DNA from: an uncultured Ruminococcus sp.
GTDB taxonomy: Bacteria > Bacillota > Clostridia > Oscillospirales > Acutalibacteraceae
Length of the DNA: 55,936 bases
NCBI GenBank assembly: GCA_902776185.1
Contig: CACYPH010000009.1
Location: forward strand, 1-55,936
Direction of reading: 5' to 3'
Part shown: one piece after another, positions 1 through 55,936 of the stretch
Position numbering within the stretch: position 1 is the first letter of the stretch
Layout of the letters: each line of letters starts with the position of its first letter
Notes under the pieces: generated by a model
Told to the model about the DNA's origin: nothing
Databases searched by the model: none
What the model saw: only the letters and a program-made list of their open reading frames with translations
Made by a program: the position numbers and the translations under genes

Positions 1-92
1 CACGATACAAACCTTGGGAGTCGCTTTTGAGTTCGTCGGTAACTACGCCTCGGTGGACTTTCACCACAGAGCATTGATATGCCCGTCATACC

Positions 93-136
93 AAAAAGAG
101 AGATACTGACAATTAAGTCGGTACCTCTCTTTTTTA
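93..136. terminator. Hairpin terminator at left edge
   Basis: Inverted repeat AAAAAGAGAG-TAC / GTA-CTCTCTTTTT with A- and T-runs on both sides, so it could end transcripts from either strand. The 92 bases before it are too short to assign to a gene. Between it and the stop of the metallopeptidase gene (183) there is only a low-complexity stretch with repeated ACTCCTAACT/CTCACTCC words. Confidence 0.6.
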
Positions 137-182
137 TGTTCTTTGGAGTGAGAACAACTCCTAACTTCTCACTCCTAACTCC

Positions 183-560
183 TCACTTGATCGTAAACCC
201 CTTGCGCTTTAAGTATTCGCTGATGCGCTCGTCGTCGTAGTAGATCAGGTCGTCTGCGCCGGCGAGGAACTCGTTATGGTGGCGTACCTCGTGGACGAGG
301 GTTTTGCGTAGGATCTCGCGGTACTGGTCGAGCGTTTTGTTCGGAAATACGCGGATGATACTGCCGTAGTAGATCTTGATCGACCTGCCGAGGTTGTCGC
401 GCGTATACACGCCCAGTATGTACAGATCGTTGTCCTGGGCGTAGGGATGCAGGCGGCTTTCATCGCGCAGGATGATTCCGCCGTTTAATTCACGGTAGAG
501 TTCAAGGGGCAGGCTGTCGGCGATCTCGTCGAGGAGATTGCCGCATTCTTCGTAGGTCAT
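183..560 (-). CDS. Zincin-like metallopeptidase family protein
   Basis: A 125-residue protein with an HExxH zinc-binding motif (VHEVRHHNEF, near residues 89-98), the signature of the small bacterial zincin-like metallopeptidase family (PF06262 type). Length fits that family. The substrate is not known. No signal peptide or membrane segment is seen, so it is probably cytoplasmic. It is the last gene after dnaG and rpoD on the same strand. The 36 bases between rpoD and this gene are a tandem TTGGTAGTTGG-like simple repeat, and no Shine-Dalgarno sequence is visible before the ATG, so its translation signal is unclear. Confidence 0.8.
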   Translation of the reverse strand: MTYEECGNLLDEIADSLPLELYRELNGGIILRDESRLHPYAQDNDLYILGVYTRDNLGRSIKIYYGSIIRVFPNKTLDQYREILRKTLVHEVRHHNEFLAGADDLIYYDDERISEYLKRKGFTIK

Positions 561-597
561 AACAATAGTTGGTAGTTGGTGGTTGGTGGTTGGTGGT
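561..597. repeat. Simple TTGG/TAGTTGG repeat between genes
   Basis: Tandem copies of a degenerate TAGTTGG/TGGTTGG word fill the space between rpoD and the metallopeptidase gene. Similar stretches lie before recG (about 15897-15925) and before the LeuA-like gene (about 30287-30320). Confidence 0.7.
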
Positions 598-1712
598 TAG
601 TCAAGGAAGTCCTTCAGTTTCTTGGAGCGGGACGGGTGGCGGAGCTTTCTCAGCGCCTTCGCCTCGATCTGACGGATACGCTCACGGGTGACGTTGAATT
701 CCTTGCCGACTTCCTCGAGGGTACGGCTTCTGCCGTCCTCAAGTCCGAAGCGCAGTCTTAAGACCTTTTCCTCACGGGGGGTCAGGGTATCCAGTACCTC
801 CATGAGCTGTTCGCGCAGCATCGTGTGGGATGCAGCGTCTGCGGGCGCGGGAGCGTCGTCATCGGGGATGAAGTCGCCCAGATGGCTGTCCTCTTCCTCA
901 CCGATCGGGGTCTCGAGCGAAACGGGTTCCTGGGCGACGCGCATGATCTCGCGCACCTTATCGACCGGCATATTCAGCTCCTCAGCGATCTCGTCCGCAG
1001 ACGGCTCGTGACCGTTCTGGTGGAGAAGCTGTGAGGAAACCTTCTTGACCTTGTTGATGGTCTCGACCATGTGGACGGGGATGCGGATGGTACGCGCCTG
1101 ATCCGCGATCGCACGGGTGATCGCCTGACGGATCCACCATGTCGCATAGGTGGAGAACTTGAAGCCCTTGGTGTAGTCGAATTTTTCGACCGCCTTGATC
1201 AGACCGAGGTTGCCCTCCTGGATCAGATCGAGGAAATGCATACCGCGTCCGAGGTAACGCTTTGCGATACTGACGACCAGTCGCAGGTTGGCTTCGGAGA
1301 GGCGTTTCTTGGCGGAAACGTCGCCCTCGGAGATACGGATCGCAAGCTCGACCTCCTCCTCGGGGGTGAGCAGCGGTACGCGGCCGATCTCCTTGAGGTA
1401 GACCTTGACGGGGTCGTCGACCGAGATATTCTCTGTGGATTCGACAGATTCAGAGCCGGATGTTGTGGAAACATCCTCGCCGTTTTCGGTGATATTCAGA
1501 CCCTCGAGCGAGAGATCCTCCTCGATGTCGGTCTCAACGATCTCGATACCCGCCTGCTCGAGCGCATCATAGAGTTTTTCGAGCTGTTCGGGGTCGATAT
1601 CCATCTCGCCGATCGCGTCCAGAATGTCCTGGTTGGTGATATTGCCCTTCGCCTTACCGAGGTCTGTCAGCTCCTTGACGAGATTTTTCTTGTCTGATAC
1701 AGGTGCAGCCAT
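597..1712 (-). CDS. rpoD: RNA polymerase primary sigma factor SigA/RpoD
   Basis: A 371-residue housekeeping sigma-70 that directs RNA polymerase to promoters of the TTGACA-N17-TATAAT type, many of which occur in this window. Visible parts: an acidic N-terminal region 1.1-like segment, region 1.2 ([16 protein letters not shown]), region 2 with the -10 recognition/melting helix ([20 protein letters not shown]), region 3 and region 4 with the helix-turn-helix ([20 protein letters not shown]). The start chosen is the ATG at 1712, preceded by AGGAAG at 7 bases; an in-frame TTG six bases upstream is less well placed. It follows dnaG by 68 bases, the usual macromolecular-synthesis order. Confidence 0.97.
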
Positions 1713-1780
1713 AATCAAACTTCCTTTCCTTCCAATATTCTATGTTGGGGATGATGACCGAATTGATGTTCGCTGATGCT

Positions 1781-3547
1781 TTACTTCTTCTGCTCCGCGA
1801 GCTTTTTGAGATACGCGTCCAGATCGTCAGCAGAAGCATTCGCGATATCGCGGGAGGTCAGCTTTGAGCCTTCCGCCAAAATGATACTGATATATTCATC
1901 CAGCGCCTGAGGGGTCGAGCCGATGCTGCTGTAGGAATTGACGATGCGGTAGATCTTCGACACCTCGTCGGCGGTGAAATCGGCAGAGACCGAGGTCATC
2001 GGTTCCTGACCGTTTTTGATTCTTTTATAGAAATATACATAGAGCTTGCGGTTAAACTCGGTGATGAAATTTTCGGGCTTCAAATTGCCGTCGATATGCC
2101 CGAGCTTGTCCGGATTGTTGATCAGAAACGCGATGAGGTTTTCCTCCGCGGTCACAGCGCGCAGGTTGTCGGCGTGCTGGGGATTGACGCGGTCGTCGCG
2201 TGCGGAGAGATCGCGCTGGATCTTCTTGAAATTCTCTTTGCGCCGAGCGGAGGTCTTGCGCCGTGTCAGGCGGTTTACCTGCTCCATGATAGACGGCTTT
2301 GCGACGTCGGTCTCGTCGGCGAGCTTCGAGGCGTAGATATCGCGCTCCATGGGGTTGTCAAGCTCACTGAGCAATTTGACTCCCTCGTTGAGATAACCGA
2401 GCCTGCCCTGCGGGGTGGTCATATCAAAGCCGGATCGCAGCTGATACATCCGGTACTCGACGTCGTTGCCGCTGCTCTCGAGCAGGTTTTTGAACGCGGC
2501 GTGACCCTTGTCGCCGTGGCGGCGGATGAATTCGTCGGGGTCTTTGCCGTCGGGGATGCGCAGGACGCGCACCACCAGTCCCGCGCTGCGCAGGATGCTG
2601 ATCGCGCGGGCGGTCGCCTTTTGACCGGCTTCGTCCGCATCGTAGCAGACGATGACCTCGTCGCAGTAGCGCTTTAAGAGCGTCGCCTGATCCATGGTCA
2701 GCGCAGTGCCGAGGGTCGCGATCGCCTGGGTAAAGCCCGCCTGATTCAGTGAGATGACGTCCATATAGCCCTCGCAGAGGATAAAGGCGCGCGACTTGCT
2801 GTTCTTCGCGTTATTCAGCGAAAAGAGGTTGTAGCTTTTATTAAAAACGATGGTGTCGGAGGTGTTGAGGTATTTCGGCTTTTGATCGGTCATGATGCGC
2901 CCGCCGAAGGCAATCACGTTGCCGCGCACATCGATGATCGGGAACATGACGCGGTTATAAAAGCGGTCGACCACTCCCCTGCCCGAGCGGGATTTGAACA
3001 CCAGATTCGCGGCGATCAGCTCCGCTTCGGTAAAGCCTTTCGAAAGCAGATAATCGCCGAGCGAAAAACGGGAATCCGGAGCAAAGCCCAGTCCGAAATG
3101 ACGGATGGTCGTGTCGGCAAGTCCCCTGCCCCTGAGATACGCCAGTCCCTCTGCCCCCTCGCGTTCGCCGAGCTTTTGGTAAAAGAAGCGCGCCGCCTCG
3201 CGGTTGGCTTCATAGATACGCGTCCTCAGCCGCGACATCGAGTCGTCGTAGTCATCCTCGGGCATGGACATTCCAGCGCGCTGGGCGAGGAATTTGACCG
3301 CCTCGAGGTAGTCGAGATTCTCGATCTTCATGATGAAGGTGATGACGTCGCCGCCCGTCCCGCAGCCGAAGCAATAGAACGAGCCGTTCTCGGTGTAGAT
3401 GTTGAAGGAAGGGGTTTTTTCGCCGTGGAACGGACAAAGTCCGACCAGATTGCGGCCGCGGCGCTTTAACTGCATATAAGAAGCCGCCAGCTCGCCGAGG
3501 TCGTTGCGATATTTGACCTCGCTGATAAAATCATCCGATAAACGCAT
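1781..3547 (-). CDS. dnaG: DNA primase DnaG
   Basis: Makes RNA primers at the replication fork. The 588 residues show the N-terminal CHC2 zinc-binding domain (CPFH...FYCFGCGTGGDVITF, residues about 38-68), then the TOPRIM catalytic core (ILCEGYMDVISL; later CYDADEAGQKA), and a C-terminal helicase-binding-like region. Length matches bacterial DnaG. The ATG at 3547 is preceded by GAGAAAGAGAG. It heads the dnaG-rpoD-metallopeptidase cluster. Confidence 0.97.
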   Translation of the reverse strand: MRLSDDFISEVKYRNDLGELAASYMQLKRRGRNLVGLCPFHGEKTPSFNIYTENGSFYCFGCGTGGDVITFIMKIENLDYLEAVKFLAQRAGMSMPEDDYDDSMSRLRTRIYEANREAARFFYQKLGEREGAEGLAYLRGRGLADTTIRHFGLGFAPDSRFSLGDYLLSKGFTEAELIAANLVFKSRSGRGVVDRFYNRVMFPIIDVRGNVIAFGGRIMTDQKPKYLNTSDTIVFNKSYNLFSLNNAKNSKSRAFILCEGYMDVISLNQAGFTQAIATLGTALTMDQATLLKRYCDEVIVCYDADEAGQKATARAISILRSAGLVVRVLRIPDGKDPDEFIRRHGDKGHAAFKNLLESSGNDVEYRMYQLRSGFDMTTPQGRLGYLNEGVKLLSELDNPMERDIYASKLADETDVAKPSIMEQVNRLTRRKTSARRKENFKKIQRDLSARDDRVNPQHADNLRAVTAEENLIAFLINNPDKLGHIDGNLKPENFITEFNRKLYVYFYKRIKNGQEPMTSVSADFTADEVSKIYRIVNSYSSIGSTPQALDEYISIILAEGSKLTSRDIANASADDLDAYLKKLAEQKK

Positions 3548-3633
3548 ATTTCTCTCTTTCTCGGGAAATTCTCCCGGTTCGTCCGATCTGTACTAACATA
3601 CCTGTATTCATTCGGATACTCACTTCGTTCGGA

Positions 3634-3689
3634 CAATGATGCAATTCCTCAGTCGGCGATGCCGACAGCTCCTTTTACCAAAAGGAGCC
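3634..3689. repeat. Two-hairpin dispersed repeat, copy 1
   Basis: Hairpin TCGGC-gat-GCCGA followed by hairpin CTCCTTTT-acc-AAAAGGAG, after a conserved GCAATTCCTCAG. It lies 92 bases past the stop of the YigZ gene. Confidence 0.85.
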
Positions 3690-3781
3690 AAATCACAAGT
3701 CTTCCAAGTATTATTTACGCAAAAATCGGGGAATATCCTTTTTCTTGCCAAATTTTTTTCAAAATAATGGGTATCGCGGGT

Positions 3782-4402
3782 TTATTGCGCGAAAAAACGC
3801 TCGTCGGCGACCTGAGCCTGCACTTTTCCCGAGCTTTCCTCGCTGAGCGCCTTATTAAAAGCGGCAAGGCGGTCGGTCGGCAGGTGGAAGGTGACGGTGA
3901 CATCGTCGGCAAAAACCGAATCGTCAGCCGTGCCGTCGTATCGCGCGATTAGGGACGGGAGCTTGCCGTAGAGCGTATAGGAACAGCGAACCGTACAGAC
4001 CGAGCAGAGGGTCATCACACACTCGCCCGCCGCGTCGATCCCCGCCTTAGCCGAGGCGGAATACGCGCGCACCAAGCCGCCTGCGCCGAGGAGCGTGCCG
4101 CCGAAATAGCGGGTCACCACGACGACACAGTCGGTGATATCGCGCTTGCGGATCGCGTCCAGCACGGGGATGCCGGCAGTACCCTGAGGCTCGTTATCGT
4201 CGCTGTAGCGCGAGATACCCTCGCCGCGGATCACGTAGGCATAGACGTTATGGGTCGCGTCCCAATGTTTCGATTTGATTTCGTTGATAAAAGCGACCGC
4301 TTCCTCCTGCGTCTTGACAGGCTTGACATAGCCGATAAAGCGCGAACGCTTTTCGACAAGCTCTGCGGAGGCGGGCTTTTTGACAGTCGTATAAGTTGTC
4401 AT
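3782..4402 (-). CDS. YigZ/IMPACT family protein (UPF0029)
   Basis: A 206-residue YigZ-type protein. The N-terminal IMPACT fold is recognised by KSRFIGYVKPV-like start, the KHWDATHNVYAYV segment, DDNEPQGTAG and VVVTRYFGGTLLGAGGLVRAY; a second ferredoxin-like domain follows. Eukaryotic IMPACT regulates GCN2, but the bacterial role is not established. The gene stands alone between two dispersed repeats. No strong Shine-Dalgarno is seen before the ATG. Confidence 0.9.
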   Translation of the reverse strand: MTTYTTVKKPASAELVEKRSRFIGYVKPVKTQEEAVAFINEIKSKHWDATHNVYAYVIRGEGISRYSDDNEPQGTAGIPVLDAIRKRDITDCVVVVTRYFGGTLLGAGGLVRAYSASAKAGIDAAGECVMTLCSVCTVRCSYTLYGKLPSLIARYDGTADDSVFADDVTVTFHLPTDRLAAFNKALSEESSGKVQAQVADERFFAQ

Positions 4403-4424
4403 AGCATAAGCAAAAATGGGTGAT

Positions 4425-4515
4425 CGTCCGACGCAAGCGTCAGACGATGATACTGCAATTCCTCAGTCAGCCTGACGCAAGCGTCCGCTGACAGCTCCTT
4501 TTACCAAAAGGAGCC
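4425..4515. repeat. Two-hairpin dispersed repeat, copy 2
   Basis: Contains TCAGC / GCTGA arms with a longer loop that repeats GACGCAAGCGTC, then CTCCTTTT-acc-AAAAGGAG. It sits just beyond the rpmE terminator. Confidence 0.8.
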
Positions 4516-4528
4516 CATAGTGAAAATT

Positions 4529-4552
4529 AAGGCGGTACTGCTGTACCGCCTT
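4529..4552 (-). terminator. rpmE terminator
   Basis: Perfect stem GGCGGTAC-agca-GTACCGCC on the minus strand followed by TTAATTTT, 15 bases after the rpmE stop. Confidence 0.75.
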
Positions 4553-4567
4553 ATGCTCGGAAACATA

Positions 4568-4768
4568 TTACTCCATGTTGAAGCGCTTCTTGAAGCGATC
4601 GACGCGACCGCCTGTATCGACGAGCTTCTGCTTTCCGGTAAAGAAAGGATGGCACTTGGAGCAAATTTCAACACGGATATCCTTCTTGGTGGAGCCGGTC
4701 TCGATAACATTACCGCAAGCGCAGGTAATGGTAGTCTGGCCATAGTTAGGATGGATCTTTTCCTGCAT
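4568..4768 (-). CDS. rpmE: 50S ribosomal protein L31
   Basis: A 66-residue ribosomal protein of the large subunit. It is the zinc-binding (C+) type: CACGN near residue 16 and [13 protein letters not shown] near residues 36-48. The ATG at 4768 is used because AGAGGTGA stands 5 bases upstream; the open frame extends 14 codons further but without a ribosome site. Monocistronic, with its own promoter and terminator. Confidence 0.96.
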
Positions 4769-4822
4769 TTGATTCACCTCTTTCACATATATACATACGT
4801 TATTAGACACGTTAACGGATTA

Positions 4823-4851
4823 ATTATACATCAACGTTTTCTAAAATGCAA
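4823..4851 (-). promoter_or_regulatory. Sigma-A promoter for rpmE
   Basis: Minus-strand TTGCAT, 17-base spacer, TATAAT, about 55 bases before the rpmE start. Confidence 0.75.
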
Positions 4852-4926
4852 GCCTTTTTTTCATTTTATTTCAAATCATCACTACGGTCGCCTAAGGTAG
4901 GGTCAATCTCCACTTATGATCAAGTT

Positions 4927-4997
4927 ACTCCCTACGGTCAAACAAGCATACAATTCCTCAGTCGCCATAGCGACAGCTCCCTTTACCAAAGGGAGCC
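4927..4997. repeat. Two-hairpin dispersed repeat, copy 3
   Basis: Arms TCGC-cata-GCGA, then CTCCCTTT-acc-AAAGGGAG. Its last base is 2 bases from the stop codon of the VanY-like gene. Confidence 0.85.
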
Positions 4998-4999
4998 GA

Positions 5000-5794
5000 T
5001 TATTGAAACGACATATATGACACATAGGCGTCAAAGCTCATGTTATAAGCGCGGATATTGTAGGCGTTTTCGACGCCGACATAGCGGAACAGATTCGGGG
5101 TATAGGAAAGTCCGCCGACGTTCTCTTTTTCGGGATAGCGCAGGATAAATCCGTAGTTGACCGCGTTGCGGATCAGCCACTTGAGCGTATTCCCATCAGC
5201 AAAAGCGCCCTTCTCCTTATCGTCAAAGCGGATCAGCAGACCGGTCTGCTGTTCGCTCTCACCCTCGCGCGGGGTGGTGCGCTTGACCTGCGCCTCTGCC
5301 TTGACCAGCGTCATCTTAGATTTTTTCAGGTACTCCTGCACCGCAGTGTCGTAGCGTTCCTTTTGTTCTTTATAAGAAATATAGCCTTCGGTCACAGTCA
5401 GCGGATAGCCTGCCGCCTCTGCGTCTGCAAGGAGTTTTTCGAGATCATCTGTCATCTGCGGCGAGACCTTGACGCCGTTGAAATCTGTCAGCTCAGGGAC
5501 ATAGTCCGCGGTGAGCGGATAGGCAGGGCTGACGACAGTCAATAGCATCGGATCGGATTCCTTCGCCTCGGTCGGCTCTGAGGAGGAGATGATCGTCTTT
5601 TTCTCGGCGGCGCTTTTCTCGTAGCTTTTGTAGCCGAAGAAGATCCCGACCGCCAGCACCGCGAGCATGACGATAGGAAGGATAAAGAGCAGAGCGCGCT
5701 GGGTCTCGAGCTTTTTTTCCTCTCTGAGCTTTTGCTCCTCAAAAGAGCCGCGGTTCAATTTATACGGTTTGAGCTTTCTTCTGCGACGTTTCAA
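5000..5794 (-). CDS. VanY-like (M15B) protein lacking zinc ligands
   Basis: A 264-residue membrane-anchored protein: basic N-terminus, one membrane segment (about 33-54), linker, then a D-alanyl-D-alanine carboxypeptidase fold of the VanY/M15B type. Family landmarks remain: EGYISYKEQKERYD, WLIRNAVNYGFILRYPEKE and the final RYVG. The catalytic residues do not. The usual SEHQTGLAxD is SEQQTGLLIRF (Gln182 for the His ligand, Arg189 for the Asp ligand) and the usual EPWHxRYVG is TPNLFRYVG (Thr232 for the Glu base, Leu235 for the His ligand). It is probably not a zinc peptidase and may bind cell wall instead. The start is TTG, with AGGGAGTAA, supplied by the neighbouring repeat, as ribosome site. 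Confidence 0.85.
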   Translation of the reverse strand: MKRRRRKLKPYKLNRGSFEEQKLREEKKLETQRALLFILPIVMLAVLAVGIFFGYKSYEKSAAEKKTIISSSEPTEAKESDPMLLTVVSPAYPLTADYVPELTDFNGVKVSPQMTDDLEKLLADAEAAGYPLTVTEGYISYKEQKERYDTAVQEYLKKSKMTLVKAEAQVKRTTPREGESEQQTGLLIRFDDKEKGAFADGNTLKWLIRNAVNYGFILRYPEKENVGGLSYTPNLFRYVGVENAYNIRAYNMSFDAYVSYMSFQ

Positions 5795-5796
5795 TA

Positions 5797-5872
5797 TGGT
5801 TACTCCCTATGGTCGAACAATCCTGCAATTCCTCACCCGCTTACGCGGGAGCTCCCTTTACCAAAGGGAGCC
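5797..5872. repeat. Two-hairpin dispersed repeat, copy 4
   Basis: Arms CCCGC-tta-GCGGG (read as CCCGCTTACGCGGG), then CTCCCTTT-acc-AAAGGGAG. It ends 4 bases from the thrS stop codon, and its other end (TACTCCCTATGGTCG) provides the ribosome site of the following VanY-like gene. Confidence 0.85.
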
Positions 5873-5876
5873 TTAA

Positions 5877-7820
5877 TTATTTGATCGCCTTGGTATCGAT
5901 CTCTTCCTTGGTGAGCTTGATGAAGTCCTCGAGCGACATCGAACCCATATCGCCGTCCTTGCGGTGGCGGATGGATACGGTGTTGTTCTCGATATCCTTG
6001 TCGCCGATGACGACCATGTACGGGATCTTCTGGAGCTGAGCCTCGCGGATCTTATAACCGATCTTCTCGGATCTGTCGTCGACTTCGACGCGCATACCGA
6101 GGTCATCGAGCGTCTTCTTGATCTCATAGATACGGTCGAGATGACGGTCGGCGATCGGCAGCAGCTTGACCTGTACGGGCGCGAGCCACAGCGGGAATGC
6201 GCCGGCGTACTTTTCGATCAGCAGTGCGAGGGTGCGCTCGTAGCAGCCGATAGAGGTGCGGTGGATGATATAGGGGTTCTTCTTGACGCCGTCGCGGTCG
6301 ACATATTCCATGCCGAATTTTTCGGCGATCATCGGGTCGATCTGGATGGTGATGAGGGTATCCTCTTTGCCGAAAACGTTTTTGATCTGGATATCGAGCT
6401 TCGGACCGTAGAACGCGGCTTCGCCGATACCGATCTTGTATTCAACGCCGAGGTCGTCGAGGATCTTGCCCATCATGCCCTGGACCTCGTTCCACTCCTC
6501 CTCGGTACCGATGTACTTCTCGCGGTCATCGGGATCCCACTGGGAGAAGCGGTAGCTGACGTCGTCGTCAAGGCCGAGGGTCTTGAGGCAATACATCGCA
6601 AGCTCCAGACAATGAGCGAATTCGCCCTCGAGCTGTTCGGGGGTACACATGAGGTGACCCTCGGAGATCGTGAACTGGCGAAGACGGATCAGACCGTGCA
6701 TCTCGCCGGACGCCTCGTTGCGGAACAGGGTCGAGGTTTCGTTCAGGCGCATCGGCAGGTCGCGGTAGCTTCTGCCGCGGTTGAGATAAGCCTGATACTG
6801 GAACGGACAGGTCATCGGGCGCAGGGCGTAGACCTCATCGTCCTTCTCCTCGTCGCCGAGGACAAACATGCCGTCCTTATAATGATCCCAGTGGCCGCTG
6901 ATCTTATAGAGATCGGATTTTGCCATGAAGGGAGTTTTGGTAAGCTGCCAGCCGTTCTTTTGCTCCAGATCCTCTACAAAGCGCTGGAGAAGCTGGATGA
7001 TGCGCGCGCCCTTGGGCAGCATGATCGCAAGTCCCTGACCGATATAATCAACGGTGGTGAAGAGCTCGAGTTCGCGTCCGAGTTTATTATGGTCGCGCTT
7101 CAACGCCTCTTCCCTCTTGGTGATATATTCCTCGAGCATCGAAGCCTTCGGGAACGAAATGCCGTAAACACGGCAGAGCTGTTGATTTTTGCTGTCGCCG
7201 CGCCAGTATGCGCCGGTGCAGTTGGTCAGCTTGAACGCCTTGACGGGTGCGACGGACATCAGGTGAGGACCTGCGCACAGATCAACGAATTCCGCCTGCT
7301 TGTAGAAGCTGATCGGCTCGCCCTTGTCGGCGTGCTCGGAGGCAAGCTCTACCTTGTAGGGTTCTCCCAGCTCCTCGAGGAACGCGATCGCATCTGCGGG
7401 CGCTTTTTCAAAGCGGCTGATCTCGATGCCGGACTTGACGATCTTCTTCATCTCGGCTTCGATCGCGGCGATATCGTCGGCGTCAAAGGGCTTTTTGACG
7501 TCAAAATCATAGTAGAAGCCCTCGTCGATCGACGGGCCAATTGCGAGCTTCGCCTCAGGATACAGACGCTTGACCGCCTGTGCTAAGATATGCGAGGTGG
7601 TGTGCCAGAAAGCCTTTTTGCCGTCCTCGTCGTCAAAGGTCAGCAGCTCGACCTTGCAGTCCGCAGTCAGCTCGGTACGCAGATCGCAGACCTTGCCGTC
7701 GACCAGCGCGGCACAGACGTTCTTGTACAGTCCCATGGAAATGGACTTGGCGATTTCGGCGGGCGTGATGTTCTCGTCAAATTCCTTGACGACGCCGCCT
7801 TTGAGTTCGATGTTAATCAT
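5877..7820 (-). CDS. thrS: Threonyl-tRNA synthetase
   Basis: Charges tRNA-Thr. The 647 residues contain the N-terminal TGS domain (1-62), the editing domain with HTTSHILAQAVKRLYPEAK (His pair) and the later CAGPHL zinc/editing segment, and the class II catalytic core with motif 2 (RNEASGEMHGLIRLRQFTISEGH, here only named by its ends RNEA and EGH) and motif 3 (RTSIGCYERTLALLIE), then the anticodon-binding domain. Full length for the family. ATG at 7820 preceded by GAGGAG. Controlled by a Thr T-box directly upstream. Confidence 0.97.
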   Translation of the reverse strand: MINIELKGGVVKEFDENITPAEIAKSISMGLYKNVCAALVDGKVCDLRTELTADCKVELLTFDDEDGKKAFWHTTSHILAQAVKRLYPEAKLAIGPSIDEGFYYDFDVKKPFDADDIAAIEAEMKKIVKSGIEISRFEKAPADAIAFLEELGEPYKVELASEHADKGEPISFYKQAEFVDLCAGPHLMSVAPVKAFKLTNCTGAYWRGDSKNQQLCRVYGISFPKASMLEEYITKREEALKRDHNKLGRELELFTTVDYIGQGLAIMLPKGARIIQLLQRFVEDLEQKNGWQLTKTPFMAKSDLYKISGHWDHYKDGMFVLGDEEKDDEVYALRPMTCPFQYQAYLNRGRSYRDLPMRLNETSTLFRNEASGEMHGLIRLRQFTISEGHLMCTPEQLEGEFAHCLELAMYCLKTLGLDDDVSYRFSQWDPDDREKYIGTEEEWNEVQGMMGKILDDLGVEYKIGIGEAAFYGPKLDIQIKNVFGKEDTLITIQIDPMIAEKFGMEYVDRDGVKKNPYIIHRTSIGCYERTLALLIEKYAGAFPLWLAPVQVKLLPIADRHLDRIYEIKKTLDDLGMRVEVDDRSEKIGYKIREAQLQKIPYMVVIGDKDIENNTVSIRHRKDGDMGSMSLEDFIKLTKEEIDTKAIK

Positions 7821-7863
7821 ATCTATCTTCTCCTCTTTTCATATTTGTACAAAGTTTGTTGCT

Positions 7864-8095
7864 AAAAAAAGCCCTGATAATTCCCGTACAGAATTATCAG
7901 GGCGTAGTTACGCGGTTCCACCTGAGTTCAGTCATCAATCGATGACCCTCATTGTGCCTTAACGCGGCAGACGTCGCTCCATTTCCTGAGCGATCTCGGG
8001 AGTGGTAATCCGTGATTCATGCGCCGTCTTGCACCGACCGGCGGCTCTCTGAGGCATGGTGGAAACGGATCGTGTCTCCGTCAACGATTGAATAT
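7864..8095 (-). promoter_or_regulatory. T-box riboswitch (Thr) of thrS
   Basis: Reads on the minus strand. T-box sequence AGGTGGAACCGCG (7911-7923), then a terminator stem CCTGATAATT / AATTATCAGG followed by a T-run (7864-7902). Stem I has the GGTCGGTGCAAG apical part; the specifier read as ACC (8004-8006, Thr) lies 6 bases before a GAG. The variable T-box base is A, which pairs with the U discriminator expected of tRNA-Thr. Uncharged tRNA-Thr is expected to favour readthrough into thrS. Confidence 0.93.
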
Positions 8096-8108
8096 TGATA
8101 TTGTTAAT

Positions 8109-8137
8109 AATATAACACTTTGCAGTTAATGTGTCAA
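8109..8137 (-). promoter_or_regulatory. Sigma-A promoter of the thrS T-box unit
   Basis: Minus-strand TTGACA, 17 bases, TATATT, just upstream of the T-box leader. Confidence 0.8.
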
Positions 8138-8162
8138 TACAATAAATCAGTAATTCTTATTC

Positions 8163-8238
8163 GGTTTCTCGCTGTGCTCGAACAATGATGCAATTCCTCA
8201 GTCGGCTTTGCCGACAGCTCCTTTTACCAAAAGGAGCC
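8163..8238. repeat. Two-hairpin dispersed repeat, copy 5
   Basis: Arms TCGGC-ttt-GCCGA, then CTCCTTTT-acc-AAAAGGAG. It ends 1 base from the stop codon of the membrane-protein gene at 8240. Confidence 0.85.
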
Positions 8239-8239
8239 T

Positions 8240-9376
8240 TTACTTATCGCCGGAGATCTCGAGGATCAGCTTATCGATCTCGTCGAGCTGGTCGGCGTAG
8301 GATTTCTCCTTGCCCTTCTGATCGTACTCGGAGTCGATCTCATCGGTGATATAGTCGGCGACGTCATTCTCCGCCGCCTTGTAATAGGACGATTCGCGCT
8401 TCGTTTCATTATGGGCTTCCTGGTACAGAAAGTCGGTGGTGTCGGCAGTGGAGATATAGGAGGATGCGGGATTGTCGGCACGCTCCTCGTCATCCAGTCC
8501 GGTGACGACCAGATCATCTCTGTCGGTGATATCATCCTCGTGCAGCTCCTTGTAATCGACGTCGTCCTCGTCCTCGATGATGACATGATCCTTGTCCTTG
8601 ACGAAGATCGTCAGCTCGATCACAAATGCGAGGATATAGAGACCCATCAGGGCGATCTCGACGTAATGTGCGTTCGCCATCAGATTCTCGGTATCGAAGT
8701 TCGCATACAGATTGCCTGCGGCATAGGCGATCATCGCCGCGGATGCGGGGAAGCCGTAGATGAAGCAGGATTTGACGGCGTGCTTTGCTTCCGTCAGCGA
8801 CAGCGCGACAGCGTAGTTAAAGAAGAACATCGTCGCGAAGATGTAGCAGAACAGGCGGGTGACGTCGGCGGTTCTCAGGGAGATCGTGGTGAATTCCACA
8901 AAGCAGCGGATCAGCCGCACCGCACACAGCAGCGCCGGTGCGATATAAAGCAGTCCGAAGGCTTTTTTGCCCTTGTTATTGAACGAATGATTCAGCCCCA
9001 TCACGACAAAGACGACCGCCGCGAACAAGAGCATCGCCGCCTCGATGACCGCGAGAACGTCAAGCTTGTCGGCGCTTGTCAGCGCGTAGATCGAATCGGC
9101 GCCGTCAGCCGCCATCAACAGCGCCGTCAGGATACCGATGATACCGGCGGCAAAGTTGCGGTGAGGCAGGTAGTACTTGGAGATCTTGCGGTCGCACAGG
9201 CACATGATCAGCGCGAATACGAAAATCAGCGCCACACAGCCGATGACCGCATAGTCCAGCTTCAGATCCGATAATCCTAAGATGCTGTTATCCGGCAAGA
9301 TCGTCTGGGCGAGTTTCAGAAAAACCGCCGCCAGCGTCAGCGGGATAAACAGTATCCATGATAATTTGGAAATCAT
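8240..9376 (-). CDS. Multi-span membrane protein of unknown function
   Basis: A 378-residue protein I do not recognise. The first about 270 residues hold around eight hydrophobic segments (for example SWILFIPLTLAAVFLKLA, YAVIGCVALIFVFALIM, FAAGIIGILTALLMA). The last about 115 residues form a very acidic cytoplasmic tail rich in Asp/Glu (IIEDEDDVDYKELHEDD and following). ATG at 9376 is chosen because AAGGAGC lies 8 bases upstream; longer starts lack a ribosome site. It has its own consensus promoter and is monocistronic. Confidence 0.75.
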   Translation of the reverse strand: MISKLSWILFIPLTLAAVFLKLAQTILPDNSILGLSDLKLDYAVIGCVALIFVFALIMCLCDRKISKYYLPHRNFAAGIIGILTALLMAADGADSIYALTSADKLDVLAVIEAAMLLFAAVVFVVMGLNHSFNNKGKKAFGLLYIAPALLCAVRLIRCFVEFTTISLRTADVTRLFCYIFATMFFFNYAVALSLTEAKHAVKSCFIYGFPASAAMIAYAAGNLYANFDTENLMANAHYVEIALMGLYILAFVIELTIFVKDKDHVIIEDEDDVDYKELHEDDITDRDDLVVTGLDDEERADNPASSYISTADTTDFLYQEAHNETKRESSYYKAAENDVADYITDEIDSEYDQKGKEKSYADQLDEIDKLILEISGDK

Positions 9377-9423
9377 ATTATTGCTCCTTATTATGGACAT
9401 AGTTGTGCTATTAACCAACCTAT

Positions 9424-9452
9424 ATTATAGCGTGATTGCCGCTTTATGTCAA
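9424..9452 (-). promoter_or_regulatory. Consensus sigma-A promoter
   Basis: Minus-strand TTGACA, 17 bases, TATAAT, 47 bases before the start of the membrane-protein gene. Confidence 0.85.
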
Positions 9453-9470
9453 GTTTCTGCCGCTGACTGA

Positions 9471-9497
9471 AAAAGGCCGCCCGCAAAGGCAGCCTTG
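9471..9497 (-). terminator. Terminator after the carboxypeptidase-like pair
   Basis: Minus-strand stem AAGGCTGCC / GGCGGCCTT followed by TTTTT, about 40 bases beyond the stop of the gene at 9536. Confidence 0.7.
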
Positions 9498-9535
9498 ATA
9501 TGACGGTTTTCGACAAAAAGTGATCGGATATCCGA

Positions 9536-10849
9536 TCATTCGGACTTTTGATTGCGGCGCTTCTTCTTGTTATACGAGGAAGATACGCTGACGAATACGA
9601 CGAAGAGAACGACGACGATGCCGACGGACATCAGAAACCATGGTGAGGTCAGGACTCGGTCGACGCCGTGGGTAAAGAACAGGATCGGACTTGCGTTGAC
9701 GTCCTCGTTCGCGATCAGGTTGATCGTTTCGAACGCCTCGCCCTTGTAGTAGACCGTCGCGGTCGTGATGACGTCGCCCTTGCTGACGGGCGCGTTGATC
9801 GGGTCGGTGTTGTCGGGAACGATGGTGACGTCGCTTTCCTTATAATCCGCGGGCAGTACGATATTCAGATCGGACTGGGGTACCAACAGGATGCTCTCGG
9901 TGTCCCATGCGTTGTTGACGGGCTGTTCGCAGATCGGGGTATCCTTGGTCGCCGGAGAGACGAATTCGAGGTTCAAAAACGCCCAGCGGAACAGCTCGGC
10001 GGCGTCCTCCATGCAATACTCGTTGTATTCCTCCGTATCATACGGCGCGTGCAGGCATACGCACAGATAAGCGTATCCGTCGCACAGAGCTGACGCCGCA
10101 AGGCACATTCCCGCCTCGTCGGTCTCGCCGTTCTGGATACCGGTCGCGTAGGTATAGTAATAGTCACCGCCGCGCGCCGCGTCGATCATGTAGTTGGTCG
10201 TCACCAGCGGATAATCGTCGCCCTCCATGGTATAGGTCGGCGTCGCAACGACCTTGGAAAACAGCGGCGTTCCCAGCGCATAACGGCAGATCTTCACCAT
10301 ATCGCGGGCGGTGGTATACTGATCCTCGTCATCAACGCCGGTCGGATTGGTGAAATGGGTGTTTTCACAGCCGATCTCCTCAGCCTTTTCGTTCATCATC
10401 TCGACAAAGGTCGGGATATCTCCCCCGCCGACATAATCGGCAAGCATCATCGCCGCATCGTTGCCGCGCGGGAGCATCAGCGCGTAAAGCACATCGGTCA
10501 CGGTCAGCTTCTCGCCGGTATGCCAGTCAAGCCCGCTGCTGTACAGACCGCTCATCTCTAGCTTCTTTAAAATATTCTCTTTGATCGGGATACGGGTATC
10601 GAGATCCTTGATGTTCTCGACCGCCACGATATAGGTCATGATCTTTGTCAGCGCGGCAGGATAGCGGCGGGTATCGGCGTCCTTCGCGTACACCTCGATG
10701 CCGGTATCGAGATTGACCATCAGGATCGAATCCGAATGGGTCGTGACGTCGCATTTGAAAGAGATCGCGGACGCAGAAGGGATCGCCGTCACCGAAAGCG
10801 CGATGATAACGGTCAGGATCAAGGATATCAGCCGTATTTTCTTTTTCAT
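9536..10849 (-). CDS. S11 D,D-carboxypeptidase-fold protein, catalytic motifs lost
   Basis: A 437-residue PBP5/DacF-like protein with a signal peptide (1-28), the S11 fold and a C-terminal membrane segment (FLMSVGIVVVLFVVFVSV) with a basic tail, so it should face the outside and be membrane-held. All three active-site motifs of penicillin-binding carboxypeptidases are changed: SxxK is ALTK (Ala66 for the Ser nucleophile, in PAALTKIMT), SxN is RGN (128-130), KTG is ATG (235-237). The codons were read directly (GCG, CGC, GCG). It starts 4 bases after the stop of its paralogue at 10854, with GGGGAGTG as ribosome site. Likely a non-catalytic peptidoglycan- or partner-binding protein. Confidence 0.88.
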   Translation of the reverse strand: MKKKIRLISLILTVIIALSVTAIPSASAISFKCDVTTHSDSILMVNLDTGIEVYAKDADTRRYPAALTKIMTYIVAVENIKDLDTRIPIKENILKKLEMSGLYSSGLDWHTGEKLTVTDVLYALMLPRGNDAAMMLADYVGGGDIPTFVEMMNEKAEEIGCENTHFTNPTGVDDEDQYTTARDMVKICRYALGTPLFSKVVATPTYTMEGDDYPLVTTNYMIDAARGGDYYYTYATGIQNGETDEAGMCLAASALCDGYAYLCVCLHAPYDTEEYNEYCMEDAAELFRWAFLNLEFVSPATKDTPICEQPVNNAWDTESILLVPQSDLNIVLPADYKESDVTIVPDNTDPINAPVSKGDVITTATVYYKGEAFETINLIANEDVNASPILFFTHGVDRVLTSPWFLMSVGIVVVLFVVFVSVSSSYNKKKRRNQKSE

Positions 10850-10853
10850 CCCA

Positions 10854-12212
10854 TCACTCCCCTGTTTCGGAATCGGTTGTCGGCGCCTGTGTCGCTTTTG
10901 CTGCGGCGGGCGTCGTGGATGTTTGCTTTTTCGGCGATTTTGTCGCCGCCTCGGTCGCAGGCTTTGTTGAGGGCTCGGTCGCGGACTGCTCCTCCGCTTC
11001 TGAGGGCATATTCGGGAAAAGCTTTGCCAGCGCATAGCCCGAGAATCTGCCCAGATCATTGAGCAGCGATACGCCCTCGTCGTGATTCGGGATGATGCTG
11101 ACGTTGTCCAGCAGTTCTTTGTCATAGGAGATATCCGCGCTGCCGACACTCTCGCCCTCAAACAGCGGGAGCTTGAGTTCTTCCGGTATATCCATTTTCA
11201 CGCTGAACTTATCTCTCTCATATTCATTGGGCAGCGTTTTGATCGCGGAATTGTCCGCGTACAGCGAGATATCGTATGTGCCCCATGAGGTGACAGCCTT
11301 CGCTGTATTGACCGCCGTATCGGTATTGATGACCTTGCGGTCGCTGAGGTTCAGATACGCCCATGTTGTCATGCGGCGCGCGTCGGCGAAGACGTTCTCC
11401 TCCGCCTTGTTTTTACCGCGCAGAGCGACAAACAGGTAGTTCATCTCTTTATAGGAGGTCGTAACGACGATCGACGCTCCATAAACCTTGTCAAAGGTAT
11501 ATTTGCCGCCGGTCGCATAACGGAAATAATACGGGCTGACGGGATTGAGGATCGAGTTATCGGTCGTGACGGCATATTCCTCGTTATCGCCGTATTCTTC
11601 GGGGATATAGGTCGGACTGCTCATGATCTCCTGAAACATCGCGTCGTTCATGAGATGACGGTACATCACGGCGATATCCTCGCAGGTGGTGTAATGCTTT
11701 TTAGACGCGCTGTAGCCGGGAGAGAGGAATGAGGTAAGCTTACAGCCGAGCTCAGCGGCGCGGGAATTCATCTCGCTGACAAATGCCGCCGTATCGCCGC
11801 CGCTGACGGTATCTGCGATCAGATTTGCAGCGTCAGAGCCGGTCGTCATCATCATGATCGCCGCAAGATCCTTGAGGGTCAGCTCGTCGCCGAGATAGCG
11901 CTCAAGACAGTTATCGGAATAGTCGAGCTCGGCGATGAAATCTTCATCGACCGCGACCTTGACCCCGGCGGGATCCTTGACCTTTTCCGTCAGCAGGATA
12001 AAGGTCATCAGCTCAGACATACCGGGCGCATACCAATACTTATCCGCCTTCTGTGCATAAGCGGTGGTGTTGGTATCCAGATTGATCAGCAGCATCGCGT
12101 AGGAGGAGGTGACCTCGGTATGCTCAAAAGAGGACGCAGGCGTCACAAATGCGCTGACGGCGATTGCCAGCACCAGTGACAGCGATATGATAAAATTTAA
12201 CTTTTTTTTCAT
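10854..12212 (-). CDS. S11 D,D-carboxypeptidase-like paralogue, catalytic motifs lost
   Basis: A 452-residue paralogue of the next gene. It has a signal peptide (1-28) and the same fold (YAMLLINLDTNTTAYAQKAD at 38-57). The SxxK site is GMSE (Gly64, Glu67), SxN is TGS (124-126) and KTG is ATG (233-235), so neither nucleophile nor general-base lysine is present. There is no C-terminal membrane segment; a Thr/Ala/Pro/Lys-rich low-complexity tail of about 50 residues is found instead. ATG at 12212 is preceded by CCGGAAGGAAAA. First gene of a two-gene operon. Confidence 0.86.
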   Translation of the reverse strand: MKKKLNFIISLSLVLAIAVSAFVTPASSFEHTEVTSSYAMLLINLDTNTTAYAQKADKYWYAPGMSELMTFILLTEKVKDPAGVKVAVDEDFIAELDYSDNCLERYLGDELTLKDLAAIMMMTTGSDAANLIADTVSGGDTAAFVSEMNSRAAELGCKLTSFLSPGYSASKKHYTTCEDIAVMYRHLMNDAMFQEIMSSPTYIPEEYGDNEEYAVTTDNSILNPVSPYYFRYATGGKYTFDKVYGASIVVTTSYKEMNYLFVALRGKNKAEENVFADARRMTTWAYLNLSDRKVINTDTAVNTAKAVTSWGTYDISLYADNSAIKTLPNEYERDKFSVKMDIPEELKLPLFEGESVGSADISYDKELLDNVSIIPNHDEGVSLLNDLGRFSGYALAKLFPNMPSEAEEQSATEPSTKPATEAATKSPKKQTSTTPAAAKATQAPTTDSETGE

Positions 12213-12238
12213 AGTATTTTCCTTCCGGATATGCTAAT

Positions 12239-12269
12239 ATAATAAAGGATAGGAATTTTCTTGTGTCAA
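12239..12269 (-). promoter_or_regulatory. Probable promoter of the carboxypeptidase-like pair
   Basis: Minus-strand TTGACA, 19-base spacer, TATTAT. The spacing is longer than ideal, so this is tentative. Confidence 0.4.
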
Positions 12270-12393
12270 AATGCATTGATATTCGTCTTTATCTTACACC
12301 ATTCTCAGGTTGATATCAATTAAAAGATTGTAACTTTTTCAAAAATAATCGGATGAAATCGCTCAAAAACAGAACTATTTGCAGGAGGAACTA

Positions 12394-13044
12394 ATGATTT
12401 TTGTAACGGGAGATATCCACGGCGACTACGACAGCCTGATGGACAGAGATCTCGCAAAGCTCAAAAAGGGTGATAAATTGCTGATAACCGGCGACTTCGG
12501 CTTTGTCTGGAATCATTCTGATAAAGAAAAAAGCAACCTCAAAAAGCTCGGCAAAAAGAAATATGACATCCTCTTTGTCGAGGGAGCGCACGAAAACTTT
12601 GAGAGGCTCAGGGAATACCCCGAGGTCGATCTGTATCAGGGCAAGGCATATCAACTCGATCACAATCTATACTGTCTCAAGCGCGGCGAAATCTACACGA
12701 TCGACGGCAAAAGCGTATTTGCGCTCGGCGGAGGACTGCCGCCCTATGAGGATGAGCCGCGGGAAAGTCCGCCGTCACTTCCCGCCGACGACGAGCTGAA
12801 ATACGCGGTCGACAACATTCAGAAGCATCACCGCCGCGTCGATCTGATCATCACGCATGAAGCGCCCGCCAGCGTCAAGCGGATGATCGACAGGAATGCG
12901 ACTGTGAACGACCTGAATATTTTTCTCGATACGGTAATGAAAAATACGCGCTATGGAAAATGGTTCTTCGGCGCACTGCATCAGGACAGGGCGGTATCGG
13001 ACAACCTGATTTGCGTATTTGAAGAGGTCCACAAAGTAGAATAA
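12394..13044 (+). CDS. Calcineurin-like metallophosphoesterase
   Basis: A 216-residue two-metal phosphoesterase. Metal-binding motifs in order: GDIHGDYDSL (6-15), GDFGF, GAHENFERL (in place of GNHE), ITHEAP and a late GALHQD. These match the calcineurin-like superfamily; the substrate cannot be told. ATG at 12394 is preceded by AGGAGGAACTA. It is divergent from the carboxypeptidase-like pair and followed by a hairpin shared with the convergent toxin gene. Confidence 0.9.
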   Translation: MIFVTGDIHGDYDSLMDRDLAKLKKGDKLLITGDFGFVWNHSDKEKSNLKKLGKKKYDILFVEGAHENFERLREYPEVDLYQGKAYQLDHNLYCLKRGEIYTIDGKSVFALGGGLPPYEDEPRESPPSLPADDELKYAVDNIQKHHRRVDLIITHEAPASVKRMIDRNATVNDLNIFLDTVMKNTRYGKWFFGALHQDRAVSDNLICVFEEVHKVE

Positions 13045-13054
13045 TTGCATAAAA

Positions 13055-13095
13055 ATCCCGCGGACGTTTTGATATAAACATCTGCGGGATCGTTT
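13055..13095. terminator. Hairpin between convergent genes
   Basis: ATCCCGC / GCGGGAT arms with a 27-base loop, AAAAA before and CGTTTTATAA after. It can serve both the phosphoesterase gene and the toxin gene, whose stop codon touches its right arm. Confidence 0.6.
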
Positions 13096-13388
13096 TATAA
13101 TGCTTTTTCAATATTGCGCCTGCCATACATTACTCTGAGAATTGAAACCGTCTTGGTACTCTCCTCAACTGCATAAAATACAAGATAATTATCAACAGGC
13201 ATATAACGAATATCATTTTTATAGACTGGATATCTCTTAGGCATATGATCGAGACTATCGATTCTCTCTTCAAATCGCGATAACTGAGCTTCGGCGTTTT
13301 CCGGAGATATCAATGACACGGCGATATAATCATAAATGGCTCGGATATCCTTGTCTGCACTTAAGGAAATGATCACCGAATAGTTCAC
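13095..13388 (-). CDS. RelE/ParE-family toxin
   Basis: A 97-residue type II toxin-antitoxin toxin of the RelE/ParE superfamily: N-terminal beta strand and helix (DKDIRAIYDYI), LxHMPKRYPVY, and the C-terminal strands DNYLVFYAVEE and VSILRVMYGRRNIE. RelE proteins cut mRNA on the ribosome and ParE proteins poison gyrase; sequence alone does not decide which. It starts with GTG overlapping the antitoxin stop (GTGA), so the pair is translationally coupled. Confidence 0.9.
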   Translation of the reverse strand: MNYSVIISLSADKDIRAIYDYIAVSLISPENAEAQLSRFEERIDSLDHMPKRYPVYKNDIRYMPVDNYLVFYAVEESTKTVSILRVMYGRRNIEKAL

Positions 13389-13690
13389 AGGCTGTAGTCC
13401 TTTCTGATATCAGTAAACGCCTGTTTAGCGGATTTTGCATTTCCTCTTTTTACTTCATCGATCCCCTTTTGCAATTCAAAATCTATTTCCTGTTCGGAAA
13501 GCTGATTAAAATTCGGGACAGCATCATAAGGCAGCTTTAAGTCAAAAGGCAGACCTCGCTGCAGGATGATCTGTTTATAAAACATATTGATCGCGTTGGA
13601 CGCCGGAATACCGAGGGCAGATAGGATTTGTTCCGCTTGCTCTTTCAGTTCAGGCTCTATTCTCACATAAAGATTTGCTGTTTTTGACAC
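13385..13690 (-). CDS. RelB/DinJ-family antitoxin
   Basis: A 101-residue antitoxin: N-terminal ribbon-helix-helix (SKTANLYVRIEPELKEQAEQ in residues 2-21, then GIPASNAINMFYKQI), typical of RelB/DinJ, and a C-terminal toxin-binding part. The start is the GTG at 13690 because AAAGGAG stands 7 bases upstream; the open frame runs further but reads through AT-rich promoter DNA. Probably autoregulates the operon. Confidence 0.9.
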   Translation of the reverse strand: MSKTANLYVRIEPELKEQAEQILSALGIPASNAINMFYKQIILQRGLPFDLKLPYDAVPNFNQLSEQEIDFELQKGIDEVKRGNAKSAKQAFTDIRKDYSL

Positions 13691-13807
13691 AGTAACACTC
13701 CTTTCTTCGTTTGCATATATTATACACAATTGTATATACAAATGCAAGACATTTTTATAGTCTATATTATGTATATTAATAATGATAAAAAACTCATTCG
13801 TCACAAA

Positions 13808-13845
13808 ATTTAAAAGGACTCTCGCGTTAGATACAGCGACAGTCC
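13808..13845 (-). terminator. recG terminator
   Basis: Minus-strand stem GGACTGTCGC / GCGAGAGTCC (one mismatch) followed by TTTTAAATTTT. Confidence 0.7.
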
Positions 13846-13856
13846 CTTATTCTTTG

Positions 13857-15896
13857 TCAGTTTAGCGATTCGCCGGTTGAACTGAACAGGCGTCGAACCT
13901 CGGCGCGCAGGGCGCGGGTCGCGTCGTCCGACAGATCAGGGCTGATATTCAGCAGGTATTCCGCCGCCTCCTGACTTTGGGCGAGTGTCTGCGTATCGGA
14001 GAAGTCGGCGATCGCGAGCTGCGGAAGACCGTGCTGGCGGTTGCCGAAAAAGTCGCCCGGTCCGCGGAGCTTTAAGTCCATATCCGCGATCTCGAAGCCG
14101 TTGTTGGTGCGGCACATGGTCGATAAGCGCTGTTCGGTATTGTCGCCGCTATGATCGGACACGAGGATGCAGTAGCTCTTGTACTCTCCCCTGCCGACGC
14201 GCCCGCGCAGCTGGTGGAGGGTGGATAAGCCGAAACGTTCGGCGTTCTCGATCATCATGACGGTCGCGTTTTTGACGTCCACGCCGACCTCGACGACGGT
14301 AGTGGAAACGAGGATAGATAATTCGTTTAAAGAAAATTGTGACATGACCGCTTCTTTATCCTTTGCCTTCATCTTGCCGTGCAGGATGCCGACGGGATAG
14401 TTGCGGAACGCTCCGAGCATCAGCTCGGCGGCATAGTCGTTTGCGCTCTGCAGATCAGCGTCGTCGCCCTCTTCGACCAAGGGACAGACGATATATGCCT
14501 GTCGCCCCTCGTCCACCTGCCGACGGATGAATTCGAGGGCGCGGTCACGCTTGTCGGATTTGATATACAGGGTCTGCACCTCGGTGCGTCCGGGCGGCAG
14601 TTCATCGATGACGGTGATATCCAGATCGCCGTAGATGATCAAGCCGAGGGTACGCGGGATAGGCGTTGCGGAGAGGACGAGGATATGCGGATGCTCGCCC
14701 TTTGCGGCGAGGCGTGCGCGCTGAGCGACGCCGAAACGATGCTGTTCGTCGGTGATCGCACAGCCGAGCTTGTGGAAAACAGTGCTTTCGGACACCAGCG
14801 TATGGGTGCCGATGACAATGTCGCTCTCCCCCGCTTCGATGCGCTCACGGGCTTTGCGCTTATTGGCAGGCGTCATCGAGCCGGTCAGCAGTTCGATCTT
14901 CATGCCCGTGCCGTCGAACATCTTGGAGAAGGTCTCAAAGTGCTGTTGGGCGAGGATCTCGGTGGGCGCCATGAATGCTGCCTGATAACCGTTTTTGACG
15001 CAGTTATAGCATACTGCGGCGCAGACGGCGGTCTTGCCCGAGCCGACGTCGCCTTGGATCAGTCGGTTCATCGGGGATGTCTTGTTCTTCATATCGTTCA
15101 CACAGTCGGCGACGGCGCGTTTTTGGGCGTTGGTCAGCTCAAAGGGCAGTCGGGCGGTGAACTCCTTGGTATAATCCTCGGGCATGGTGATGGACGTCTG
15201 CTCACGGGAATGGGACTTCATCAGCCGCATACCGAGATTCAGCACCAACAACTCCTCGAACACCAGTCTGCGGCGGGCGCGTTCCATCGCGGGAATATCC
15301 GCGGGAAAATGGATATGATGCAGGGCGTAGCTCAGCGGACAAAGGTCGTATCGCTTGAGAACGTCATACGGCAGAGGATCGTTGATGACCTCGGGGAGCA
15401 TCGCAAGCGCTTCCTTGACCGCTTTCATGACGACGCGGTTATTCAGCCCCGCGGTGAGATTGTAGATCGGGGTGATATCGTCGCCGGACTTGGGCGAGGT
15501 GAACTCGGGCGAGATCATCTGGTAGCCGTATTTCTCGCGCTGAACCTTGCCCATGAAGCAGTATTCCTCGCCGTAGCGGAGCATGGATTCGATGTATTTG
15601 TTGTTGAAAAAGACGAGATTCATGTAGCCGCTGTCGTCACAGACGGTCGCCTTGCTCAGCAGTCTGCCGCCGGAGATACGCGTGGTGCTGACCGCGGCGG
15701 CGAGGCGCGCGCGGATCACGACCCGCTCTCCATGCATGACCTCGGCGATCGGGGTGGTATCAGCCCAGTTGTCGTAGGCGCGCGGATAGTAGGAGATCAG
15801 ATCGCCGACAGAAAGGACGCCGAGCTTCTTGAACAGCGCGGCCTTCTTCTCGCCGATTCCTTTGATTTTGATGATAGGTACTTCGTATAGGCTCAT
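13857..15896 (-). CDS. recG: ATP-dependent DNA helicase RecG
   Basis: Remodels stalled forks and branched DNA. The 679 residues have the N-terminal wedge/OB domain and the SF2 helicase core: GDVGSGKTAVCAA (Walker A), TDEQHRFGVAQR (DEQH box; DExH in other members), LSATPIPRTL, and the RecG-specific C-terminus with FGLSTLHQLRGRVGRG. Normal length. The ATG is preceded by ACCAACC from a simple repeat, and no Shine-Dalgarno is visible. It lies downstream of the DAK2 gene, as in other Firmicutes, but a terminator separates them. Confidence 0.96.
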   Translation of the reverse strand: MSLYEVPIIKIKGIGEKKAALFKKLGVLSVGDLISYYPRAYDNWADTTPIAEVMHGERVVIRARLAAAVSTTRISGGRLLSKATVCDDSGYMNLVFFNNKYIESMLRYGEEYCFMGKVQREKYGYQMISPEFTSPKSGDDITPIYNLTAGLNNRVVMKAVKEALAMLPEVINDPLPYDVLKRYDLCPLSYALHHIHFPADIPAMERARRRLVFEELLVLNLGMRLMKSHSREQTSITMPEDYTKEFTARLPFELTNAQKRAVADCVNDMKNKTSPMNRLIQGDVGSGKTAVCAAVCYNCVKNGYQAAFMAPTEILAQQHFETFSKMFDGTGMKIELLTGSMTPANKRKARERIEAGESDIVIGTHTLVSESTVFHKLGCAITDEQHRFGVAQRARLAAKGEHPHILVLSATPIPRTLGLIIYGDLDITVIDELPPGRTEVQTLYIKSDKRDRALEFIRRQVDEGRQAYIVCPLVEEGDDADLQSANDYAAELMLGAFRNYPVGILHGKMKAKDKEAVMSQFSLNELSILVSTTVVEVGVDVKNATVMMIENAERFGLSTLHQLRGRVGRGEYKSYCILVSDHSGDNTEQRLSTMCRTNNGFEIADMDLKLRGPGDFFGNRQHGLPQLAIADFSDTQTLAQSQEAAEYLLNISPDLSDDATRALRAEVRRLFSSTGESLN

Positions 15897-15970
15897 GGTT
15901 GGTTATTGGTTGTAAGTCGTAAGTTTTAAGTTAATGCTATAACAACTAAGATACTGATACTTAGATCTTA

Positions 15971-16005
15971 GAAAAAAACAAAGGGCTGTCACTGCGACAG
16001 CCCTA
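15971..16005 (-). terminator. Terminator after the DAK2 gene
   Basis: Minus-strand GGGCTGTC-gcagt-GACAGCCC followed by TTTGTTTTTTT. Confidence 0.8.
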
Positions 16006-16012
16006 GTATGCA

Positions 16013-17686
16013 TTATTCTACGCTGATGATGTAGTAGTAGATCGGCTGGTCGCCCTTGATGTAGGTGATGTCGACCTGATCGGAGAACTTATCCTCGAGC
16101 ATTTCGACCGCTTCTGCGGCGTCTTCCTCGGAGATACCCTCGCCGGAGATCAGGGTAACAAAGGACATATCCTTGTCGATCATGGACTTCGCGAGCTTTA
16201 AGAGCGCCTTGTTCGGGCTGGAAGAGGTGACGGTCAGCTTGCCGTTATCCAAGCCGATGATATCGCCCTCTTTGATCTTCTTGGAGCCGAACTCGGAATC
16301 GCGTGCGGCAAAGGTGATCTGACCGGTGGAAACGTTCTTCGCGGCGTTCATCATGTTCTCGACGTTGGTCTCGACGTCGCTGTCGGGATCGAAGACGAGC
16401 ATCGCGGAAAGTCCCTGAGGAATGGTGCGGGTCGGAACGATGATGACCTGTCTGTCCTCGGCAAGCGCGACGGTCTGCTGAGCCGCCATGATGATGTTCT
16501 TGTTATTAGGTAGGACGAAGATCTTCTTCGCCGGGGTCGCCATGACAGCGGCGTAGATATCGTCGGTCGAGGGGTTCATGCTCTGACCGCCGGATACGAC
16601 GTTCTGACAGCCAAGCTCGTTGAAGAGGTTCGACAGGCCTTCGCCCGCGGCGACTGCGACAAAGCCGAACTCTTCGACAGGAGCGGCAAACTCGGGCTCG
16701 GCTTTCTTCTCCGCCTTCGCCTTTGCTTTTTCGTTCTCAGCCTTGGCGGTCTCGTGCTGTTCGCGCATATTTTCGACCTTGACGGTCAAGAGCGAACCAT
16801 AGGTAAGACCTCTCTGCAGTGCGTCGCCGGGCTGTTCGGTATGGACGTGGACCTTGATGATCTCGTCATCGGCTACCATAACGATGCTGTCGCCGATGGT
16901 CTCAAGGAATAATCTCAGTTCGTTGGGGTCGGTCTCGATCTCGGGATCTCTGCCGACGATAAATTCGGTACAATAGGTAAAGTTGATGACCGCGTCGAAT
17001 TCAGCCGCCGCGGAGCGGAAGAAATCATCGGAGGTATCGTCGCCGACAACAGAGTCGGATTCCTCATACTCGACGACAACGCCGTCGCGGATCACGGAGA
17101 GCATACCCTCGAAGATGGTCAGGATACCCTTGCCGCCTGCGTCGACGACGCCGGCTTTCTTGAGTACGGGGAGCATCTTGGGCGTCTGCTCGAGCGCATC
17201 GGCTGCAGCGTCACAGACGATCTCCCACAGAACTGCGGGGTCGTCCTCGGTCTCGAGCGCCTCGAGACCCGCCTCGTAACCCATGCGGGCAACGGTCAGG
17301 ATGGTACCCTCGGTAGGCTTTGTGACAGCGTTATACGCCGCCTCGACACCCAGGCCCAGCGCGTGGATCATATCCTCGCCGGAAGCCTCAGCCTTGCCCT
17401 CAAGTCCCTTGGAGATGCCGCGGAACAGCAGAGAGGTGATGACGCCGGAGTTGCCGCGCGCGCCGCGCAGCATCGCAGAAGCCGTCTTATGGGCGACGGT
17501 CGCGACGTCTGCCGCTTCCATAGCCTTCAAAGCGTCGGCTGCGGCAACGATAGTCATCGACATATTGGTACCTGTATCGCCGTCCGGAACAGGGAAAATA
17601 TTGAGGTCGTTGATACGCGCCTTAATAGAAACAATATTATTAGCGCCGGAAATAATCGACTGTTTGAGAGTTTCACCGTTTATCAT
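16013..17686 (-). CDS. DAK2 domain protein (YloV/FakA-type kinase)
   Basis: A 557-residue protein of the YloV/FakA family. FakA phosphorylates fatty acids held by a FakB (DegV) partner. The N-terminal DAK2 nucleotide-binding domain has NIFPVPDGDTGTNM and LRGARGNSGVITS; the middle and C-terminal domains (IFVLPNNKNIIMAAQQT, LAxSMIDKD) complete the family pattern. A Lys/Glu/Ala-rich linker separates the halves. The ATG at 17686 has AAAGGA 11 bases upstream; an in-frame GTG lies 9 bases before it. No Asp23-type small gene precedes it. Here it could act in fatty-acid incorporation, which would suit the branched-acid locus, but that is inference. Confidence 0.88.
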   Translation of the reverse strand: MINGETLKQSIISGANNIVSIKARINDLNIFPVPDGDTGTNMSMTIVAAADALKAMEAADVATVAHKTASAMLRGARGNSGVITSLLFRGISKGLEGKAEASGEDMIHALGLGVEAAYNAVTKPTEGTILTVARMGYEAGLEALETEDDPAVLWEIVCDAAADALEQTPKMLPVLKKAGVVDAGGKGILTIFEGMLSVIRDGVVVEYEESDSVVGDDTSDDFFRSAAAEFDAVINFTYCTEFIVGRDPEIETDPNELRLFLETIGDSIVMVADDEIIKVHVHTEQPGDALQRGLTYGSLLTVKVENMREQHETAKAENEKAKAKAEKKAEPEFAAPVEEFGFVAVAAGEGLSNLFNELGCQNVVSGGQSMNPSTDDIYAAVMATPAKKIFVLPNNKNIIMAAQQTVALAEDRQVIIVPTRTIPQGLSAMLVFDPDSDVETNVENMMNAAKNVSTGQITFAARDSEFGSKKIKEGDIIGLDNGKLTVTSSSPNKALLKLAKSMIDKDMSFVTLISGEGISEEDAAEAVEMLEDKFSDQVDITYIKGDQPIYYYIISVE

Positions 17687-17730
17687 GGTAAACACATCCT
17701 TTGCGTGAGCATTATTACAGAATTAACCAT

Positions 17731-17759
17731 ATTATACATCAAAAGTTACAATTTAGCAA
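17731..17759 (-). promoter_or_regulatory. Sigma-A promoter of the DAK2 gene
   Basis: Minus-strand TTGCTA, 17 bases, TATAAT, 45 bases before the start codon. Confidence 0.75.
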
Positions 17760-17795
17760 CATTTTTCTGTACAAAAAAGAATTACAAAATGCAGA

Positions 17796-18569
17796 TTATC
17801 TTAGTTCATATGACGTAGCTGAGGTACATTTTCCGGTCGCGTTGTCGATATCAAAGAGCGTGCAGTTCATTTTACAGGCGCTTTTCTCCAGTTCGAAGCG
17901 CGCGGGGAGCTTCGTCAAAAAGCGGTTGATGATGATGTCCTTCTTGACGCCCAGCACCGAATCGATCGCGCCGGTCATGCCGAGGTCGGTGATATATCCG
18001 GTCCCGCCGGGCAGCACCTCTGCGTCGGCGGTCATGACATGGGTATGCGTGCCGAATACCGCGCTGACCTTGCCGTCGAGGAACAGTCCCATCGCGCGTT
18101 TTTCGCTGGTCGCTTCGGCGTGGAAGTCCAGCAGGACGATCTTGGAATCGAGCGTCGGCAGTAGGCGTTCGATCGCCGAAAAAGGATTGTCCAAATGGGC
18201 GTCGATCGACTCCTGACCCATGAGGTTGATGACCGTGACCTGTGCATAGCCCATATCGACGGTGCACATCCCCTTGCCGGGAGTTGTCGCAGAGGGAAAA
18301 TTCATCGGGCGGATGATGTAGGGGTTCTCGTCAAGATAAGAGTAGACCTCCGCCCTGCGGAAGCTGTGGTTGCCCAGCGTGATGACGTCCGCTCCCGAGG
18401 TGAAGAGGTGATCGGCAGATCGCGGGGTGATGCCGTTGCCGTCGGCGGAATTCTCGCCGTTGACGATGGTCAGATCGACCTTGTGGAGTTTTTTGAAAGC
18501 CGGCAGATGGGAGCGCAGGAATTCGCAGCCCGCACTGCCGACGACATCGCCGATACATAGAATACGCAC
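17796..18569 (-). CDS. ymdB: YmdB-type metallophosphoesterase
   Basis: A 257-residue TIGR00282/YmdB family protein. YmdB of Bacillus cleaves 2',3'-cyclic nucleotides and affects development. Motifs: RILCIGDVVGSAG at the start, NGENSADGNGITP, TLGNHSF, DFHAEATSEK, and FGTHTHV with DLGMTG after it. The start is the GTG at 18569, with GGAAGGAAG upstream; a longer frame begins inside the transposon-like element. That element ends 22 bases before the GTG, so it must have displaced or replaced the promoter region. Confidence 0.94.
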   Translation of the reverse strand: MRILCIGDVVGSAGCEFLRSHLPAFKKLHKVDLTIVNGENSADGNGITPRSADHLFTSGADVITLGNHSFRRAEVYSYLDENPYIIRPMNFPSATTPGKGMCTVDMGYAQVTVINLMGQESIDAHLDNPFSAIERLLPTLDSKIVLLDFHAEATSEKRAMGLFLDGKVSAVFGTHTHVMTADAEVLPGGTGYITDLGMTGAIDSVLGVKKDIIINRFLTKLPARFELEKSACKMNCTLFDIDNATGKCTSATSYELR

Positions 18570-18591
18570 GTTTTTTCTTCCTTCCGTTTTA

Positions 18592-18753
18592 GGCAATACC
18601 GCATAATTCAGGTGTGCGGTATTGCGCCGTCAGATTTTTCGTCAGTGTGTACAAACAATCAGCTCGCATACTGACGTATGGGTGCTGATTTTTGGGCACA
18701 ATGTCGGAATAATATGCAAGCAAGGCGTACGCCACGAATTCTGCGGTGTTGCC
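18592..18753. mobile_element. MITE-like element with 18-bp inverted ends
   Basis: The ends are inverted copies: GGCAATACCGCATAATTC at left and GAATTCTGCGGTGTTGCC at right (16 of 18 match). TA stands directly outside both ends (18590-18591 and 18754-18755), the target duplication of Tc1/mariner-IS630-type elements. An internal inverted TGCGGTATTGC (18615-18625) can also pair with the left end. It holds no gene. Confidence 0.75.
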
Positions 18754-18800
18754 TATAATCAGTATTGCATTATATCACAAAGGCGCGAAAAAAACAATAT

Positions 18801-19976
18801 CTATTCCGTGCCGATCTTCTCCTGAACGGCGATATCCTCGGTGCAGGTATAATCCGCGCTCAGGGTATATCCGTCGTCGGACGCGGTGAAATGATAATCG
18901 CGCTTTGTGACCGTGCAGTCGCTGAGCGTAAACACTTCGTAAAGGCGGGCTTCTTTAAATAATAATTCTTTTGCGGAATTATCGTCGAGCGATACCTCTC
19001 GCAGTTCTATTGCGTACAGATTGCGCCTGAATAGTGACAGCGGCAGGGTGACGTCTAGCGGCGCAGGAGATGCGGCGGTCTCGTCAGTGAGGACGTCGAC
19101 GGTGCTGACACTGCCGACAGTCAGGGGCAGCTTTAACCCGAACACATCTGCCGTCAGGCGCTGTTTGACCTCGCCGGTCGGATGGTAGGTCATGACGGTT
19201 TTCGGGATCGTGAACGATGTATGGTAATCCGTTTCGGCGAGGACGACAGCCTTTGCGTGTACCAATCTCACGCCGCCGAGCTGATCGTCCATGACGCCGC
19301 TGACGACGACCTGACCGGTGACGACGCCCGAGCCTTCTTTGAGAGTCGTTCTGCCCTGCTCGGCGTCGATACGGATGATCCTGCCGTCGCGCCGCGCCTT
19401 CACGTTGCACGGCTCAACGATGCTTTCTACCTTGGGCGAGGGGCTCTCCTCCTTGATTTCGACAGACACATAAGAGCCGGTGATATTGACCGCCATCCAG
19501 CCGACGCGACGATCCGAGAGCATGATCGATCGGCTGACGCCGGTATCGTCGATCATCGGTCGGAATGCGCCGACGGATACGCCGTTTTCCCGAAGCAGGG
19601 AACGCATTTCGCTCTCGCTGATCGTGTCAAGTCCCGTGATATCGATGCTCCAGATGAACAGCGACATCACGAATACCGTGATCACGAATGCCGCCGCGCC
19701 GAAAATCAGTCCGGTGCGGTCGCTGTAGCGGCGCAGCAGCATCGGAAGACCTTTGCGGTCACGCACTCTCAGGCATACGCCTGATTTGCGCGCATATCGC
19801 CTGATATCGCGATAGTCGCGCATATACATACAGGCGGTCATCTCGCCGTCCCTGCGCTCGACGCTCCACAGCCTCAGTCGGTTATGCAGGGCGATATTGA
19901 TGAATCGTTCGGGGTATCTGCCGCGCACGGTAAAGCAGACATAGCCCCTGAGATATCGTAACAGGTTCAGTAACAC
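18801..19976 (-). CDS. yqfD: Sporulation protein YqfD
   Basis: A 391-residue protein of the YqfD (SpoIV-like) sporulation family: short basic N-terminal domain, a membrane segment (TGLIFGAAAFVITVFVMSLF, about residues 88-107) followed by the conserved WSIDITG, and a long outer part. In B. subtilis yqfD is sigma-E dependent and its loss impairs sporulation. The GTG at 19976 is taken as start because AGGAGGGGCGCC lies directly before it. Pairs with yqfC, 10 bases upstream. Confidence 0.9.
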   Translation of the reverse strand: MLLNLLRYLRGYVCFTVRGRYPERFINIALHNRLRLWSVERRDGEMTACMYMRDYRDIRRYARKSGVCLRVRDRKGLPMLLRRYSDRTGLIFGAAAFVITVFVMSLFIWSIDITGLDTISESEMRSLLRENGVSVGAFRPMIDDTGVSRSIMLSDRRVGWMAVNITGSYVSVEIKEESPSPKVESIVEPCNVKARRDGRIIRIDAEQGRTTLKEGSGVVTGQVVVSGVMDDQLGGVRLVHAKAVVLAETDYHTSFTIPKTVMTYHPTGEVKQRLTADVFGLKLPLTVGSVSTVDVLTDETAASPAPLDVTLPLSLFRRNLYAIELREVSLDDNSAKELLFKEARLYEVFTLSDCTVTKRDYHFTASDDGYTLSADYTCTEDIAVQEKIGTE

Positions 19977-19986
19977 GGCGCCCCTC

Positions 19987-20250
19987 CTAAATGATGAATT
20001 CCACATTGGTGATGAATCCCACAATGATCAGCGACGAATCCGAGATACAGCGCAGGTTCAGCCCGCGGCCGGAGAGCGAGATCACCATGCCGTCGGTATT
20101 GACGCGGATACAGTCGGTAGAATATTCCAGCACGCCGCGACTGCCCTCGATCACGACCTCGCGGTTGCCGGAAAACTCGATACACGGCTGGTTGTTCATC
20201 GGCGGCAGTTCATAGAGGCGGCGCTTTTTTTGTTGATTATTTTTTGACAT
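19987..20250 (-). CDS. yqfC: Sporulation protein YqfC (YabP/YqfC family)
   Basis: An 87-residue YabP/YqfC-like protein with the characteristic REVVIEGSRGVLEYSTDCIR and GLNLRCISDSSLIIVG segments (each given in part). Start at the ATG 20250 with AGGTGATTCT upstream. It is the first gene of the yqfC-yqfD operon, a conserved sporulation pair, and supports an endospore-forming lineage. Confidence 0.9.
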   Translation of the reverse strand: MSKNNQQKKRRLYELPPMNNQPCIEFSGNREVVIEGSRGVLEYSTDCIRVNTDGMVISLSGRGLNLRCISDSSLIIVGFITNVEFII

Positions 20251-20269
20251 AGAATCACCTGTATATGTT

Positions 20270-21388
20270 ATGAGGGCGGCGGCATATATATTATCGGTGA
20301 TTCGTTTGAAAATCAGAGAATTATTCCAAAAAGGAAATATTATTATCAAGTTAGCCGCGGCGATCGGCGGGATCTATATTGCGCTCAGGTTCAATGAGGA
20401 ATGCACCCGCGGAATGGAAAAAGGGATCGGATTCTGTCTGGAGGTGCTGATCCCGTCGCTGTTCTTCTTCATGGTGATCGCGGCGTATCTGGTACAAAGC
20501 GGGATCTGTGAATTCCTCTGCCGACCGCTCAAAGGGCTATCGCGGATGCTGTTTCGCCTGCCCCCTCAGGCGACGGCGGTGATCCTGCTGAGCATGATCG
20601 GCGGGTATCCGGTCGGGGCGTCCTGCGCGGCGATCATGGCAGACGAGGGACAGCTAAGCCCCTCTCAGGCGGCAAAAACCGCTTATATCGCGGTGGCGGC
20701 AGGTCCGGGATTCCTGATCAATTACATCGGCACGGCACTGCTCGGCAATCCGCAGGCGGGGTATGTTCTCTTAGGAGCGCAGATCGCCGCGGTGATCGTG
20801 ACGGGGATCATCGTCGGACATACAGTGAAAAGCGAGCCTCTCGCCCACTCTGTCGGGCGGAAAAAGGTCGGCGGGAATCTGCTGGTCGGCGCGGTACAAA
20901 ATGCCGCGCGGAGTGCGTTCGGGATGTGCGCGATGGTGATCGTCTTCTGCGCGCTGGGCGAGGTGGTCGATGCGGTGATTCCCTCAAAACAGGTCTGCGA
21001 TATTGCCTCGGCAATGTTGGAGATCACGAACGGATGCAATCGCATCAGCGGTATTGTGCCGCTGTATGTCACCGCGTTCTTTGTCGGATTCGGCGGGTTA
21101 TCGGTGCATTTTCAGATTTTCTCATTACTCGGGAAAGTCCCGCTGAAAAAGACTTTATTTTTCTTATTCAGAATAATAGAGGGTATAATCGCCGCCGCGG
21201 CGACATATATATACCTTATGGTCACGCCGACGGCGACAACGGTTTTTCGCTCTGTCGATACCGTGCCCTCAGCCGCGCGGTCGGCAACGCTCGCGGGTTC
21301 GGCGGCGCTGGTAATCTCGTCGCTCTTATTCGTCGGCTCAATGGCAAACAAATCGGTTCTGAAACATGCAGAGATCAATCGGAGGTAA
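20270..21388 (+). CDS. ylbJ: YlbJ-like sporulation integral membrane protein
   Basis: A 372-residue protein with about eight membrane segments and nucleoside-recognition (Gate) type repeats: VLIPSLFFFMVIAAYLV, LLSMIGGYPVGASCAAIMAD (family signature GGYPVGA), AAGPGFLINYIG, and FFVGFGGLSVHFQ (signature GFGGxSVxxQ). YlbJ is needed for normal spores in B. subtilis. The start is uncertain: ATG 20270 lacks a ribosome site, and GTG or TTG codons 10-13 codons later are possible. Divergent from yqfC with only 19 bases between ATGs, and 3 bases before asnB. Confidence 0.85.
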   Translation: MRAAAYILSVIRLKIRELFQKGNIIIKLAAAIGGIYIALRFNEECTRGMEKGIGFCLEVLIPSLFFFMVIAAYLVQSGICEFLCRPLKGLSRMLFRLPPQATAVILLSMIGGYPVGASCAAIMADEGQLSPSQAAKTAYIAVAAGPGFLINYIGTALLGNPQAGYVLLGAQIAAVIVTGIIVGHTVKSEPLAHSVGRKKVGGNLLVGAVQNAARSAFGMCAMVIVFCALGEVVDAVIPSKQVCDIASAMLEITNGCNRISGIVPLYVTAFFVGFGGLSVHFQIFSLLGKVPLKKTLFFLFRIIEGIIAAAATYIYLMVTPTATTVFRSVDTVPSAARSATLAGSAALVISSLLFVGSMANKSVLKHAEINRR

Positions 21389-21391
21389 GAT

Positions 21392-23230
21392 ATGTGCGGA
21401 ATAGCGGGATGGTTTGATAACCAAAAGGATCTCAGAGAACAGCGGGAAACGCTCGCAGAAATGTCGTCGCAGTTAAGGCGGCGCGGTCCGGATGAACACG
21501 GCGAGTATATCAAAAGGAACTGCGCGCTGCTGCATCGGCGGCTGGCGGTCATCGACCCTGAGAACGGTCAGCAGCCGATGAGCACCCTGTATCTCGGAGA
21601 GAAATACACTATCGTCTACAACGGCGAGCTGTACAACACCGAGGAGCTGCGGCTGGAGCTGATGGTCGCAGGGTTCAGCTTTTCGACCCACAGCGACACG
21701 GAGGTACTGCTCAAAGCCTACTGCTACTATAAAGAAGCGTGTGTCAGCAAGCTCAACGGGATCTACGCCTTCGCGGTGTATGAGGAAACAGCAGGTCGGC
21801 TGTTCCTCTGCCGCGACAGGATCGGCGTCAAGCCGCTGTTCTATCATCTGTATAACGACGGCATCATCTTCGGCTCGGAGATCAAGGCGATCCTGAAAAG
21901 CGGTCAGATCAAGCCCGCGGTGGACGAGGAGGGCTTGATGGAGCTGTTCTTCCTCGGTCCCGCCAGAACGCCCGGCAGCGGGATCATCAAGGGGATCAGC
22001 GAGCTGCTGCCGGGTCAATACGCGATCTATGACGGCAAAACGCTGACAGCGCGCCGCTACTATACATTGGTCGCGCGCGAGCACGAGGATAACGAACAGG
22101 AAACGATCGCTAAAATGCGGTATCTGCTGACAGACGCGATCGAGCGGCAGTTGGTGACGGATGTACCGATGTGCTTTTTCCTCTCGGGAGGGCTGGATTC
22201 GAGCATCATTTGTCAGACAGCGGCAAATTTCCGTAGAAGAAATAATCAACCCCACATCCATACTTATTCCGTCGAATACCGCGACAACAAGGAATACTTT
22301 CAGGCGAGCCTGTTCCAGCCGAATGCGGACTATGATTATATCAAGCTGATGGTAGACAGTACAGAGTCGCACCATCACGAGGTCATCCTCGATAACGAGG
22401 AGCTGATGTACGCGCTGTATCCGTCGGTAACGGCGCGAGATCTGCCGGGGTATGTGGATATCGATTCGTCGCTGTTGCTGTTCTGCCGCGAGATCAAGCG
22501 GGATTTCACCGTTGCGTTATCCGGCGAATGTGCCGACGAATTATTCGGCGGGTATCCGTGGTATCACAATCACGAGATCTTATTCGAGGACTGTTTTCCG
22601 TGGTCAAGGGAGCAGGAGATCCGCCGACAGGTGCTGAGAAGCGGACTTCTTCCCCGCGGCGAGGAATACGTAAAACAGCGGTATCTGGACACGATCCACG
22701 GGGTCGATACCTTACCGCAGGACAGTCCGATCGACAAAAGAATGCGGGAGATGTTCGCGCTGAACTTCTACTGGTTCATGCAATGCCTGCTGGAGCGCAA
22801 GGATCGCTGTTCGATGTACTCGGGGCTGGAGGTCAGGGTACCGTTCTGCGATATGCGGCTGGTCGACTACGCCTACAATATGCCGTGGGAGCTGAAAGCC
22901 TTGAACGGACGCGAAAAGGGGATCATCCGCAAGGCGTTTGAGGATCGTCTGCCGCATGACATCGTCTACCGCAAAAAGAGCCCTTATCCCAAGACACACA
23001 ATCCGGTCTACATGAGGCTGTGCAGTGAAAAGGTGCGGGAGATCCTCGGCGACAAATCGCGCAGGATCAACGGCTTGCTGTCAAAGGAAGGGGTCGAGGA
23101 CATTATGGAGCATCCCGATCAGCTCAAATCGCCGTGGTACGGTCAGCTGATGAAAGCGCCGCAGATCATGGCGTATATCATCGAGCTGGATCACTGGCTG
23201 GAGAGCTACGAGGTGGAAATTTTGGTTTAG
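21392..23230 (+). CDS. asnB: Asparagine synthase (glutamine-hydrolysing)
   Basis: Makes asparagine from aspartate, glutamine and ATP. The 612 residues have the N-terminal Ntn glutaminase domain starting with Cys2 (MCGIAGWFD), RRGPDEHG, and YNGELYN, then the synthetase domain with the pyrophosphate loop LSGGLDSSII and SGECADELFGGY. Length fits AsnB. ATG preceded by GGAGGTAAGAT, 3 bases after ylbJ, so likely co-transcribed with it. Confidence 0.95.
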   Translation: MCGIAGWFDNQKDLREQRETLAEMSSQLRRRGPDEHGEYIKRNCALLHRRLAVIDPENGQQPMSTLYLGEKYTIVYNGELYNTEELRLELMVAGFSFSTHSDTEVLLKAYCYYKEACVSKLNGIYAFAVYEETAGRLFLCRDRIGVKPLFYHLYNDGIIFGSEIKAILKSGQIKPAVDEEGLMELFFLGPARTPGSGIIKGISELLPGQYAIYDGKTLTARRYYTLVAREHEDNEQETIAKMRYLLTDAIERQLVTDVPMCFFLSGGLDSSIICQTAANFRRRNNQPHIHTYSVEYRDNKEYFQASLFQPNADYDYIKLMVDSTESHHHEVILDNEELMYALYPSVTARDLPGYVDIDSSLLLFCREIKRDFTVALSGECADELFGGYPWYHNHEILFEDCFPWSREQEIRRQVLRSGLLPRGEEYVKQRYLDTIHGVDTLPQDSPIDKRMREMFALNFYWFMQCLLERKDRCSMYSGLEVRVPFCDMRLVDYAYNMPWELKALNGREKGIIRKAFEDRLPHDIVYRKKSPYPKTHNPVYMRLCSEKVREILGDKSRRINGLLSKEGVEDIMEHPDQLKSPWYGQLMKAPQIMAYIIELDHWLESYEVEILV

Positions 23231-23320
23231 GGAGGAGTTAGAAGTGAGGAGTGAGGAGTTGATTGGATATCGAGGTTTGATTTGTTTCGCAGAAAGATAG
23301 CGCTGAAAGAAAGGCTTGAC

Positions 23321-23343
23321 GGGCGACCGATGGTCGCCCCTAC
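23321..23343. repeat. Palindromic repeat, CCCCTAC type
   Basis: Stem GGGCGACC-gat-GGTCGCCC followed by CTAC. A sister with different arms but the same ending (GGGAGGA-gcaag-TCCCTCCC then CTAC) is at 43002-43024. The rest of 23231-23493 is a GTGAGGAG-type simple repeat and an AT-rich stretch without a gene. Confidence 0.55.
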
Positions 23344-23493
23344 GGCAGAATCCTTCACAGACTGTTCACAGTTTTTACCATTTGTCATAGAATGTTAATA
23401 AATCGGTCATTTTTTGTTGATGTAACCGTCAAATTTATCTGTTAAGATATAGACACAGTCAAGATGAAATGATTTTTGAAAGGAAGTGGCAGA

Positions 23494-23997
23494 ATGAACG
23501 GCGTACAATACAGAAGCATGAGCGAGTACTTTTCGCAGACAAAAAAGCGTTCGACAACCGTAAAGGCGCTGCATGATGTTCTGCCGCTCGTCATGTACAT
23601 CTTTTACCCGGTACAGCTGGTCGCGCTGGCGATCAACGAGGGCTTAGGCAGCGAGGTGTTCCTGCGGTTCACACTGATCCCGCTTTGCACCTTTATCCTC
23701 GTCACCGTCCTGCGCGCGATCATCAACGCCCAGCGTCCGTATGAAAAATACAACTACACACCCGTTGTCCATAAGGAAACCAAGGGTAAGAGCTTTCCCT
23801 CACGACACACGGTGTCCGCCTTTATCATCGCGATGGCGTTCATGTATATCCAGTCGACGCTCGGCATCATCATGCTGACGGTCGCCGCAGCGATCGCCGT
23901 GATCCGCGTACTCTCCGGCGTACACTTCATCCGCGACGTCGTCAGCGGCGCCGCGATCGGCGTGATCGTCGGCGTTCTCGGATTCTTCGTATTCTGA
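23494..23997 (+). CDS. PAP2-family phosphatase
   Basis: A 167-residue membrane phosphatase of the PAP2 superfamily, usually acting on lipid phosphates. Motifs: RAIINAQRPYEKY (KxxxxxxRP region), SFPSRHTVSAF (PSGH region, with Arg as often seen in this subgroup) and RVLSGVHFIRDVVSG (SRxxxxxHxxxD region). Four to five membrane segments. ATG at 23494 with AAAGGAAG upstream. Ended by a strong terminator. Confidence 0.88.
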   Translation: MNGVQYRSMSEYFSQTKKRSTTVKALHDVLPLVMYIFYPVQLVALAINEGLGSEVFLRFTLIPLCTFILVTVLRAIINAQRPYEKYNYTPVVHKETKGKSFPSRHTVSAFIIAMAFMYIQSTLGIIMLTVAAAIAVIRVLSGVHFIRDVVSGAAIGVIVGVLGFFVF

Positions 23998-24050
23998 TCA
24001 TTCCCAAACACATTTTTGCATTGTTTGTTTTCTTCATACTACTCCTCTGT

Positions 24051-24077
24051 AAGACCGCCCTCCCCCGGGCGGTTTTA
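24051..24077 (+). terminator. Terminator of the PAP2 gene
   Basis: ACCGCCC-tccccc-GGGCGGT followed by TTT. Confidence 0.75.
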
Positions 24078-24105
24078 CTTGTCTTACTATTCTTTTTATA
24101 CGAAA

Positions 24106-24130
24106 AGCCGCCTCCTTCACGGAAGCGGCT
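24106..24130 (-). terminator. Terminator of the flippase-like gene
   Basis: Minus-strand AGCCGC / GCGGCT stem followed by TTTTCG, 20 bases after the stop at 24151. Confidence 0.7.
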
Positions 24131-24150
24131 GTTGTGTTTGTGATGATTTT

Positions 24151-25248
24151 CTATTCAGTCTGAGAGATTTTCTTCTTATGCTCAGTGACCTTGACGCGGG
24201 TGTGGTGGATGAGGGTGACGATCCCGGCAAAGATCATCATCACATAAAAATTGATACCGCGGGTGGTGATCATCGTCGAGCTGAGCAGGACGTTGCTGCT
24301 GATAATCATGGAGAAAACGCTGTTGAAGATCGCTTCGCTCGCGCCGACAGCGCCGGGCAGCGGCACACAGTAGGCGCCGAACCAGCAGTATGCCTCGAGC
24401 GCGTAGACGTCCAGCACGTCGACCTTGGTACCCGCCAGCTCGGGGATGTTGTACATCGCGCCGTAAAATACCAGTACGCCGATAGAGATATAGGCGATGC
24501 GCTCCGCAAAGTTCAAGAGGAACGATGCAAGGAGCGCTTTCTTTTTATTACGGAGCAGGATCACGGACTTTTTGAAACGGGTGACCGATGCGTTGATCCT
24601 GCCGAGATATTCGCGTTTGTGCTTAACGATATGCAGAAAAGCGAGGATATTGATAAGCCATGTGGCGATCTTGATGACCGCTTTCTCGGAAATCATGATC
24701 AGCATATAAATGCTCAGCAATAAAAGCTGAACCAAGAGGCCTACGATGATACAGACCTTGACGACCCAAGATTCCAAATCAAAAAACAGCGAAGGCCGCA
24801 GGATAAAGGTGATCAGCGCCAAAGCGATCAGCGAAGCAGTATACATGAACAGGTTGACGGAGAGGATCGCCGTGGTATGCGAGATCGGGATGTCGTCCTT
24901 GACCATATAATACGCCGAGGCGGGCTGACCGCCGGTCGCAGAGGGAGTGATCGCGGAAAAGTAGATATCCGCGGAAGCGTAGGCATAATTGCGCGGCAGG
25001 CTTCTGCGATAGCCCAGTGCGCGGGACAATACGCTGATCGAGATGCCCTTGAACCCGATATTCATTATCATGCAGATGAACGCACCGATGAGGAACGGCA
25101 GGTGGATATCGCTGACGAAATCCATGAGGGAGTTGATGCCGAAGCCGTCGTTATTATTGAAGATAACAAAGAAGGTCACGCCGATCAAAGCGGCGAGCAC
25201 GCAGAAATTGATGATATTCTTGCGGAATGCGACCGCTTTTTTTCGCAT
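24151..25248 (-). CDS. Flippase-like membrane protein (LPG synthase TM family, UPF0104)
   Basis: A 365-residue protein with about eight membrane segments. It matches the membrane part of lysylphosphatidylglycerol synthases (MprF/YbhN type): ITPSATGGQPASAYYM and LEAYCWFGAYCVPLPGAVGA-like segments, the latter shown only in part. No aminoacyl-transferase domain is present, so it may be a stand-alone flippase-like protein. ATG at 25248 preceded by GGAGGGTGAATC; promoter just upstream. Substrate unknown. Confidence 0.85.
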   Translation of the reverse strand: MRKKAVAFRKNIINFCVLAALIGVTFFVIFNNNDGFGINSLMDFVSDIHLPFLIGAFICMIMNIGFKGISISVLSRALGYRRSLPRNYAYASADIYFSAITPSATGGQPASAYYMVKDDIPISHTTAILSVNLFMYTASLIALALITFILRPSLFFDLESWVVKVCIIVGLLVQLLLLSIYMLIMISEKAVIKIATWLINILAFLHIVKHKREYLGRINASVTRFKKSVILLRNKKKALLASFLLNFAERIAYISIGVLVFYGAMYNIPELAGTKVDVLDVYALEAYCWFGAYCVPLPGAVGASEAIFNSVFSMIISSNVLLSSTMITTRGINFYVMMIFAGIVTLIHHTRVKVTEHKKKISQTE

Positions 25249-25284
25249 GATTCACCCTCCTTTATATTCCTCATAGTTATCTAT

Positions 25285-25313
25285 ATTTTACCCTAAACCG
25301 ACAGTACAGTCAA
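25285..25313 (-). promoter_or_regulatory. Sigma-A promoter of the flippase-like gene
   Basis: Minus-strand TTGACT, 17 bases, TAAAAT. Confidence 0.75.
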
Positions 25314-25358
25314 GTTACAATCAGTATGCGTCGGGTAACGCGATCGACAAATGAGAAA

Positions 25359-25457
25359 GCCGCCGCGGTAGAAGCTGGTATGCTCCCTTCATGGTTGACA
25401 GTTTTTTATTTCACTGTCTTCCATAAAGGGAGCATACCATAGAAGCATCGCGACGGC
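25359..25457. repeat. Very long imperfect hairpin
   Basis: Inner arms 25376-25402 and 25413-25439 are 27 bases each with three mismatches (both carry TGGTATGCTCCCTT / AAGGGAGCATACCA). Outer 11-base arms GCCGCCGCGGT / ATCGCGACGGC are set off by an internal loop that repeats AGAAGC on both sides. It lies 6 bases after the amidohydrolase stop and is followed on the minus strand by TTTCTCATTT, so it may terminate the Leu T-box operon or be a mobile palindrome. Confidence 0.8.
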
Positions 25458-25462
25458 CGTTC

Positions 25463-26272
25463 TCATATATTCAATTCATATACCTTGTGTACGTTTTCGC
25501 TGAGGATCATGCGCTTTTCATCGTCGGAAAGCGGCAGCCCCATAAAGCGGTCGAGCTCCTTGATCGGCGACCACATCGGATAGTCGGTACCGAAGAGGAC
25601 GCGCTCTGCGCCGTAACGGCGGATGATCTCGACGGTCTTTTCGTCGGAGATCCACGGCATTGCTGACGAGCAGTCGACGTAGAGGTTCGGGATATCGCAG
25701 AGGACATGGCTCGCCTCTTCCCAGATCGACCAGCCGCCGAAATGCGCGCCGATGATGGTCAGATGATCATAGATCTGTAAAATCGGGATCAGGCGGTTGG
25801 GGTTAGAGTTATCGTAACGCTTATCGCCGGTATGCATGAGGATGGGCAAAGAGAATTCCTCGCACAGCTCGTAGATCTTCAAACAGCGGTAGTCGTCCAC
25901 CTTGAAGTTCTGGATATCGGGATGGAGCTTGACGCCCTTGAGCCCGAGCGCGATCAGATGCTCGACGTCTCCTCGCAGATCTTCGCTGTTGGGATGAAGT
26001 GTGCCGAGACCCGTGAGTTTTTCGGGGACGGCGTTCACTGTCGTCGCGATGAACTCGTTGATCGACTTCACCTGCTTGGGGGTCGTCGCGACAGACTGGA
26101 CGATGCTGTGATCGACGCCTGCCTGCTCGTTGACCGTGAGCAGATCGGCGGGCGTTCCCAGACACGCCGCTACGGTATCATAAAACTTGTCGGTACCCGC
26201 GACCGCCTTTTCGGCGATCTTCTCGGGGTAGATATGACAATGGGAATCGATGACAAAATAACCGTTTTTCAT
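25463..26272 (-). CDS. Amidohydrolase-2 family TIM-barrel protein
   Basis: A 269-residue metal-dependent hydrolase or decarboxylase of the amidohydrolase-2 type: DSHCHIYPEKI (HxH at the N-terminus), GVKLHPDIQ, PILMHTGDKRY, IIGAHFGG, and a late FGTDYPMWSP (catalytic Asp). The substrate is not evident; relatives include uronate-type and carboxylic-acid decarboxylases. Its ATG overlaps the stop of the upstream fusion gene (ATGA), so the two are coupled. Third gene of the Leu T-box unit. Confidence 0.85.
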   Translation of the reverse strand: MKNGYFVIDSHCHIYPEKIAEKAVAGTDKFYDTVAACLGTPADLLTVNEQAGVDHSIVQSVATTPKQVKSINEFIATTVNAVPEKLTGLGTLHPNSEDLRGDVEHLIALGLKGVKLHPDIQNFKVDDYRCLKIYELCEEFSLPILMHTGDKRYDNSNPNRLIPILQIYDHLTIIGAHFGGWSIWEEASHVLCDIPNLYVDCSSAMPWISDEKTVEIIRRYGAERVLFGTDYPMWSPIKELDRFMGLPLSDDEKRMILSENVHKVYELNI

Positions 26273-28797
26273 CAGGCGGTCACCACGCTTGCGGCTTTTT
26301 GGAGTCCGAGCTTTTCGACCGCGTCCTCGCGCATCTTGTACTTGAGGATCTTACCCGCGGCGTTCATCGGGAACTGGTCGACAAAATCAACGTAACGCGG
26401 GACTTTGTGGCGTGCCATGCTGGCGGCGACAAAGTCTTTCATCTCCTGCTCAGTCATGGTCTCGCCCTCTTTGAGAATGACGCACGCCATGATCTCTTCG
26501 CCGTAGTTTTCATCGGGCACGCCGATGACCTGTACATCGGAGACCTTCGGGTTGGTATAGATGAATTCTTCGATCTCCTTGGGATAGATATTCTCGCCGC
26601 CGCGGATAATCATATCCTTAAGTCTGCCGGTAATCTTGTAATAACCGTCCTCTGTCTTACAGGCAAGGTCGCCGGTATGCAGCCAGCCGTCCTTGTCGAT
26701 CGCCTTGGCGGTTTCCTCGGGCATCTTGTAATAGCCCTTCATGATATTATAGCCGCGCGCGACAAATTCGCCGTTGACATTGGGCGGGCATTCCTCGCCG
26801 GTCTCGGGATCGATAATCTTGCACTCGATCTCGGGCAGCTCCTTGCCGACGGTGGCGACGCGCACTTCGATCGAATCCTCGGTCGAGCTCATGGTGCATC
26901 CGGGGGACGCCTCGGTCTGACCGTAGACGATGGTGATCTCGGTCATGTGCATCTTCTCGACGACCTCGCGCATCTTGTCAATCGGGCAGGGCGAGCCTGC
27001 CATGATGCCGGTGCGCATATAGGAGAAGTCGGTTTTCGGGAAATCGGGATGCTCGAGCATCGAGATGAACATCGTCGGAACGCCGTGGAAAGCGGTGATG
27101 TGCTCAGAGTTGATGCAAGCGAGCGAGGGCTTCGGCGAGAAATACGGCAGCGGGAAGATCGAGGTGCCGTGGGTCATGGAGGCGGTCATCGCCAGAACCA
27201 TGCCGAAGCAGTGGAACATGGGAACCTGGATCATCATGCGGTCGGCAGTGGACAGATCCATGCGGTCACCGATATTCTTGCCGTTGTTGACGATATTGTA
27301 ATGGGTCAGCATGACGCCCTTGGGGAAGCCGGTGGTGCCGGAGGTGTACTGCATATTGCAGACGTCGTCCTTGTCGACCTGTGCCGCCATACGGTAGACC
27401 TCGGCTTTCGGAGTCTTGGAGGCGTAGCTTAACGCCTTTTCCCAAGTCAGACAGCCCTTCTGCTCAAAGCCGACGGTGATGACGTTGCGCAAAAACGGCA
27501 GACGCTTTGCATGGAGCTGTTCGCCCTCGGCGGTATTCTCCAGCTCAGGACACAGGCGGGCGATGATGTCGCCGTAGGAGGTGTCCTTTGCGCCGTAGGT
27601 AATGATCAGAGTGTGGGTATCGCTCTGCTTCAACAGGTACTCCGCCTCGTGGATCTTATAGGCAGTGTTGACGGTGACCAGCACCGCACCGAGCTTGACG
27701 GTCGCCCAGAACGCGATGTACCACTGGGGGACATTGGACGCCCATACCGCGACATGAGAGCCGGCTTTGACGCCGAGCGAGATCAGCACGCGGGCGAATT
27801 CGTCCACGTCGTCGCGGAACTCGGAGTAGGTGCGGGTATAATCGAGCGAGGTGTATTTGAACGCGATCTGGTCGGGGAATTCCTCTACCATGCGGTCGAG
27901 GACGTCCGAGAAGGTCGCGTCGATCAGCGTTTCCTTTTTCCAGACAAATTTTCCGGTGTGACGGTTGTTCCAGTAGAGGGCAGTCTCGTTTCTGGAGGTA
28001 TCGGCAAACTGCTTCATGTAGCTGATGAACTGGGAAAAAATGATCTCCATGTCGTCCAGCTCGGGACACCATCCGGGATCCCATACCAGCGAGATAAAGC
28101 CGTCGTAGTTGACCGAGCGCAGAGCTTTCATCATATCGCGGATCGGCAGATCGCCCTCGCCGAGCAGACGGTATTCGAGCCCGTCGTCGGTCTTGACCGC
28201 GTCGTTGAGATGGACATGGCGGACATAAGCGCCGAGGTTCGCGATGATCTTCGCGGGGCTCTCCCCTACCGTGAAGTACGCGGCGGACATATTCCACAGC
28301 GCGGCGACGTAATCGTCGGCAAAATACTCGAGCGTATCGCGTAAGAGCGCCGTATCGGCATACAAGCCGCGGGTCTCGATCAGCAGGCTGACGCGGTTCT
28401 TCTCCGATTCGGGGAGAACGGCTTCGATGACCTTTTTGACATTGGCGACCGCCGCGTCATGATCGTCGCATGCTTCCGCACGCAGGCGGATATTGGGAAT
28501 GCGGAGGTTGACGGCGATCTTCAGGCAGCTTTTTAGTTCTTCTACAGAATTATTGAACAGCTCCGGATCGCCGATATCGGTGATGACGTCGATGCAAGGC
28601 AGGCTCAGGCTGCGCTCGAACAGCATCCGCAGGGTCGTTGCGGCGGAATACTCATGGAACACGCTGTCCTTCTCGGAGAAGATGCGGTTGCGGATATTAT
28701 GGGGCTCGATGCCCTCGAAATGTAAATCCTCGGCAATCGCACAAAATTCTTCAAAAGAATTATCATGCCAGCCTTTGGTAGAAAATGAAAATTTCAT
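26272..28797 (-). CDS. TIM-barrel isomerase-like domain fused to acyl-CoA synthetase
   Basis: An 841-residue fusion. Residues 1 to about 270 resemble sugar-phosphate isomerase/epimerase TIM barrels (GWHDNSFEEFCAIAEDL, HVHLNDAV, LLGEGDLP). Residues about 300-835 are an adenylate-forming acyl-CoA synthetase: MQYTSGTTGFPKGVML (phosphate loop), VYGQTEASPG, LHTGDLACKTEDGYY, GRLKDMIIRGGENIYP and a terminal NAAGKILKYKM. Start at the ATG 28797, since an upstream TTG overlaps the ribosome site. Second gene of the Leu T-box unit, downstream of the LeuA-like gene. Context suggests activation of a branched acid such as isovalerate; this is inference. Confidence 0.88.
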   Translation of the reverse strand: MKFSFSTKGWHDNSFEEFCAIAEDLHFEGIEPHNIRNRIFSEKDSVFHEYSAATTLRMLFERSLSLPCIDVITDIGDPELFNNSVEELKSCLKIAVNLRIPNIRLRAEACDDHDAAVANVKKVIEAVLPESEKNRVSLLIETRGLYADTALLRDTLEYFADDYVAALWNMSAAYFTVGESPAKIIANLGAYVRHVHLNDAVKTDDGLEYRLLGEGDLPIRDMMKALRSVNYDGFISLVWDPGWCPELDDMEIIFSQFISYMKQFADTSRNETALYWNNRHTGKFVWKKETLIDATFSDVLDRMVEEFPDQIAFKYTSLDYTRTYSEFRDDVDEFARVLISLGVKAGSHVAVWASNVPQWYIAFWATVKLGAVLVTVNTAYKIHEAEYLLKQSDTHTLIITYGAKDTSYGDIIARLCPELENTAEGEQLHAKRLPFLRNVITVGFEQKGCLTWEKALSYASKTPKAEVYRMAAQVDKDDVCNMQYTSGTTGFPKGVMLTHYNIVNNGKNIGDRMDLSTADRMMIQVPMFHCFGMVLAMTASMTHGTSIFPLPYFSPKPSLACINSEHITAFHGVPTMFISMLEHPDFPKTDFSYMRTGIMAGSPCPIDKMREVVEKMHMTEITIVYGQTEASPGCTMSSTEDSIEVRVATVGKELPEIECKIIDPETGEECPPNVNGEFVARGYNIMKGYYKMPEETAKAIDKDGWLHTGDLACKTEDGYYKITGRLKDMIIRGGENIYPKEIEEFIYTNPKVSDVQVIGVPDENYGEEIMACVILKEGETMTEQEMKDFVAASMARHKVPRYVDFVDQFPMNAAGKILKYKMREDAVEKLGLQKAASVVTA

Positions 28798-28826
28798 ATG
28801 GTTTACCAACCTTCCAAGTATTGATA

Positions 28827-28900
28827 GTTACTCGCTACGCTCAAACATTTATACAATTCCTCACCCGCTTACGCGGGAGCTCCCTTTACCAAAGGGAGCC
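28827..28900. repeat. Two-hairpin dispersed repeat, copy 6
   Basis: CCCGC-tta-GCGGG type arms and CTCCCTTT-acc-AAAGGGAG. Its final C is the last base of the LeuA-like gene's TAG stop codon. Confidence 0.85.
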
Positions 28901-30267
28901 TATGACTCCTCGTAGACGATTTTGTTGACCGCGTTGACATAGGCGCGGATGGACGCGCTGATGATATCGGTGGATAAGCCTGTGCCGGCATAGATCTTGC
29001 CGCCGGCTCTCAGGCGGACAAGGGCGTTGCCCATCGCTTCTTTTTCCTGGGTCACGGTCTGGATATTGAAGTCGTCCAGCTCAAAATGTCTGCCGATGAT
29101 CTGATCGAGCGCATTGAACGCCGCGTCGATCGGACCGTCGCCCATCGAGATGCCGGTGACGGGCTTGCCGTCCTTGTTCAGGGTGATCTGGGCAGAGGCG
29201 GTGATGATATTGCCGGAGTTGATGACATAGTTTTCGAGCGTATAGGTGCTGGGGACCTGGAGCGCGGAGGACGCAACGATCGCGTCGAGCTCCTTAACGC
29301 CGACCGTCTTTTTGCGGGCGATGCGGCGGAATTCCTCGTATACCTTGCGGATATCTTCATCGGAGAGGTCGTAGCCGAGCTTTTCGACCATATCGCGGAC
29401 GGTGTCGACGGTATCGTTGACGCTGAGCTTGATGCCGTCGTCGGCGATCTCGCGCACGGTGGTGTTCGCCTTGCCGCTGATGATCCACTCGATCTGGTCG
29501 ATCACGCGGTGCAGCTCGGTGGAGCGGATGTCGGCATAGATGCCGTAATTCTCCTTGATGCTCGTCAGGATCGCGGCGAAATCGCGCAGCGGGGTGACCT
29601 CGCCTGCGACAGCGGTCTTGACGCCGGTGGCGCCGTTCTTGACAGCAAGTACGGAGGCGGCGGTGGCGACATGGTTTTTATCGCTGACCTGCACGCCGAT
29701 CTTTGCATCGATCCCTGCGGTGACATTCTGTACAAACGCCGCAAAATCATCGGGCAGGAGGATCGCCGCATCGTCGCAGACGGTGATTTCATCGGCGCCG
29801 GACTGTGCCGCGACAGTGATCGCTTCTTTGAGGAATTCTTCCTCGGCGCGGGTAGCATCAAGCGCGACAAACTCTACGTCATCGCAAAGGGACTTAGCCT
29901 TTTCGATCATCTCGCGGATATAGACAAGCATCTTCGGCTGCTTTTTATGCAGAGAGTATTCCATCACGGAGGATGACATCGGCAGCTCAACGCGGATGCG
30001 CGGATGCGCCGCGGACGAAAGCGCCTCGGCGGCACAGTCGATGCTGTCGAGCGAGGTCGTCGCTCCGATGGAGATCACGCTGTTCTTGACAAAGGAAGCA
30101 ATCGTACGGACGAGCAGGGTGTCCGCCTTGGAATGACCGATCTCGGATAGCTCGACGGCGTCGACTCCCAGTCGGTCCAGCTTGCGGGCAATCTCCAGCT
30201 TTTGCTTAAAGGACAGGTTGTTTTTGACGTCGCACAAGGTCACGTCGGAAATCTTGATCTGCTTCAT
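28900..30267 (-). CDS. 2-isopropylmalate-synthase-like protein without catalytic residues
   Basis: A 455-residue HMGL-like TIM barrel plus C-terminal LeuA allosteric/dimerisation domain (from about residue 330, TYTLENYVINSGN and GDGPIDAAFNALD). The barrel still aligns (DDVEFVALDATRAEEEF), but active-site residues are replaced: the DTTLRDGEQ start is DVTLCDVKN (Cys12 for Arg), the metal-binding HxHDD is VQVSDK (Gln193, Ser195) and the GxGERxGN loop is absent. So condensation of acetyl-CoA with 2-oxoisovalerate is unlikely. The leucine-binding domain suggests a sensor or regulator. First gene behind a Leu T-box. ATG with GAGGAAACTACT upstream. Confidence 0.85.
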   Translation of the reverse strand: MKQIKISDVTLCDVKNNLSFKQKLEIARKLDRLGVDAVELSEIGHSKADTLLVRTIASFVKNSVISIGATTSLDSIDCAAEALSSAAHPRIRVELPMSSSVMEYSLHKKQPKMLVYIREMIEKAKSLCDDVEFVALDATRAEEEFLKEAITVAAQSGADEITVCDDAAILLPDDFAAFVQNVTAGIDAKIGVQVSDKNHVATAASVLAVKNGATGVKTAVAGEVTPLRDFAAILTSIKENYGIYADIRSTELHRVIDQIEWIISGKANTTVREIADDGIKLSVNDTVDTVRDMVEKLGYDLSDEDIRKVYEEFRRIARKKTVGVKELDAIVASSALQVPSTYTLENYVINSGNIITASAQITLNKDGKPVTGISMGDGPIDAAFNALDQIIGRHFELDDFNIQTVTQEKEAMGNALVRLRAGGKIYAGTGLSTDIISASIRAYVNAVNKIVYEES

Positions 30268-30377
30268 AGTAGTTTCCTCTTTTCTGATAGTTGGTAGTTG
30301 ATGGTTGTTAGTTGGTAGTTAAGATAGTGCCTGCGGCGCGATCGGGAGTGCTACGCACTCGAGGAACTCTCTTTGTC

Positions 30378-30650
30378 ACAAAAAAGCCCCCGAGGTCGTT
30401 AGACCTCAGGGACGAATCAACTTCGCGGTACCACCCTGTTTACCGTACGCCTTTGTACGGTCACTCACCGGGCTCTGACAAGCCCTCTGCCATGATAACG
30501 GGACACGCCGTAGCCGCTTACTGATCGAAATGATTTCTGCGGCTCTGCTCCGAAATGAGACTCATGCAATACCTGTGTACCGTCTTGCACCAAACGACGG
30601 CTCTCTGAAACACGCAGTAGAGATGATAATTTCATCAACGCATTTAAGGT
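30378..30650 (-). promoter_or_regulatory. T-box riboswitch (Leu, CUC specifier)
   Basis: Minus strand. T-box AGGGTGGTACCGCG (30424-30437); terminator CCCTGAGGTC-taac-GACCTCGGGG then TTTTTT (30378-30411). Stem I apical part GTTTGGTGCAAG; the specifier read as CTC (30557-30559) lies 6 bases before a GAG, followed by A. The variable T-box base U pairs with the A discriminator of tRNA-Leu, as in the tRNA-Leu of this window. Controls the LeuA-like, fusion ligase and amidohydrolase genes. Confidence 0.92.
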
Positions 30651-30670
30651 GTTTTTTGTTGCTGTATCAA

Positions 30671-30699
30671 AATATACCACAACGTTATTTTTTTGTCAA
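30671..30699 (-). promoter_or_regulatory. Sigma-A promoter of the Leu T-box unit
   Basis: Minus-strand TTGACA, 17 bases, TATATT. Confidence 0.85.
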
Positions 30700-30740
30700 G
30701 GAATTTTGATGCTGAAAATCACTTTCGTGCTTTAGTACAA

Positions 30741-30766
30741 AAAAGGCGGACTGAGCGTCCGCCTTT
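30741..30766 (-). terminator. ilvE terminator
   Basis: AAAGGCGGAC-gctca-GTCCGCCTTT followed by TTTTG on the minus strand. End of the long Val T-box operon. Confidence 0.85.
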
Positions 30767-30782
30767 TGTGAAAATTTGTATT

Positions 30783-31844
30783 TTAGATCTCGACAGTCCA
30801 GTCGAATTTGTCCTCGAGCTTGCCCCACTGGATACCGGTCAGGGTATCGTAGAGATGCTGGGTCAGCTCGCCGATCTCGCCGTTGTTGACGGTGTACTTT
30901 GTGCCCTTGTAGCACAGCTCGCCGATGGGAGATACGACAGCCGCCGTACCGCAGCCCCATGCTTCTTCGAGCGTACCGTCAGCCATCGCCTGCGCCAGCT
31001 CGTCAACGGAGAGAAGTCTTTCCTCTACCTTGTAGCCCTCGCTCTTTAGAACGTCGATGATCGACTTACGGGTCACGCCGGGCAGGATCGATCCGGACAG
31101 CATCGGGGTAACGACGGTGCCGCTGATCTTGAACATAACGTTCATCGCGCCGACTTCCTCGATGTACTTGCGCTCGACGCCGTCGAGCCACAGAACCTGA
31201 GAATAGCCCTGCTGCTCAGCGCGCTCGCCGGCACGGTTGGAGGCAGCGTAGTTGCCGCCGCACTTCGCGTAGCCTGTACCGCCGCGGACAGCGCGGACAT
31301 CCTCGTCCTCGATCATGATCTTGACGGGGTTGATGCCCTCTTTGTAGTAAGAGCCGACAGGGGACGCGATGATGATGAACTCTGCGTTGTGAACAGCGTG
31401 AACGCCGAGGCTCTCGTCGTTGCCGAACATGAACGGTCTGAGGTACAGAGAGGTACCCTCAGCAGACGGAGTCCAATCTTCTTCGAGCTTGACGAACTCT
31501 TTTAACGCCTGCATGAAACCGTCTTCAGGCAGCTGCGGCAGGCACAGACGCTCGGCAGAATTGTTCATACGGCGGATGTTCTCGATGGGTCTGAACAGCT
31601 GGACCTTGCCGTCAGCGCGGCGATACGCCTTGAGACCCTCGAAGATCTCGGAGCCGTAGTGCAGTACGGTCGAGGCGGGATGGATGGAGAGGCGCTCAAA
31701 GGGAACGATACGGGGATTGTACCAACCCTTCTCGCTGTTCCAGCTCCACATAAACATATGATCGGTGAAAATCTTGCCGAAGCCGAGGGTCGACGGATCG
31801 GGCTTCGCGGCAGGATTGGGATTTAAGGTAACTTTGATATCCAT
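30783..31844 (-). CDS. ilvE: Branched-chain amino acid aminotransferase
   Basis: A 353-residue class IV PLP transaminase that interconverts Val, Leu, Ile and their 2-oxo acids. Features: VLHYGSEIFEGLKAYR, the PLP-lysine region GYAKCGGNYAASNRAGERA, YIEEVGAMNVMF (Glu near the cofactor), and EEAWGCGTAAVVSPIG. Length is typical for the larger BCAT form. ATG at 31844 has AAAGGAG upstream. It is the last gene of the operon that begins with the Val T-box, after vorC and a dispersed repeat. Confidence 0.95.
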   Translation of the reverse strand: MDIKVTLNPNPAAKPDPSTLGFGKIFTDHMFMWSWNSEKGWYNPRIVPFERLSIHPASTVLHYGSEIFEGLKAYRRADGKVQLFRPIENIRRMNNSAERLCLPQLPEDGFMQALKEFVKLEEDWTPSAEGTSLYLRPFMFGNDESLGVHAVHNAEFIIIASPVGSYYKEGINPVKIMIEDEDVRAVRGGTGYAKCGGNYAASNRAGERAEQQGYSQVLWLDGVERKYIEEVGAMNVMFKISGTVVTPMLSGSILPGVTRKSIIDVLKSEGYKVEERLLSVDELAQAMADGTLEEAWGCGTAAVVSPIGELCYKGTKYTVNNGEIGELTQHLYDTLTGIQWGKLEDKFDWTVEI

Positions 31845-31867
31845 GATGATTCTCCTTTCATGATTTG

Positions 31868-31946
31868 GTGACTCGGGCTTTGCCCTCAAACAATTATGCA
31901 ATTCCTCAGTCACCTTTGGTGACAGCTCCCTTTACCAAAGGGAGCC
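31868..31946. repeat. Two-hairpin dispersed repeat, copy 7
   Basis: Extra GGGC-ttt-GCCC hairpin, TCACC-ttt-GGTGA arms and CTCCCTTT-acc-AAAGGGAG. It ends directly against the vorC stop codon and separates vorC from ilvE. Confidence 0.85.
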
Positions 31947-32480
31947 TTAATACTCTGCGCCGAGCTTGATCGCCTTGAGGTTGACTTCCTTCATATCGGC
32001 GTGGCGCGCGGAAATGACCTTATCGAGCGCGGCGTTGAGGCCGTCCTCGGTGTAATCGCCGATCTCCTTTAAGAGCTTGCCGACGATGATCATATTGGCG
32101 AGGTTGCCGAGCTTGTTATCGGACGCCATCTGGGTCGCCGGAACATAGAACACGGTAACGTCGTCGCGCTTTACCTTGCGCTCGATCAGGGTGGAGTCCG
32201 CGATGATCATGCCGCCGGGAACGACTGCGTCCTCGAAACGGTCGAGAGACGGCAGGTTCATCGCGATCAGAATATCGGGATTGCTGACGATCGGAGAACC
32301 GACGGGTGTATCGGACACGATGACGGAGCAGGAAGCCGTACCGCCGCGCATCTCGGGGCCGTAGGATGGCAGCCAGCTGACCTGCTTATCCTCGATCAGA
32401 CCCTTGTAGGCGATGAATTTGCCGGCGAAAAGGATACCCTGACCGCCGAATCCGGAGAAAAGCATATTTTTCGCAGCCAT
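31947..32480 (-). CDS. vorC: 2-oxoacid:ferredoxin oxidoreductase, gamma subunit
   Basis: A 177-residue gamma subunit: [20 protein letters not shown] at the start (residues 8-27) and [19 protein letters not shown], typical of PorG/KorC/VorC. Together with VorB and VorA it oxidatively decarboxylates 2-oxo acids to acyl-CoA, or runs in reverse. One-base overlap with vorA (TAATG). Branched-chain preference is inferred from operon context; 2-oxoglutarate enzymes share the architecture. Confidence 0.9.
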
Positions 32481-33241
32481 TACTCTGCCTCCTTCTGCTC
32501 TGCGGAGCGATCTTTATAAACGCCGAGGGGATAATACGGCAGCATATCGCTGTCGATCCAATCGAGCGCCTGCTTGGGGGTCATGCCCCAGTTGGTCGGG
32601 CAGGAAGAAACAACCTCTACGAGAGAGAAGCCTTTGCCGTCGATCTGGTTCTGGAACGCCTTTTTGATCGCCTTCTTCGCGGCGCGGATGTTCTTGACAT
32701 TGTTGACGGTGACGCGCTCGAGGTACTCGGGACCGACCAGCTCGGAGAGCATCTCGCAAACCTTGATCGGATAACCGCAAGCCTTGGGATCTCTGCCGTA
32801 GGGAGAGGTCTGGGTGACCTGACCGACCAGAGATGTCGGCGCCATCTGACCGCCGGTCATACCGTAGATCGCGTTGTTGATAAAGATGACGGTGATGTTC
32901 TCGTTGCGCGCAGCAGCGTGGACGGTCTCAGCCATACCGATAGAGGCAAGGTCGCCGTCACCCTGATAGGTGAAAACGATATGGTTTTCGGGATCGGCGC
33001 GCTTGACGCCGGTAGCGACTGCCGGAGCGCGGCCGTGCGCCGCCTCGATCATGTCGCAGTTAAAATAGTTATATGCCATAACGGAGCAGCCGACCGGTGC
33101 GATACCGATGGTCTTGCCCTCGATGCCCAGCTCGTCGATGACCTCGGCGACCAGACGGTGAACGATACCGTGGGTACAGCCGGGGCAGTAATGCAGCGGG
33201 ACGTCGATCAAAGCATGGGGTTTGTCAAATACAACAGCCAT
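32480..33241 (-). CDS. vorA: 2-oxoacid:ferredoxin oxidoreductase, beta (TPP) subunit
   Basis: A 253-residue thiamine-diphosphate-binding subunit: CPGCTHGIVHRLVAE, VGCSVMAYNY, and the TPP motif TYQGDGDLASIGMAE with FINNAIYGMTGGQMAPTS. ATG at 33241 lies in TAATG with the vorB stop, and GGAGGTATGAAGTA is the ribosome site; the longer frame runs back into vorB. Middle part of the Val T-box operon. Confidence 0.92.
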   Translation of the reverse strand: MAVVFDKPHALIDVPLHYCPGCTHGIVHRLVAEVIDELGIEGKTIGIAPVGCSVMAYNYFNCDMIEAAHGRAPAVATGVKRADPENHIVFTYQGDGDLASIGMAETVHAAARNENITVIFINNAIYGMTGGQMAPTSLVGQVTQTSPYGRDPKACGYPIKVCEMLSELVGPEYLERVTVNNVKNIRAAKKAIKKAFQNQIDGKGFSLVEVVSSCPTNWGMTPKQALDWIDSDMLPYYPLGVYKDRSAEQKEAE

Positions 33242-34302
33242 TACTTCATACCTCCGTTCACTTCGATAATAGAATTGAGTACCTGCTTCGGGTCGGGGAT
33301 CATGCCGCCGGCACGATTGCACAGGGTTACAGGACATTTACTCTCGGTCGCGAGGATGACGTCCTCGATCATCTGACCCATGTTCAGCTCGACAGAGATA
33401 AACGCCTTTGCGTGCTCTGCGGCAGCCTTGAAGGGCGCCTTCGGGAACGGCCAGAGGGTGATCGGACGGATCAGTCCCGCCTTGATGCCCATCTTGCGGG
33501 CTTCGTCGACAGCGTTCTTAGAAACACGTGCGGCGATACCGAATGCGGCGAGAACGATATCGGCGTCCTCTACCTTATATTCTTCAAACATGGTCTCGTT
33601 CTCTTCGATGACCTTGTAGCGATCGTAGCGCTTGAAGTTCAGCTCCTCGAGTTCCTCGGGAACGAGGGACAGGGAGTTGACGATGTTGTGCTCGCGCGCC
33701 ATCTGCGTACCGGTGGTCGCCCACGGCTTTTCGTGAGCGGGCTTAACGTCGAGGTCAAGGTTGACCGGCTCCATCATCTGACCCATCGTACCGTCCGCAA
33801 GGATCATCGAGGTCATGCGGTATGTATCGGCAAGCTCAAAGCCCTTGACGGTCAGCTCTGCCATCTCCTGTACGGATGCGGGAGCGAGAACGATCATGTG
33901 ATAGTCGCCGTGGCCGCCGCCGCGGGTGGACTGGAAGTAGTCGGACTGAGAGGGCTGGATGCCGCCGAGTCCGGGGCCGCCGCGCTGGACGTTGACGATC
34001 AGCGAGGGCAGATCGGAGCCTGCGAGATAGGACAGACCTTCGCCTTTCAGCGATACGCCCGGAGAGGACGAGGAGGTCATAACGCGTTTACCGGCGGATG
34101 CGACGCCGTAAACCATATTGATCGCGGCGATCTCGGATTCCGCCTGGAGAAATGTACCGCCGATCTTAGGCATTTTCTTCGCCATATAAGCGGCGATCTC
34201 TGTCTGAGGCGTGATCGGGTAGCCGAAATAATGACGGCAGCCGGCGATGATCGCGGCTTCGGCGATCGCCTCGTTACCTTTCATCAAAATCTTATCGGAC
34301 AT
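33241..34302 (-). CDS. vorB: 2-oxoacid:ferredoxin oxidoreductase, alpha subunit VorB
   Basis: A 353-residue pyruvate-flavodoxin-oxidoreductase-type alpha subunit: KGNEAIAEAAIIAGCRHYFG, PITPQTEIAAYM, FLQAESEIAAINMVYGVASA (residues 51-70), and a C-terminal transketolase-like domain with FISVELNMGQM. Closest by eye to VorB of 2-oxoisovalerate:ferredoxin oxidoreductase. It follows the ferredoxin subunit by 7 bases. Confidence 0.92.
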   Translation of the reverse strand: MSDKILMKGNEAIAEAAIIAGCRHYFGYPITPQTEIAAYMAKKMPKIGGTFLQAESEIAAINMVYGVASAGKRVMTSSSSPGVSLKGEGLSYLAGSDLPSLIVNVQRGGPGLGGIQPSQSDYFQSTRGGGHGDYHMIVLAPASVQEMAELTVKGFELADTYRMTSMILADGTMGQMMEPVNLDLDVKPAHEKPWATTGTQMAREHNIVNSLSLVPEELEELNFKRYDRYKVIEENETMFEEYKVEDADIVLAAFGIAARVSKNAVDEARKMGIKAGLIRPITLWPFPKAPFKAAAEHAKAFISVELNMGQMIEDVILATESKCPVTLCNRAGGMIPDPKQVLNSIIEVNGGMK

Positions 34303-34309
34303 TTTTTCA

Positions 34310-34516
34310 CTACCTTTCTACCTTAATGATACAATCCGGACACATCATCGCGCAGGATGCGCAGCCGATGCATTTCTCCATATCGATGCACTCGGCAGGG
34401 TGATGACCCTTCTTGTTGATTTTGTCTGTAGCGATCTGCAGGATGCCTTTGGGGCAAGCGTAGACGCACAGCGAACAACCTTTACAGTTGTCGGTTTTGA
34501 ATGTCAGCTTTGCCAT
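34310..34516 (-). CDS. vorD: 2[4Fe-4S] ferredoxin subunit of Vor complex
   Basis: A 68-residue ferredoxin with two cluster motifs, CKGCSLCVYACP and CIGCASCAMMCP. It would deliver or take electrons for the VorBAC enzyme; reduced ferredoxin is needed for carboxylation. The ATG at 34516 is preferred to one 6 bases upstream because GGGG is then 8 bases away. Confidence 0.92.
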   Translation of the reverse strand: MAKLTFKTDNCKGCSLCVYACPKGILQIATDKINKKGHHPAECIDMEKCIGCASCAMMCPDCIIKVER

Positions 34517-34537
34517 ATTCATATCCCCTTCTCAAAA

Positions 34538-35200
34538 TTATATCAATTTAGCCTGTAGCTGCAGGCTGAATATAGGGCTAAGTTTGTCTTTCAGCTCGTC
34601 ATAGAGCCGATCCTCGACCGTGGTGCAGACGACGGGAAGTCCGGAGCGCTTTCCGACTTCGTTCGCATAATCGACGGTATCGAGGACGTCCTGTGCGGTG
34701 GTCTCGCGGGCGATGTTAGAGTTATTGATGATGCCCGTGAACGGAATGCCGCACGCCGCCTCTATCTCCCCCATCACTTCCAATGTACTTTGTGCATCAG
34801 GGGTCAGTGGGCGGTATTGATTGACGACCATGTACATATCATAGTCGTTTTCGGTGAGGATCGCGTCGCGCAGTCTGCCGAGCGCATATGCGCCGCGGTC
34901 GTCGCCGCCGATGTCGAGGATGACGGACAGGCTGTGGTCGTCGGTGATCGAGTATAAGTCTGCAGGCATGGACGGCAGATCGACATTGGAGGAGGCAAAG
35001 TCCGAGCAAATCAGGCGGATGCCGCGCTCCTCAAAATCTTTCTGGCTGTCCTTGGTACGGAAATACGGGTTGACGATATCGAGATCGGCTACGGCGACAT
35101 TGTCACGCTGAGCGCGCAGATCGTATGCCATATTGACGGCGATATTGGTCTTGCCCGAGCCGTAATGCCCGCACAGGATGGTTAAACGTTTATATTTCAT
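34538..35200 (-). CDS. ParA/MinD-like P-loop ATPase
   Basis: A 220-residue ATPase with Walker A GHYGSGKTNIAVNMA (residues 11-25), ADLDIVNPYFRTK and VILDIGGDDRG. It belongs broadly to the CobQ/MinD/ParA class. Such ATPases are often next to 2-oxoacid oxidoreductase genes; its function is not known, though iron-sulfur cluster or enzyme maturation is imaginable. Nine bases after the acyl-CoA synthetase stop and 21 before vorD, so in the operon. Confidence 0.82.
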   Translation of the reverse strand: MKYKRLTILCGHYGSGKTNIAVNMAYDLRAQRDNVAVADLDIVNPYFRTKDSQKDFEERGIRLICSDFASSNVDLPSMPADLYSITDDHSLSVILDIGGDDRGAYALGRLRDAILTENDYDMYMVVNQYRPLTPDAQSTLEVMGEIEAACGIPFTGIINNSNIARETTAQDVLDTVDYANEVGKRSGLPVVCTTVEDRLYDELKDKLSPIFSLQLQAKLI

Positions 35201-35209
35201 CGTGATGTA

Positions 35210-37501
35210 TTACAGCAAATTACGCTGGATCTTGCCGCTGGTGGTCTTGGGCAGGCTGTCACGGAAGACGACGATTCGCGGGTACTTATACGGCGCGGTA
35301 TGCGTCTTGACGTAATTCTGGATCTCCTTTTTCAGTTCATCGGTACCTTCGGTGCCGGGGACAAGGACGATGGACGCCTTGACAACCTGACCGCGCACCT
35401 CGTCGGGAGCGGCAGATACGCCGCACTCGAGGACATAGGGCAGCTCCATGATGACGGACTCGATCTCAAACGGTCCGATGCGGTAACCGGATGACTTGAT
35501 AACGTCGTCAACTCTGCCGACATAGTAGTAGAAACCGTCCTCATCGCGCCATGCAAGGTCGCCGGTATGGTAATAACCGTTGCGCCATGTTTTGCGGGTC
35601 GCCTCAACGTCGTTGTAGTAGTACAGCGCCAGTCCGCAGGGCAGACCCTTGCTGATATCGATAACAACCTCGCCGGGTTCGCCGTCGGGAACATCGTTGC
35701 CGTCCTTGTCGATCAGGTGGAGATTGTAGATGGGCGAAGGACGTCCGAGCGAGCCGATCTTATGCGACGCGCCGATCATGTTGCAGATGATAACGGCGGT
35801 CTCGGTCTGACCGAAGCCCTCCATGATCTGGAGTCCGGTAAGCTTCTCGAATTGGCGGTAAACCTCGGGGTTGAGCGCTTCGCCCGCGGTAGTCATACGC
35901 TTGACGGAGCTGAGGTCGTATTTGGAGATATCCTGCTTGATCATCATGCGCAGCATCGTAGGCGGCGCGCAGAAGGTCGTGATCTTGTACTTGGCGAACA
36001 TCGGCAGGATATCCTCGGCGTGGAAACGGTCGAAGTCGTAGACGAAGATCGCGGCTTCGCACAGCCACTGACCGTAGATCTTGCCCCATGCCGCCTTTGC
36101 CCAGCCGGTATCGGAAATCGTGAAATGGAGACCGTCGGGGTCGACACTGTGCCAGAACTTCGCGGTCTGGAAATGACCGAGCGCGAGCTTGTGACAATGG
36201 GCGGCAATCTTCGGATAACCCGAGGTGCCGGAGGTGAAGTACATCAGCATCAAATCGTCGCCGCAGGGGCTGTCGGGTTTTCTCTCAAAGTGAGAGGAGA
36301 ACAGGGTGTATTCCTCGTCAAAATTGCGCCAGCCTTCGCGCGTACCGTTGACGATGATCTTCTGGACCTGCGGGAATTTCTCGCAGGCGATATCGACCTC
36401 GGCGGCGGTATCGCCGTCGGCAGTGCAGAGGATCGCACAAACGCCGGCTGACTTGAAGCGGTATTCAAAGTCGTGGCTCTGGAGCTGGTTGGTCGCGGGG
36501 ATCGCGATTGCGCCCAGCTTATGCAGGCCCATCAGCGCGAACCAGAACTGGTAGTGGCGCTTTAAGACCAGCATGACGCGGTCGCCGCGCTTGATGCCGA
36601 GCGACTTGAAATAGTTAGCGCACTGGCTGGATTTATGACGGATATCGGTAAAGGTGAAGCGGCGCTCTGTCTTATCCTGAGAGATATGGAGCATGGCGAG
36701 CTTGTTCGGCTCGCGGTAGGAGATCGCGTCGATGACGTCGAAGGCAAAGTTGAATTTGTCCTCGTTCTTGAAAGTGACCTTGGTGGGCGTACCCTTCTCG
36801 TTGGTCTCGAACTCGACAAATTTATTATATTCGCGCTCTTTTTCCTTATCGTCAGCGGTGATGATGCTGTTGTCCTGGATCTTCTTGCCCTGTTCGAGCT
36901 CGGGGATCGGCTCGCCGGTCGGGTTGAGGACGATCGCATAGAATACGCAGTCCTTGCCGCCGACAGCAATCATGCCGTGGGGCGTGTCGGAATCAAAGTA
37001 GATGGAATCTCCGGGACCTAAGGTTTCTTTATGCTCGCCGACCTGGACCATCAGCTCGCCCTCGACAACGAGGTCAAGCTCCTGACCCGCGTGAGTCGTC
37101 AGCTCGATGGGCTTTGACTGGGCGTCGGGATTGTATTTGCTCTTGACGTACAGCGGCTCTGCGATACGGTTCTGGAACGCGTAGGCGAGGTTATAGTAGG
37201 TCATGCCGTGCGCTTGGCTCACCTTTTGACCGCCGCCGCGGCGGGTAACGGTGTAGCCTCTCAGGTTCGGTGAAAAGCCTTCGATGATATCGGTAACGTT
37301 GACGTTGAGCACCTGTGCGCAGCGATAGATGAACGCAAAGTTCAGATCCTGTTCGCCGGATTCGCAGGCGGTGTATTCTTCCTCGGAGACGTCGGTGAAC
37401 TTTGCCATCTCGGCGATCGTGTGACCCTCAAGCTCACGAAGCTCGCGGATACGCTGTGCCATCTCCTTGATCTTTGCATCTAATGCGGTTATTTTTTCCA
37501 T
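35210..37501 (-). CDS. HTH-cupin-acyl-CoA synthetase fusion (Val T-box unit)
   Basis: A 763-residue three-part protein. Residues about 10-72: XRE helix-turn-helix (RIRELRELEGHTIAEMAKFT). About 125-195: cupin (HAGQELDLVVEGELMVQVGE, GDSIYFDSDTPHGM). From about 250: adenylate-forming acyl-CoA synthetase with YFTSGTSGYPKIAAH, MEGFGQTETAV, YHTGDLAWRDEDGFYYYVGR, VDDVIKSSGYRIGPFE and the catalytic KTTSGKIQRN. The ligase part resembles medium-chain acyl-CoA synthetases, which include branched short-chain users. First gene behind a Val T-box and followed by ATPase, vorDBAC and ilvE; isobutyrate is the likely substrate (inference). The HTH-cupin part may sense acyl-CoA or acid. Confidence 0.9.
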   Translation of the reverse strand: MEKITALDAKIKEMAQRIRELRELEGHTIAEMAKFTDVSEEEYTACESGEQDLNFAFIYRCAQVLNVNVTDIIEGFSPNLRGYTVTRRGGGQKVSQAHGMTYYNLAYAFQNRIAEPLYVKSKYNPDAQSKPIELTTHAGQELDLVVEGELMVQVGEHKETLGPGDSIYFDSDTPHGMIAVGGKDCVFYAIVLNPTGEPIPELEQGKKIQDNSIITADDKEKEREYNKFVEFETNEKGTPTKVTFKNEDKFNFAFDVIDAISYREPNKLAMLHISQDKTERRFTFTDIRHKSSQCANYFKSLGIKRGDRVMLVLKRHYQFWFALMGLHKLGAIAIPATNQLQSHDFEYRFKSAGVCAILCTADGDTAAEVDIACEKFPQVQKIIVNGTREGWRNFDEEYTLFSSHFERKPDSPCGDDLMLMYFTSGTSGYPKIAAHCHKLALGHFQTAKFWHSVDPDGLHFTISDTGWAKAAWGKIYGQWLCEAAIFVYDFDRFHAEDILPMFAKYKITTFCAPPTMLRMMIKQDISKYDLSSVKRMTTAGEALNPEVYRQFEKLTGLQIMEGFGQTETAVIICNMIGASHKIGSLGRPSPIYNLHLIDKDGNDVPDGEPGEVVIDISKGLPCGLALYYYNDVEATRKTWRNGYYHTGDLAWRDEDGFYYYVGRVDDVIKSSGYRIGPFEIESVIMELPYVLECGVSAAPDEVRGQVVKASIVLVPGTEGTDELKKEIQNYVKTHTAPYKYPRIVVFRDSLPKTTSGKIQRNLL

Positions 37502-37525
37502 ACCTTACCTCTTTCCGGGACAAGC

Positions 37526-37805
37526 AAAAACACCCGTCCCAAAGCAATAACTTTGAGACGAGTGTGAAATTCACATCCGCGGTACCACTCAAATTGCACG
37601 CCGCTATCGCAGCAATACCACTCTCAGGGTCCATCAACCCCCAGACATTGACGCAGTCATCACGGAGGAGGTCTAGTCACCGAAACACGGCTTTCTTCTC
37701 CCCGGCTCAGAAGCTACAAACACGGAAATCATCACGGGAGCTTTCACCAACCGCTCCTTCTCTGAGTGATGACAGACCGAGCCCTCTTCGTCACAGCCTT
37801 TATCG
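37526..37805 (-). promoter_or_regulatory. T-box riboswitch (Val, GUA specifier)
   Basis: Minus strand. T-box TGAGTGGTACCGCG (37578-37591), terminator CGTCTCAAAG-ttattg-CTTTGGGACG then GTGTTTTT (37526-37566). Stem I has AGAGAAGGAGCGGTTGGTG. With the 6-base spacing to GAG seen in the Thr and Leu leaders, the specifier is GTA (37715-37717, Val). T-box base U fits the A discriminator of tRNA-Val. Heads the operon acyl-CoA synthetase to ilvE. Confidence 0.88.
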
Positions 37806-37811
37806 CTCCTA

Positions 37812-37840
37812 ATGTTATCACAATCTTTGGTATTTGTCAA
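37812..37840 (-). promoter_or_regulatory. Sigma-A promoter of the Val T-box unit
   Basis: Minus-strand TTGACA, 17 bases, TAACAT. Confidence 0.8.
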
Positions 37841-37848
37841 CAGGAAAT

Positions 37849-37874
37849 TCTACCTTCCTTTACCAAAGGAAGGT
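37849..37874. repeat. Short hairpin related to the dispersed repeat
   Basis: ACCTTCCTTT-acc-AAAGGAAGGT has the same loop and design as the second hairpin of the dispersed repeat but different arms. It lies just upstream of the Val T-box promoter, beyond the Ile unit's final gene. Confidence 0.65.
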
Positions 37875-37947
37875 GGGTTTGCCGCAAGGCAAACGCGAAT
37901 GAATTGTATGAATGACCGAGCACAGCGAGAAACAACAGTTTCAATCG

Positions 37948-38021
37948 GTTGGTCGCTGCGCTCCGTTCTTCAATTCCTCAGTCACGGTGTTCCGTGACAG
38001 CTCCCTTTACCAAAGGGAGCC
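37948..38021. repeat. Two-hairpin dispersed repeat, copy 8
   Basis: TCACGG-tgt-tCCGTGA arms and CTCCCTTT-acc-AAAGGGAG. It ends 5 bases from the stop of the second HTH-cupin ligase gene. Confidence 0.85.
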
Positions 38022-38026
38022 GGATA

Positions 38027-40291
38027 TCAGAGCTGATTCCTCTGGATCTTGCCGCTGATGGTCTTGGGCAGGCTGTCGCGGAAGACGACGATTCGCGGGT
38101 ACTTATACGGCGCGGTATGCGTCTTGACATAATTCTGGATCTCTTTCTTGAGCTCCTCCGTACCCTCGGTGCCCTTTACCAGCACGACAGACGCCTTGAC
38201 GACCTGACCGCGCACCTCGTCGGGAGCGGCAGATACGCCGCACTCGAGAACATAGGGCAGCTCCATGATGACGGATTCGATCTCGAACGGGCCGATACGG
38301 TAGCCGGACGACTTGATGACGTCGTCGACTCTGCCGACATACCAGAAATAGCCGTCCTCATCGCGCCATGCGGTGTCGCCGGTATGATACATCCCGTCGT
38401 GCCATGCTTCTTTGGTCGCTTCTTCGTTTCGATAATAGCCCTTGAAGAGTCCGCAGGGAACGCGTTTATCGGTATGGATAACGATCTCGCCGGGCTCGCC
38501 GACAGGAACGGGCTTGCCGTCGGGATCGACGATATCGACGTCATAGCCGGGGATGGGCTTGCCCATCGAGCCGATCTTCGGCGCGGTACCGAAGAGGTTG
38601 CCGATGGTGAGGGTGGTCTCGGTCTGACCGAAGCCCTCCATGATCCTCAGTCCGGTCGCTTTCTTGAATTGGCGGTACACCTCGGGGTTCAGCGCCTCGC
38701 CGGCGGTGGTCATATGGACGATGCCGGACAGATCATACTTGCTGATATCCTGCTTGATCATCATGCGCAGCATGGTGGGCGGCGCGCAGAAGGTGGTGAT
38801 GTGATGCTTTGCGAACATCGGCAGGATATCCTCGGCATGGAAGCGGTCGAAGTCATAGGTGAATACCGCGCCCTCAGCGAGCCACTGACCGTAGAGCTTG
38901 CCCCACAGCGCCTTGCCCCAGCCGGTATCGGAGATGGTGAAGTGCAGACCGTCGGGATCGACGCCGTGCCAGTACTTGGCGGTGACATAGTGACCCAGCG
39001 GGTACTTGAAGCTATGGGCGGCGATCTTCGGGTAACCGGTCGTGCCGGAGGTAAAGAGCATGAGCATGGTATCGTCGCCGCAGGGGGTCTCGACGGTGCG
39101 ATAGAAATGGGTCGAATACAGATCGAATTCGCTGTCAAAGTCGCGCCAGCCCATACGCTGACCGCCGACGATGATCTTGGTAACAAGGGTCGGAGAGGTC
39201 TTTTGCGCTTCGTCGACCGCATCGGCAACTGCGCCGTCGGCAGTCGCGACGATCGCAGAAACGCCTGCCGCGTTGAAGCGGTACTCAAAGTCGTGCGCGA
39301 GGAGCTGGTTGGTCGCGGGGATCGCGATCGCGCCGAGCTTATGCAGTGCGAGCATGGAGAACCAGAATTCGTAGTGGCGCTTCAAGACCAGCATGACGCG
39401 GTCGCCCTTCTTGATACCGAGCGACTTGAAATAGTTCGCGGTCTGGTTGGAGCGGCGTTTCATATCATTAAAGGTGAAGGTGCGGGTCAGCTTGTTCTTG
39501 TCGATATGGAGCATCGCGAGCTTGTCGGGGGTGTTGTTGGCAATCGCGTCCACGCAGTCAAAGGCAAAGTTGAATTTGTCCTCATTCTTGAAGCTGATCG
39601 CTTTCAGACAGCCATTCTCGTCCTCGATGGTCTTGACGAACTGCTCGGAGATCAGCGGCTTCTGCGCGATATGGGCGCGCATGAGTTCGTCGTCGACCTC
39701 CTGCGTTTCCTTTTCTCCCGGGAGGATGATCGCGATGAATTTGCAGTCCTCACCCTCGACGGCGATCATGCCGTGGGGTGTGGAAGAATTGTAGTAGATG
39801 CTGTCGCCTGCGCCGAGGACCTCGAAGTTGTCGCCGATCTGGATCTTCATTTTGCCGGAAAGGACAAAGTCGAATTCCTGACCGTTGTGCTTGGTCAGAT
39901 GGATCGGCTTATTCTGGAGCGCCTCATCGTAATCGTATTGACAGAAATACGGCTCGGCGATCTTGTTCTTGAACATCGGGGCAACGTTGACGATAGAGAT
40001 GCCCTGTTCCTCTGCGGTCTGGCGTCCGCCGCCGCGGCGGGTAACGGTATAGCTCGACAGTCGCGCGGATTCGCCCTCGAGGATATCGGTAATACCCAAG
40101 CCGAATGCTAACGCGCACTTGTGGATAAAGGTAAAGGGGAAGTCCTCCCTGCCCTCTTCAAAGGCACGGTACTCCGCAGGGGTGACCTCGGTTTTCTCCG
40201 CCATCTCATCGACGGTGAAGCCCGAGATCTCACGCATTTCGCGGATACGGCGCGCTACCTCTAACAACTTTTCGTTTTCTACTACTGACAT
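38027..40291 (-). CDS. HTH-cupin-acyl-CoA synthetase fusion (Ile T-box unit)
   Basis: A 754-residue paralogue of the protein at 35210 with the same order: XRE helix-turn-helix (RIREMREISGFTVDEMAEKT), cupin (HNGQEFDFVLSGKMKIQIGD, GDSIYYNSSTPHGM), then the ligase with LFTSGTTGYPKIAAH, MEGFGQTETTL, YHTGDTAWRDEDGYFWYVGR and KTISGKIQRN. The last about 110 residues are almost identical to the paralogue, while the HTH-cupin parts differ more. ATG at 40291 with GGGAGGAATCATT upstream. Only gene behind the Ile T-box; 2-methylbutyrate is the likely substrate (inference). Confidence 0.9.
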   Translation of the reverse strand: MSVVENEKLLEVARRIREMREISGFTVDEMAEKTEVTPAEYRAFEEGREDFPFTFIHKCALAFGLGITDILEGESARLSSYTVTRRGGGRQTAEEQGISIVNVAPMFKNKIAEPYFCQYDYDEALQNKPIHLTKHNGQEFDFVLSGKMKIQIGDNFEVLGAGDSIYYNSSTPHGMIAVEGEDCKFIAIILPGEKETQEVDDELMRAHIAQKPLISEQFVKTIEDENGCLKAISFKNEDKFNFAFDCVDAIANNTPDKLAMLHIDKNKLTRTFTFNDMKRRSNQTANYFKSLGIKKGDRVMLVLKRHYEFWFSMLALHKLGAIAIPATNQLLAHDFEYRFNAAGVSAIVATADGAVADAVDEAQKTSPTLVTKIIVGGQRMGWRDFDSEFDLYSTHFYRTVETPCGDDTMLMLFTSGTTGYPKIAAHSFKYPLGHYVTAKYWHGVDPDGLHFTISDTGWGKALWGKLYGQWLAEGAVFTYDFDRFHAEDILPMFAKHHITTFCAPPTMLRMMIKQDISKYDLSGIVHMTTAGEALNPEVYRQFKKATGLRIMEGFGQTETTLTIGNLFGTAPKIGSMGKPIPGYDVDIVDPDGKPVPVGEPGEIVIHTDKRVPCGLFKGYYRNEEATKEAWHDGMYHTGDTAWRDEDGYFWYVGRVDDVIKSSGYRIGPFEIESVIMELPYVLECGVSAAPDEVRGQVVKASVVLVKGTEGTEELKKEIQNYVKTHTAPYKYPRIVVFRDSLPKTISGKIQRNQL

Positions 40292-40351
40292 AATGATTCC
40301 TCCCAAACTATTTTTTGATTAGTTCGATGGAATGAATGTACGCTAATGAAT

Positions 40352-40640
40352 AAAAAAACACCCGTCTCAATTCGACATTGAGACGAGTGTGAAAATCACA
40401 TCCGCGGTACCACTCAACTTGCAGTATTGCTACTGCCACTTCAGGGTCCATCAACCCCTAGGCATTAACGCAGCCATCACGGGAGGTATCTACTCAGCAT
40501 GGAATACGCGCGCTTTTCGGGCCTCCGGCTCGGAAGGGATGGGTACTGAGGAAGCTATTACCGGCTCACAGCAGCCGCCGGCTCTCTGAAAATATCTGTC
40601 CCTGACCGTCTTCGTCACAGCCATTAAAGATTGTACTTTG
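40352..40640 (-). promoter_or_regulatory. T-box riboswitch (Ile, AUC specifier)
   Basis: Minus strand. T-box TGAGTGGTACCGCG (40402-40415); terminator CGTCTCAAT-gtcga-ATTGAGACG then GGTGTTTTTTT (40352-40390). The 6-base spacing to GAG gives ATC (40538-40540, Ile); the next base is C rather than the usual purine, which lowers certainty a little. The core after stem I is very like the Val leader (GATGGACCCTGA shared), pointing to duplication with specifier change. Confidence 0.83.
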
Positions 40641-40641
40641 A

Positions 40642-40669
40642 ATTGTATCACAAAACAAAAATTTGTCAA
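40642..40669 (-). promoter_or_regulatory. Sigma-A promoter of the Ile T-box unit
   Basis: Minus-strand TTGACA, 16 bases, TACAAT. Confidence 0.8.
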
Positions 40670-40726
40670 GCCTATATTGATAAAATTTTCATGCGTTAAA
40701 TCGTTGAAAAATAGTGATTATCACCA

Positions 40727-41590
40727 TCACGATGTTTTGCGGTTGCTCAGCAGATAATTGATCAGCGCCATCGACACGATGATGATGTAGCCGATGAAGC
40801 TGTAGATATCCGGCACGGCGGAGAATACAAAGATGCTGATCAGCGAAGTAAAGATGACCTGCGTAAAATCGTAGACGGAGATCTCTTTCGGCGGCGCGCA
40901 GGTATAGGCGGCGGTGATGCTGAACTGCGCCAGTGCCGCACAGACGCCTGCCATCAACAGACTGCCGAGCTGCCACAGCTCCATGGGCTCGTAGGTCGCG
41001 ATCATGATCGGGGTGATGATCAGGGTAGAGCCGGCAGAGAAGAAGAACACGATGAAGGGGTTGTTCTCCCCCATCAGTCCGAGCTTGCGGACACAGCCGT
41101 AGGCGGCGCCTGCGAGTACGCCGCCGAGGAACGCGATCAGCGCGGGGACGAATGCCGCGTTTGCAAAGCCGGGTTTGATTACGAATACCGCGCCGAACAG
41201 TGCACCGAACAGCGTCAGCCACTGGAAAAAGCGCGGGCGTTCCTTGACAAAAATATAAGCGAAGATCACCGCGAAGAACGGCGACATCTTATTGAGGATC
41301 GACGAATCGCTGATGACCATTTTGCTGACTGCCCAAAAGTTGCACAGCACGCCGCCGAGCCCGAACAATGTACGCAGGATCAGGAATTTCAGGCTGCCCT
41401 TGACGGTCGGCTTCATCGGCGAATGATTCTTTAAAAGAACAATAAGTGCGATGATCGCTGCGATCGCATTACGGAAAAACGCCTTCTCAAATACCGGCAG
41501 ATCTCCCGATAATTTGACAAACATATTCATCAGCGCGAACAACAGCGCCGACAGTATGATATAGATGATGCCTTTGGTTCTTTTACTCAC
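40727..41590 (-). CDS. DMT-superfamily transporter (EamA type)
   Basis: A 287-residue protein with ten predicted membrane helices in two EamA repeats (IIYIILSALLFALMNMFVKL at the start; SPFFAVIFAYIFVKERP ends repeat 1; VIFTSLISIFVFSAVPD in repeat 2). The family moves metabolites such as amino acids or nucleotide derivatives; substrate unknown. Start is GTG with GGAG 4 bases upstream. It precedes the Ile T-box unit on the same strand but is not clearly linked to it. Confidence 0.87.
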   Translation of the reverse strand: MSKRTKGIIYIILSALLFALMNMFVKLSGDLPVFEKAFFRNAIAAIIALIVLLKNHSPMKPTVKGSLKFLILRTLFGLGGVLCNFWAVSKMVISDSSILNKMSPFFAVIFAYIFVKERPRFFQWLTLFGALFGAVFVIKPGFANAAFVPALIAFLGGVLAGAAYGCVRKLGLMGENNPFIVFFFSAGSTLIITPIMIATYEPMELWQLGSLLMAGVCAALAQFSITAAYTCAPPKEISVYDFTQVIFTSLISIFVFSAVPDIYSFIGYIIIVSMALINYLLSNRKTS

Positions 41591-41666
41591 GATACTCCGC
41601 TCCGGTCATAATATAGCATAAGGATTATAGCACATTTGACACCATTATTCAATAGACGGGGTTTGC

Positions 41667-42590
41667 ATGACACGGTACATCATCCGAAAATATCTCAGTA
41701 ACAATCAAAAGAACGGCAGGAAGCGTGCGGGGATCCTCCTCGGGATGATGGGGATCTTCTTTGATCTGCTGTTGTTCACGATCAAAAACATTGGCGGGAT
41801 CATCAGCGGTTCGGTCGCGATCACCGCCGACGCGTACAACAATCTCGCCGACGCGGGCGCACATATCCTCGCACTGCTCGCCTTTCCGCTGGGCGACCAA
41901 AAGCCGACGCAGCGCTTTCCGTTCGGCTTAGGGAGGCTCGAATATCTCTCGGGGCTGGTCATCGCGGGAGCGATCCTGATCGTCGGCGGCAGGATGGCGT
42001 ACTCTTCCGTTGACAAAATACTCAGTCCCGGAAAAGTCGAAAGTTCGCCGCTCGTCATCCTGATCCTGGTTTTTTCCATCGCGGTCAAAGCCTATATGTA
42101 CCGATACAATAAAAATATCGGCGAGAGGATCGATTCGGCGGGGCTGAGATCGGTCGCGGTGGATTCTGTCTGCGATTGTCTGGCGACAGCGACGATCATC
42201 CTGTCGATCGTCATTCAGGAATCAACCGGCTTTTGCGTTGACGGATGGACGGGGCTGATGGTGGCAGGATGTATCCTTGTCGCGGGGATCGTCGCAGCGA
42301 AGGACAGCCTCACGCCGCTGCTCGGAATGCGGATGGACGATCACACGACAGACGTCATCTATGAGATAATCGAATCGGCAGGCGGCGTCTATTCGGTCGA
42401 GGATATCGCCGTGCATGACTACGGTCCGAACCGCAGGATACTGACCATGCGGCTGATCGCATCGCCGTGCGGTAAATCAATCGACAAAATCCGACACGCG
42501 GTGAAGGAGAAGCTGGGCATGGAAGCTGTCATCGAAATCGATGAAATTCTTACTCAGCCGAATAACTGCGTGCAAAGCCGTCAAGAATAG
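41667..42590 (+). CDS. Cation diffusion facilitator transporter
   Basis: A 307-residue CDF family metal exporter. Six membrane segments; metal site residues in ITADAYNNLADAG (segment 2) and VAVDSVCDCLATA (segment 5, DxxxD where many members have HxxxD), then a cytoplasmic domain with VHDYGPNRRILTMRL. Zn, Mn or Fe is possible; the DD/DD site is more often linked to Mn or Fe than Zn. Divergent from the DMT gene, 33 bases before mazF. Confidence 0.88.
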   Translation: MTRYIIRKYLSNNQKNGRKRAGILLGMMGIFFDLLLFTIKNIGGIISGSVAITADAYNNLADAGAHILALLAFPLGDQKPTQRFPFGLGRLEYLSGLVIAGAILIVGGRMAYSSVDKILSPGKVESSPLVILILVFSIAVKAYMYRYNKNIGERIDSAGLRSVAVDSVCDCLATATIILSIVIQESTGFCVDGWTGLMVAGCILVAGIVAAKDSLTPLLGMRMDDHTTDVIYEIIESAGGVYSVEDIAVHDYGPNRRILTMRLIASPCGKSIDKIRHAVKEKLGMEAVIEIDEILTQPNNCVQSRQE

Positions 42591-42623
42591 TAACAAATAA
42601 CTGAATTGCAGGAGCGTGAAAAC

Positions 42624-42971
42624 GTGAATATCAAACGCGGAGATATTTATTACGCCGACCTCAGTCCCGTCGTCGGCAGCGAGCAGGGCGGGATCCGCCC
42701 GGTAGTGATCGTGCAGAACGACGTCGGCAACCGCTACTCCCCCACCGTCATCGCCGCTGCCATCACCAGCCGGCAAAGCAAAACAAAGCTGCCCACACAT
42801 ATCCCGATCGAAGCGCAGGGCTGCGGGCTGTCAAAGGACAGCGTGGTGCTGCTCGAGCAGATACGTACATTAGACAAACGCAGACTGAAAGAAAAGATGG
42901 GATCGGTGGACTTCAAAGCGATGCAGGAGATCAACCGGGCGCTGTCGGTGAGCTTCGGGCTGATCGGGTAA
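42624..42971 (+). CDS. MazF/PemK-family toxin (endoribonuclease), orphan
   Basis: A 115-residue MazF-type mRNA interferase very like the NdoA/EndoA group: [52 protein letters not shown] and [13 protein letters not shown]. The start is the GTG at 42624 with GGAGCGTGA upstream. No MazE-like antitoxin gene is found on either side; the upstream neighbour is the CDF transporter. The antitoxin may be elsewhere. Confidence 0.93.
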
Positions 42972-43001
42972 ACAATCAGCGGATAACATCAATATATTAT
43001 C

Positions 43002-43024
43002 GGGAGGAGCAAGTCCCTCCCCTA
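43002..43024. repeat. Palindromic repeat, CCCCTAC type
   Basis: GGGAGGA-gcaag-TCCCTCCC followed by CTAC; sister of the element at 23321. Confidence 0.5.
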
Positions 43025-43030
43025 CTCCTT

Positions 43031-43066
43031 CAAATGAAAAAACCGGTCGGGATGATCCTGACCGGT
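43031..43066 (-). terminator. Terminator of the NrdD-like small gene
   Basis: AACCGGTC / GACCGGTT stem followed by TTTT on the minus strand. Confidence 0.75.
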
Positions 43067-43101
43067 TCGGTTTCCTTATCATTCTATAAAAGAAATTACC
43101 T

Positions 43102-43395
43102 TCAAGCGATCTCTTCGAGGGAACAGCCGCAGTCAACGCTGTGCTTGACTCTGTCCTGAACCTCAGCACGCTTTGCATCGTTGAAGCGATCGACGGTACC
43201 GACAAGGTAACCGGTGATGCGGCGGATGCGCTCAAAAGGAACGTTATCATAGGTGTAATTGACGTCTACATATTCACCGTCAACGGTAAAATCGACTGTC
43301 TTGATATACTTGTCGGGGTTCGCAGCCTTGATCTGCTCTACATAGGTGTTGATTTCTGCCTGCGGAAGGGTTCCGCCTGTTACGGTGATGGTCAT
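43102..43395 (-). CDS. Small protein like the C-terminus of anaerobic NTP reductase
   Basis: A 97-residue protein. Its middle, FERIRRITGYLVGTVDRFND and the following AKRAEVQDRVKHSV, is very close to the conserved C-terminal part of anaerobic ribonucleotide reductase (NrdD), and it ends with CGC near its C-terminus. The N-terminal 45 residues (TVTGGTLPQAEINTYVEQI) are unlike NrdD. Stand-alone members are often labelled reductases, but it cannot hold the active site. Possibly a partner or regulator of NrdD. ATG with AGAGGAG upstream and its own promoter. Confidence 0.75.
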   Translation of the reverse strand: MTITVTGGTLPQAEINTYVEQIKAANPDKYIKTVDFTVDGEYVDVNYTYDNVPFERIRRITGYLVGTVDRFNDAKRAEVQDRVKHSVDCGCSLEEIA

Positions 43396-43498
43396 GTTAA
43401 TCTCCTCTTTCCTCATTATTTCTGTTTTTCTTTGATGTTTCTCCAAAAACGTGGGTGTTAACTAAATCGGAACACACTTTATCTTGAATGCAATTAGA

Positions 43499-43527
43499 AT
43501 TGTAGCACAAGATATTGTGGTTTGCAA
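43499..43527 (-). promoter_or_regulatory. Sigma-A promoter of the NrdD-like small gene
   Basis: Minus-strand TTGCAA, 17 bases, TACAAT. The rest of the AT-rich gap 43447-43721 shows no gene. Confidence 0.65.
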
Positions 43528-43721
43528 GTAACAAAACACAAATTATTGGTTACAATGTTTTAATCTTATTTATCTATTTAGAATTATACAGCATAATTTG
43601 ATACTGTTAATTCCGCATCCGAATAAACACAACAAAATGATTAAATGATTGTAACAGAGCGCATACTATATATTGTGGTCGGCAGAACAGGATACATATT
43701 ACAGATAATTGAGGTGAGAAC

Positions 43722-43847
43722 ATGGTCGGATTTATCGCGGGGCTGATGATCGGGGGATTTCTCGGCGTTTTTGTGATGGCGCTGATGAGCGCCGCATCAC
43801 AGGAGGACGAGCAAATAAGTCGCCATTTTTCTAATAAAGAATTATAA
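43722..43847 (+). CDS. DUF3789-like single-span small membrane protein
   Basis: A 41-residue open frame: MVGFIAGLMIGGFLGVFVMA begins it, a single membrane segment, then ALMSAASQEDEQ and a polar tail. The pattern GFIAGLMIGGFxGV is that of DUF3789 proteins. ATG has GAGGTGAGAAC directly upstream, and a terminator follows 25 bases after the stop. Function unknown. Confidence 0.75.
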   Translation: MVGFIAGLMIGGFLGVFVMALMSAASQEDEQISRHFSNKEL

Positions 43848-43871
43848 CAAATTGATACCGCTGTAACCGAA

Positions 43872-43899
43872 AACAGCCTGCCGGATTTGGCAGGCTGTT
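43872..43899. terminator. Bidirectional terminator
   Basis: AACAGCCTGCC-ggattt-GGCAGGCTGTT, lying between the convergent DUF3789-like gene and the SPFH gene. Confidence 0.8.
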
Positions 43900-43922
43900 T
43901 GTGCTATTATTCTAATTTAGAA

Positions 43923-44822
43923 TTATTTAACGTCGGTGACGAGTTCCTTGACAGACGTCGCCAGTCCTGCGATATTCTGCATATCCGAGGGGATGATCAG
44001 CTTGGTCGCCTGACCGTCGGCAACCTTCTGCAGCGCCTCGAGGGATTTAAGGGCGATGACCTTTTCGGAGGGGTTCGCCTCGGTCAGCATCTTCAATGCG
44101 TCGGCGTATGCCTTCTGGACCGCTAGGATCGCCTGCGCTTCACCGTCGGCTTCGCGGATCTTGGTTTCCTTGACAGCGTCCGCCTTGAGGATCGCGGATT
44201 CTTTCAAACCTTCTGCGACGAGGATCTGGGAGCGCTTCTCACCCTCGGCGTCGAGGATGCGGGCGCGGCGTTCACGCTCAGCCTTCATCTGCTTTTCCAT
44301 CGCATCCTGGATCTCGCGGGGCGGCAGGATGTTCTTCAGCTCTACGCGGATAACCTTGATGCCCCACGCGTCGGTGGCTTCGTCGAGGATGATGCGGATC
44401 TTGTCGTTGATGGTATCGCGCGAGGTCAGGGTCGAGTCAAGCTCGAGATCGCCGATGATATTACGCAGGGTAGTGGCAGTGAGGTTTTCGATCGCGGACA
44501 GCGGACGTTCTACGCCGTAGGTGTAGAGCTTCGGGTCGGTGATCTCAAAATAGACGACCGTGTCGATCTGCATGGTGACGTTGTCGCGGGTGATAACCGG
44601 CTGGGGCGGGAAGTCGACGACCTGCTCTTTCAGCGACACGCGCTTAGAGATACGGTCGATGAAGGGGACTTTGATATGCAGACCTGTTCCCCATGTCTGG
44701 CTGTATGCTCCGAGGCGCTCGATGACATAGGCGTGCGCCTGGGGGACGATCTTGATATTGCGGGCAATCACGATGATGACCAACAGGGCGATCACGCCCA
44801 AAACGATATATAATGGGTTCAT
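43923..44822 (-). CDS. SPFH/stomatin-like protein (QmcA type)
   Basis: A 299-residue band-7 protein: N-terminal membrane segment (YIVLGVIALLVIIVIA), SPFH domain (ERLGAYSQTWGTGLHIKVPF, RDNVTMQIDTVVYFEI), helical coiled-coil with EAQAILAVQKAYADAL, and a short end. Such proteins form large membrane-ring assemblies and work with NfeD partners; an nfeD gene lies just upstream. ATG with AGAAAGGATACT. Confidence 0.93.
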   Translation of the reverse strand: MNPLYIVLGVIALLVIIVIARNIKIVPQAHAYVIERLGAYSQTWGTGLHIKVPFIDRISKRVSLKEQVVDFPPQPVITRDNVTMQIDTVVYFEITDPKLYTYGVERPLSAIENLTATTLRNIIGDLELDSTLTSRDTINDKIRIILDEATDAWGIKVIRVELKNILPPREIQDAMEKQMKAERERRARILDAEGEKRSQILVAEGLKESAILKADAVKETKIREADGEAQAILAVQKAYADALKMLTEANPSEKVIALKSLEALQKVADGQATKLIIPSDMQNIAGLATSVKELVTDVK

Positions 44823-44889
44823 AATAGTATCCTTTCTGAATATTAATGAGTTACAGTTTTTTCTTTGTTAAATTGATAGAATTGACAGC

Positions 44890-44941
44890 TTAGCCCCTCA
44901 TCCGTCACCATTGGTGACACCTTCCCCCCGAGGGGAAGGCA
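44890..44941. repeat. CTTCCCC hairpin repeat overlapping nfeD end
   Basis: TCACC-att-GGTGA arms then CTTCCCC-ccga-GGGGAAG, the same two-hairpin design as the dispersed repeat but with different second arms. It lies inside the last codons of nfeD and contains its stop codon. Confidence 0.7.
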
Positions 44942-45362
44942 GAACCATCAGCTTGACGCCTTCGATAGCGGCGACGGTCACGGAAGTGCCGGCTACGATT
45001 GGCTTGCCGTCGACCGAGCGTGCAGACCATGTTGCGTTATCGACCTTGACCAGTCCTTTTGGGACGGTATTGTCGATCGTTTCGATGACGACGCCGGTTT
45101 TGCCGATATAGCGGTCGGAGTTGGTCGCCTCTGCCTTCTTGACCTTGATGCGCTTCACCAGCGGGCGGGTAATCACCAGCGCGAGCGCTGATACGACCGC
45201 GAATACGATCAGCTGGATCGTCAGGCTTTCGGTGAAGATCGAGGTGATGCACCCCGCTACCGCGCCGATAGCGAACCAGATGGAGACCAGCTGGACGGTC
45301 GAGGCTTCAACGATCGCCATGACTACGGCGACAACCAGCCAAATAATAGTTGCTTGACTCAT
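44898..45362 (-). CDS. NfeD-family membrane protein
   Basis: A 154-residue NfeD-like protein: N-terminal membrane helices (IIWLVVAVVMAIVEASTVQL, LIVFAVVSALALVITRPLV) and a C-terminal OB-fold (YIGKTGVVIETIDN, GLVKVDNATWSARS, AGTSVTVAAIEGVKLMV). NfeD proteins pair with stomatins, and the SPFH gene follows on the same strand. The last 14 residues (LPSPRGEGVTNGDG) are encoded by the repeat at 44890-44941 and replace a normal terminus. ATG at 45362 with GGAGGTGAATTG. Confidence 0.9.
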   Translation of the reverse strand: MSQATIIWLVVAVVMAIVEASTVQLVSIWFAIGAVAGCITSIFTESLTIQLIVFAVVSALALVITRPLVKRIKVKKAEATNSDRYIGKTGVVIETIDNTVPKGLVKVDNATWSARSVDGKPIVAGTSVTVAAIEGVKLMVLPSPRGEGVTNGDG

Positions 45363-45396
45363 CAATTCACCTCCACAAGTTATAATACTGTACGTT

Positions 45397-45771
45397 TTAC
45401 GGTTTATTATATTTTGAAACCGCTTTGTCAAATACAAGGCATCCGATAAAAAACAGTGTACCGACGATCAATATGCCCCACATTAATAAACCGGTTGCCA
45501 GCTCTATTACTCCGCCGATAATAAATCCGGCGCTGTATATGAAACACGCAAAGCCGGTCTGTGCCGTCATCTCTCCGATGTCTTTCGGCTTCACATTCTG
45601 TCGATATCTGCGCGGCAGTACGGTCATCTTCTGCTTGATGAACAGGAGGTATCCGCAGATCAGAAAACCGATACCGATCGCGATAGCGAGAATCACGATC
45701 AGCGGAAAAAGCCAACTGTTTTCTATCGCAGTCAGAATCGTCGGGTAACTGTCGTCAGGCGGTTTAATCAT
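45397..45771 (-). CDS. Three-span membrane protein, function unknown
   Basis: A 124-residue protein with three membrane helices (LFPLIVILAIAIGIGFLICG, CFIYSAGFIIGGVIEL, MWGILIVGTLFFIGCLVF). The layout is like small DUF3784-type proteins, but I cannot assign a family. Member of the minus-strand run ending with nfeD and SPFH. Confidence 0.7.
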   Translation of the reverse strand: MIKPPDDSYPTILTAIENSWLFPLIVILAIAIGIGFLICGYLLFIKQKMTVLPRRYRQNVKPKDIGEMTAQTGFACFIYSAGFIIGGVIELATGLLMWGILIVGTLFFIGCLVFDKAVSKYNKP

Positions 45772-45796
45772 ATCAAGAGCCTATCCTTTCTCGGAA

Positions 45797-46105
45797 TCAG
45801 ATATCATGCTCCTTGAAGATCGCCTCGGGGCTGTCCTCGGGTTTGACGGGCGTGTTATATTTATCAGCGCGTCTGCCGATGAACAGCGAGATGATCAGTC
45901 CGACCAGTACCGGCGAGAAGAATCCCATCCACAGGTAGTTGCCGTAGATCCACGCTACGATGACCAGAACGGTCATCAGGATCAGCAGCAGCACGGTGAT
46001 CGTAGTACGGGTCGATTTGCTTTGAGAGCCGTATACATCCTTGTACTGGTTCGCTTTATCGGCGACAGGACGGTTTTTCATGAAATCAGTTTGATTGTTT
46101 TCCAT
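45797..46105 (-). CDS. Two-span membrane protein, function unknown
   Basis: A 102-residue protein: polar 30-residue N-terminus, two membrane helices (TITVLLLILMTVLVIVAWIY; FFSPVLVGLIISLFI) and a polar end. Not recognised. It stands between the prohibitin-like and NfeD-like genes, which suggests a membrane-microdomain context. Confidence 0.7.
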   Translation of the reverse strand: MENNQTDFMKNRPVADKANQYKDVYGSQSKSTRTTITVLLLILMTVLVIVAWIYGNYLWMGFFSPVLVGLIISLFIGRRADKYNTPVKPEDSPEAIFKEHDI

Positions 46106-46167
46106 CTCTGTAATCCTTTAGTGTTTTGTGTATGCGTATTATATAGTATATGCGGTCGACAGGTCAA

Positions 46168-47013
46168 TCATTTATCGGCTTTCGCATCCGTTTGTGTATC
46201 ACCCAGACCGATGTCGATGATTGCGCCCGAATCGCCGGTCACCTTCGGCAGCTCGCCGTTCCACTTCTCGATCTTCTTATTCTCGATGACTTCGTTGGTC
46301 AGAGAGTCGGAGATCAGTTTGTTCGCTTCTGCTTCGCCCTTTGCGCGGATCTTCTGCGCCTCTGCGTCAGCCTCGGCGTTGGTGATCGCGGTCTTTTTCT
46401 CCGTCTCGGCTTTCAGCAGCTTTTGCTGAGCGACCTGCTTTTCTTCGATCGCGGTGATGAACGCTTCGGAGAAATCAAAGTCGATGATGTTGACGTCGGT
46501 CACATACAGTCCGATATCGTTGAGCTTTTCGTTGAGTCCGTTGACCAGACCGTCGGAAATCAGCTGACGGTTGGTGACGCTTTCCTCCGCAGTATAGGTG
46601 GCGGTGATTGCCTTGAGCACCTCGTTGACCGCGGGAACGACCAAAACATTTTCGTAATCTGCGCCGATGTTCTTATAGATGCTGTAGCTCTTGGAAGTAT
46701 CGACGCGGTAGTTGATCGCAAGCACGGTGTTGACGCTCTGCAGGTCTTTGGAGAATGCCTCGGTGTTGACCTCGAGCTTCTGGATTCGGTTATCGATCAT
46801 GACGACGTCCTGTGCGAAGGGGATCTTGAAATGAATGCCCTCCTGCATGACGCCCTCGTTGACCTTGCCGAAGGTCGTGACGACGCCGGTATGACCGGCT
46901 TTGACGATCGTGAACGAATTCAAGCCGAGTATCGCAACGATGACGACGACAACTATGGGAATGATGATCTTTTTCCAATTGACATTGGGGACGGTGGTAA
47001 CTTTATTATCCAT
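46168..47013 (-). CDS. Prohibitin/HflC-type SPFH protein
   Basis: A 281-residue SPFH protein of the prohibitin/HflC class: membrane helix (IIIPIVVVVIVAILGL), then AGHTGVVTTFGKVNEGVMQE, EGIHFKIPF, and a long Ala/Lys/Glu coiled coil (KAETEKKTAITNAEADAEAQ). HflC-type proteins hold or control membrane proteases. It overlaps the DUF1836 gene by 8 bases, so the two are coupled. Confidence 0.92.
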   Translation of the reverse strand: MDNKVTTVPNVNWKKIIIPIVVVVIVAILGLNSFTIVKAGHTGVVTTFGKVNEGVMQEGIHFKIPFAQDVVMIDNRIQKLEVNTEAFSKDLQSVNTVLAINYRVDTSKSYSIYKNIGADYENVLVVPAVNEVLKAITATYTAEESVTNRQLISDGLVNGLNEKLNDIGLYVTDVNIIDFDFSEAFITAIEEKQVAQQKLLKAETEKKTAITNAEADAEAQKIRAKGEAEANKLISDSLTNEVIENKKIEKWNGELPKVTGDSGAIIDIGLGDTQTDAKADK

Positions 47014-47566
47014 GATTTTCCTCCTTGATGATTTCCATATACAGCCTTTCGGCTTCTTTCTTATATTGTCCGGCGATGCAGGCGGTCGCCATGACGATCA
47101 GCGCATCTTTTAATCGTTCGCGCTCGGGTGAGGAGAGCTTGTATTCCTCAAGAATCTTTTGCGCCTGCTGCCCTATCTTCTCCCGCGTCGGTTGGATGTC
47201 CGCAACTGATGCGACCACGCTGTCAAAAATATCATAGAGCGCAACGTCGGAGATGATGTCATCCTGTTCGTCGTCGGCGTCGCCGTTGATGTAGGTCATC
47301 AGCGCGCCGATGCGGTCGATCTGCATACAGTCCCGCAGAGCCGTGATCAACAGGATGCGGGCGATGTGCCGCTCGCGGTACTTTTTTTGCTCCGGGTGCG
47401 GTACAAATCCGCGCTTGATCCAATTTTGGATGGTGGACGGTTCCAGCGACGCAAGCGCGCAAACCTGGCTGAGCGTCAGACCGTCTGTCGCCCGGATCAG
47501 CGGCAGATATTCTGCAAACGCCGAAACTTTTTTAAATTTTTGCTGATTCGGTGGTTCGATTGCCAT
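47006..47566 (-). CDS. DUF1836 protein, probable MerR-like regulator
   Basis: A 186-residue DUF1836 member. The start carries a winged-helix-like segment (TLSQVCALASLEPSTIQNWI, RGFVPHPEQKKYRERHIARI) like MerR DNA-binding domains, followed by an all-helical part. Lies at the head of the SPFH/NfeD run behind a consensus promoter whose spacer carries a TCACGTGA palindrome, so autoregulation is plausible. ATG with AAGGAGGCGATAGG. Confidence 0.87.
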   Translation of the reverse strand: MAIEPPNQQKFKKVSAFAEYLPLIRATDGLTLSQVCALASLEPSTIQNWIKRGFVPHPEQKKYRERHIARILLITALRDCMQIDRIGALMTYINGDADDEQDDIISDVALYDIFDSVVASVADIQPTREKIGQQAQKILEEYKLSSPERERLKDALIVMATACIAGQYKKEAERLYMEIIKEENHG

Positions 47567-47592
47567 CCTATCGCCTCCTTAACGTTTACATG

Positions 47593-47621
47593 ATTATATC
47601 ACAGGTTCACGTGACTGTCAA
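47593..47621 (-). promoter_or_regulatory. Consensus promoter with internal palindrome
   Basis: Minus-strand TTGACA, 17 bases, TATAAT. The spacer contains TCACGTGA (47607-47614); related words TTTACATGAT (47585) and TTTCATGCGAC (47626) flank it at about 20-base spacing. Confidence 0.85.
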
Positions 47622-47654
47622 TAGTTTTCATGCGACTTTTTAAGGTTTTTTACC

Positions 47655-47685
47655 AAAAAGCCCGCCTGATCTCTCAGACGGGCTG
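47655..47685 (-). terminator. Terminator of the lipoprotein gene
   Basis: AGCCCGTCTGA-gaga-TCAGGCGGGCT then TTTT on the minus strand. Confidence 0.8.
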
Positions 47686-47692
47686 TTGCTGA

Positions 47693-48205
47693 TTATGACG
47701 GGTCAAATATTCTTTCGGTGATGATCTCTTTATCGCCGTTGCGGTAGATGACCTTGATTTGGATTCGTTCATCGATACTGCTCTGCATCGTATCCGCGAG
47801 CGTCACAAAGGTGCTTTCGCTGGTGTCGAGCGTCTGCTCCAGCGTTGTCTTGACCGACGGGAGCACCGATGCGTCAATCGTGGTAAGGTATGTATAATCG
47901 TAAACTAATACGTTTCCCTCTGCTCTGACGTCGATATCCAATGTACCTGCGCCGGCTTCTTTGATCGCATCAACGCCGTTGAGATTGACGGGATCATCCA
48001 TATAGTCCTGTAACGTCGCGTATTTTTTGGACGAAGCAACGTTTGACGAAGCGGATGACGAAGAGGATGACGAAGAGGATGACGAAGAGGATGACGATGA
48101 TGAAGATGTGGTCGACGAATCTGTTGAAGTTTCGCTTTTCTCACCGCAGGCGGCAAGGGATACAATCATCATGACCGCCAGAATAATCGCAAATAATCGT
48201 TTCAT
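47693..48205 (-). CDS. DUF4854-like lipoprotein with poly-Ser linker
   Basis: A 170-residue lipoprotein: signal peptide with lipobox SLAAC (Cys20), then a linker of more than 20 serines, then a domain starting YATLQDYMDDPVNLNG like DUF4854 proteins. The linker is coded by 12-base tandem repeats (GACGAAGAGGAT on the plus strand), so its length can change in frame. Substrate or role unknown. Own promoter and terminator. Confidence 0.8.
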   Translation of the reverse strand: MKRLFAIILAVMMIVSLAACGEKSETSTDSSTTSSSSSSSSSSSSSSSSSSASSNVASSKKYATLQDYMDDPVNLNGVDAIKEAGAGTLDIDVRAEGNVLVYDYTYLTTIDASVLPSVKTTLEQTLDTSESTFVTLADTMQSSIDERIQIKVIYRNGDKEIITERIFDPS

Positions 48206-48234
48206 AATATGCCTTCTTCCTTAGATTTGTATCC

Positions 48235-48263
48235 ATTATATTCCTGTATGGTCAGATAGTCAA
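48235..48263 (-). promoter_or_regulatory. Sigma-A promoter of the lipoprotein gene
   Basis: Minus-strand TTGACT, 17 bases, TATAAT. Confidence 0.8.
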
Positions 48264-48300
48264 GCTTTGATTTTGGTGCGATTAACAATCGACTTCAATG

Positions 48301-48329
48301 TTGACAAGTGTCCGATCGTCCAGTATAAT
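48301..48329 (+). promoter_or_regulatory. Consensus promoter of tRNA-Leu
   Basis: TTGACA, 17 bases, TATAAT; ends 13 bases before the tRNA. Confidence 0.9.
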
Positions 48330-48342
48330 ACAAAAGTGATAA

Positions 48343-48425
48343 GCGCCTGTGGTGGAATTGGCAGACACGCTGGATTTAGGTTCCAGTCCGCGAGGGTGCA
48401 GGTTCAAGTCCTGTCAGGCGCACCA
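48343..48425 (+). tRNA. tRNA-Leu (anticodon UAG)
   Basis: Acceptor GCGCCTG / CAGGCGC, anticodon stem CTGGA / TCCAG with loop TTTAGGT (anticodon TAG, reads CUN leucine codons), a long variable arm as in class II tRNAs, T-loop GGTTCAAGTCC, discriminator A and encoded CCA. Its 3' end is copied at 50825 and 51058. Confidence 0.97.
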
Positions 48426-48429
48426 TGCT

Positions 48430-48470
48430 GAGTGTTCATAACGCAAGTGAGTTATGGGTACTCTTTTTTT
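48430..48470 (+). terminator. tRNA-Leu terminator
   Basis: GAGTGTTCATAAC / GTTATGGGTACTC then seven or more T. Confidence 0.85.
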
Positions 48471-48534
48471 ATTCAATATTTTTTGGAGTGAGCAGACTTT
48501 TTGGTCTGTTCATTTTCTTTTTCAGTTGGTTTTT

Positions 48535-48603
48535 ACGCACTTAAAGTGCGTAACCCACTATGACACTTTCACGGCTTTACCGTGCAAAGATGTCATTTGT
48601 GGG
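48535..48603. other. Two palindromes upstream of the ligase promoter
   Basis: Palindrome ACGCACTTAAAGTGCGT (48535-48551) followed by a nested hairpin CCCAC-ta-TGACA-cttt-CACGG with matching CCGTG, TGTCA and GTGGG (48554-48603). Possible operator or structured DNA or RNA; nothing coding. Confidence 0.6.
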
Positions 48604-48620
48604 CTCTGCGAGATTTAATG

Positions 48621-48649
48621 TTGCCAATTTTCACACGATATGCTATAAT
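48621..48649 (+). promoter_or_regulatory. Sigma-A promoter of the islet ligase
   Basis: TTGCCA, 17 bases, TATAAT. Confidence 0.8.
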
Positions 48650-48656
48650 GATTTCG

Positions 48657-48813
48657 CCACACAAGTAAATATTGCAATTTGCAGGAGAAGTATTTTTACA
48701 TTGGTAAAAATGCATTCTCTCAATTTTGTATTTCTCTTGTGGATTGCAAACTTGTGTGGCGCAAGCGGGAGTTATGCGTTTTTCGGTGCGTAGCTTCGGC
48801 TGCGCACTTTTTT
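48657..48813 (+). promoter_or_regulatory. Structured leader with terminator (riboswitch candidate)
   Basis: A 10-base perfect helix CCACACAAGT (48657-48666) / ACTTGTGTGG (48750-48759), extended by TTGCAAT / ATTGCAA, encloses a TTTTTAC-attg-GTAAAAA hairpin. An intrinsic terminator GTGCGTAGC-ttcg-GCTGCGCAC + TTTTTT follows at 48786-48813, 21 bases before the start codon. Closed helix plus terminator is the layout of an attenuator. No T-box motif. Confidence 0.6.
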
Positions 48814-48834
48814 GTTGTAAGGAGAAACACATAA

Positions 48835-50589
48835 ATGCAAGAACAGAAACGGACGGGCTATCCGTCCATCGACAAACCGTGGCTTAAATACTATTCTGAG
48901 GAGGCAATCAACGCCCCTCTGCCGGAGTGTACCATATATGAATATCTTTGGGAGAATAACAAGGATCACCTTGACGATGTTGCCCTCAATTACTTTGACC
49001 GCAAAATCACTTACGGAGAACTGTTTGGAAACATAGAAAAAGCGGCAAAGGCGTTTTCTGCGCTTGGCGTGAAAGCGGGCGACATCGTTGTCATGACTAC
49101 CGTTACGACGCCGGAGACGATTTACGCCTTTTACGGTCTGAATCGTCTTGGTGCAATCTCCAACATGGTAGATCCGCGTACAAGCACGGAAGGAATCATG
49201 AAATATATTGACGAAGTAGGCGCAAATCTCGTGCTGACCATTGATGTTGCTCTTCCGAAAATCGAAAAAGCGATTCTCGGCACGAATGTGCGAAAGATTG
49301 TCGTTGCTTCCCCTGCCGACTCTCTGCCGCAGCCGAAAAAAGCATTGTTCTTGCTTTCCAATAAACTCAAAGGCAAATCTCCAAAACGATCGGAGCGTTG
49401 TATTGTTTGGACAGATTTTGTTAATCAAGGCAAAGATGCTACGCCCGACTATTCATCGTACAAAAAAGATACCTGCTGTGTAATCGTGCATACCGGCGGA
49501 ACGACCGGAACACCGAAAGGTGTTATGCTGAGCAACGATAATCTAAATATCATGGCTTTGCAATACCGCTTGCTTGGGGTTGAATTCAATAGAGAACAGA
49601 AGTTCTTAAACATAATGCCTCCGTTTATTGCGTATGGCGTCGTTTGCGGAATACACATGCCGTTAGTTCTTGGATTAACCGATGTATTAGTCCCGAAGTT
49701 TGATCCTGAAGGGTTTGCGAATTTGGTTATAAAATATAAACCGGCACATATGTTGGGGGTTCCCGCACATTTTGAAAAACTAAAAAACAATCCGAAGATG
49801 AATGGATACAACTTGGACTTTTTTGAAAGCGCTGGTGCTGGAGGCGATGGAATACCTGAGAACTTTGAGGATGATATAAATGCTTTTTTAAAAGCGCATA
49901 AAAGCAAATATCCGATTGCAAAAGGCTACGGAATGACGGAGATTAGTTCAGCAGCCGCATCTTGTCATGGTAACGTCAACCGTAAACAAAGCGCTGGCAT
50001 TCCTCATATAAAAACCATTATTTCAGTTTTCAATGCCGAGACGGGTAAAGAACAAAAATACGGAGAAACCGGCGAAATCTGCATGACTGCCCCGACCGTT
50101 ATGCTCGGTTATTACCATCAACCAAGTGAAACGGAAAAAATATTGCGCAAACACGCTGACGGTACGGTTTGGATTCACTCTGGGGATATTGGACACATGG
50201 ATGAAGATGGTTTTTTATATATCGATGGGCGAGTTAAACGTCTAATTGTTCGGCATGACGGCTTCAAAGTATTTCCATCTCAAGTTGAAAATGTGATTTC
50301 AAAGAGTGAATATATTGAATCTTGCTGTGCAGTAGGTGTAACCGATAAGGGCCATTATCAAGGGCAGCGTCCCATTGTCTTTGCGGTTGTTAAAAGTTGC
50401 AAAGAAAATGCCGTAGTCAAAGCAAAACTGCGAGAGTTATGCCAAAAAGAACTGCCTGAATACGCCCAGCCGGTTGATTTTGTTTTTGTAGATTCTTTAC
50501 CCCTTACCCCTATCGGCAAAATCGACTACCGCGCACTTGAAAAACAAGCGGAAGAAATGAGCAAAGAATCAAATTCACTTGCGTTATGA
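48835..50589 (+). CDS. Class I adenylate-forming acyl-CoA ligase on an islet
   Basis: A 584-residue AMP-dependent ligase: VIVHTGGTTGTPKGVMLSND (phosphate loop, residues about 219-238), KGYGMTEISSAAAS, WIHSGDIGHMDEDGFLYIDG, RVKRLIVRHDGFKVFP and a C-terminal LTPIGKIDYRALE (catalytic Lys). It acts like an acyl-CoA synthetase; which acid is unknown. It is not close to the HTH-cupin ligases. The coding sequence is visibly AT-richer than its neighbours and lies between copies of the tRNA-Leu 3' end, so horizontal gain is likely. ATG with AAGGAG 10 bases upstream. Confidence 0.88.
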   Translation: MQEQKRTGYPSIDKPWLKYYSEEAINAPLPECTIYEYLWENNKDHLDDVALNYFDRKITYGELFGNIEKAAKAFSALGVKAGDIVVMTTVTTPETIYAFYGLNRLGAISNMVDPRTSTEGIMKYIDEVGANLVLTIDVALPKIEKAILGTNVRKIVVASPADSLPQPKKALFLLSNKLKGKSPKRSERCIVWTDFVNQGKDATPDYSSYKKDTCCVIVHTGGTTGTPKGVMLSNDNLNIMALQYRLLGVEFNREQKFLNIMPPFIAYGVVCGIHMPLVLGLTDVLVPKFDPEGFANLVIKYKPAHMLGVPAHFEKLKNNPKMNGYNLDFFESAGAGGDGIPENFEDDINAFLKAHKSKYPIAKGYGMTEISSAAASCHGNVNRKQSAGIPHIKTIISVFNAETGKEQKYGETGEICMTAPTVMLGYYHQPSETEKILRKHADGTVWIHSGDIGHMDEDGFLYIDGRVKRLIVRHDGFKVFPSQVENVISKSEYIESCCAVGVTDKGHYQGQRPIVFAVVKSCKENAVVKAKLRELCQKELPEYAQPVDFVFVDSLPLTPIGKIDYRALEKQAEEMSKESNSLAL

Positions 50590-50603
50590 ACACTCGGACC
50601 ATT

Positions 50604-50639
50604 CAAATAAAGGGTACCCAATTGGGTGCCCTTTATTTG
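50604..50639 (+). terminator. Terminator of the islet ligase
   Basis: CAAATAAAGGGTACCC-aatt-GGGTGCCCTTTATTTG (one G-T pair) then ATTT. Confidence 0.75.
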
Positions 50640-50652
50640 ATTTGACACATTT

Positions 50653-50838
50653 GTGCGGCTGACAGGACTTGAAGGCGACCGTACCAAGCGAGGAACGCAA
50701 AGTCGTTCCGAACGCGGGTCAAAACAGTCCGGGGGACTGTTTTGAGGGAGAGCGCAGATCGGGCTTCTGTCGATTGCTGGGCGATCCAAAGACGATATCC
50801 GGCGTCTTCTCCCTATTCAACGGATGTCAGGCGCACCA
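50653..50838. repeat. tRNA-end-derived structured repeat, copy 1
   Basis: Begins with GTGCGGCTGACAGGACTTGA, a near inverse copy of the tRNA-Leu T-arm and acceptor, and ends with TGTCAGGCGCACCA, a direct copy of the tRNA 3' end including CCA. The two ends can pair. In between: a variable hairpin AAAACAGTCC-ggg-GGACTGTTTT and a conserved core with GATCGGGCTTCT and GGGCGATCCAAAGACGATAT. It holds no credible gene. Confidence 0.8.
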
Positions 50839-50876
50839 TTGAACAGAGGGTATCCGTTTGGATACCCTCTGTTCAA
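50839..50876. other. Perfect 17-bp hairpin between repeat copies
   Basis: TTGAACAGAGGGTATCC-gttt-GGATACCCTCTGTTCAA with no T-run. It stands at the same place in the unit as the ligase terminator does before copy 1. Confidence 0.75.
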
Positions 50877-50889
50877 CTATACAAGCAAA

Positions 50890-51072
50890 GTGCGGCTGAC
50901 AGGACTTGAAAGCGAGTGTGTCAAGAATTAAGCGTCAGAGCAATCCGCAGACAAAAATGCCATAGGATGGCATTTTTAACGAGAGCGTAGATCGGGCTTC
51001 TACTGATCGCAGGGCGATCCAAAGACGATATCCGCTATCTCCTCCCTATCCGGCGGATGTCAGGCGCAACAA
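50890..51072. repeat. tRNA-end-derived structured repeat, copy 2
   Basis: Same start (GTGCGGCTGACAGGACTTGA) and core as copy 1; the middle hairpin is AAAAATGCCA-tagga-TGGCATTTTT, different in sequence but equal in form. It ends TGTCAGGCGCAACA, one base off the tRNA end. The following 75 bases hold no gene. Confidence 0.8.
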
Positions 51073-51143
51073 TTATGCCAACAAAGTATAGTTGACAAAA
51101 CTATAACATATTTATTCCAAGTAATACAAAAAGTGCTCTACAC

Positions 51144-51183
51144 ATAAAACAGCCGCCGATTCCGGATGTACGAATCGGCGGCA
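51144..51183 (-). terminator. Terminator of the P-type ATPase gene
   Basis: GCCGCCGATTC / GAATCGGCGGC stem then TGTTTTATG on the minus strand. Confidence 0.75.
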
Positions 51184-51217
51184 TTCTATTCATAATGATT
51201 CCATCTGCCGGAGCAGA

Positions 51218-54200
51218 TCAATTGACGCGTTTCTGTCGTGCCAGCTTGAAGTTAGCGCGCACGATCACCGCGCCGATAATATATCCGACCGAAAGGATCA
51301 GCGTAACGGCGCTGTCGGCAAAAACCAGCGGATTTCCGGAATCGTCAATAGAACCGGTCAGGATTACCGGCAGTACTGCCAGCACAAAGAGCACGAGACC
51401 TGCCGCAAAACTGACCTTGATCATCTTCTTGGTCGGATCTTTCCAGACCAGATACCCAATCACGCCGATCGCAAGCTGGATCGCAACTACGATTATGACG
51501 ATCGCCGCAAAGATGACATAACCTGCCGTGCCGATCTCCTGGCTGATTTCTCCGTAAGAAAGGAGCAGCTGAGCGATCGTCAGCAGCGACTGCAGGATCA
51601 GTACGAAGCCGGATGTCAGCATCAGGCGTCTGGCAATACGGAACGCACGGTTTTTCTTGACGTCCTTGTATTCCTTGCGCGCGTAATTTTCCACTGCGAA
51701 ACGCACCAGAATGAATGCGGGGATCGCAACATACAGGAACACGCGCAGGATAATAAAGTTGCTATCATCGCCTACCAGAGTTCGGATGACCGGAGAATTC
51801 ATTGGGCGGAACATCTCTAAGACAAGCTGGGAGTCGAAGATCGTCTGACCGGCTGCGGCGTCGAACTGAACCATCGATCCGCCGACAGCCTCGCCGCCGA
51901 TGAATGCGGTCGGAAGCAATAATCCGAGGAATGCCGCGACAAAAATCACTGCGGCAAGCGCCTTGGAACGGTATTTATTGAACGGGATACTCATCGAGAA
52001 CACAACGACGATACCGGCGATGGAGGTGAGGAGCGTCATCATCGGGCGAACGCTGTCATCAGTGATAAAGGGTGTGTATCCGTAATACTTCGGGATCGTA
52101 TTCAAGAGGATCGGCAGTAATACCGCAACGCTCGCCAACGCTCCCGCCGCGATTGACTGGGATATAATATTCTTGAGAAACGAGCCTTTGACAGGCGTGC
52201 GCCGCGGCTCGAGCGACAGCAGGAAACCGCCTGTGCCGATGACTGCCGCCTCCAGCATATACATATTCTCGATCGAGAACCACATCTGTGCTTTTGCGAG
52301 CGGGATCAGCGCGAACGCGAGGATGAATACGATCGTAGATTTCATCAAATAGAGGACTGCTGTCTTCTGGATATTGCCGATGACGCGTCTGCCCTCTCCG
52401 ACGACCTCTTTAAGGTGGCTGAAATCGTTATCCAGCAGGACGACGTCGGAGCAGGATTTTGCGGCGTCGGTCGCCTTGGCAAAGGTGATGGAGGAATCCG
52501 AACGGCGCAGGGCGAGGATATCGTTGACGCCGTCGCCGGTCATCGCAACCTTATGCTTGTTCGCCTGCAGTGCAGCGACAAGCGCTTCCTTCTGCTCGGG
52601 TGATACACGAGCAAAGACGGTGTATTCCTCGGCAATCTTCGGGATATCCTCCAGCGGGACACCCGCGAGAGATATGTATTGATCGGCGTTTTCAATGCCG
52701 CATTTCTGCGCGATCATGCTGACGGTCAGCGGGTTATCGCCGGAGATGACCTTGACGGTCACGCCGTTTTCGCGGAAAAACCTCAGGGTATCCTCCGCGG
52801 TATCGCGGATATGATCTTCAATCGCGATAAATGCGATCAGCTCTCCGTCGAGGGTCAGCGCGATTACGCGGTTGCCCTCTTTTGCGCGTTCGACCACGTA
52901 GGAAAAACGTTCGTCTTTTTCATCCAGCAGATAGTCCGGCGCGCCCATCAAGAGCTTTTTGCCGTCGTTGTAAACCAAGCCGGAATATTTAACCGCGCTG
53001 GAGAACGGGATGACTTCTTTGACCTCGGCACTTTGATCAGCGCCGAATTTTTCGAAAACCGCCTCAGAGGTCGCGTTGCGCTCTTCGAACGCGCCCATCA
53101 GCGCGCGGGCATGACGCTCGACCTCCTCTTCGGGAATAAATGATTTCACATCGCAGACCGACATCGTGCCGTCGGTCAAAGTACCGGTTTTATCGAGGCA
53201 GATCACATCTACACGGGAGAGATTCTCCAGCGAATACAGCTCCTGAACAAGGGTCTGCTTTTTGGTCAGCTGTGCGATGGAGACCATTAATGCGACGGAC
53301 GTCGTCAGGACCAGACCCGTCGGGATCATACCGATACCGAACATACCGTCTGTCAAGACGATCAGCGACCACGAAACAGGATCGTCAAGAGACAGTTTCA
53401 TTCCGTCCCAGATAGCGGCGTTGGCGCCGTTGACGCTGATTTTGTAAATCAAAGTCGCTGAAACAACCGCCACAACGATACATAGACCGATCGTCAAGAT
53501 CTTGATGATCTTCATGATGGATGTCATCAGCTCGGACTTGTGGCCGGAAGTGCTCTTGACCTTGCGGGTCAGCTCTGCGGCATAGGTATCGTCGCCGATC
53601 TTATCGGCGCGGCACTTTGCAGATCCGACGATGATCGACGAACCGGACAGGATCGAATCGCCGACGCGCTTTTTGACATGATCCGCTTCGCCGGTGAGCA
53701 TAGATTCGTCCACGTCGACCTCGCCGGACAGCACGATCAAATCAGCGGTCGCCTGATCGCCCGCCGAGATCGCAACGATATCATCCAAAACGATCTCGGA
53801 AGCATCGACCGCCTGTGTCTCGCCGCTGCGGATGACGCGGCTCTTAGTGCTGGTGACGATGCGGAGCTTTTTGATAACGCTCAGGCTCTTGATCTCCTGA
53901 AAAGAGCCCATCGCGACATTCATCAGCGCCGGGATCAGAAAGACGAATTTGGAAAAGCCAAAACGAGAATCGACGATATCATTACGCCCGATAGCGCTCA
54001 GATAGATCATGAAAAAGATAAAAATACCCGCAATAGTCAACAGTACGATATTAAAGAAAGTGAACAGATTACCGGCGATGATCTTCAGCGTGCTTTTTTC
54101 ATTCGGGTCGGTTGCGATATTGACATAGCCCTTTTTGACACGTTCCTCGACCTGTTCAGCCGTCAAGCCTTTTTCCGGTGACGCCTGAACACGTTCGATC

Positions 54201-54229
54201 GGTTCGCGCAGGGATGGTTTCTTACTCAT
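51218..54229 (-). CDS. Cation-translocating P-type ATPase (CtpE-like)
   Basis: A 1003-residue P-type ATPase: actuator domain with DESMLTGEADHV, membrane segment 4 with GMIPTGLVLTTSVALMV, phosphorylation site VICLDKTGTLTDG, nucleotide domain, and hinge AMTGDGVNDILALRRSD. About ten membrane helices, extra ones at the C-terminus. The IPTGL and TGEA versions resemble the CtpE group, linked to calcium uptake in mycobacteria; ion specificity here is inference. ATG at 54229 with AGGAGATCAACC; the open frame extends 11 codons upstream without a ribosome site. Confidence 0.92.
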   Translation of the reverse strand: MSKKPSLREPIERVQASPEKGLTAEQVEERVKKGYVNIATDPNEKSTLKIIAGNLFTFFNIVLLTIAGIFIFFMIYLSAIGRNDIVDSRFGFSKFVFLIPALMNVAMGSFQEIKSLSVIKKLRIVTSTKSRVIRSGETQAVDASEIVLDDIVAISAGDQATADLIVLSGEVDVDESMLTGEADHVKKRVGDSILSGSSIIVGSAKCRADKIGDDTYAAELTRKVKSTSGHKSELMTSIMKIIKILTIGLCIVVAVVSATLIYKISVNGANAAIWDGMKLSLDDPVSWSLIVLTDGMFGIGMIPTGLVLTTSVALMVSIAQLTKKQTLVQELYSLENLSRVDVICLDKTGTLTDGTMSVCDVKSFIPEEEVERHARALMGAFEERNATSEAVFEKFGADQSAEVKEVIPFSSAVKYSGLVYNDGKKLLMGAPDYLLDEKDERFSYVVERAKEGNRVIALTLDGELIAFIAIEDHIRDTAEDTLRFFRENGVTVKVISGDNPLTVSMIAQKCGIENADQYISLAGVPLEDIPKIAEEYTVFARVSPEQKEALVAALQANKHKVAMTGDGVNDILALRRSDSSITFAKATDAAKSCSDVVLLDNDFSHLKEVVGEGRRVIGNIQKTAVLYLMKSTIVFILAFALIPLAKAQMWFSIENMYMLEAAVIGTGGFLLSLEPRRTPVKGSFLKNIISQSIAAGALASVAVLLPILLNTIPKYYGYTPFITDDSVRPMMTLLTSIAGIVVVFSMSIPFNKYRSKALAAVIFVAAFLGLLLPTAFIGGEAVGGSMVQFDAAAGQTIFDSQLVLEMFRPMNSPVIRTLVGDDSNFIILRVFLYVAIPAFILVRFAVENYARKEYKDVKKNRAFRIARRLMLTSGFVLILQSLLTIAQLLLSYGEISQEIGTAGYVIFAAIVIIVVAIQLAIGVIGYLVWKDPTKKMIKVSFAAGLVLFVLAVLPVILTGSIDDSGNPLVFADSAVTLILSVGYIIGAVIVRANFKLARQKRVN

Positions 54230-54281
54230 GGTTGATCTCCTCGATTGTGTTCCTTTTTTCAATAGGATTACTTACGATCGT

Positions 54282-54310
54282 ATTTTACCACATTCGCCTG
54301 TTTTTGGCAA
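54282..54310 (-). promoter_or_regulatory. Sigma-A promoter of the P-type ATPase gene
   Basis: Minus-strand TTGCCA, 17 bases, TAAAAT. Confidence 0.75.
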
Positions 54311-54344
54311 GAAAAATATAGTGTCGTCGTCGATGATAACGCGC

Positions 54345-54377
54345 AAAAATCCCCGCTGTGGATTCCGCAGCGGGGAT
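54345..54377 (-). terminator. Terminator of the dockerin gene
   Basis: ATCCCCGCTG / CAGCGGGGAT stem then TTTTGCGC on the minus strand. Confidence 0.75.
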
Positions 54378-54444
54378 CGTTCACTCATACGCTATGTCGT
54401 ACTGACAGCAAACTGTCGTGCGTTATCGCAGATGATGAAGAGAA

Positions 54445-55936
54445 TCAGGCGATATCGCCGGTCTTCACGACTTTGTACATGAAACCGCCTCTTGTAGCGC
54501 CGTGGTTAGCGGCAGGATTTTCGGGAGTACCGTCAGCCGTACAGCCATCGCCGTCACCCTGATAGTGGATATACTCCCAGCCATCCTCAGCAGAACCATC
54601 GCCTGCCGGACGGAAGTAAATGGTGTAGATACCGTCTTCGTAAACGGAGCGGTCATTATCCATGCCATCCGGATACCAATCGTTGTACTGAGTCAGTCTC
54701 TTGTTGGCGTTGCGGATCTTAAAGACGCTGGTTGATGTCAGCTGAACGCCCTCCAGCTTATAAAGACCGTCTTCGACCAACTTGAATTCCATGTTGCCGT
54801 CGATAGCGCCGTCGTCAGCCCAGCTGAAATGTCTGCCGGTAACTGTGTCGGTGAAATCGCCGGTCAGATAGTAGCTACCGGTTTTGATAGCGGGTTCAAC
54901 GTACATATAGCCGCCGAATTCAGCCCAATTTGCGTTCTCTGTAGGACGGAAGCATACAGTTGTGGAACCGGTCTTTCTCGAAACCGCACCGTGATTCTCA
55001 TCAGCTACGTACTCATTACCGGCACCATCCGGATACCATGTAGCAATCGCGTCGTTCTTGACCTCGACAACCTTGTAGCCGGTACCGACTGTCATGGAAG
55101 TCTTGATGATGTACATATCTTCGCTCTCGGTCAGCTGATCGGCAGCTGCCAGATTGTCAACATTCCATTCCTGAGTTGAGCTGATCAGATAGTAACCGTT
55201 GGGGATGCGGGTCTCAACAGGAGCTTCTGTGGGAGCCTCGGTGGGAGCCGCTGTGGGAGCCTCAGTAGGAGCCTCGGTAGGAGCCTCAGTGGGAGCCTCA
55301 GTCGGAGCTTCGGTGGGAGCCGCTGTGGGAGCTTCAGTAGGAGCTTCGGTGGGAGCCGCTGTGGGAGCTTCAGTAGGAGCTTCTGTGGGAGGAGCTACAT
55401 AAGGAAGCGGATACATTCCGGCAATATGGCGCTGGATATGAGTAGCGTCAACGATCGTTACCTTGCCGTCGCCATCTACGTCTCCGGCCTTTTCCTGAGC
55501 GGGAGTCAGTACTTTATAGCCATCCATACCGGCTAACCACTTCTGAATATACGAAGCGTCAAAGATATTGACGTTGCCATCACCATCTACATCGCCGCAG
55601 ATAGGCTCAGGAGCATCTGTGGGTGCATCTGTCGGAGCGTCTGTCGGTGCATCTGTCGGTGCATCGGTGGGTGCGTCTGTCGGTGCATCTGTGGGTGTAT
55701 CTGTCGGAGCATCTGTCGGTGCATCTGTCGGAGCATCGGTCGGAGCATCTGTCGGAGCGTCTGTCGGTGCATCTGTCGGTGCATCTGTCGGTGCATCTGT
55801 CGGTGCATCTGTCGGTGCGTCTGTAGGAGCATCTGTCGGAGCATCTGTCGCCTCTTCGTCAGGCGTCCAAGTAACGGTCATCTTCGCGCCGGTCCTGGTT
55901 GAGAAGTCAAAGCCGCTCAGATCAAGTTTCATTGTC
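54445..55936 (-). CDS. Dockerin-containing modular secreted protein, 5' end cut off
   Basis: At least 495 residues, running off the window edge; no signal peptide is seen, so the true start is outside. Order: end of an upstream domain, a (PTDA)n linker, a type I dockerin with two F-hand calcium repeats (CGDVDGDGNVNIFDASYIQK and AGDVDGDGKVTIVDATHIQR), a second linker of PTEAPTEA/PTAA units, then two similar beta-rich modules (NGYYLISSTQEWN...TWYPDGAGN and GSYYLTGDF...DWYPDGMDN), each with WYPDG and xFRP. The modules resemble carbohydrate-binding repeats of ruminococcal dockerin proteins. A dockerin in the middle rather than at the end is unusual. Suggests a cohesin-based complex in this organism. 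Confidence 0.88.
   Translation of the reverse strand, partial: TMKLDLSGFDFSTRTGAKMTVTWTPDEEATDAPTDAPTDAPTDAPTDAPTDAPTDAPTDAPTDAPTDAPTDAPTDAPTDTPTDAPTDAPTDAPTDAPTDAPTDAPTDAPEPICGDVDGDGNVNIFDASYIQKWLAGMDGYKVLTPAQEKAGDVDGDGKVTIVDATHIQRHIAGMYPLPYVAPPTEAPTEAPTAAPTEAPTEAPTAAPTEAPTEAPTEAPTEAPTEAPTAAPTEAPTEAPVETRIPNGYYLISSTQEWNVDNLAAADQLTESEDMYIIKTSMTVGTGYKVVEVKNDAIATWYPDGAGNEYVADENHGAVSRKTGSTTVCFRPTENANWAEFGGYMYVEPAIKTGSYYLTGDFTDTVTGRHFSWADDGAIDGNMEFKLVEDGLYKLEGVQLTSTSVFKIRNANKRLTQYNDWYPDGMDNDRSVYEDGIYTIYFRPAGDGSAEDGWEYIHYQGDGDGCTADGTPENPAANHGATRGGFMYKVVKTGDIA
55205..55390. repeat. Tandem repeat coding the PTEA/PTAA linker
   Basis: Twelve-base units (GGAGCTTCTGTG and close variants on the plus strand) repeated about 15 times in frame. 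Confidence 0.9.
55606..55852. repeat. Tandem repeat coding the PTDA linker
   Basis: Twelve-base units (GGTGCATCTGTC and variants on the plus strand) repeated about 20 times in frame. Confidence 0.9.

Follow-up and report, generated by a model that had tools for sequence, protein, structure and literature searches.

A minus-strand locus at positions 25463–40669 of the window (the whole stretch analysed, 55,936 nucleotides from an uncultured Ruminococcus sp.) very probably serves a tRNA-switched salvage of branched acids to branched-chain amino acids by reductive carboxylation. Uncharged tRNA-Ile, tRNA-Val or tRNA-Leu would make the matching T-box let transcription through its terminator into a dedicated ligase, with the Ile-type enzyme taking 2-methylbutyrate, the Val-type enzyme isobutyrate, and a barrel-ligase isovalerate. 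The acyl-CoA, with reduced ferredoxin, would then be carboxylated by VorDBAC to the 2-oxo acid (we infer the reductive direction of Vor), which IlvE would aminate to the amino acid. The Leu unit would contribute, in addition, a LeuA-derived protein with its catalytic motifs lost and its regulatory domain kept, as a leucine sensor. Such a salvage, with an uncharged tRNA turning on the ligase for the matching fatty acid, had been proposed in the first-pass annotation; it now gains support from pathway genes that were not found, constant specifiers, and recurrence in relatives.

T-box leaders and their specifier codons

Three units each open with a TTGACA-type promoter followed by a T-box. In the Ile unit, the promoter (40642–40669, TTGACA-16-TACAAT, 11/12 matches) precedes a leader at 40376–40627 (RF00230, 78.4 bits, E 7.7e-16) with the specifier AUC at 40540–40538. 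In the Val unit, the promoter lies at 37812–37840 (TTGACA-17-TAACAT, 10/12) and the leader at 37551–37803 (63.3 bits, E 5.9e-12), with GUA at 37717–37715. The corresponding elements of the Leu unit are at 30671–30699 (TTGACA-17-TATATT, 11/12) and 30405–30647, with CUC at 30559–30557; this leader (116.3 bits, E 1.4e-25) is the only one of the three to exceed the Rfam gathering score of 93. The three best promoter-like sites of the minus strand (11, 11, and 10/12, starting at 40669, 30699, and 37840) are those directly 5′ of the T-boxes, and the total of 12 such sites in the region is no excess over shuffles (8.8, sd 3.3). All three leaders contain the T-box sequence with an intrinsic terminator downstream, and the terminator-like hairpins with the most pairs (14, 16, and 12) close them. 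Folding the leader ends gave z-scores of −4.18, −3.85, and −2.14; in the Leu unit, 3 of 200 shuffles fold equally well. The three units of the first-pass annotation are confirmed, and the case for them is stronger than first stated. Weak miRNA matches at 25372–25443 were taken as chance similarity to a hairpin.

The amino acid read by each leader is constant across the window and 80 related loci, and the specifier changes are synonymous only. Readable leaders give AUC in 75/75 cases for the Ile unit, Val in 60/60 for the Val unit (GUA 55, GUC 5), and Leu in 28/28 for the Leu unit (CUC 22, CUG 6). The codons were counted from regular-expression matches with a preference for GAGC; three leaders without a downstream gene in their stretch (two GUA, one CUC) were excluded. 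L023 is incomplete, and L020, which the script did not parse (CUC by eye), stands outside the 28 Leu leaders. In 29 further genomes of the family, the leader of the best ligase reads AUC in all 29 (24 by script, 5 by eye), and the second leader, where parsed, GUA in 17/17; two extra cores on the opposite strand were ignored (that of L102 is spurious, that of L115 reads CUC). The 80 loci include four near-identical pairs, and 4 of the 29 family stretches match members of this set in DNA exactly; the counts are therefore not independent events. The plain Rfam alignment places the Leu specifier at UCU. We rejected this reading because the relatives vary between CUC and CUG one base further on, a variation that is synonymous in the Leu frame only. 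The same positional rule reads TTC, TGC, ACC, and TGG before pheS, cysS, thrS, and trpE of the window genome, i.e., Phe, Cys, Thr, and Trp for four control T-boxes. The original assignments (CTC for Leu, GTA for Val, ATC for Ile) are thus borne out. The downstream enzymes presumably serve the amino acid of the specifier.

The arrangement of T-box and ligase, for which a search of relatives had been suggested, recurs widely. Among genes of the 80 related loci with at least 400 nt of upstream sequence, a T-box core occurs within 600 nt upstream of 72/75 Ile-type ligases, 59/72 Val-type entries, and 27/34 LeuA-like genes; the genes internal to a unit, used as controls, give 0/66 (NTPase), 0/65 (vorB), and 0/52 (ilvE). 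The 13 Val-type misses include two artefacts (in L034 the second piece of a gene, in L088 a spurious match of 24% identity). With these removed, no core was seen upstream of 11/70 Val-type ligases, nor of 7/34 LeuA-like genes. In some related loci, a single T-box is followed by a long series of genes. VorDBAC and ilvE are linked to the locus, all five genes being present, in 51 of the 80.

Ligases and candidate carboxylation genes

The Ile-type ligase (38027–40306, with ATG at 40291 the likelier start) and the Val-type ligase (35210–37501) are HTH–cupin–AMP-binding fusions (HTH_19, Cupin_2, and AMP-binding of Pfam in the former), predicted to act on 2-methylbutyrate and on isobutyrate, respectively. 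The ligase of the Leu unit, a predicted isovalerate-CoA ligase (26272–28809, ATG at 28797 likelier), joins a xylose-isomerase-like barrel to an AMP-binding enzyme (PF01261, PF00501, PF13193). The first-pass annotation had an acyl-CoA synthetase in each unit, and all three stand, with the corrections that the one of the Leu unit is the second gene and that the other two are fusions; it had neither the HTH–cupin domains, nor the LeuA-like protein, nor the residue of the pocket by which the Ile and Val types differ.

The top NCBIfam match of both fusion ligases is MbcS, with 442 bits (Ile-type) and 410 bits (Val-type), under the cut-off of 850. Against the PDB, 3etc is by far the best match of the Ile-type ligase (616.6 vs. 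339 bits). Judged by sequence, the two types are closest to enzymes that activate 2-methylbutyrate or isobutyrate, and in this respect the sequence gives no ground against the first-pass reading. Position 464, four residues before the Trp aligned with Trp259 of MacsMa, is Gly in 81/81 Ile-type and Ala in 63/63 Val-type ligases. W468 and G560, kept in all of these (81/81 and 63/63), were equated with Trp259 and Gly351 of MacsMa by numbering from YHTGD; Gly351 is presumably the Gly described for MacsMa as standing in for the acetate-type Trp. Trp259 is critical in substrate binding in MacsMa, the 3etc enzyme of Methanosarcina acetivorans (PMC10455477). According to PMC10026030, MbcS of Staphylococcus aureus accepts 2-methylbutyrate and isobutyrate and takes isovalerate poorly, which fits a separate third ligase. 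The two fusion ligases resemble MbcS and MacsMa, AMP-forming ligases of 2-methylbutyrate and/or isobutyrate, and keep the substrate Trp of MacsMa; they differ in the fused HTH and cupin domains and in forming two clades with Gly or Ala at position 464.

The substrates could overlap, with the control alone split, so that any shortage would raise a general branched-acid ligase. The Ile- and Val-type enzymes share 65% identity, and the range of MbcS spans both acids. However, the core tree separates the two types without error (support 1.0), the Gly or Ala near the substrate Trp is fixed, and in the 10 family genomes that carry ilvC and one fusion ligase the AUC type is found in 5/5 leaders read (G136, G159, and G118 by script; G053 and G082 by eye). 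Overlap, a weaker form of the salvage explanation and not its opposite, is possible but improbable.

The Val unit continues with a conserved P-loop NTPase of the CbiA/MinD/ParA type (34538–35200; 66/80 loci) and the four subunits of Vor, a predicted 2-oxoisovalerate:ferredoxin oxidoreductase: VorD (34310–34522), a ferredoxin-like protein of 70 amino acids with two cysteine clusters; VorB (33241–34302); the TPP-binding VorA (PF02775; 32480–33241, the open reading frame running to 33337 with ATG at 33241 likelier); and the gamma subunit VorC (PF01558; 31947–32480). The branched-chain aminotransferase IlvE follows (30783–31913, ATG at 31844 likelier; NF009897, 483.6 bits vs. a cut-off of 307). 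VorB matches NF005507 (3-methyl-2-oxobutanoate dehydrogenase VorB) with 534.4 bits vs. a cut-off of 399, and the locus is the only site of the genome above it; VorA and VorC stay below all NCBIfam cut-offs. The vor genes and ilvE, placed between the three units in the first description, belong to the Val unit, and the VorB score gives no hint of a Vor devoted to another substrate. A point against the salvage scheme is that all three acids would require Vor and IlvE, while their genes lie behind the Val switch only; a shortage of Ile or Leu alone would not raise them.

The LeuA-like protein of the Leu unit

In the Leu unit, the order is a LeuA-like protein (28900–30267), the ligase, and an Amidohydrolase_2 protein (25463–26272), here the last gene and present in 5/80 loci. 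The best NCBIfam match of the ligase is PRK12583, with 694.6 bits, under the cut-off of 832, and no close characterised relative was found; of the 36 loci in which the LeuA-like gene is seen, 31 have a match to this ligase on the same stretch.

The first protein shares with LeuA (2-isopropylmalate synthase) the barrel fold and the LeuA_dimer domain, but the motifs RDGxQ, HxHND, and GERxGN, which we take to be the catalytic motifs of LeuA, are gone. The barrel is predicted with pLDDT blocks mostly >90 and superposes on 3ewb with a TM of 0.91 by target. The LeuA_dimer domain (PF08502, 105.4 bits) largely keeps GDGP[VI]DA and is 0.30–0.34 identical to that of two canonical LeuA proteins, which are 0.27 identical to each other. 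In 35 aligned proteins of ∼455–470 amino acids, none of the three motifs is kept in any, and isolated residues of them survive in few (e.g., the Arg in 2, the Asp in 6, the second His in 1). A match to RDGxQ in L130 lies off the catalytic site, which reads DTTLHRNAAG. HxHND is also missing in 21/21 readable family genomes that lack ilvC. Searched against plasmids, the LeuA-like protein gave 142 records, none with an identity of at least 60%; among the five matches listed, two are annotated as 2-isopropylmalate synthase and the other three are unannotated there.

The protein is probably a leucine sensor acting at the protein level. That it is still an enzyme, with an altered reaction, is unlikely: the high-confidence barrel and a persisting DATR-like motif would suit this, but besides the loss of all three motifs in the 35 proteins, the residues that replace them are not conserved. 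With a leucine sensor, there might be two layers of control, in which T-boxes would set the amounts of the ligases, the dead LeuA, retained because its domain binds leucine, would tune the isovalerate ligase via this end product, and the HTH–cupin–ligase fusions would be trigger enzymes that both make and sense acyl-CoA; we put this forward tentatively, as a scheme open to doubt and of a kind not known to us from elsewhere.

Pathway genes and significance

The window bacterium appears unable to make Val, Ile, and Leu by the usual route. Following the suggestion to look for the standard genes, neither ilvC nor ilvD was found in the window genome, while all 14 control genomes gave matches; the only match to leuC is far below the cut-off, in a frame of 654 amino acids that is presumably an aconitase, and no LeuA_dimer protein was found apart from the divergent one of the locus. 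The assembly is 86% complete in 74 contigs, and any single absence is therefore weak. Among 50 genomes bearing the locus, ilvC is missing from 46 and kept in 4. In 150 genomes of the family, it is present in 3/28 with two fusion ligases vs. 77/103 with none (Fisher p 7.5e-10, with no correction for kinship), and in 10/19 with one; 26 of the 103 without a fusion ligase also lack ilvC. Ligases of at least 1000 bits were counted as full length, with the partial ones of G122 and G185 added by hand and that of G171 not. G159 and G118 have ilvC, yet only a motif-less LeuA.

Vor enzymes are oxidative in many anaerobes. Here, Vor could likewise oxidise 2-oxo acids from amino acid breakdown, with the ligases reversed to give ATP and branched acids, and the sequence is compatible with either direction; such a flow is nevertheless highly improbable, because T-boxes switch on with uncharged tRNA, the wrong signal for breakdown, and because in most locus-bearing genomes, without ilvC, uptake would be the sole source of these amino acids. 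That the ligases mainly supply branched-chain primers for membrane lipids, like MbcS (the best, sub-threshold match of both fusions, which feeds lipid synthesis according to PMC10026030), is very unlikely given the amino-acid-specific T-boxes and the linkage with vorDBAC and ilvE, although part of the acyl-CoA may go to lipids.

The proposed salvage route has parallels in two known themes. T-boxes precede amino acid biosynthesis operons, e.g., ilv-leu. As in the classical cases, Stem I with the specifier and the antiterminator/terminator are followed by genes presumably for the matching amino acid; unlike them, the controlled genes are for acyl-CoA ligases and a proposed reductive carboxylation, with one switch per branched-chain amino acid. 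Rumen bacteria need branched acids and carboxylate them to amino acids, a chemistry decades old; the 1966 paper on it is reportedly by Allison as first author. Judging from the titles cited in PMC7356843, papers of 1966, 1969, and 1971 deal with how rumen bacteria carboxylate such acids to Leu, Val, and Ile; the chemistry proposed here is the same and those titles are biochemical, while the locus adds candidate genes and switches. The open-licence literature searched gave no account of T-box control over the activation of branched acids. By a word search of the main text of two T-box surveys, the words CoA, ferredoxin, and acyl are absent from one (PMC2494555), and ferredoxin, acyl-CoA, and branched-chain from the other (PMC3766115, supplementary regulon lists aside).

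The locus offers candidate genes for the entire route from branched acid to amino acid and suggests how the demand for each branched-chain amino acid could be sensed separately. Acyl-CoA ligases are hard to annotate, and the T-box specifier may, in addition, serve to label their substrates.

Units, leaders and specifier codons

Three consecutive units, each with a good promoter, a T-box and a terminator, occupy positions 25463–40669 on the minus strand of the window, which is contig 9 of an assembly of 1.88 Mb (86% complete). The Ile unit is a single gene, for an HTH-cupin-AMP-ligase. The Val unit contains a second HTH-cupin-AMP-ligase, a P-loop NTPase, vorD, vorB, vorA, vorC and ilvE; vorDBAC and ilvE, which the first-pass annotation had placed between the three units, lie within it. 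The Leu unit contains a LeuA-like protein, a barrel-AMP-ligase and an amidohydrolase. Promoter, T-box and ligase are present in all three, as first described, but the Leu unit opens with the LeuA-like gene and not with a ligase. An extended -10 occurs in all three kinds of unit promoter (window and relatives), and the Val-unit promoters (37812–37840 and relatives) have some spacer sequence in common, AAAGTTGTGA-like. Immediately beyond the Leu unit there is a long hairpin (25372–25443) with weak matches to miRNA models. A tRNA gene is found on the plus strand at 48343–48422.

The specifier position is fixed: three bases, one base, four bases of the 3′ helix strand, one base, and then GAGC or a variant. 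In the readable leaders from 80 related loci and the window's own three, the Ile-type ligases have AUC (75/75), the Val-type ligases Val codons (60/60, with 55 GUA and 5 GUC) and the LeuA-like genes Leu codons (28/28, with 22 CUC and 6 CUG), so that the amino acids initially read, Ile, Val and Leu, are constant across all readable relatives. In 29 genomes of the family, the leader of the best ligase has AUC (29/29, 24 by script and 5 by eye), and the second leader GUA in the 17 of 17 stretches where it was within reach and parsed; four of the 29 stretches are identical in DNA to members of the 80 loci. As a positive control, reading by eye under the same positional rule yields TTC, TGC, ACC and TGG before pheS, cysS, thrS and trpE, four of the five other T-boxes of the genome (names from NCBIfam, with pheS, thrS and trpE above cut-off and a cysS fragment of 238 aa below). 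The fourth T-box of the window (7895–8093) precedes thrS, with specifier ACC.

The T-box and ligase arrangement recurs in other genomes, among the best 80 of at least 457 relatives from the scan; all were found via the fusion ligase, and the sample is therefore one of ligase-bearing loci. By the titles of their records, these 80 include Ruminococcus, Oscillospiraceae, Clostridia, Erysipelotrichaceae, Christensenella and others; the closest in the scan is an assembly titled uncultured Ruminococcus sp. RUG14157 (Ile-type ligase 95% identical). One carrier of the locus (L067), titled Erysipelotrichaceae bacterium NK3D112 with no mention of a MAG, is probably an isolate. Where upstream sequence suffices, a T-box core lies less than 600 nt upstream of 72/75 Ile-type ligases and 27/34 LeuA-like genes; for Val-type ligases the count is 59/72 (59/70 minus two artefacts). 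No core was found within that distance upstream of the unit-internal genes (NTPase 0/66, vorB 0/65, ilvE 0/52). Promoters with at least 10 of 12 matches precede these T-boxes in 72/76 (Ile), 55/60 (Val) and 22/29 (Leu) cases. In some loci (three of them titled Christensenella), the Ile-type ligase is the only gene with a T-box seen before it, and the Val-type ligase follows it closely.

Predicted substrates of the ligases

Among solved structures, the best match to the Ile-type ligase is 3etc (MacsMa), at 616.6 bits, with the next at 339; the preferred substrate of MacsMa is given as 2-methylbutyrate (PMC10455477). For both fusion ligases, the top NCBIfam family is MbcS, with a score under the family cut-off. 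2-Methylbutyrate and isobutyrate are described as substrates of MbcS, and isovalerate as a poor one (PMC10026030).

Between 81 Ile-type and 63 Val-type ligases (labels from the best tblastn score), 14 alignment positions separate the two types at 90%, 12 at residues 57–136, which fall within the HTH-cupin part or close to it, and two in the ligase part (381 and 464). Three are without exception: 103 and 115 in the HTH-cupin part, and 464, with Gly in Ile-type ligases, as in MacsMa, and Ala in Val-type ligases. Position 467, checked for its nearness to 464, is Leu in 81/81 Ile-type ligases and Met (44), Ala (18) or Gly (1) in the Val-type. We take position 464 to correspond to a pocket residue of acetyl-CoA synthetase; Ala there may narrow the pocket to suit the smaller acid. 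The HTH-cupin parts of the paralogues (38027–40306 and 35210–37501, residues 57–136), which hold most of the separating positions, are 49% identical; this divergence may reflect paralogue-specific sensing or DNA binding. At their C-terminal end, the two fusion ligases (35210–40306) are 94% identical over 79 residues in the window, versus 49–74% in four other segments, and over the C-terminal part the clades are no longer separated (144 sequences), which may be due to gene conversion or strong constraint.

The P-loop NTPase (34538–35200), found near the Val-type ligase and vorD in 66/80 loci, perhaps has a role in Fe-S assembly. The Leu-unit ligase (26272–28809) is fused to a xylose-isomerase-like barrel (residues 1–280), the possible metal-binding residues of which vary (WNMSA in the window, WDxHH in several relatives).

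The LeuA-like protein

In the window's genome, no LeuA_dimer protein other than the LeuA-like one was found. Among the 24 family genomes that lack ilvC and carry two ligases, the number of LeuA_dimer matches is exactly one in 23 and zero in the other; HxHND is absent from 21/21 readable frames of such genomes. It is also absent from 4/5 readable frames of ilvC-bearing genomes; of the four genomes concerned, two (G166 and G096) have a second, longer frame and two (G159 and G118) do not. Among ilvC-bearing genomes there are longer frames (534–596 aa), several of which share a contig with ilvC; the one of these read (L158) has HxHND and GERxGN.

Aligned with two annotated 2-isopropylmalate synthases, none of 35 LeuA-like sequences keeps RDGxQ, HxHND or GERxGN, and GDGP[VI]DA of the regulatory domain is largely retained. 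Identity to the canonical pair of LeuA proteins is 0.27–0.29 for the barrel (0.54 within the pair) and 0.30–0.34 for the regulatory domain (0.27 within the pair). The predicted model (mean pLDDT 86.9, pTM 0.59) reproduces the LeuA barrel, with a TM of 0.91 to 3ewb (by target); the arrangement of its domains is uncertain. The retained LeuA_dimer domain is presumably leucine-binding, as in its family.

Usual pathway genes and the proposed scheme

Neither ilvC nor ilvD, the absence of which the first-pass annotation had linked to salvage, was found in the window's genome (86% complete), with 14/14 control genomes positive. For leuC, that genome gives a sub-cut-off match only (a 654-aa frame), with 9/14 controls over cut-off. 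ilvC occurs in 4/50 locus-bearing genomes (part of the 80). In a family sample of 150 genomes (149 at 90% completeness or more and the window's own), it occurs in 3/28 with two fusion ligases, 10/19 with one and 77/103 with none (two versus none, Fisher p 7.5e-10, a statistic that ignores kinship). Within the window's genus, G107 has both ligases and no ilvC, and G195 has ilvC and no ligase. VorB has one place over cut-off in the whole genome, at this locus, so that Vor may serve in another reaction too, for instance in making 2-oxoglutarate.

T-boxes and the carboxylation of branched acids are both known. In the open-licence literature searched, we found no account of one T-box per amino acid on acyl-CoA ligases, nor of a pseudo-LeuA under a leucine T-box. 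The switches, codons, gene content and genes not found are the part of the scheme established at the level of the DNA. A weak point is that Vor and IlvE stand behind the Val switch alone, so that either Ile and Leu must be covered by basal expression or Val is usually the limiting one. In the scheme, uncharged tRNA would let the polymerase pass the leader, the ligase would turn the branched acid into its acyl-CoA, Vor would carboxylate the acyl-CoA, and IlvE would aminate the product.
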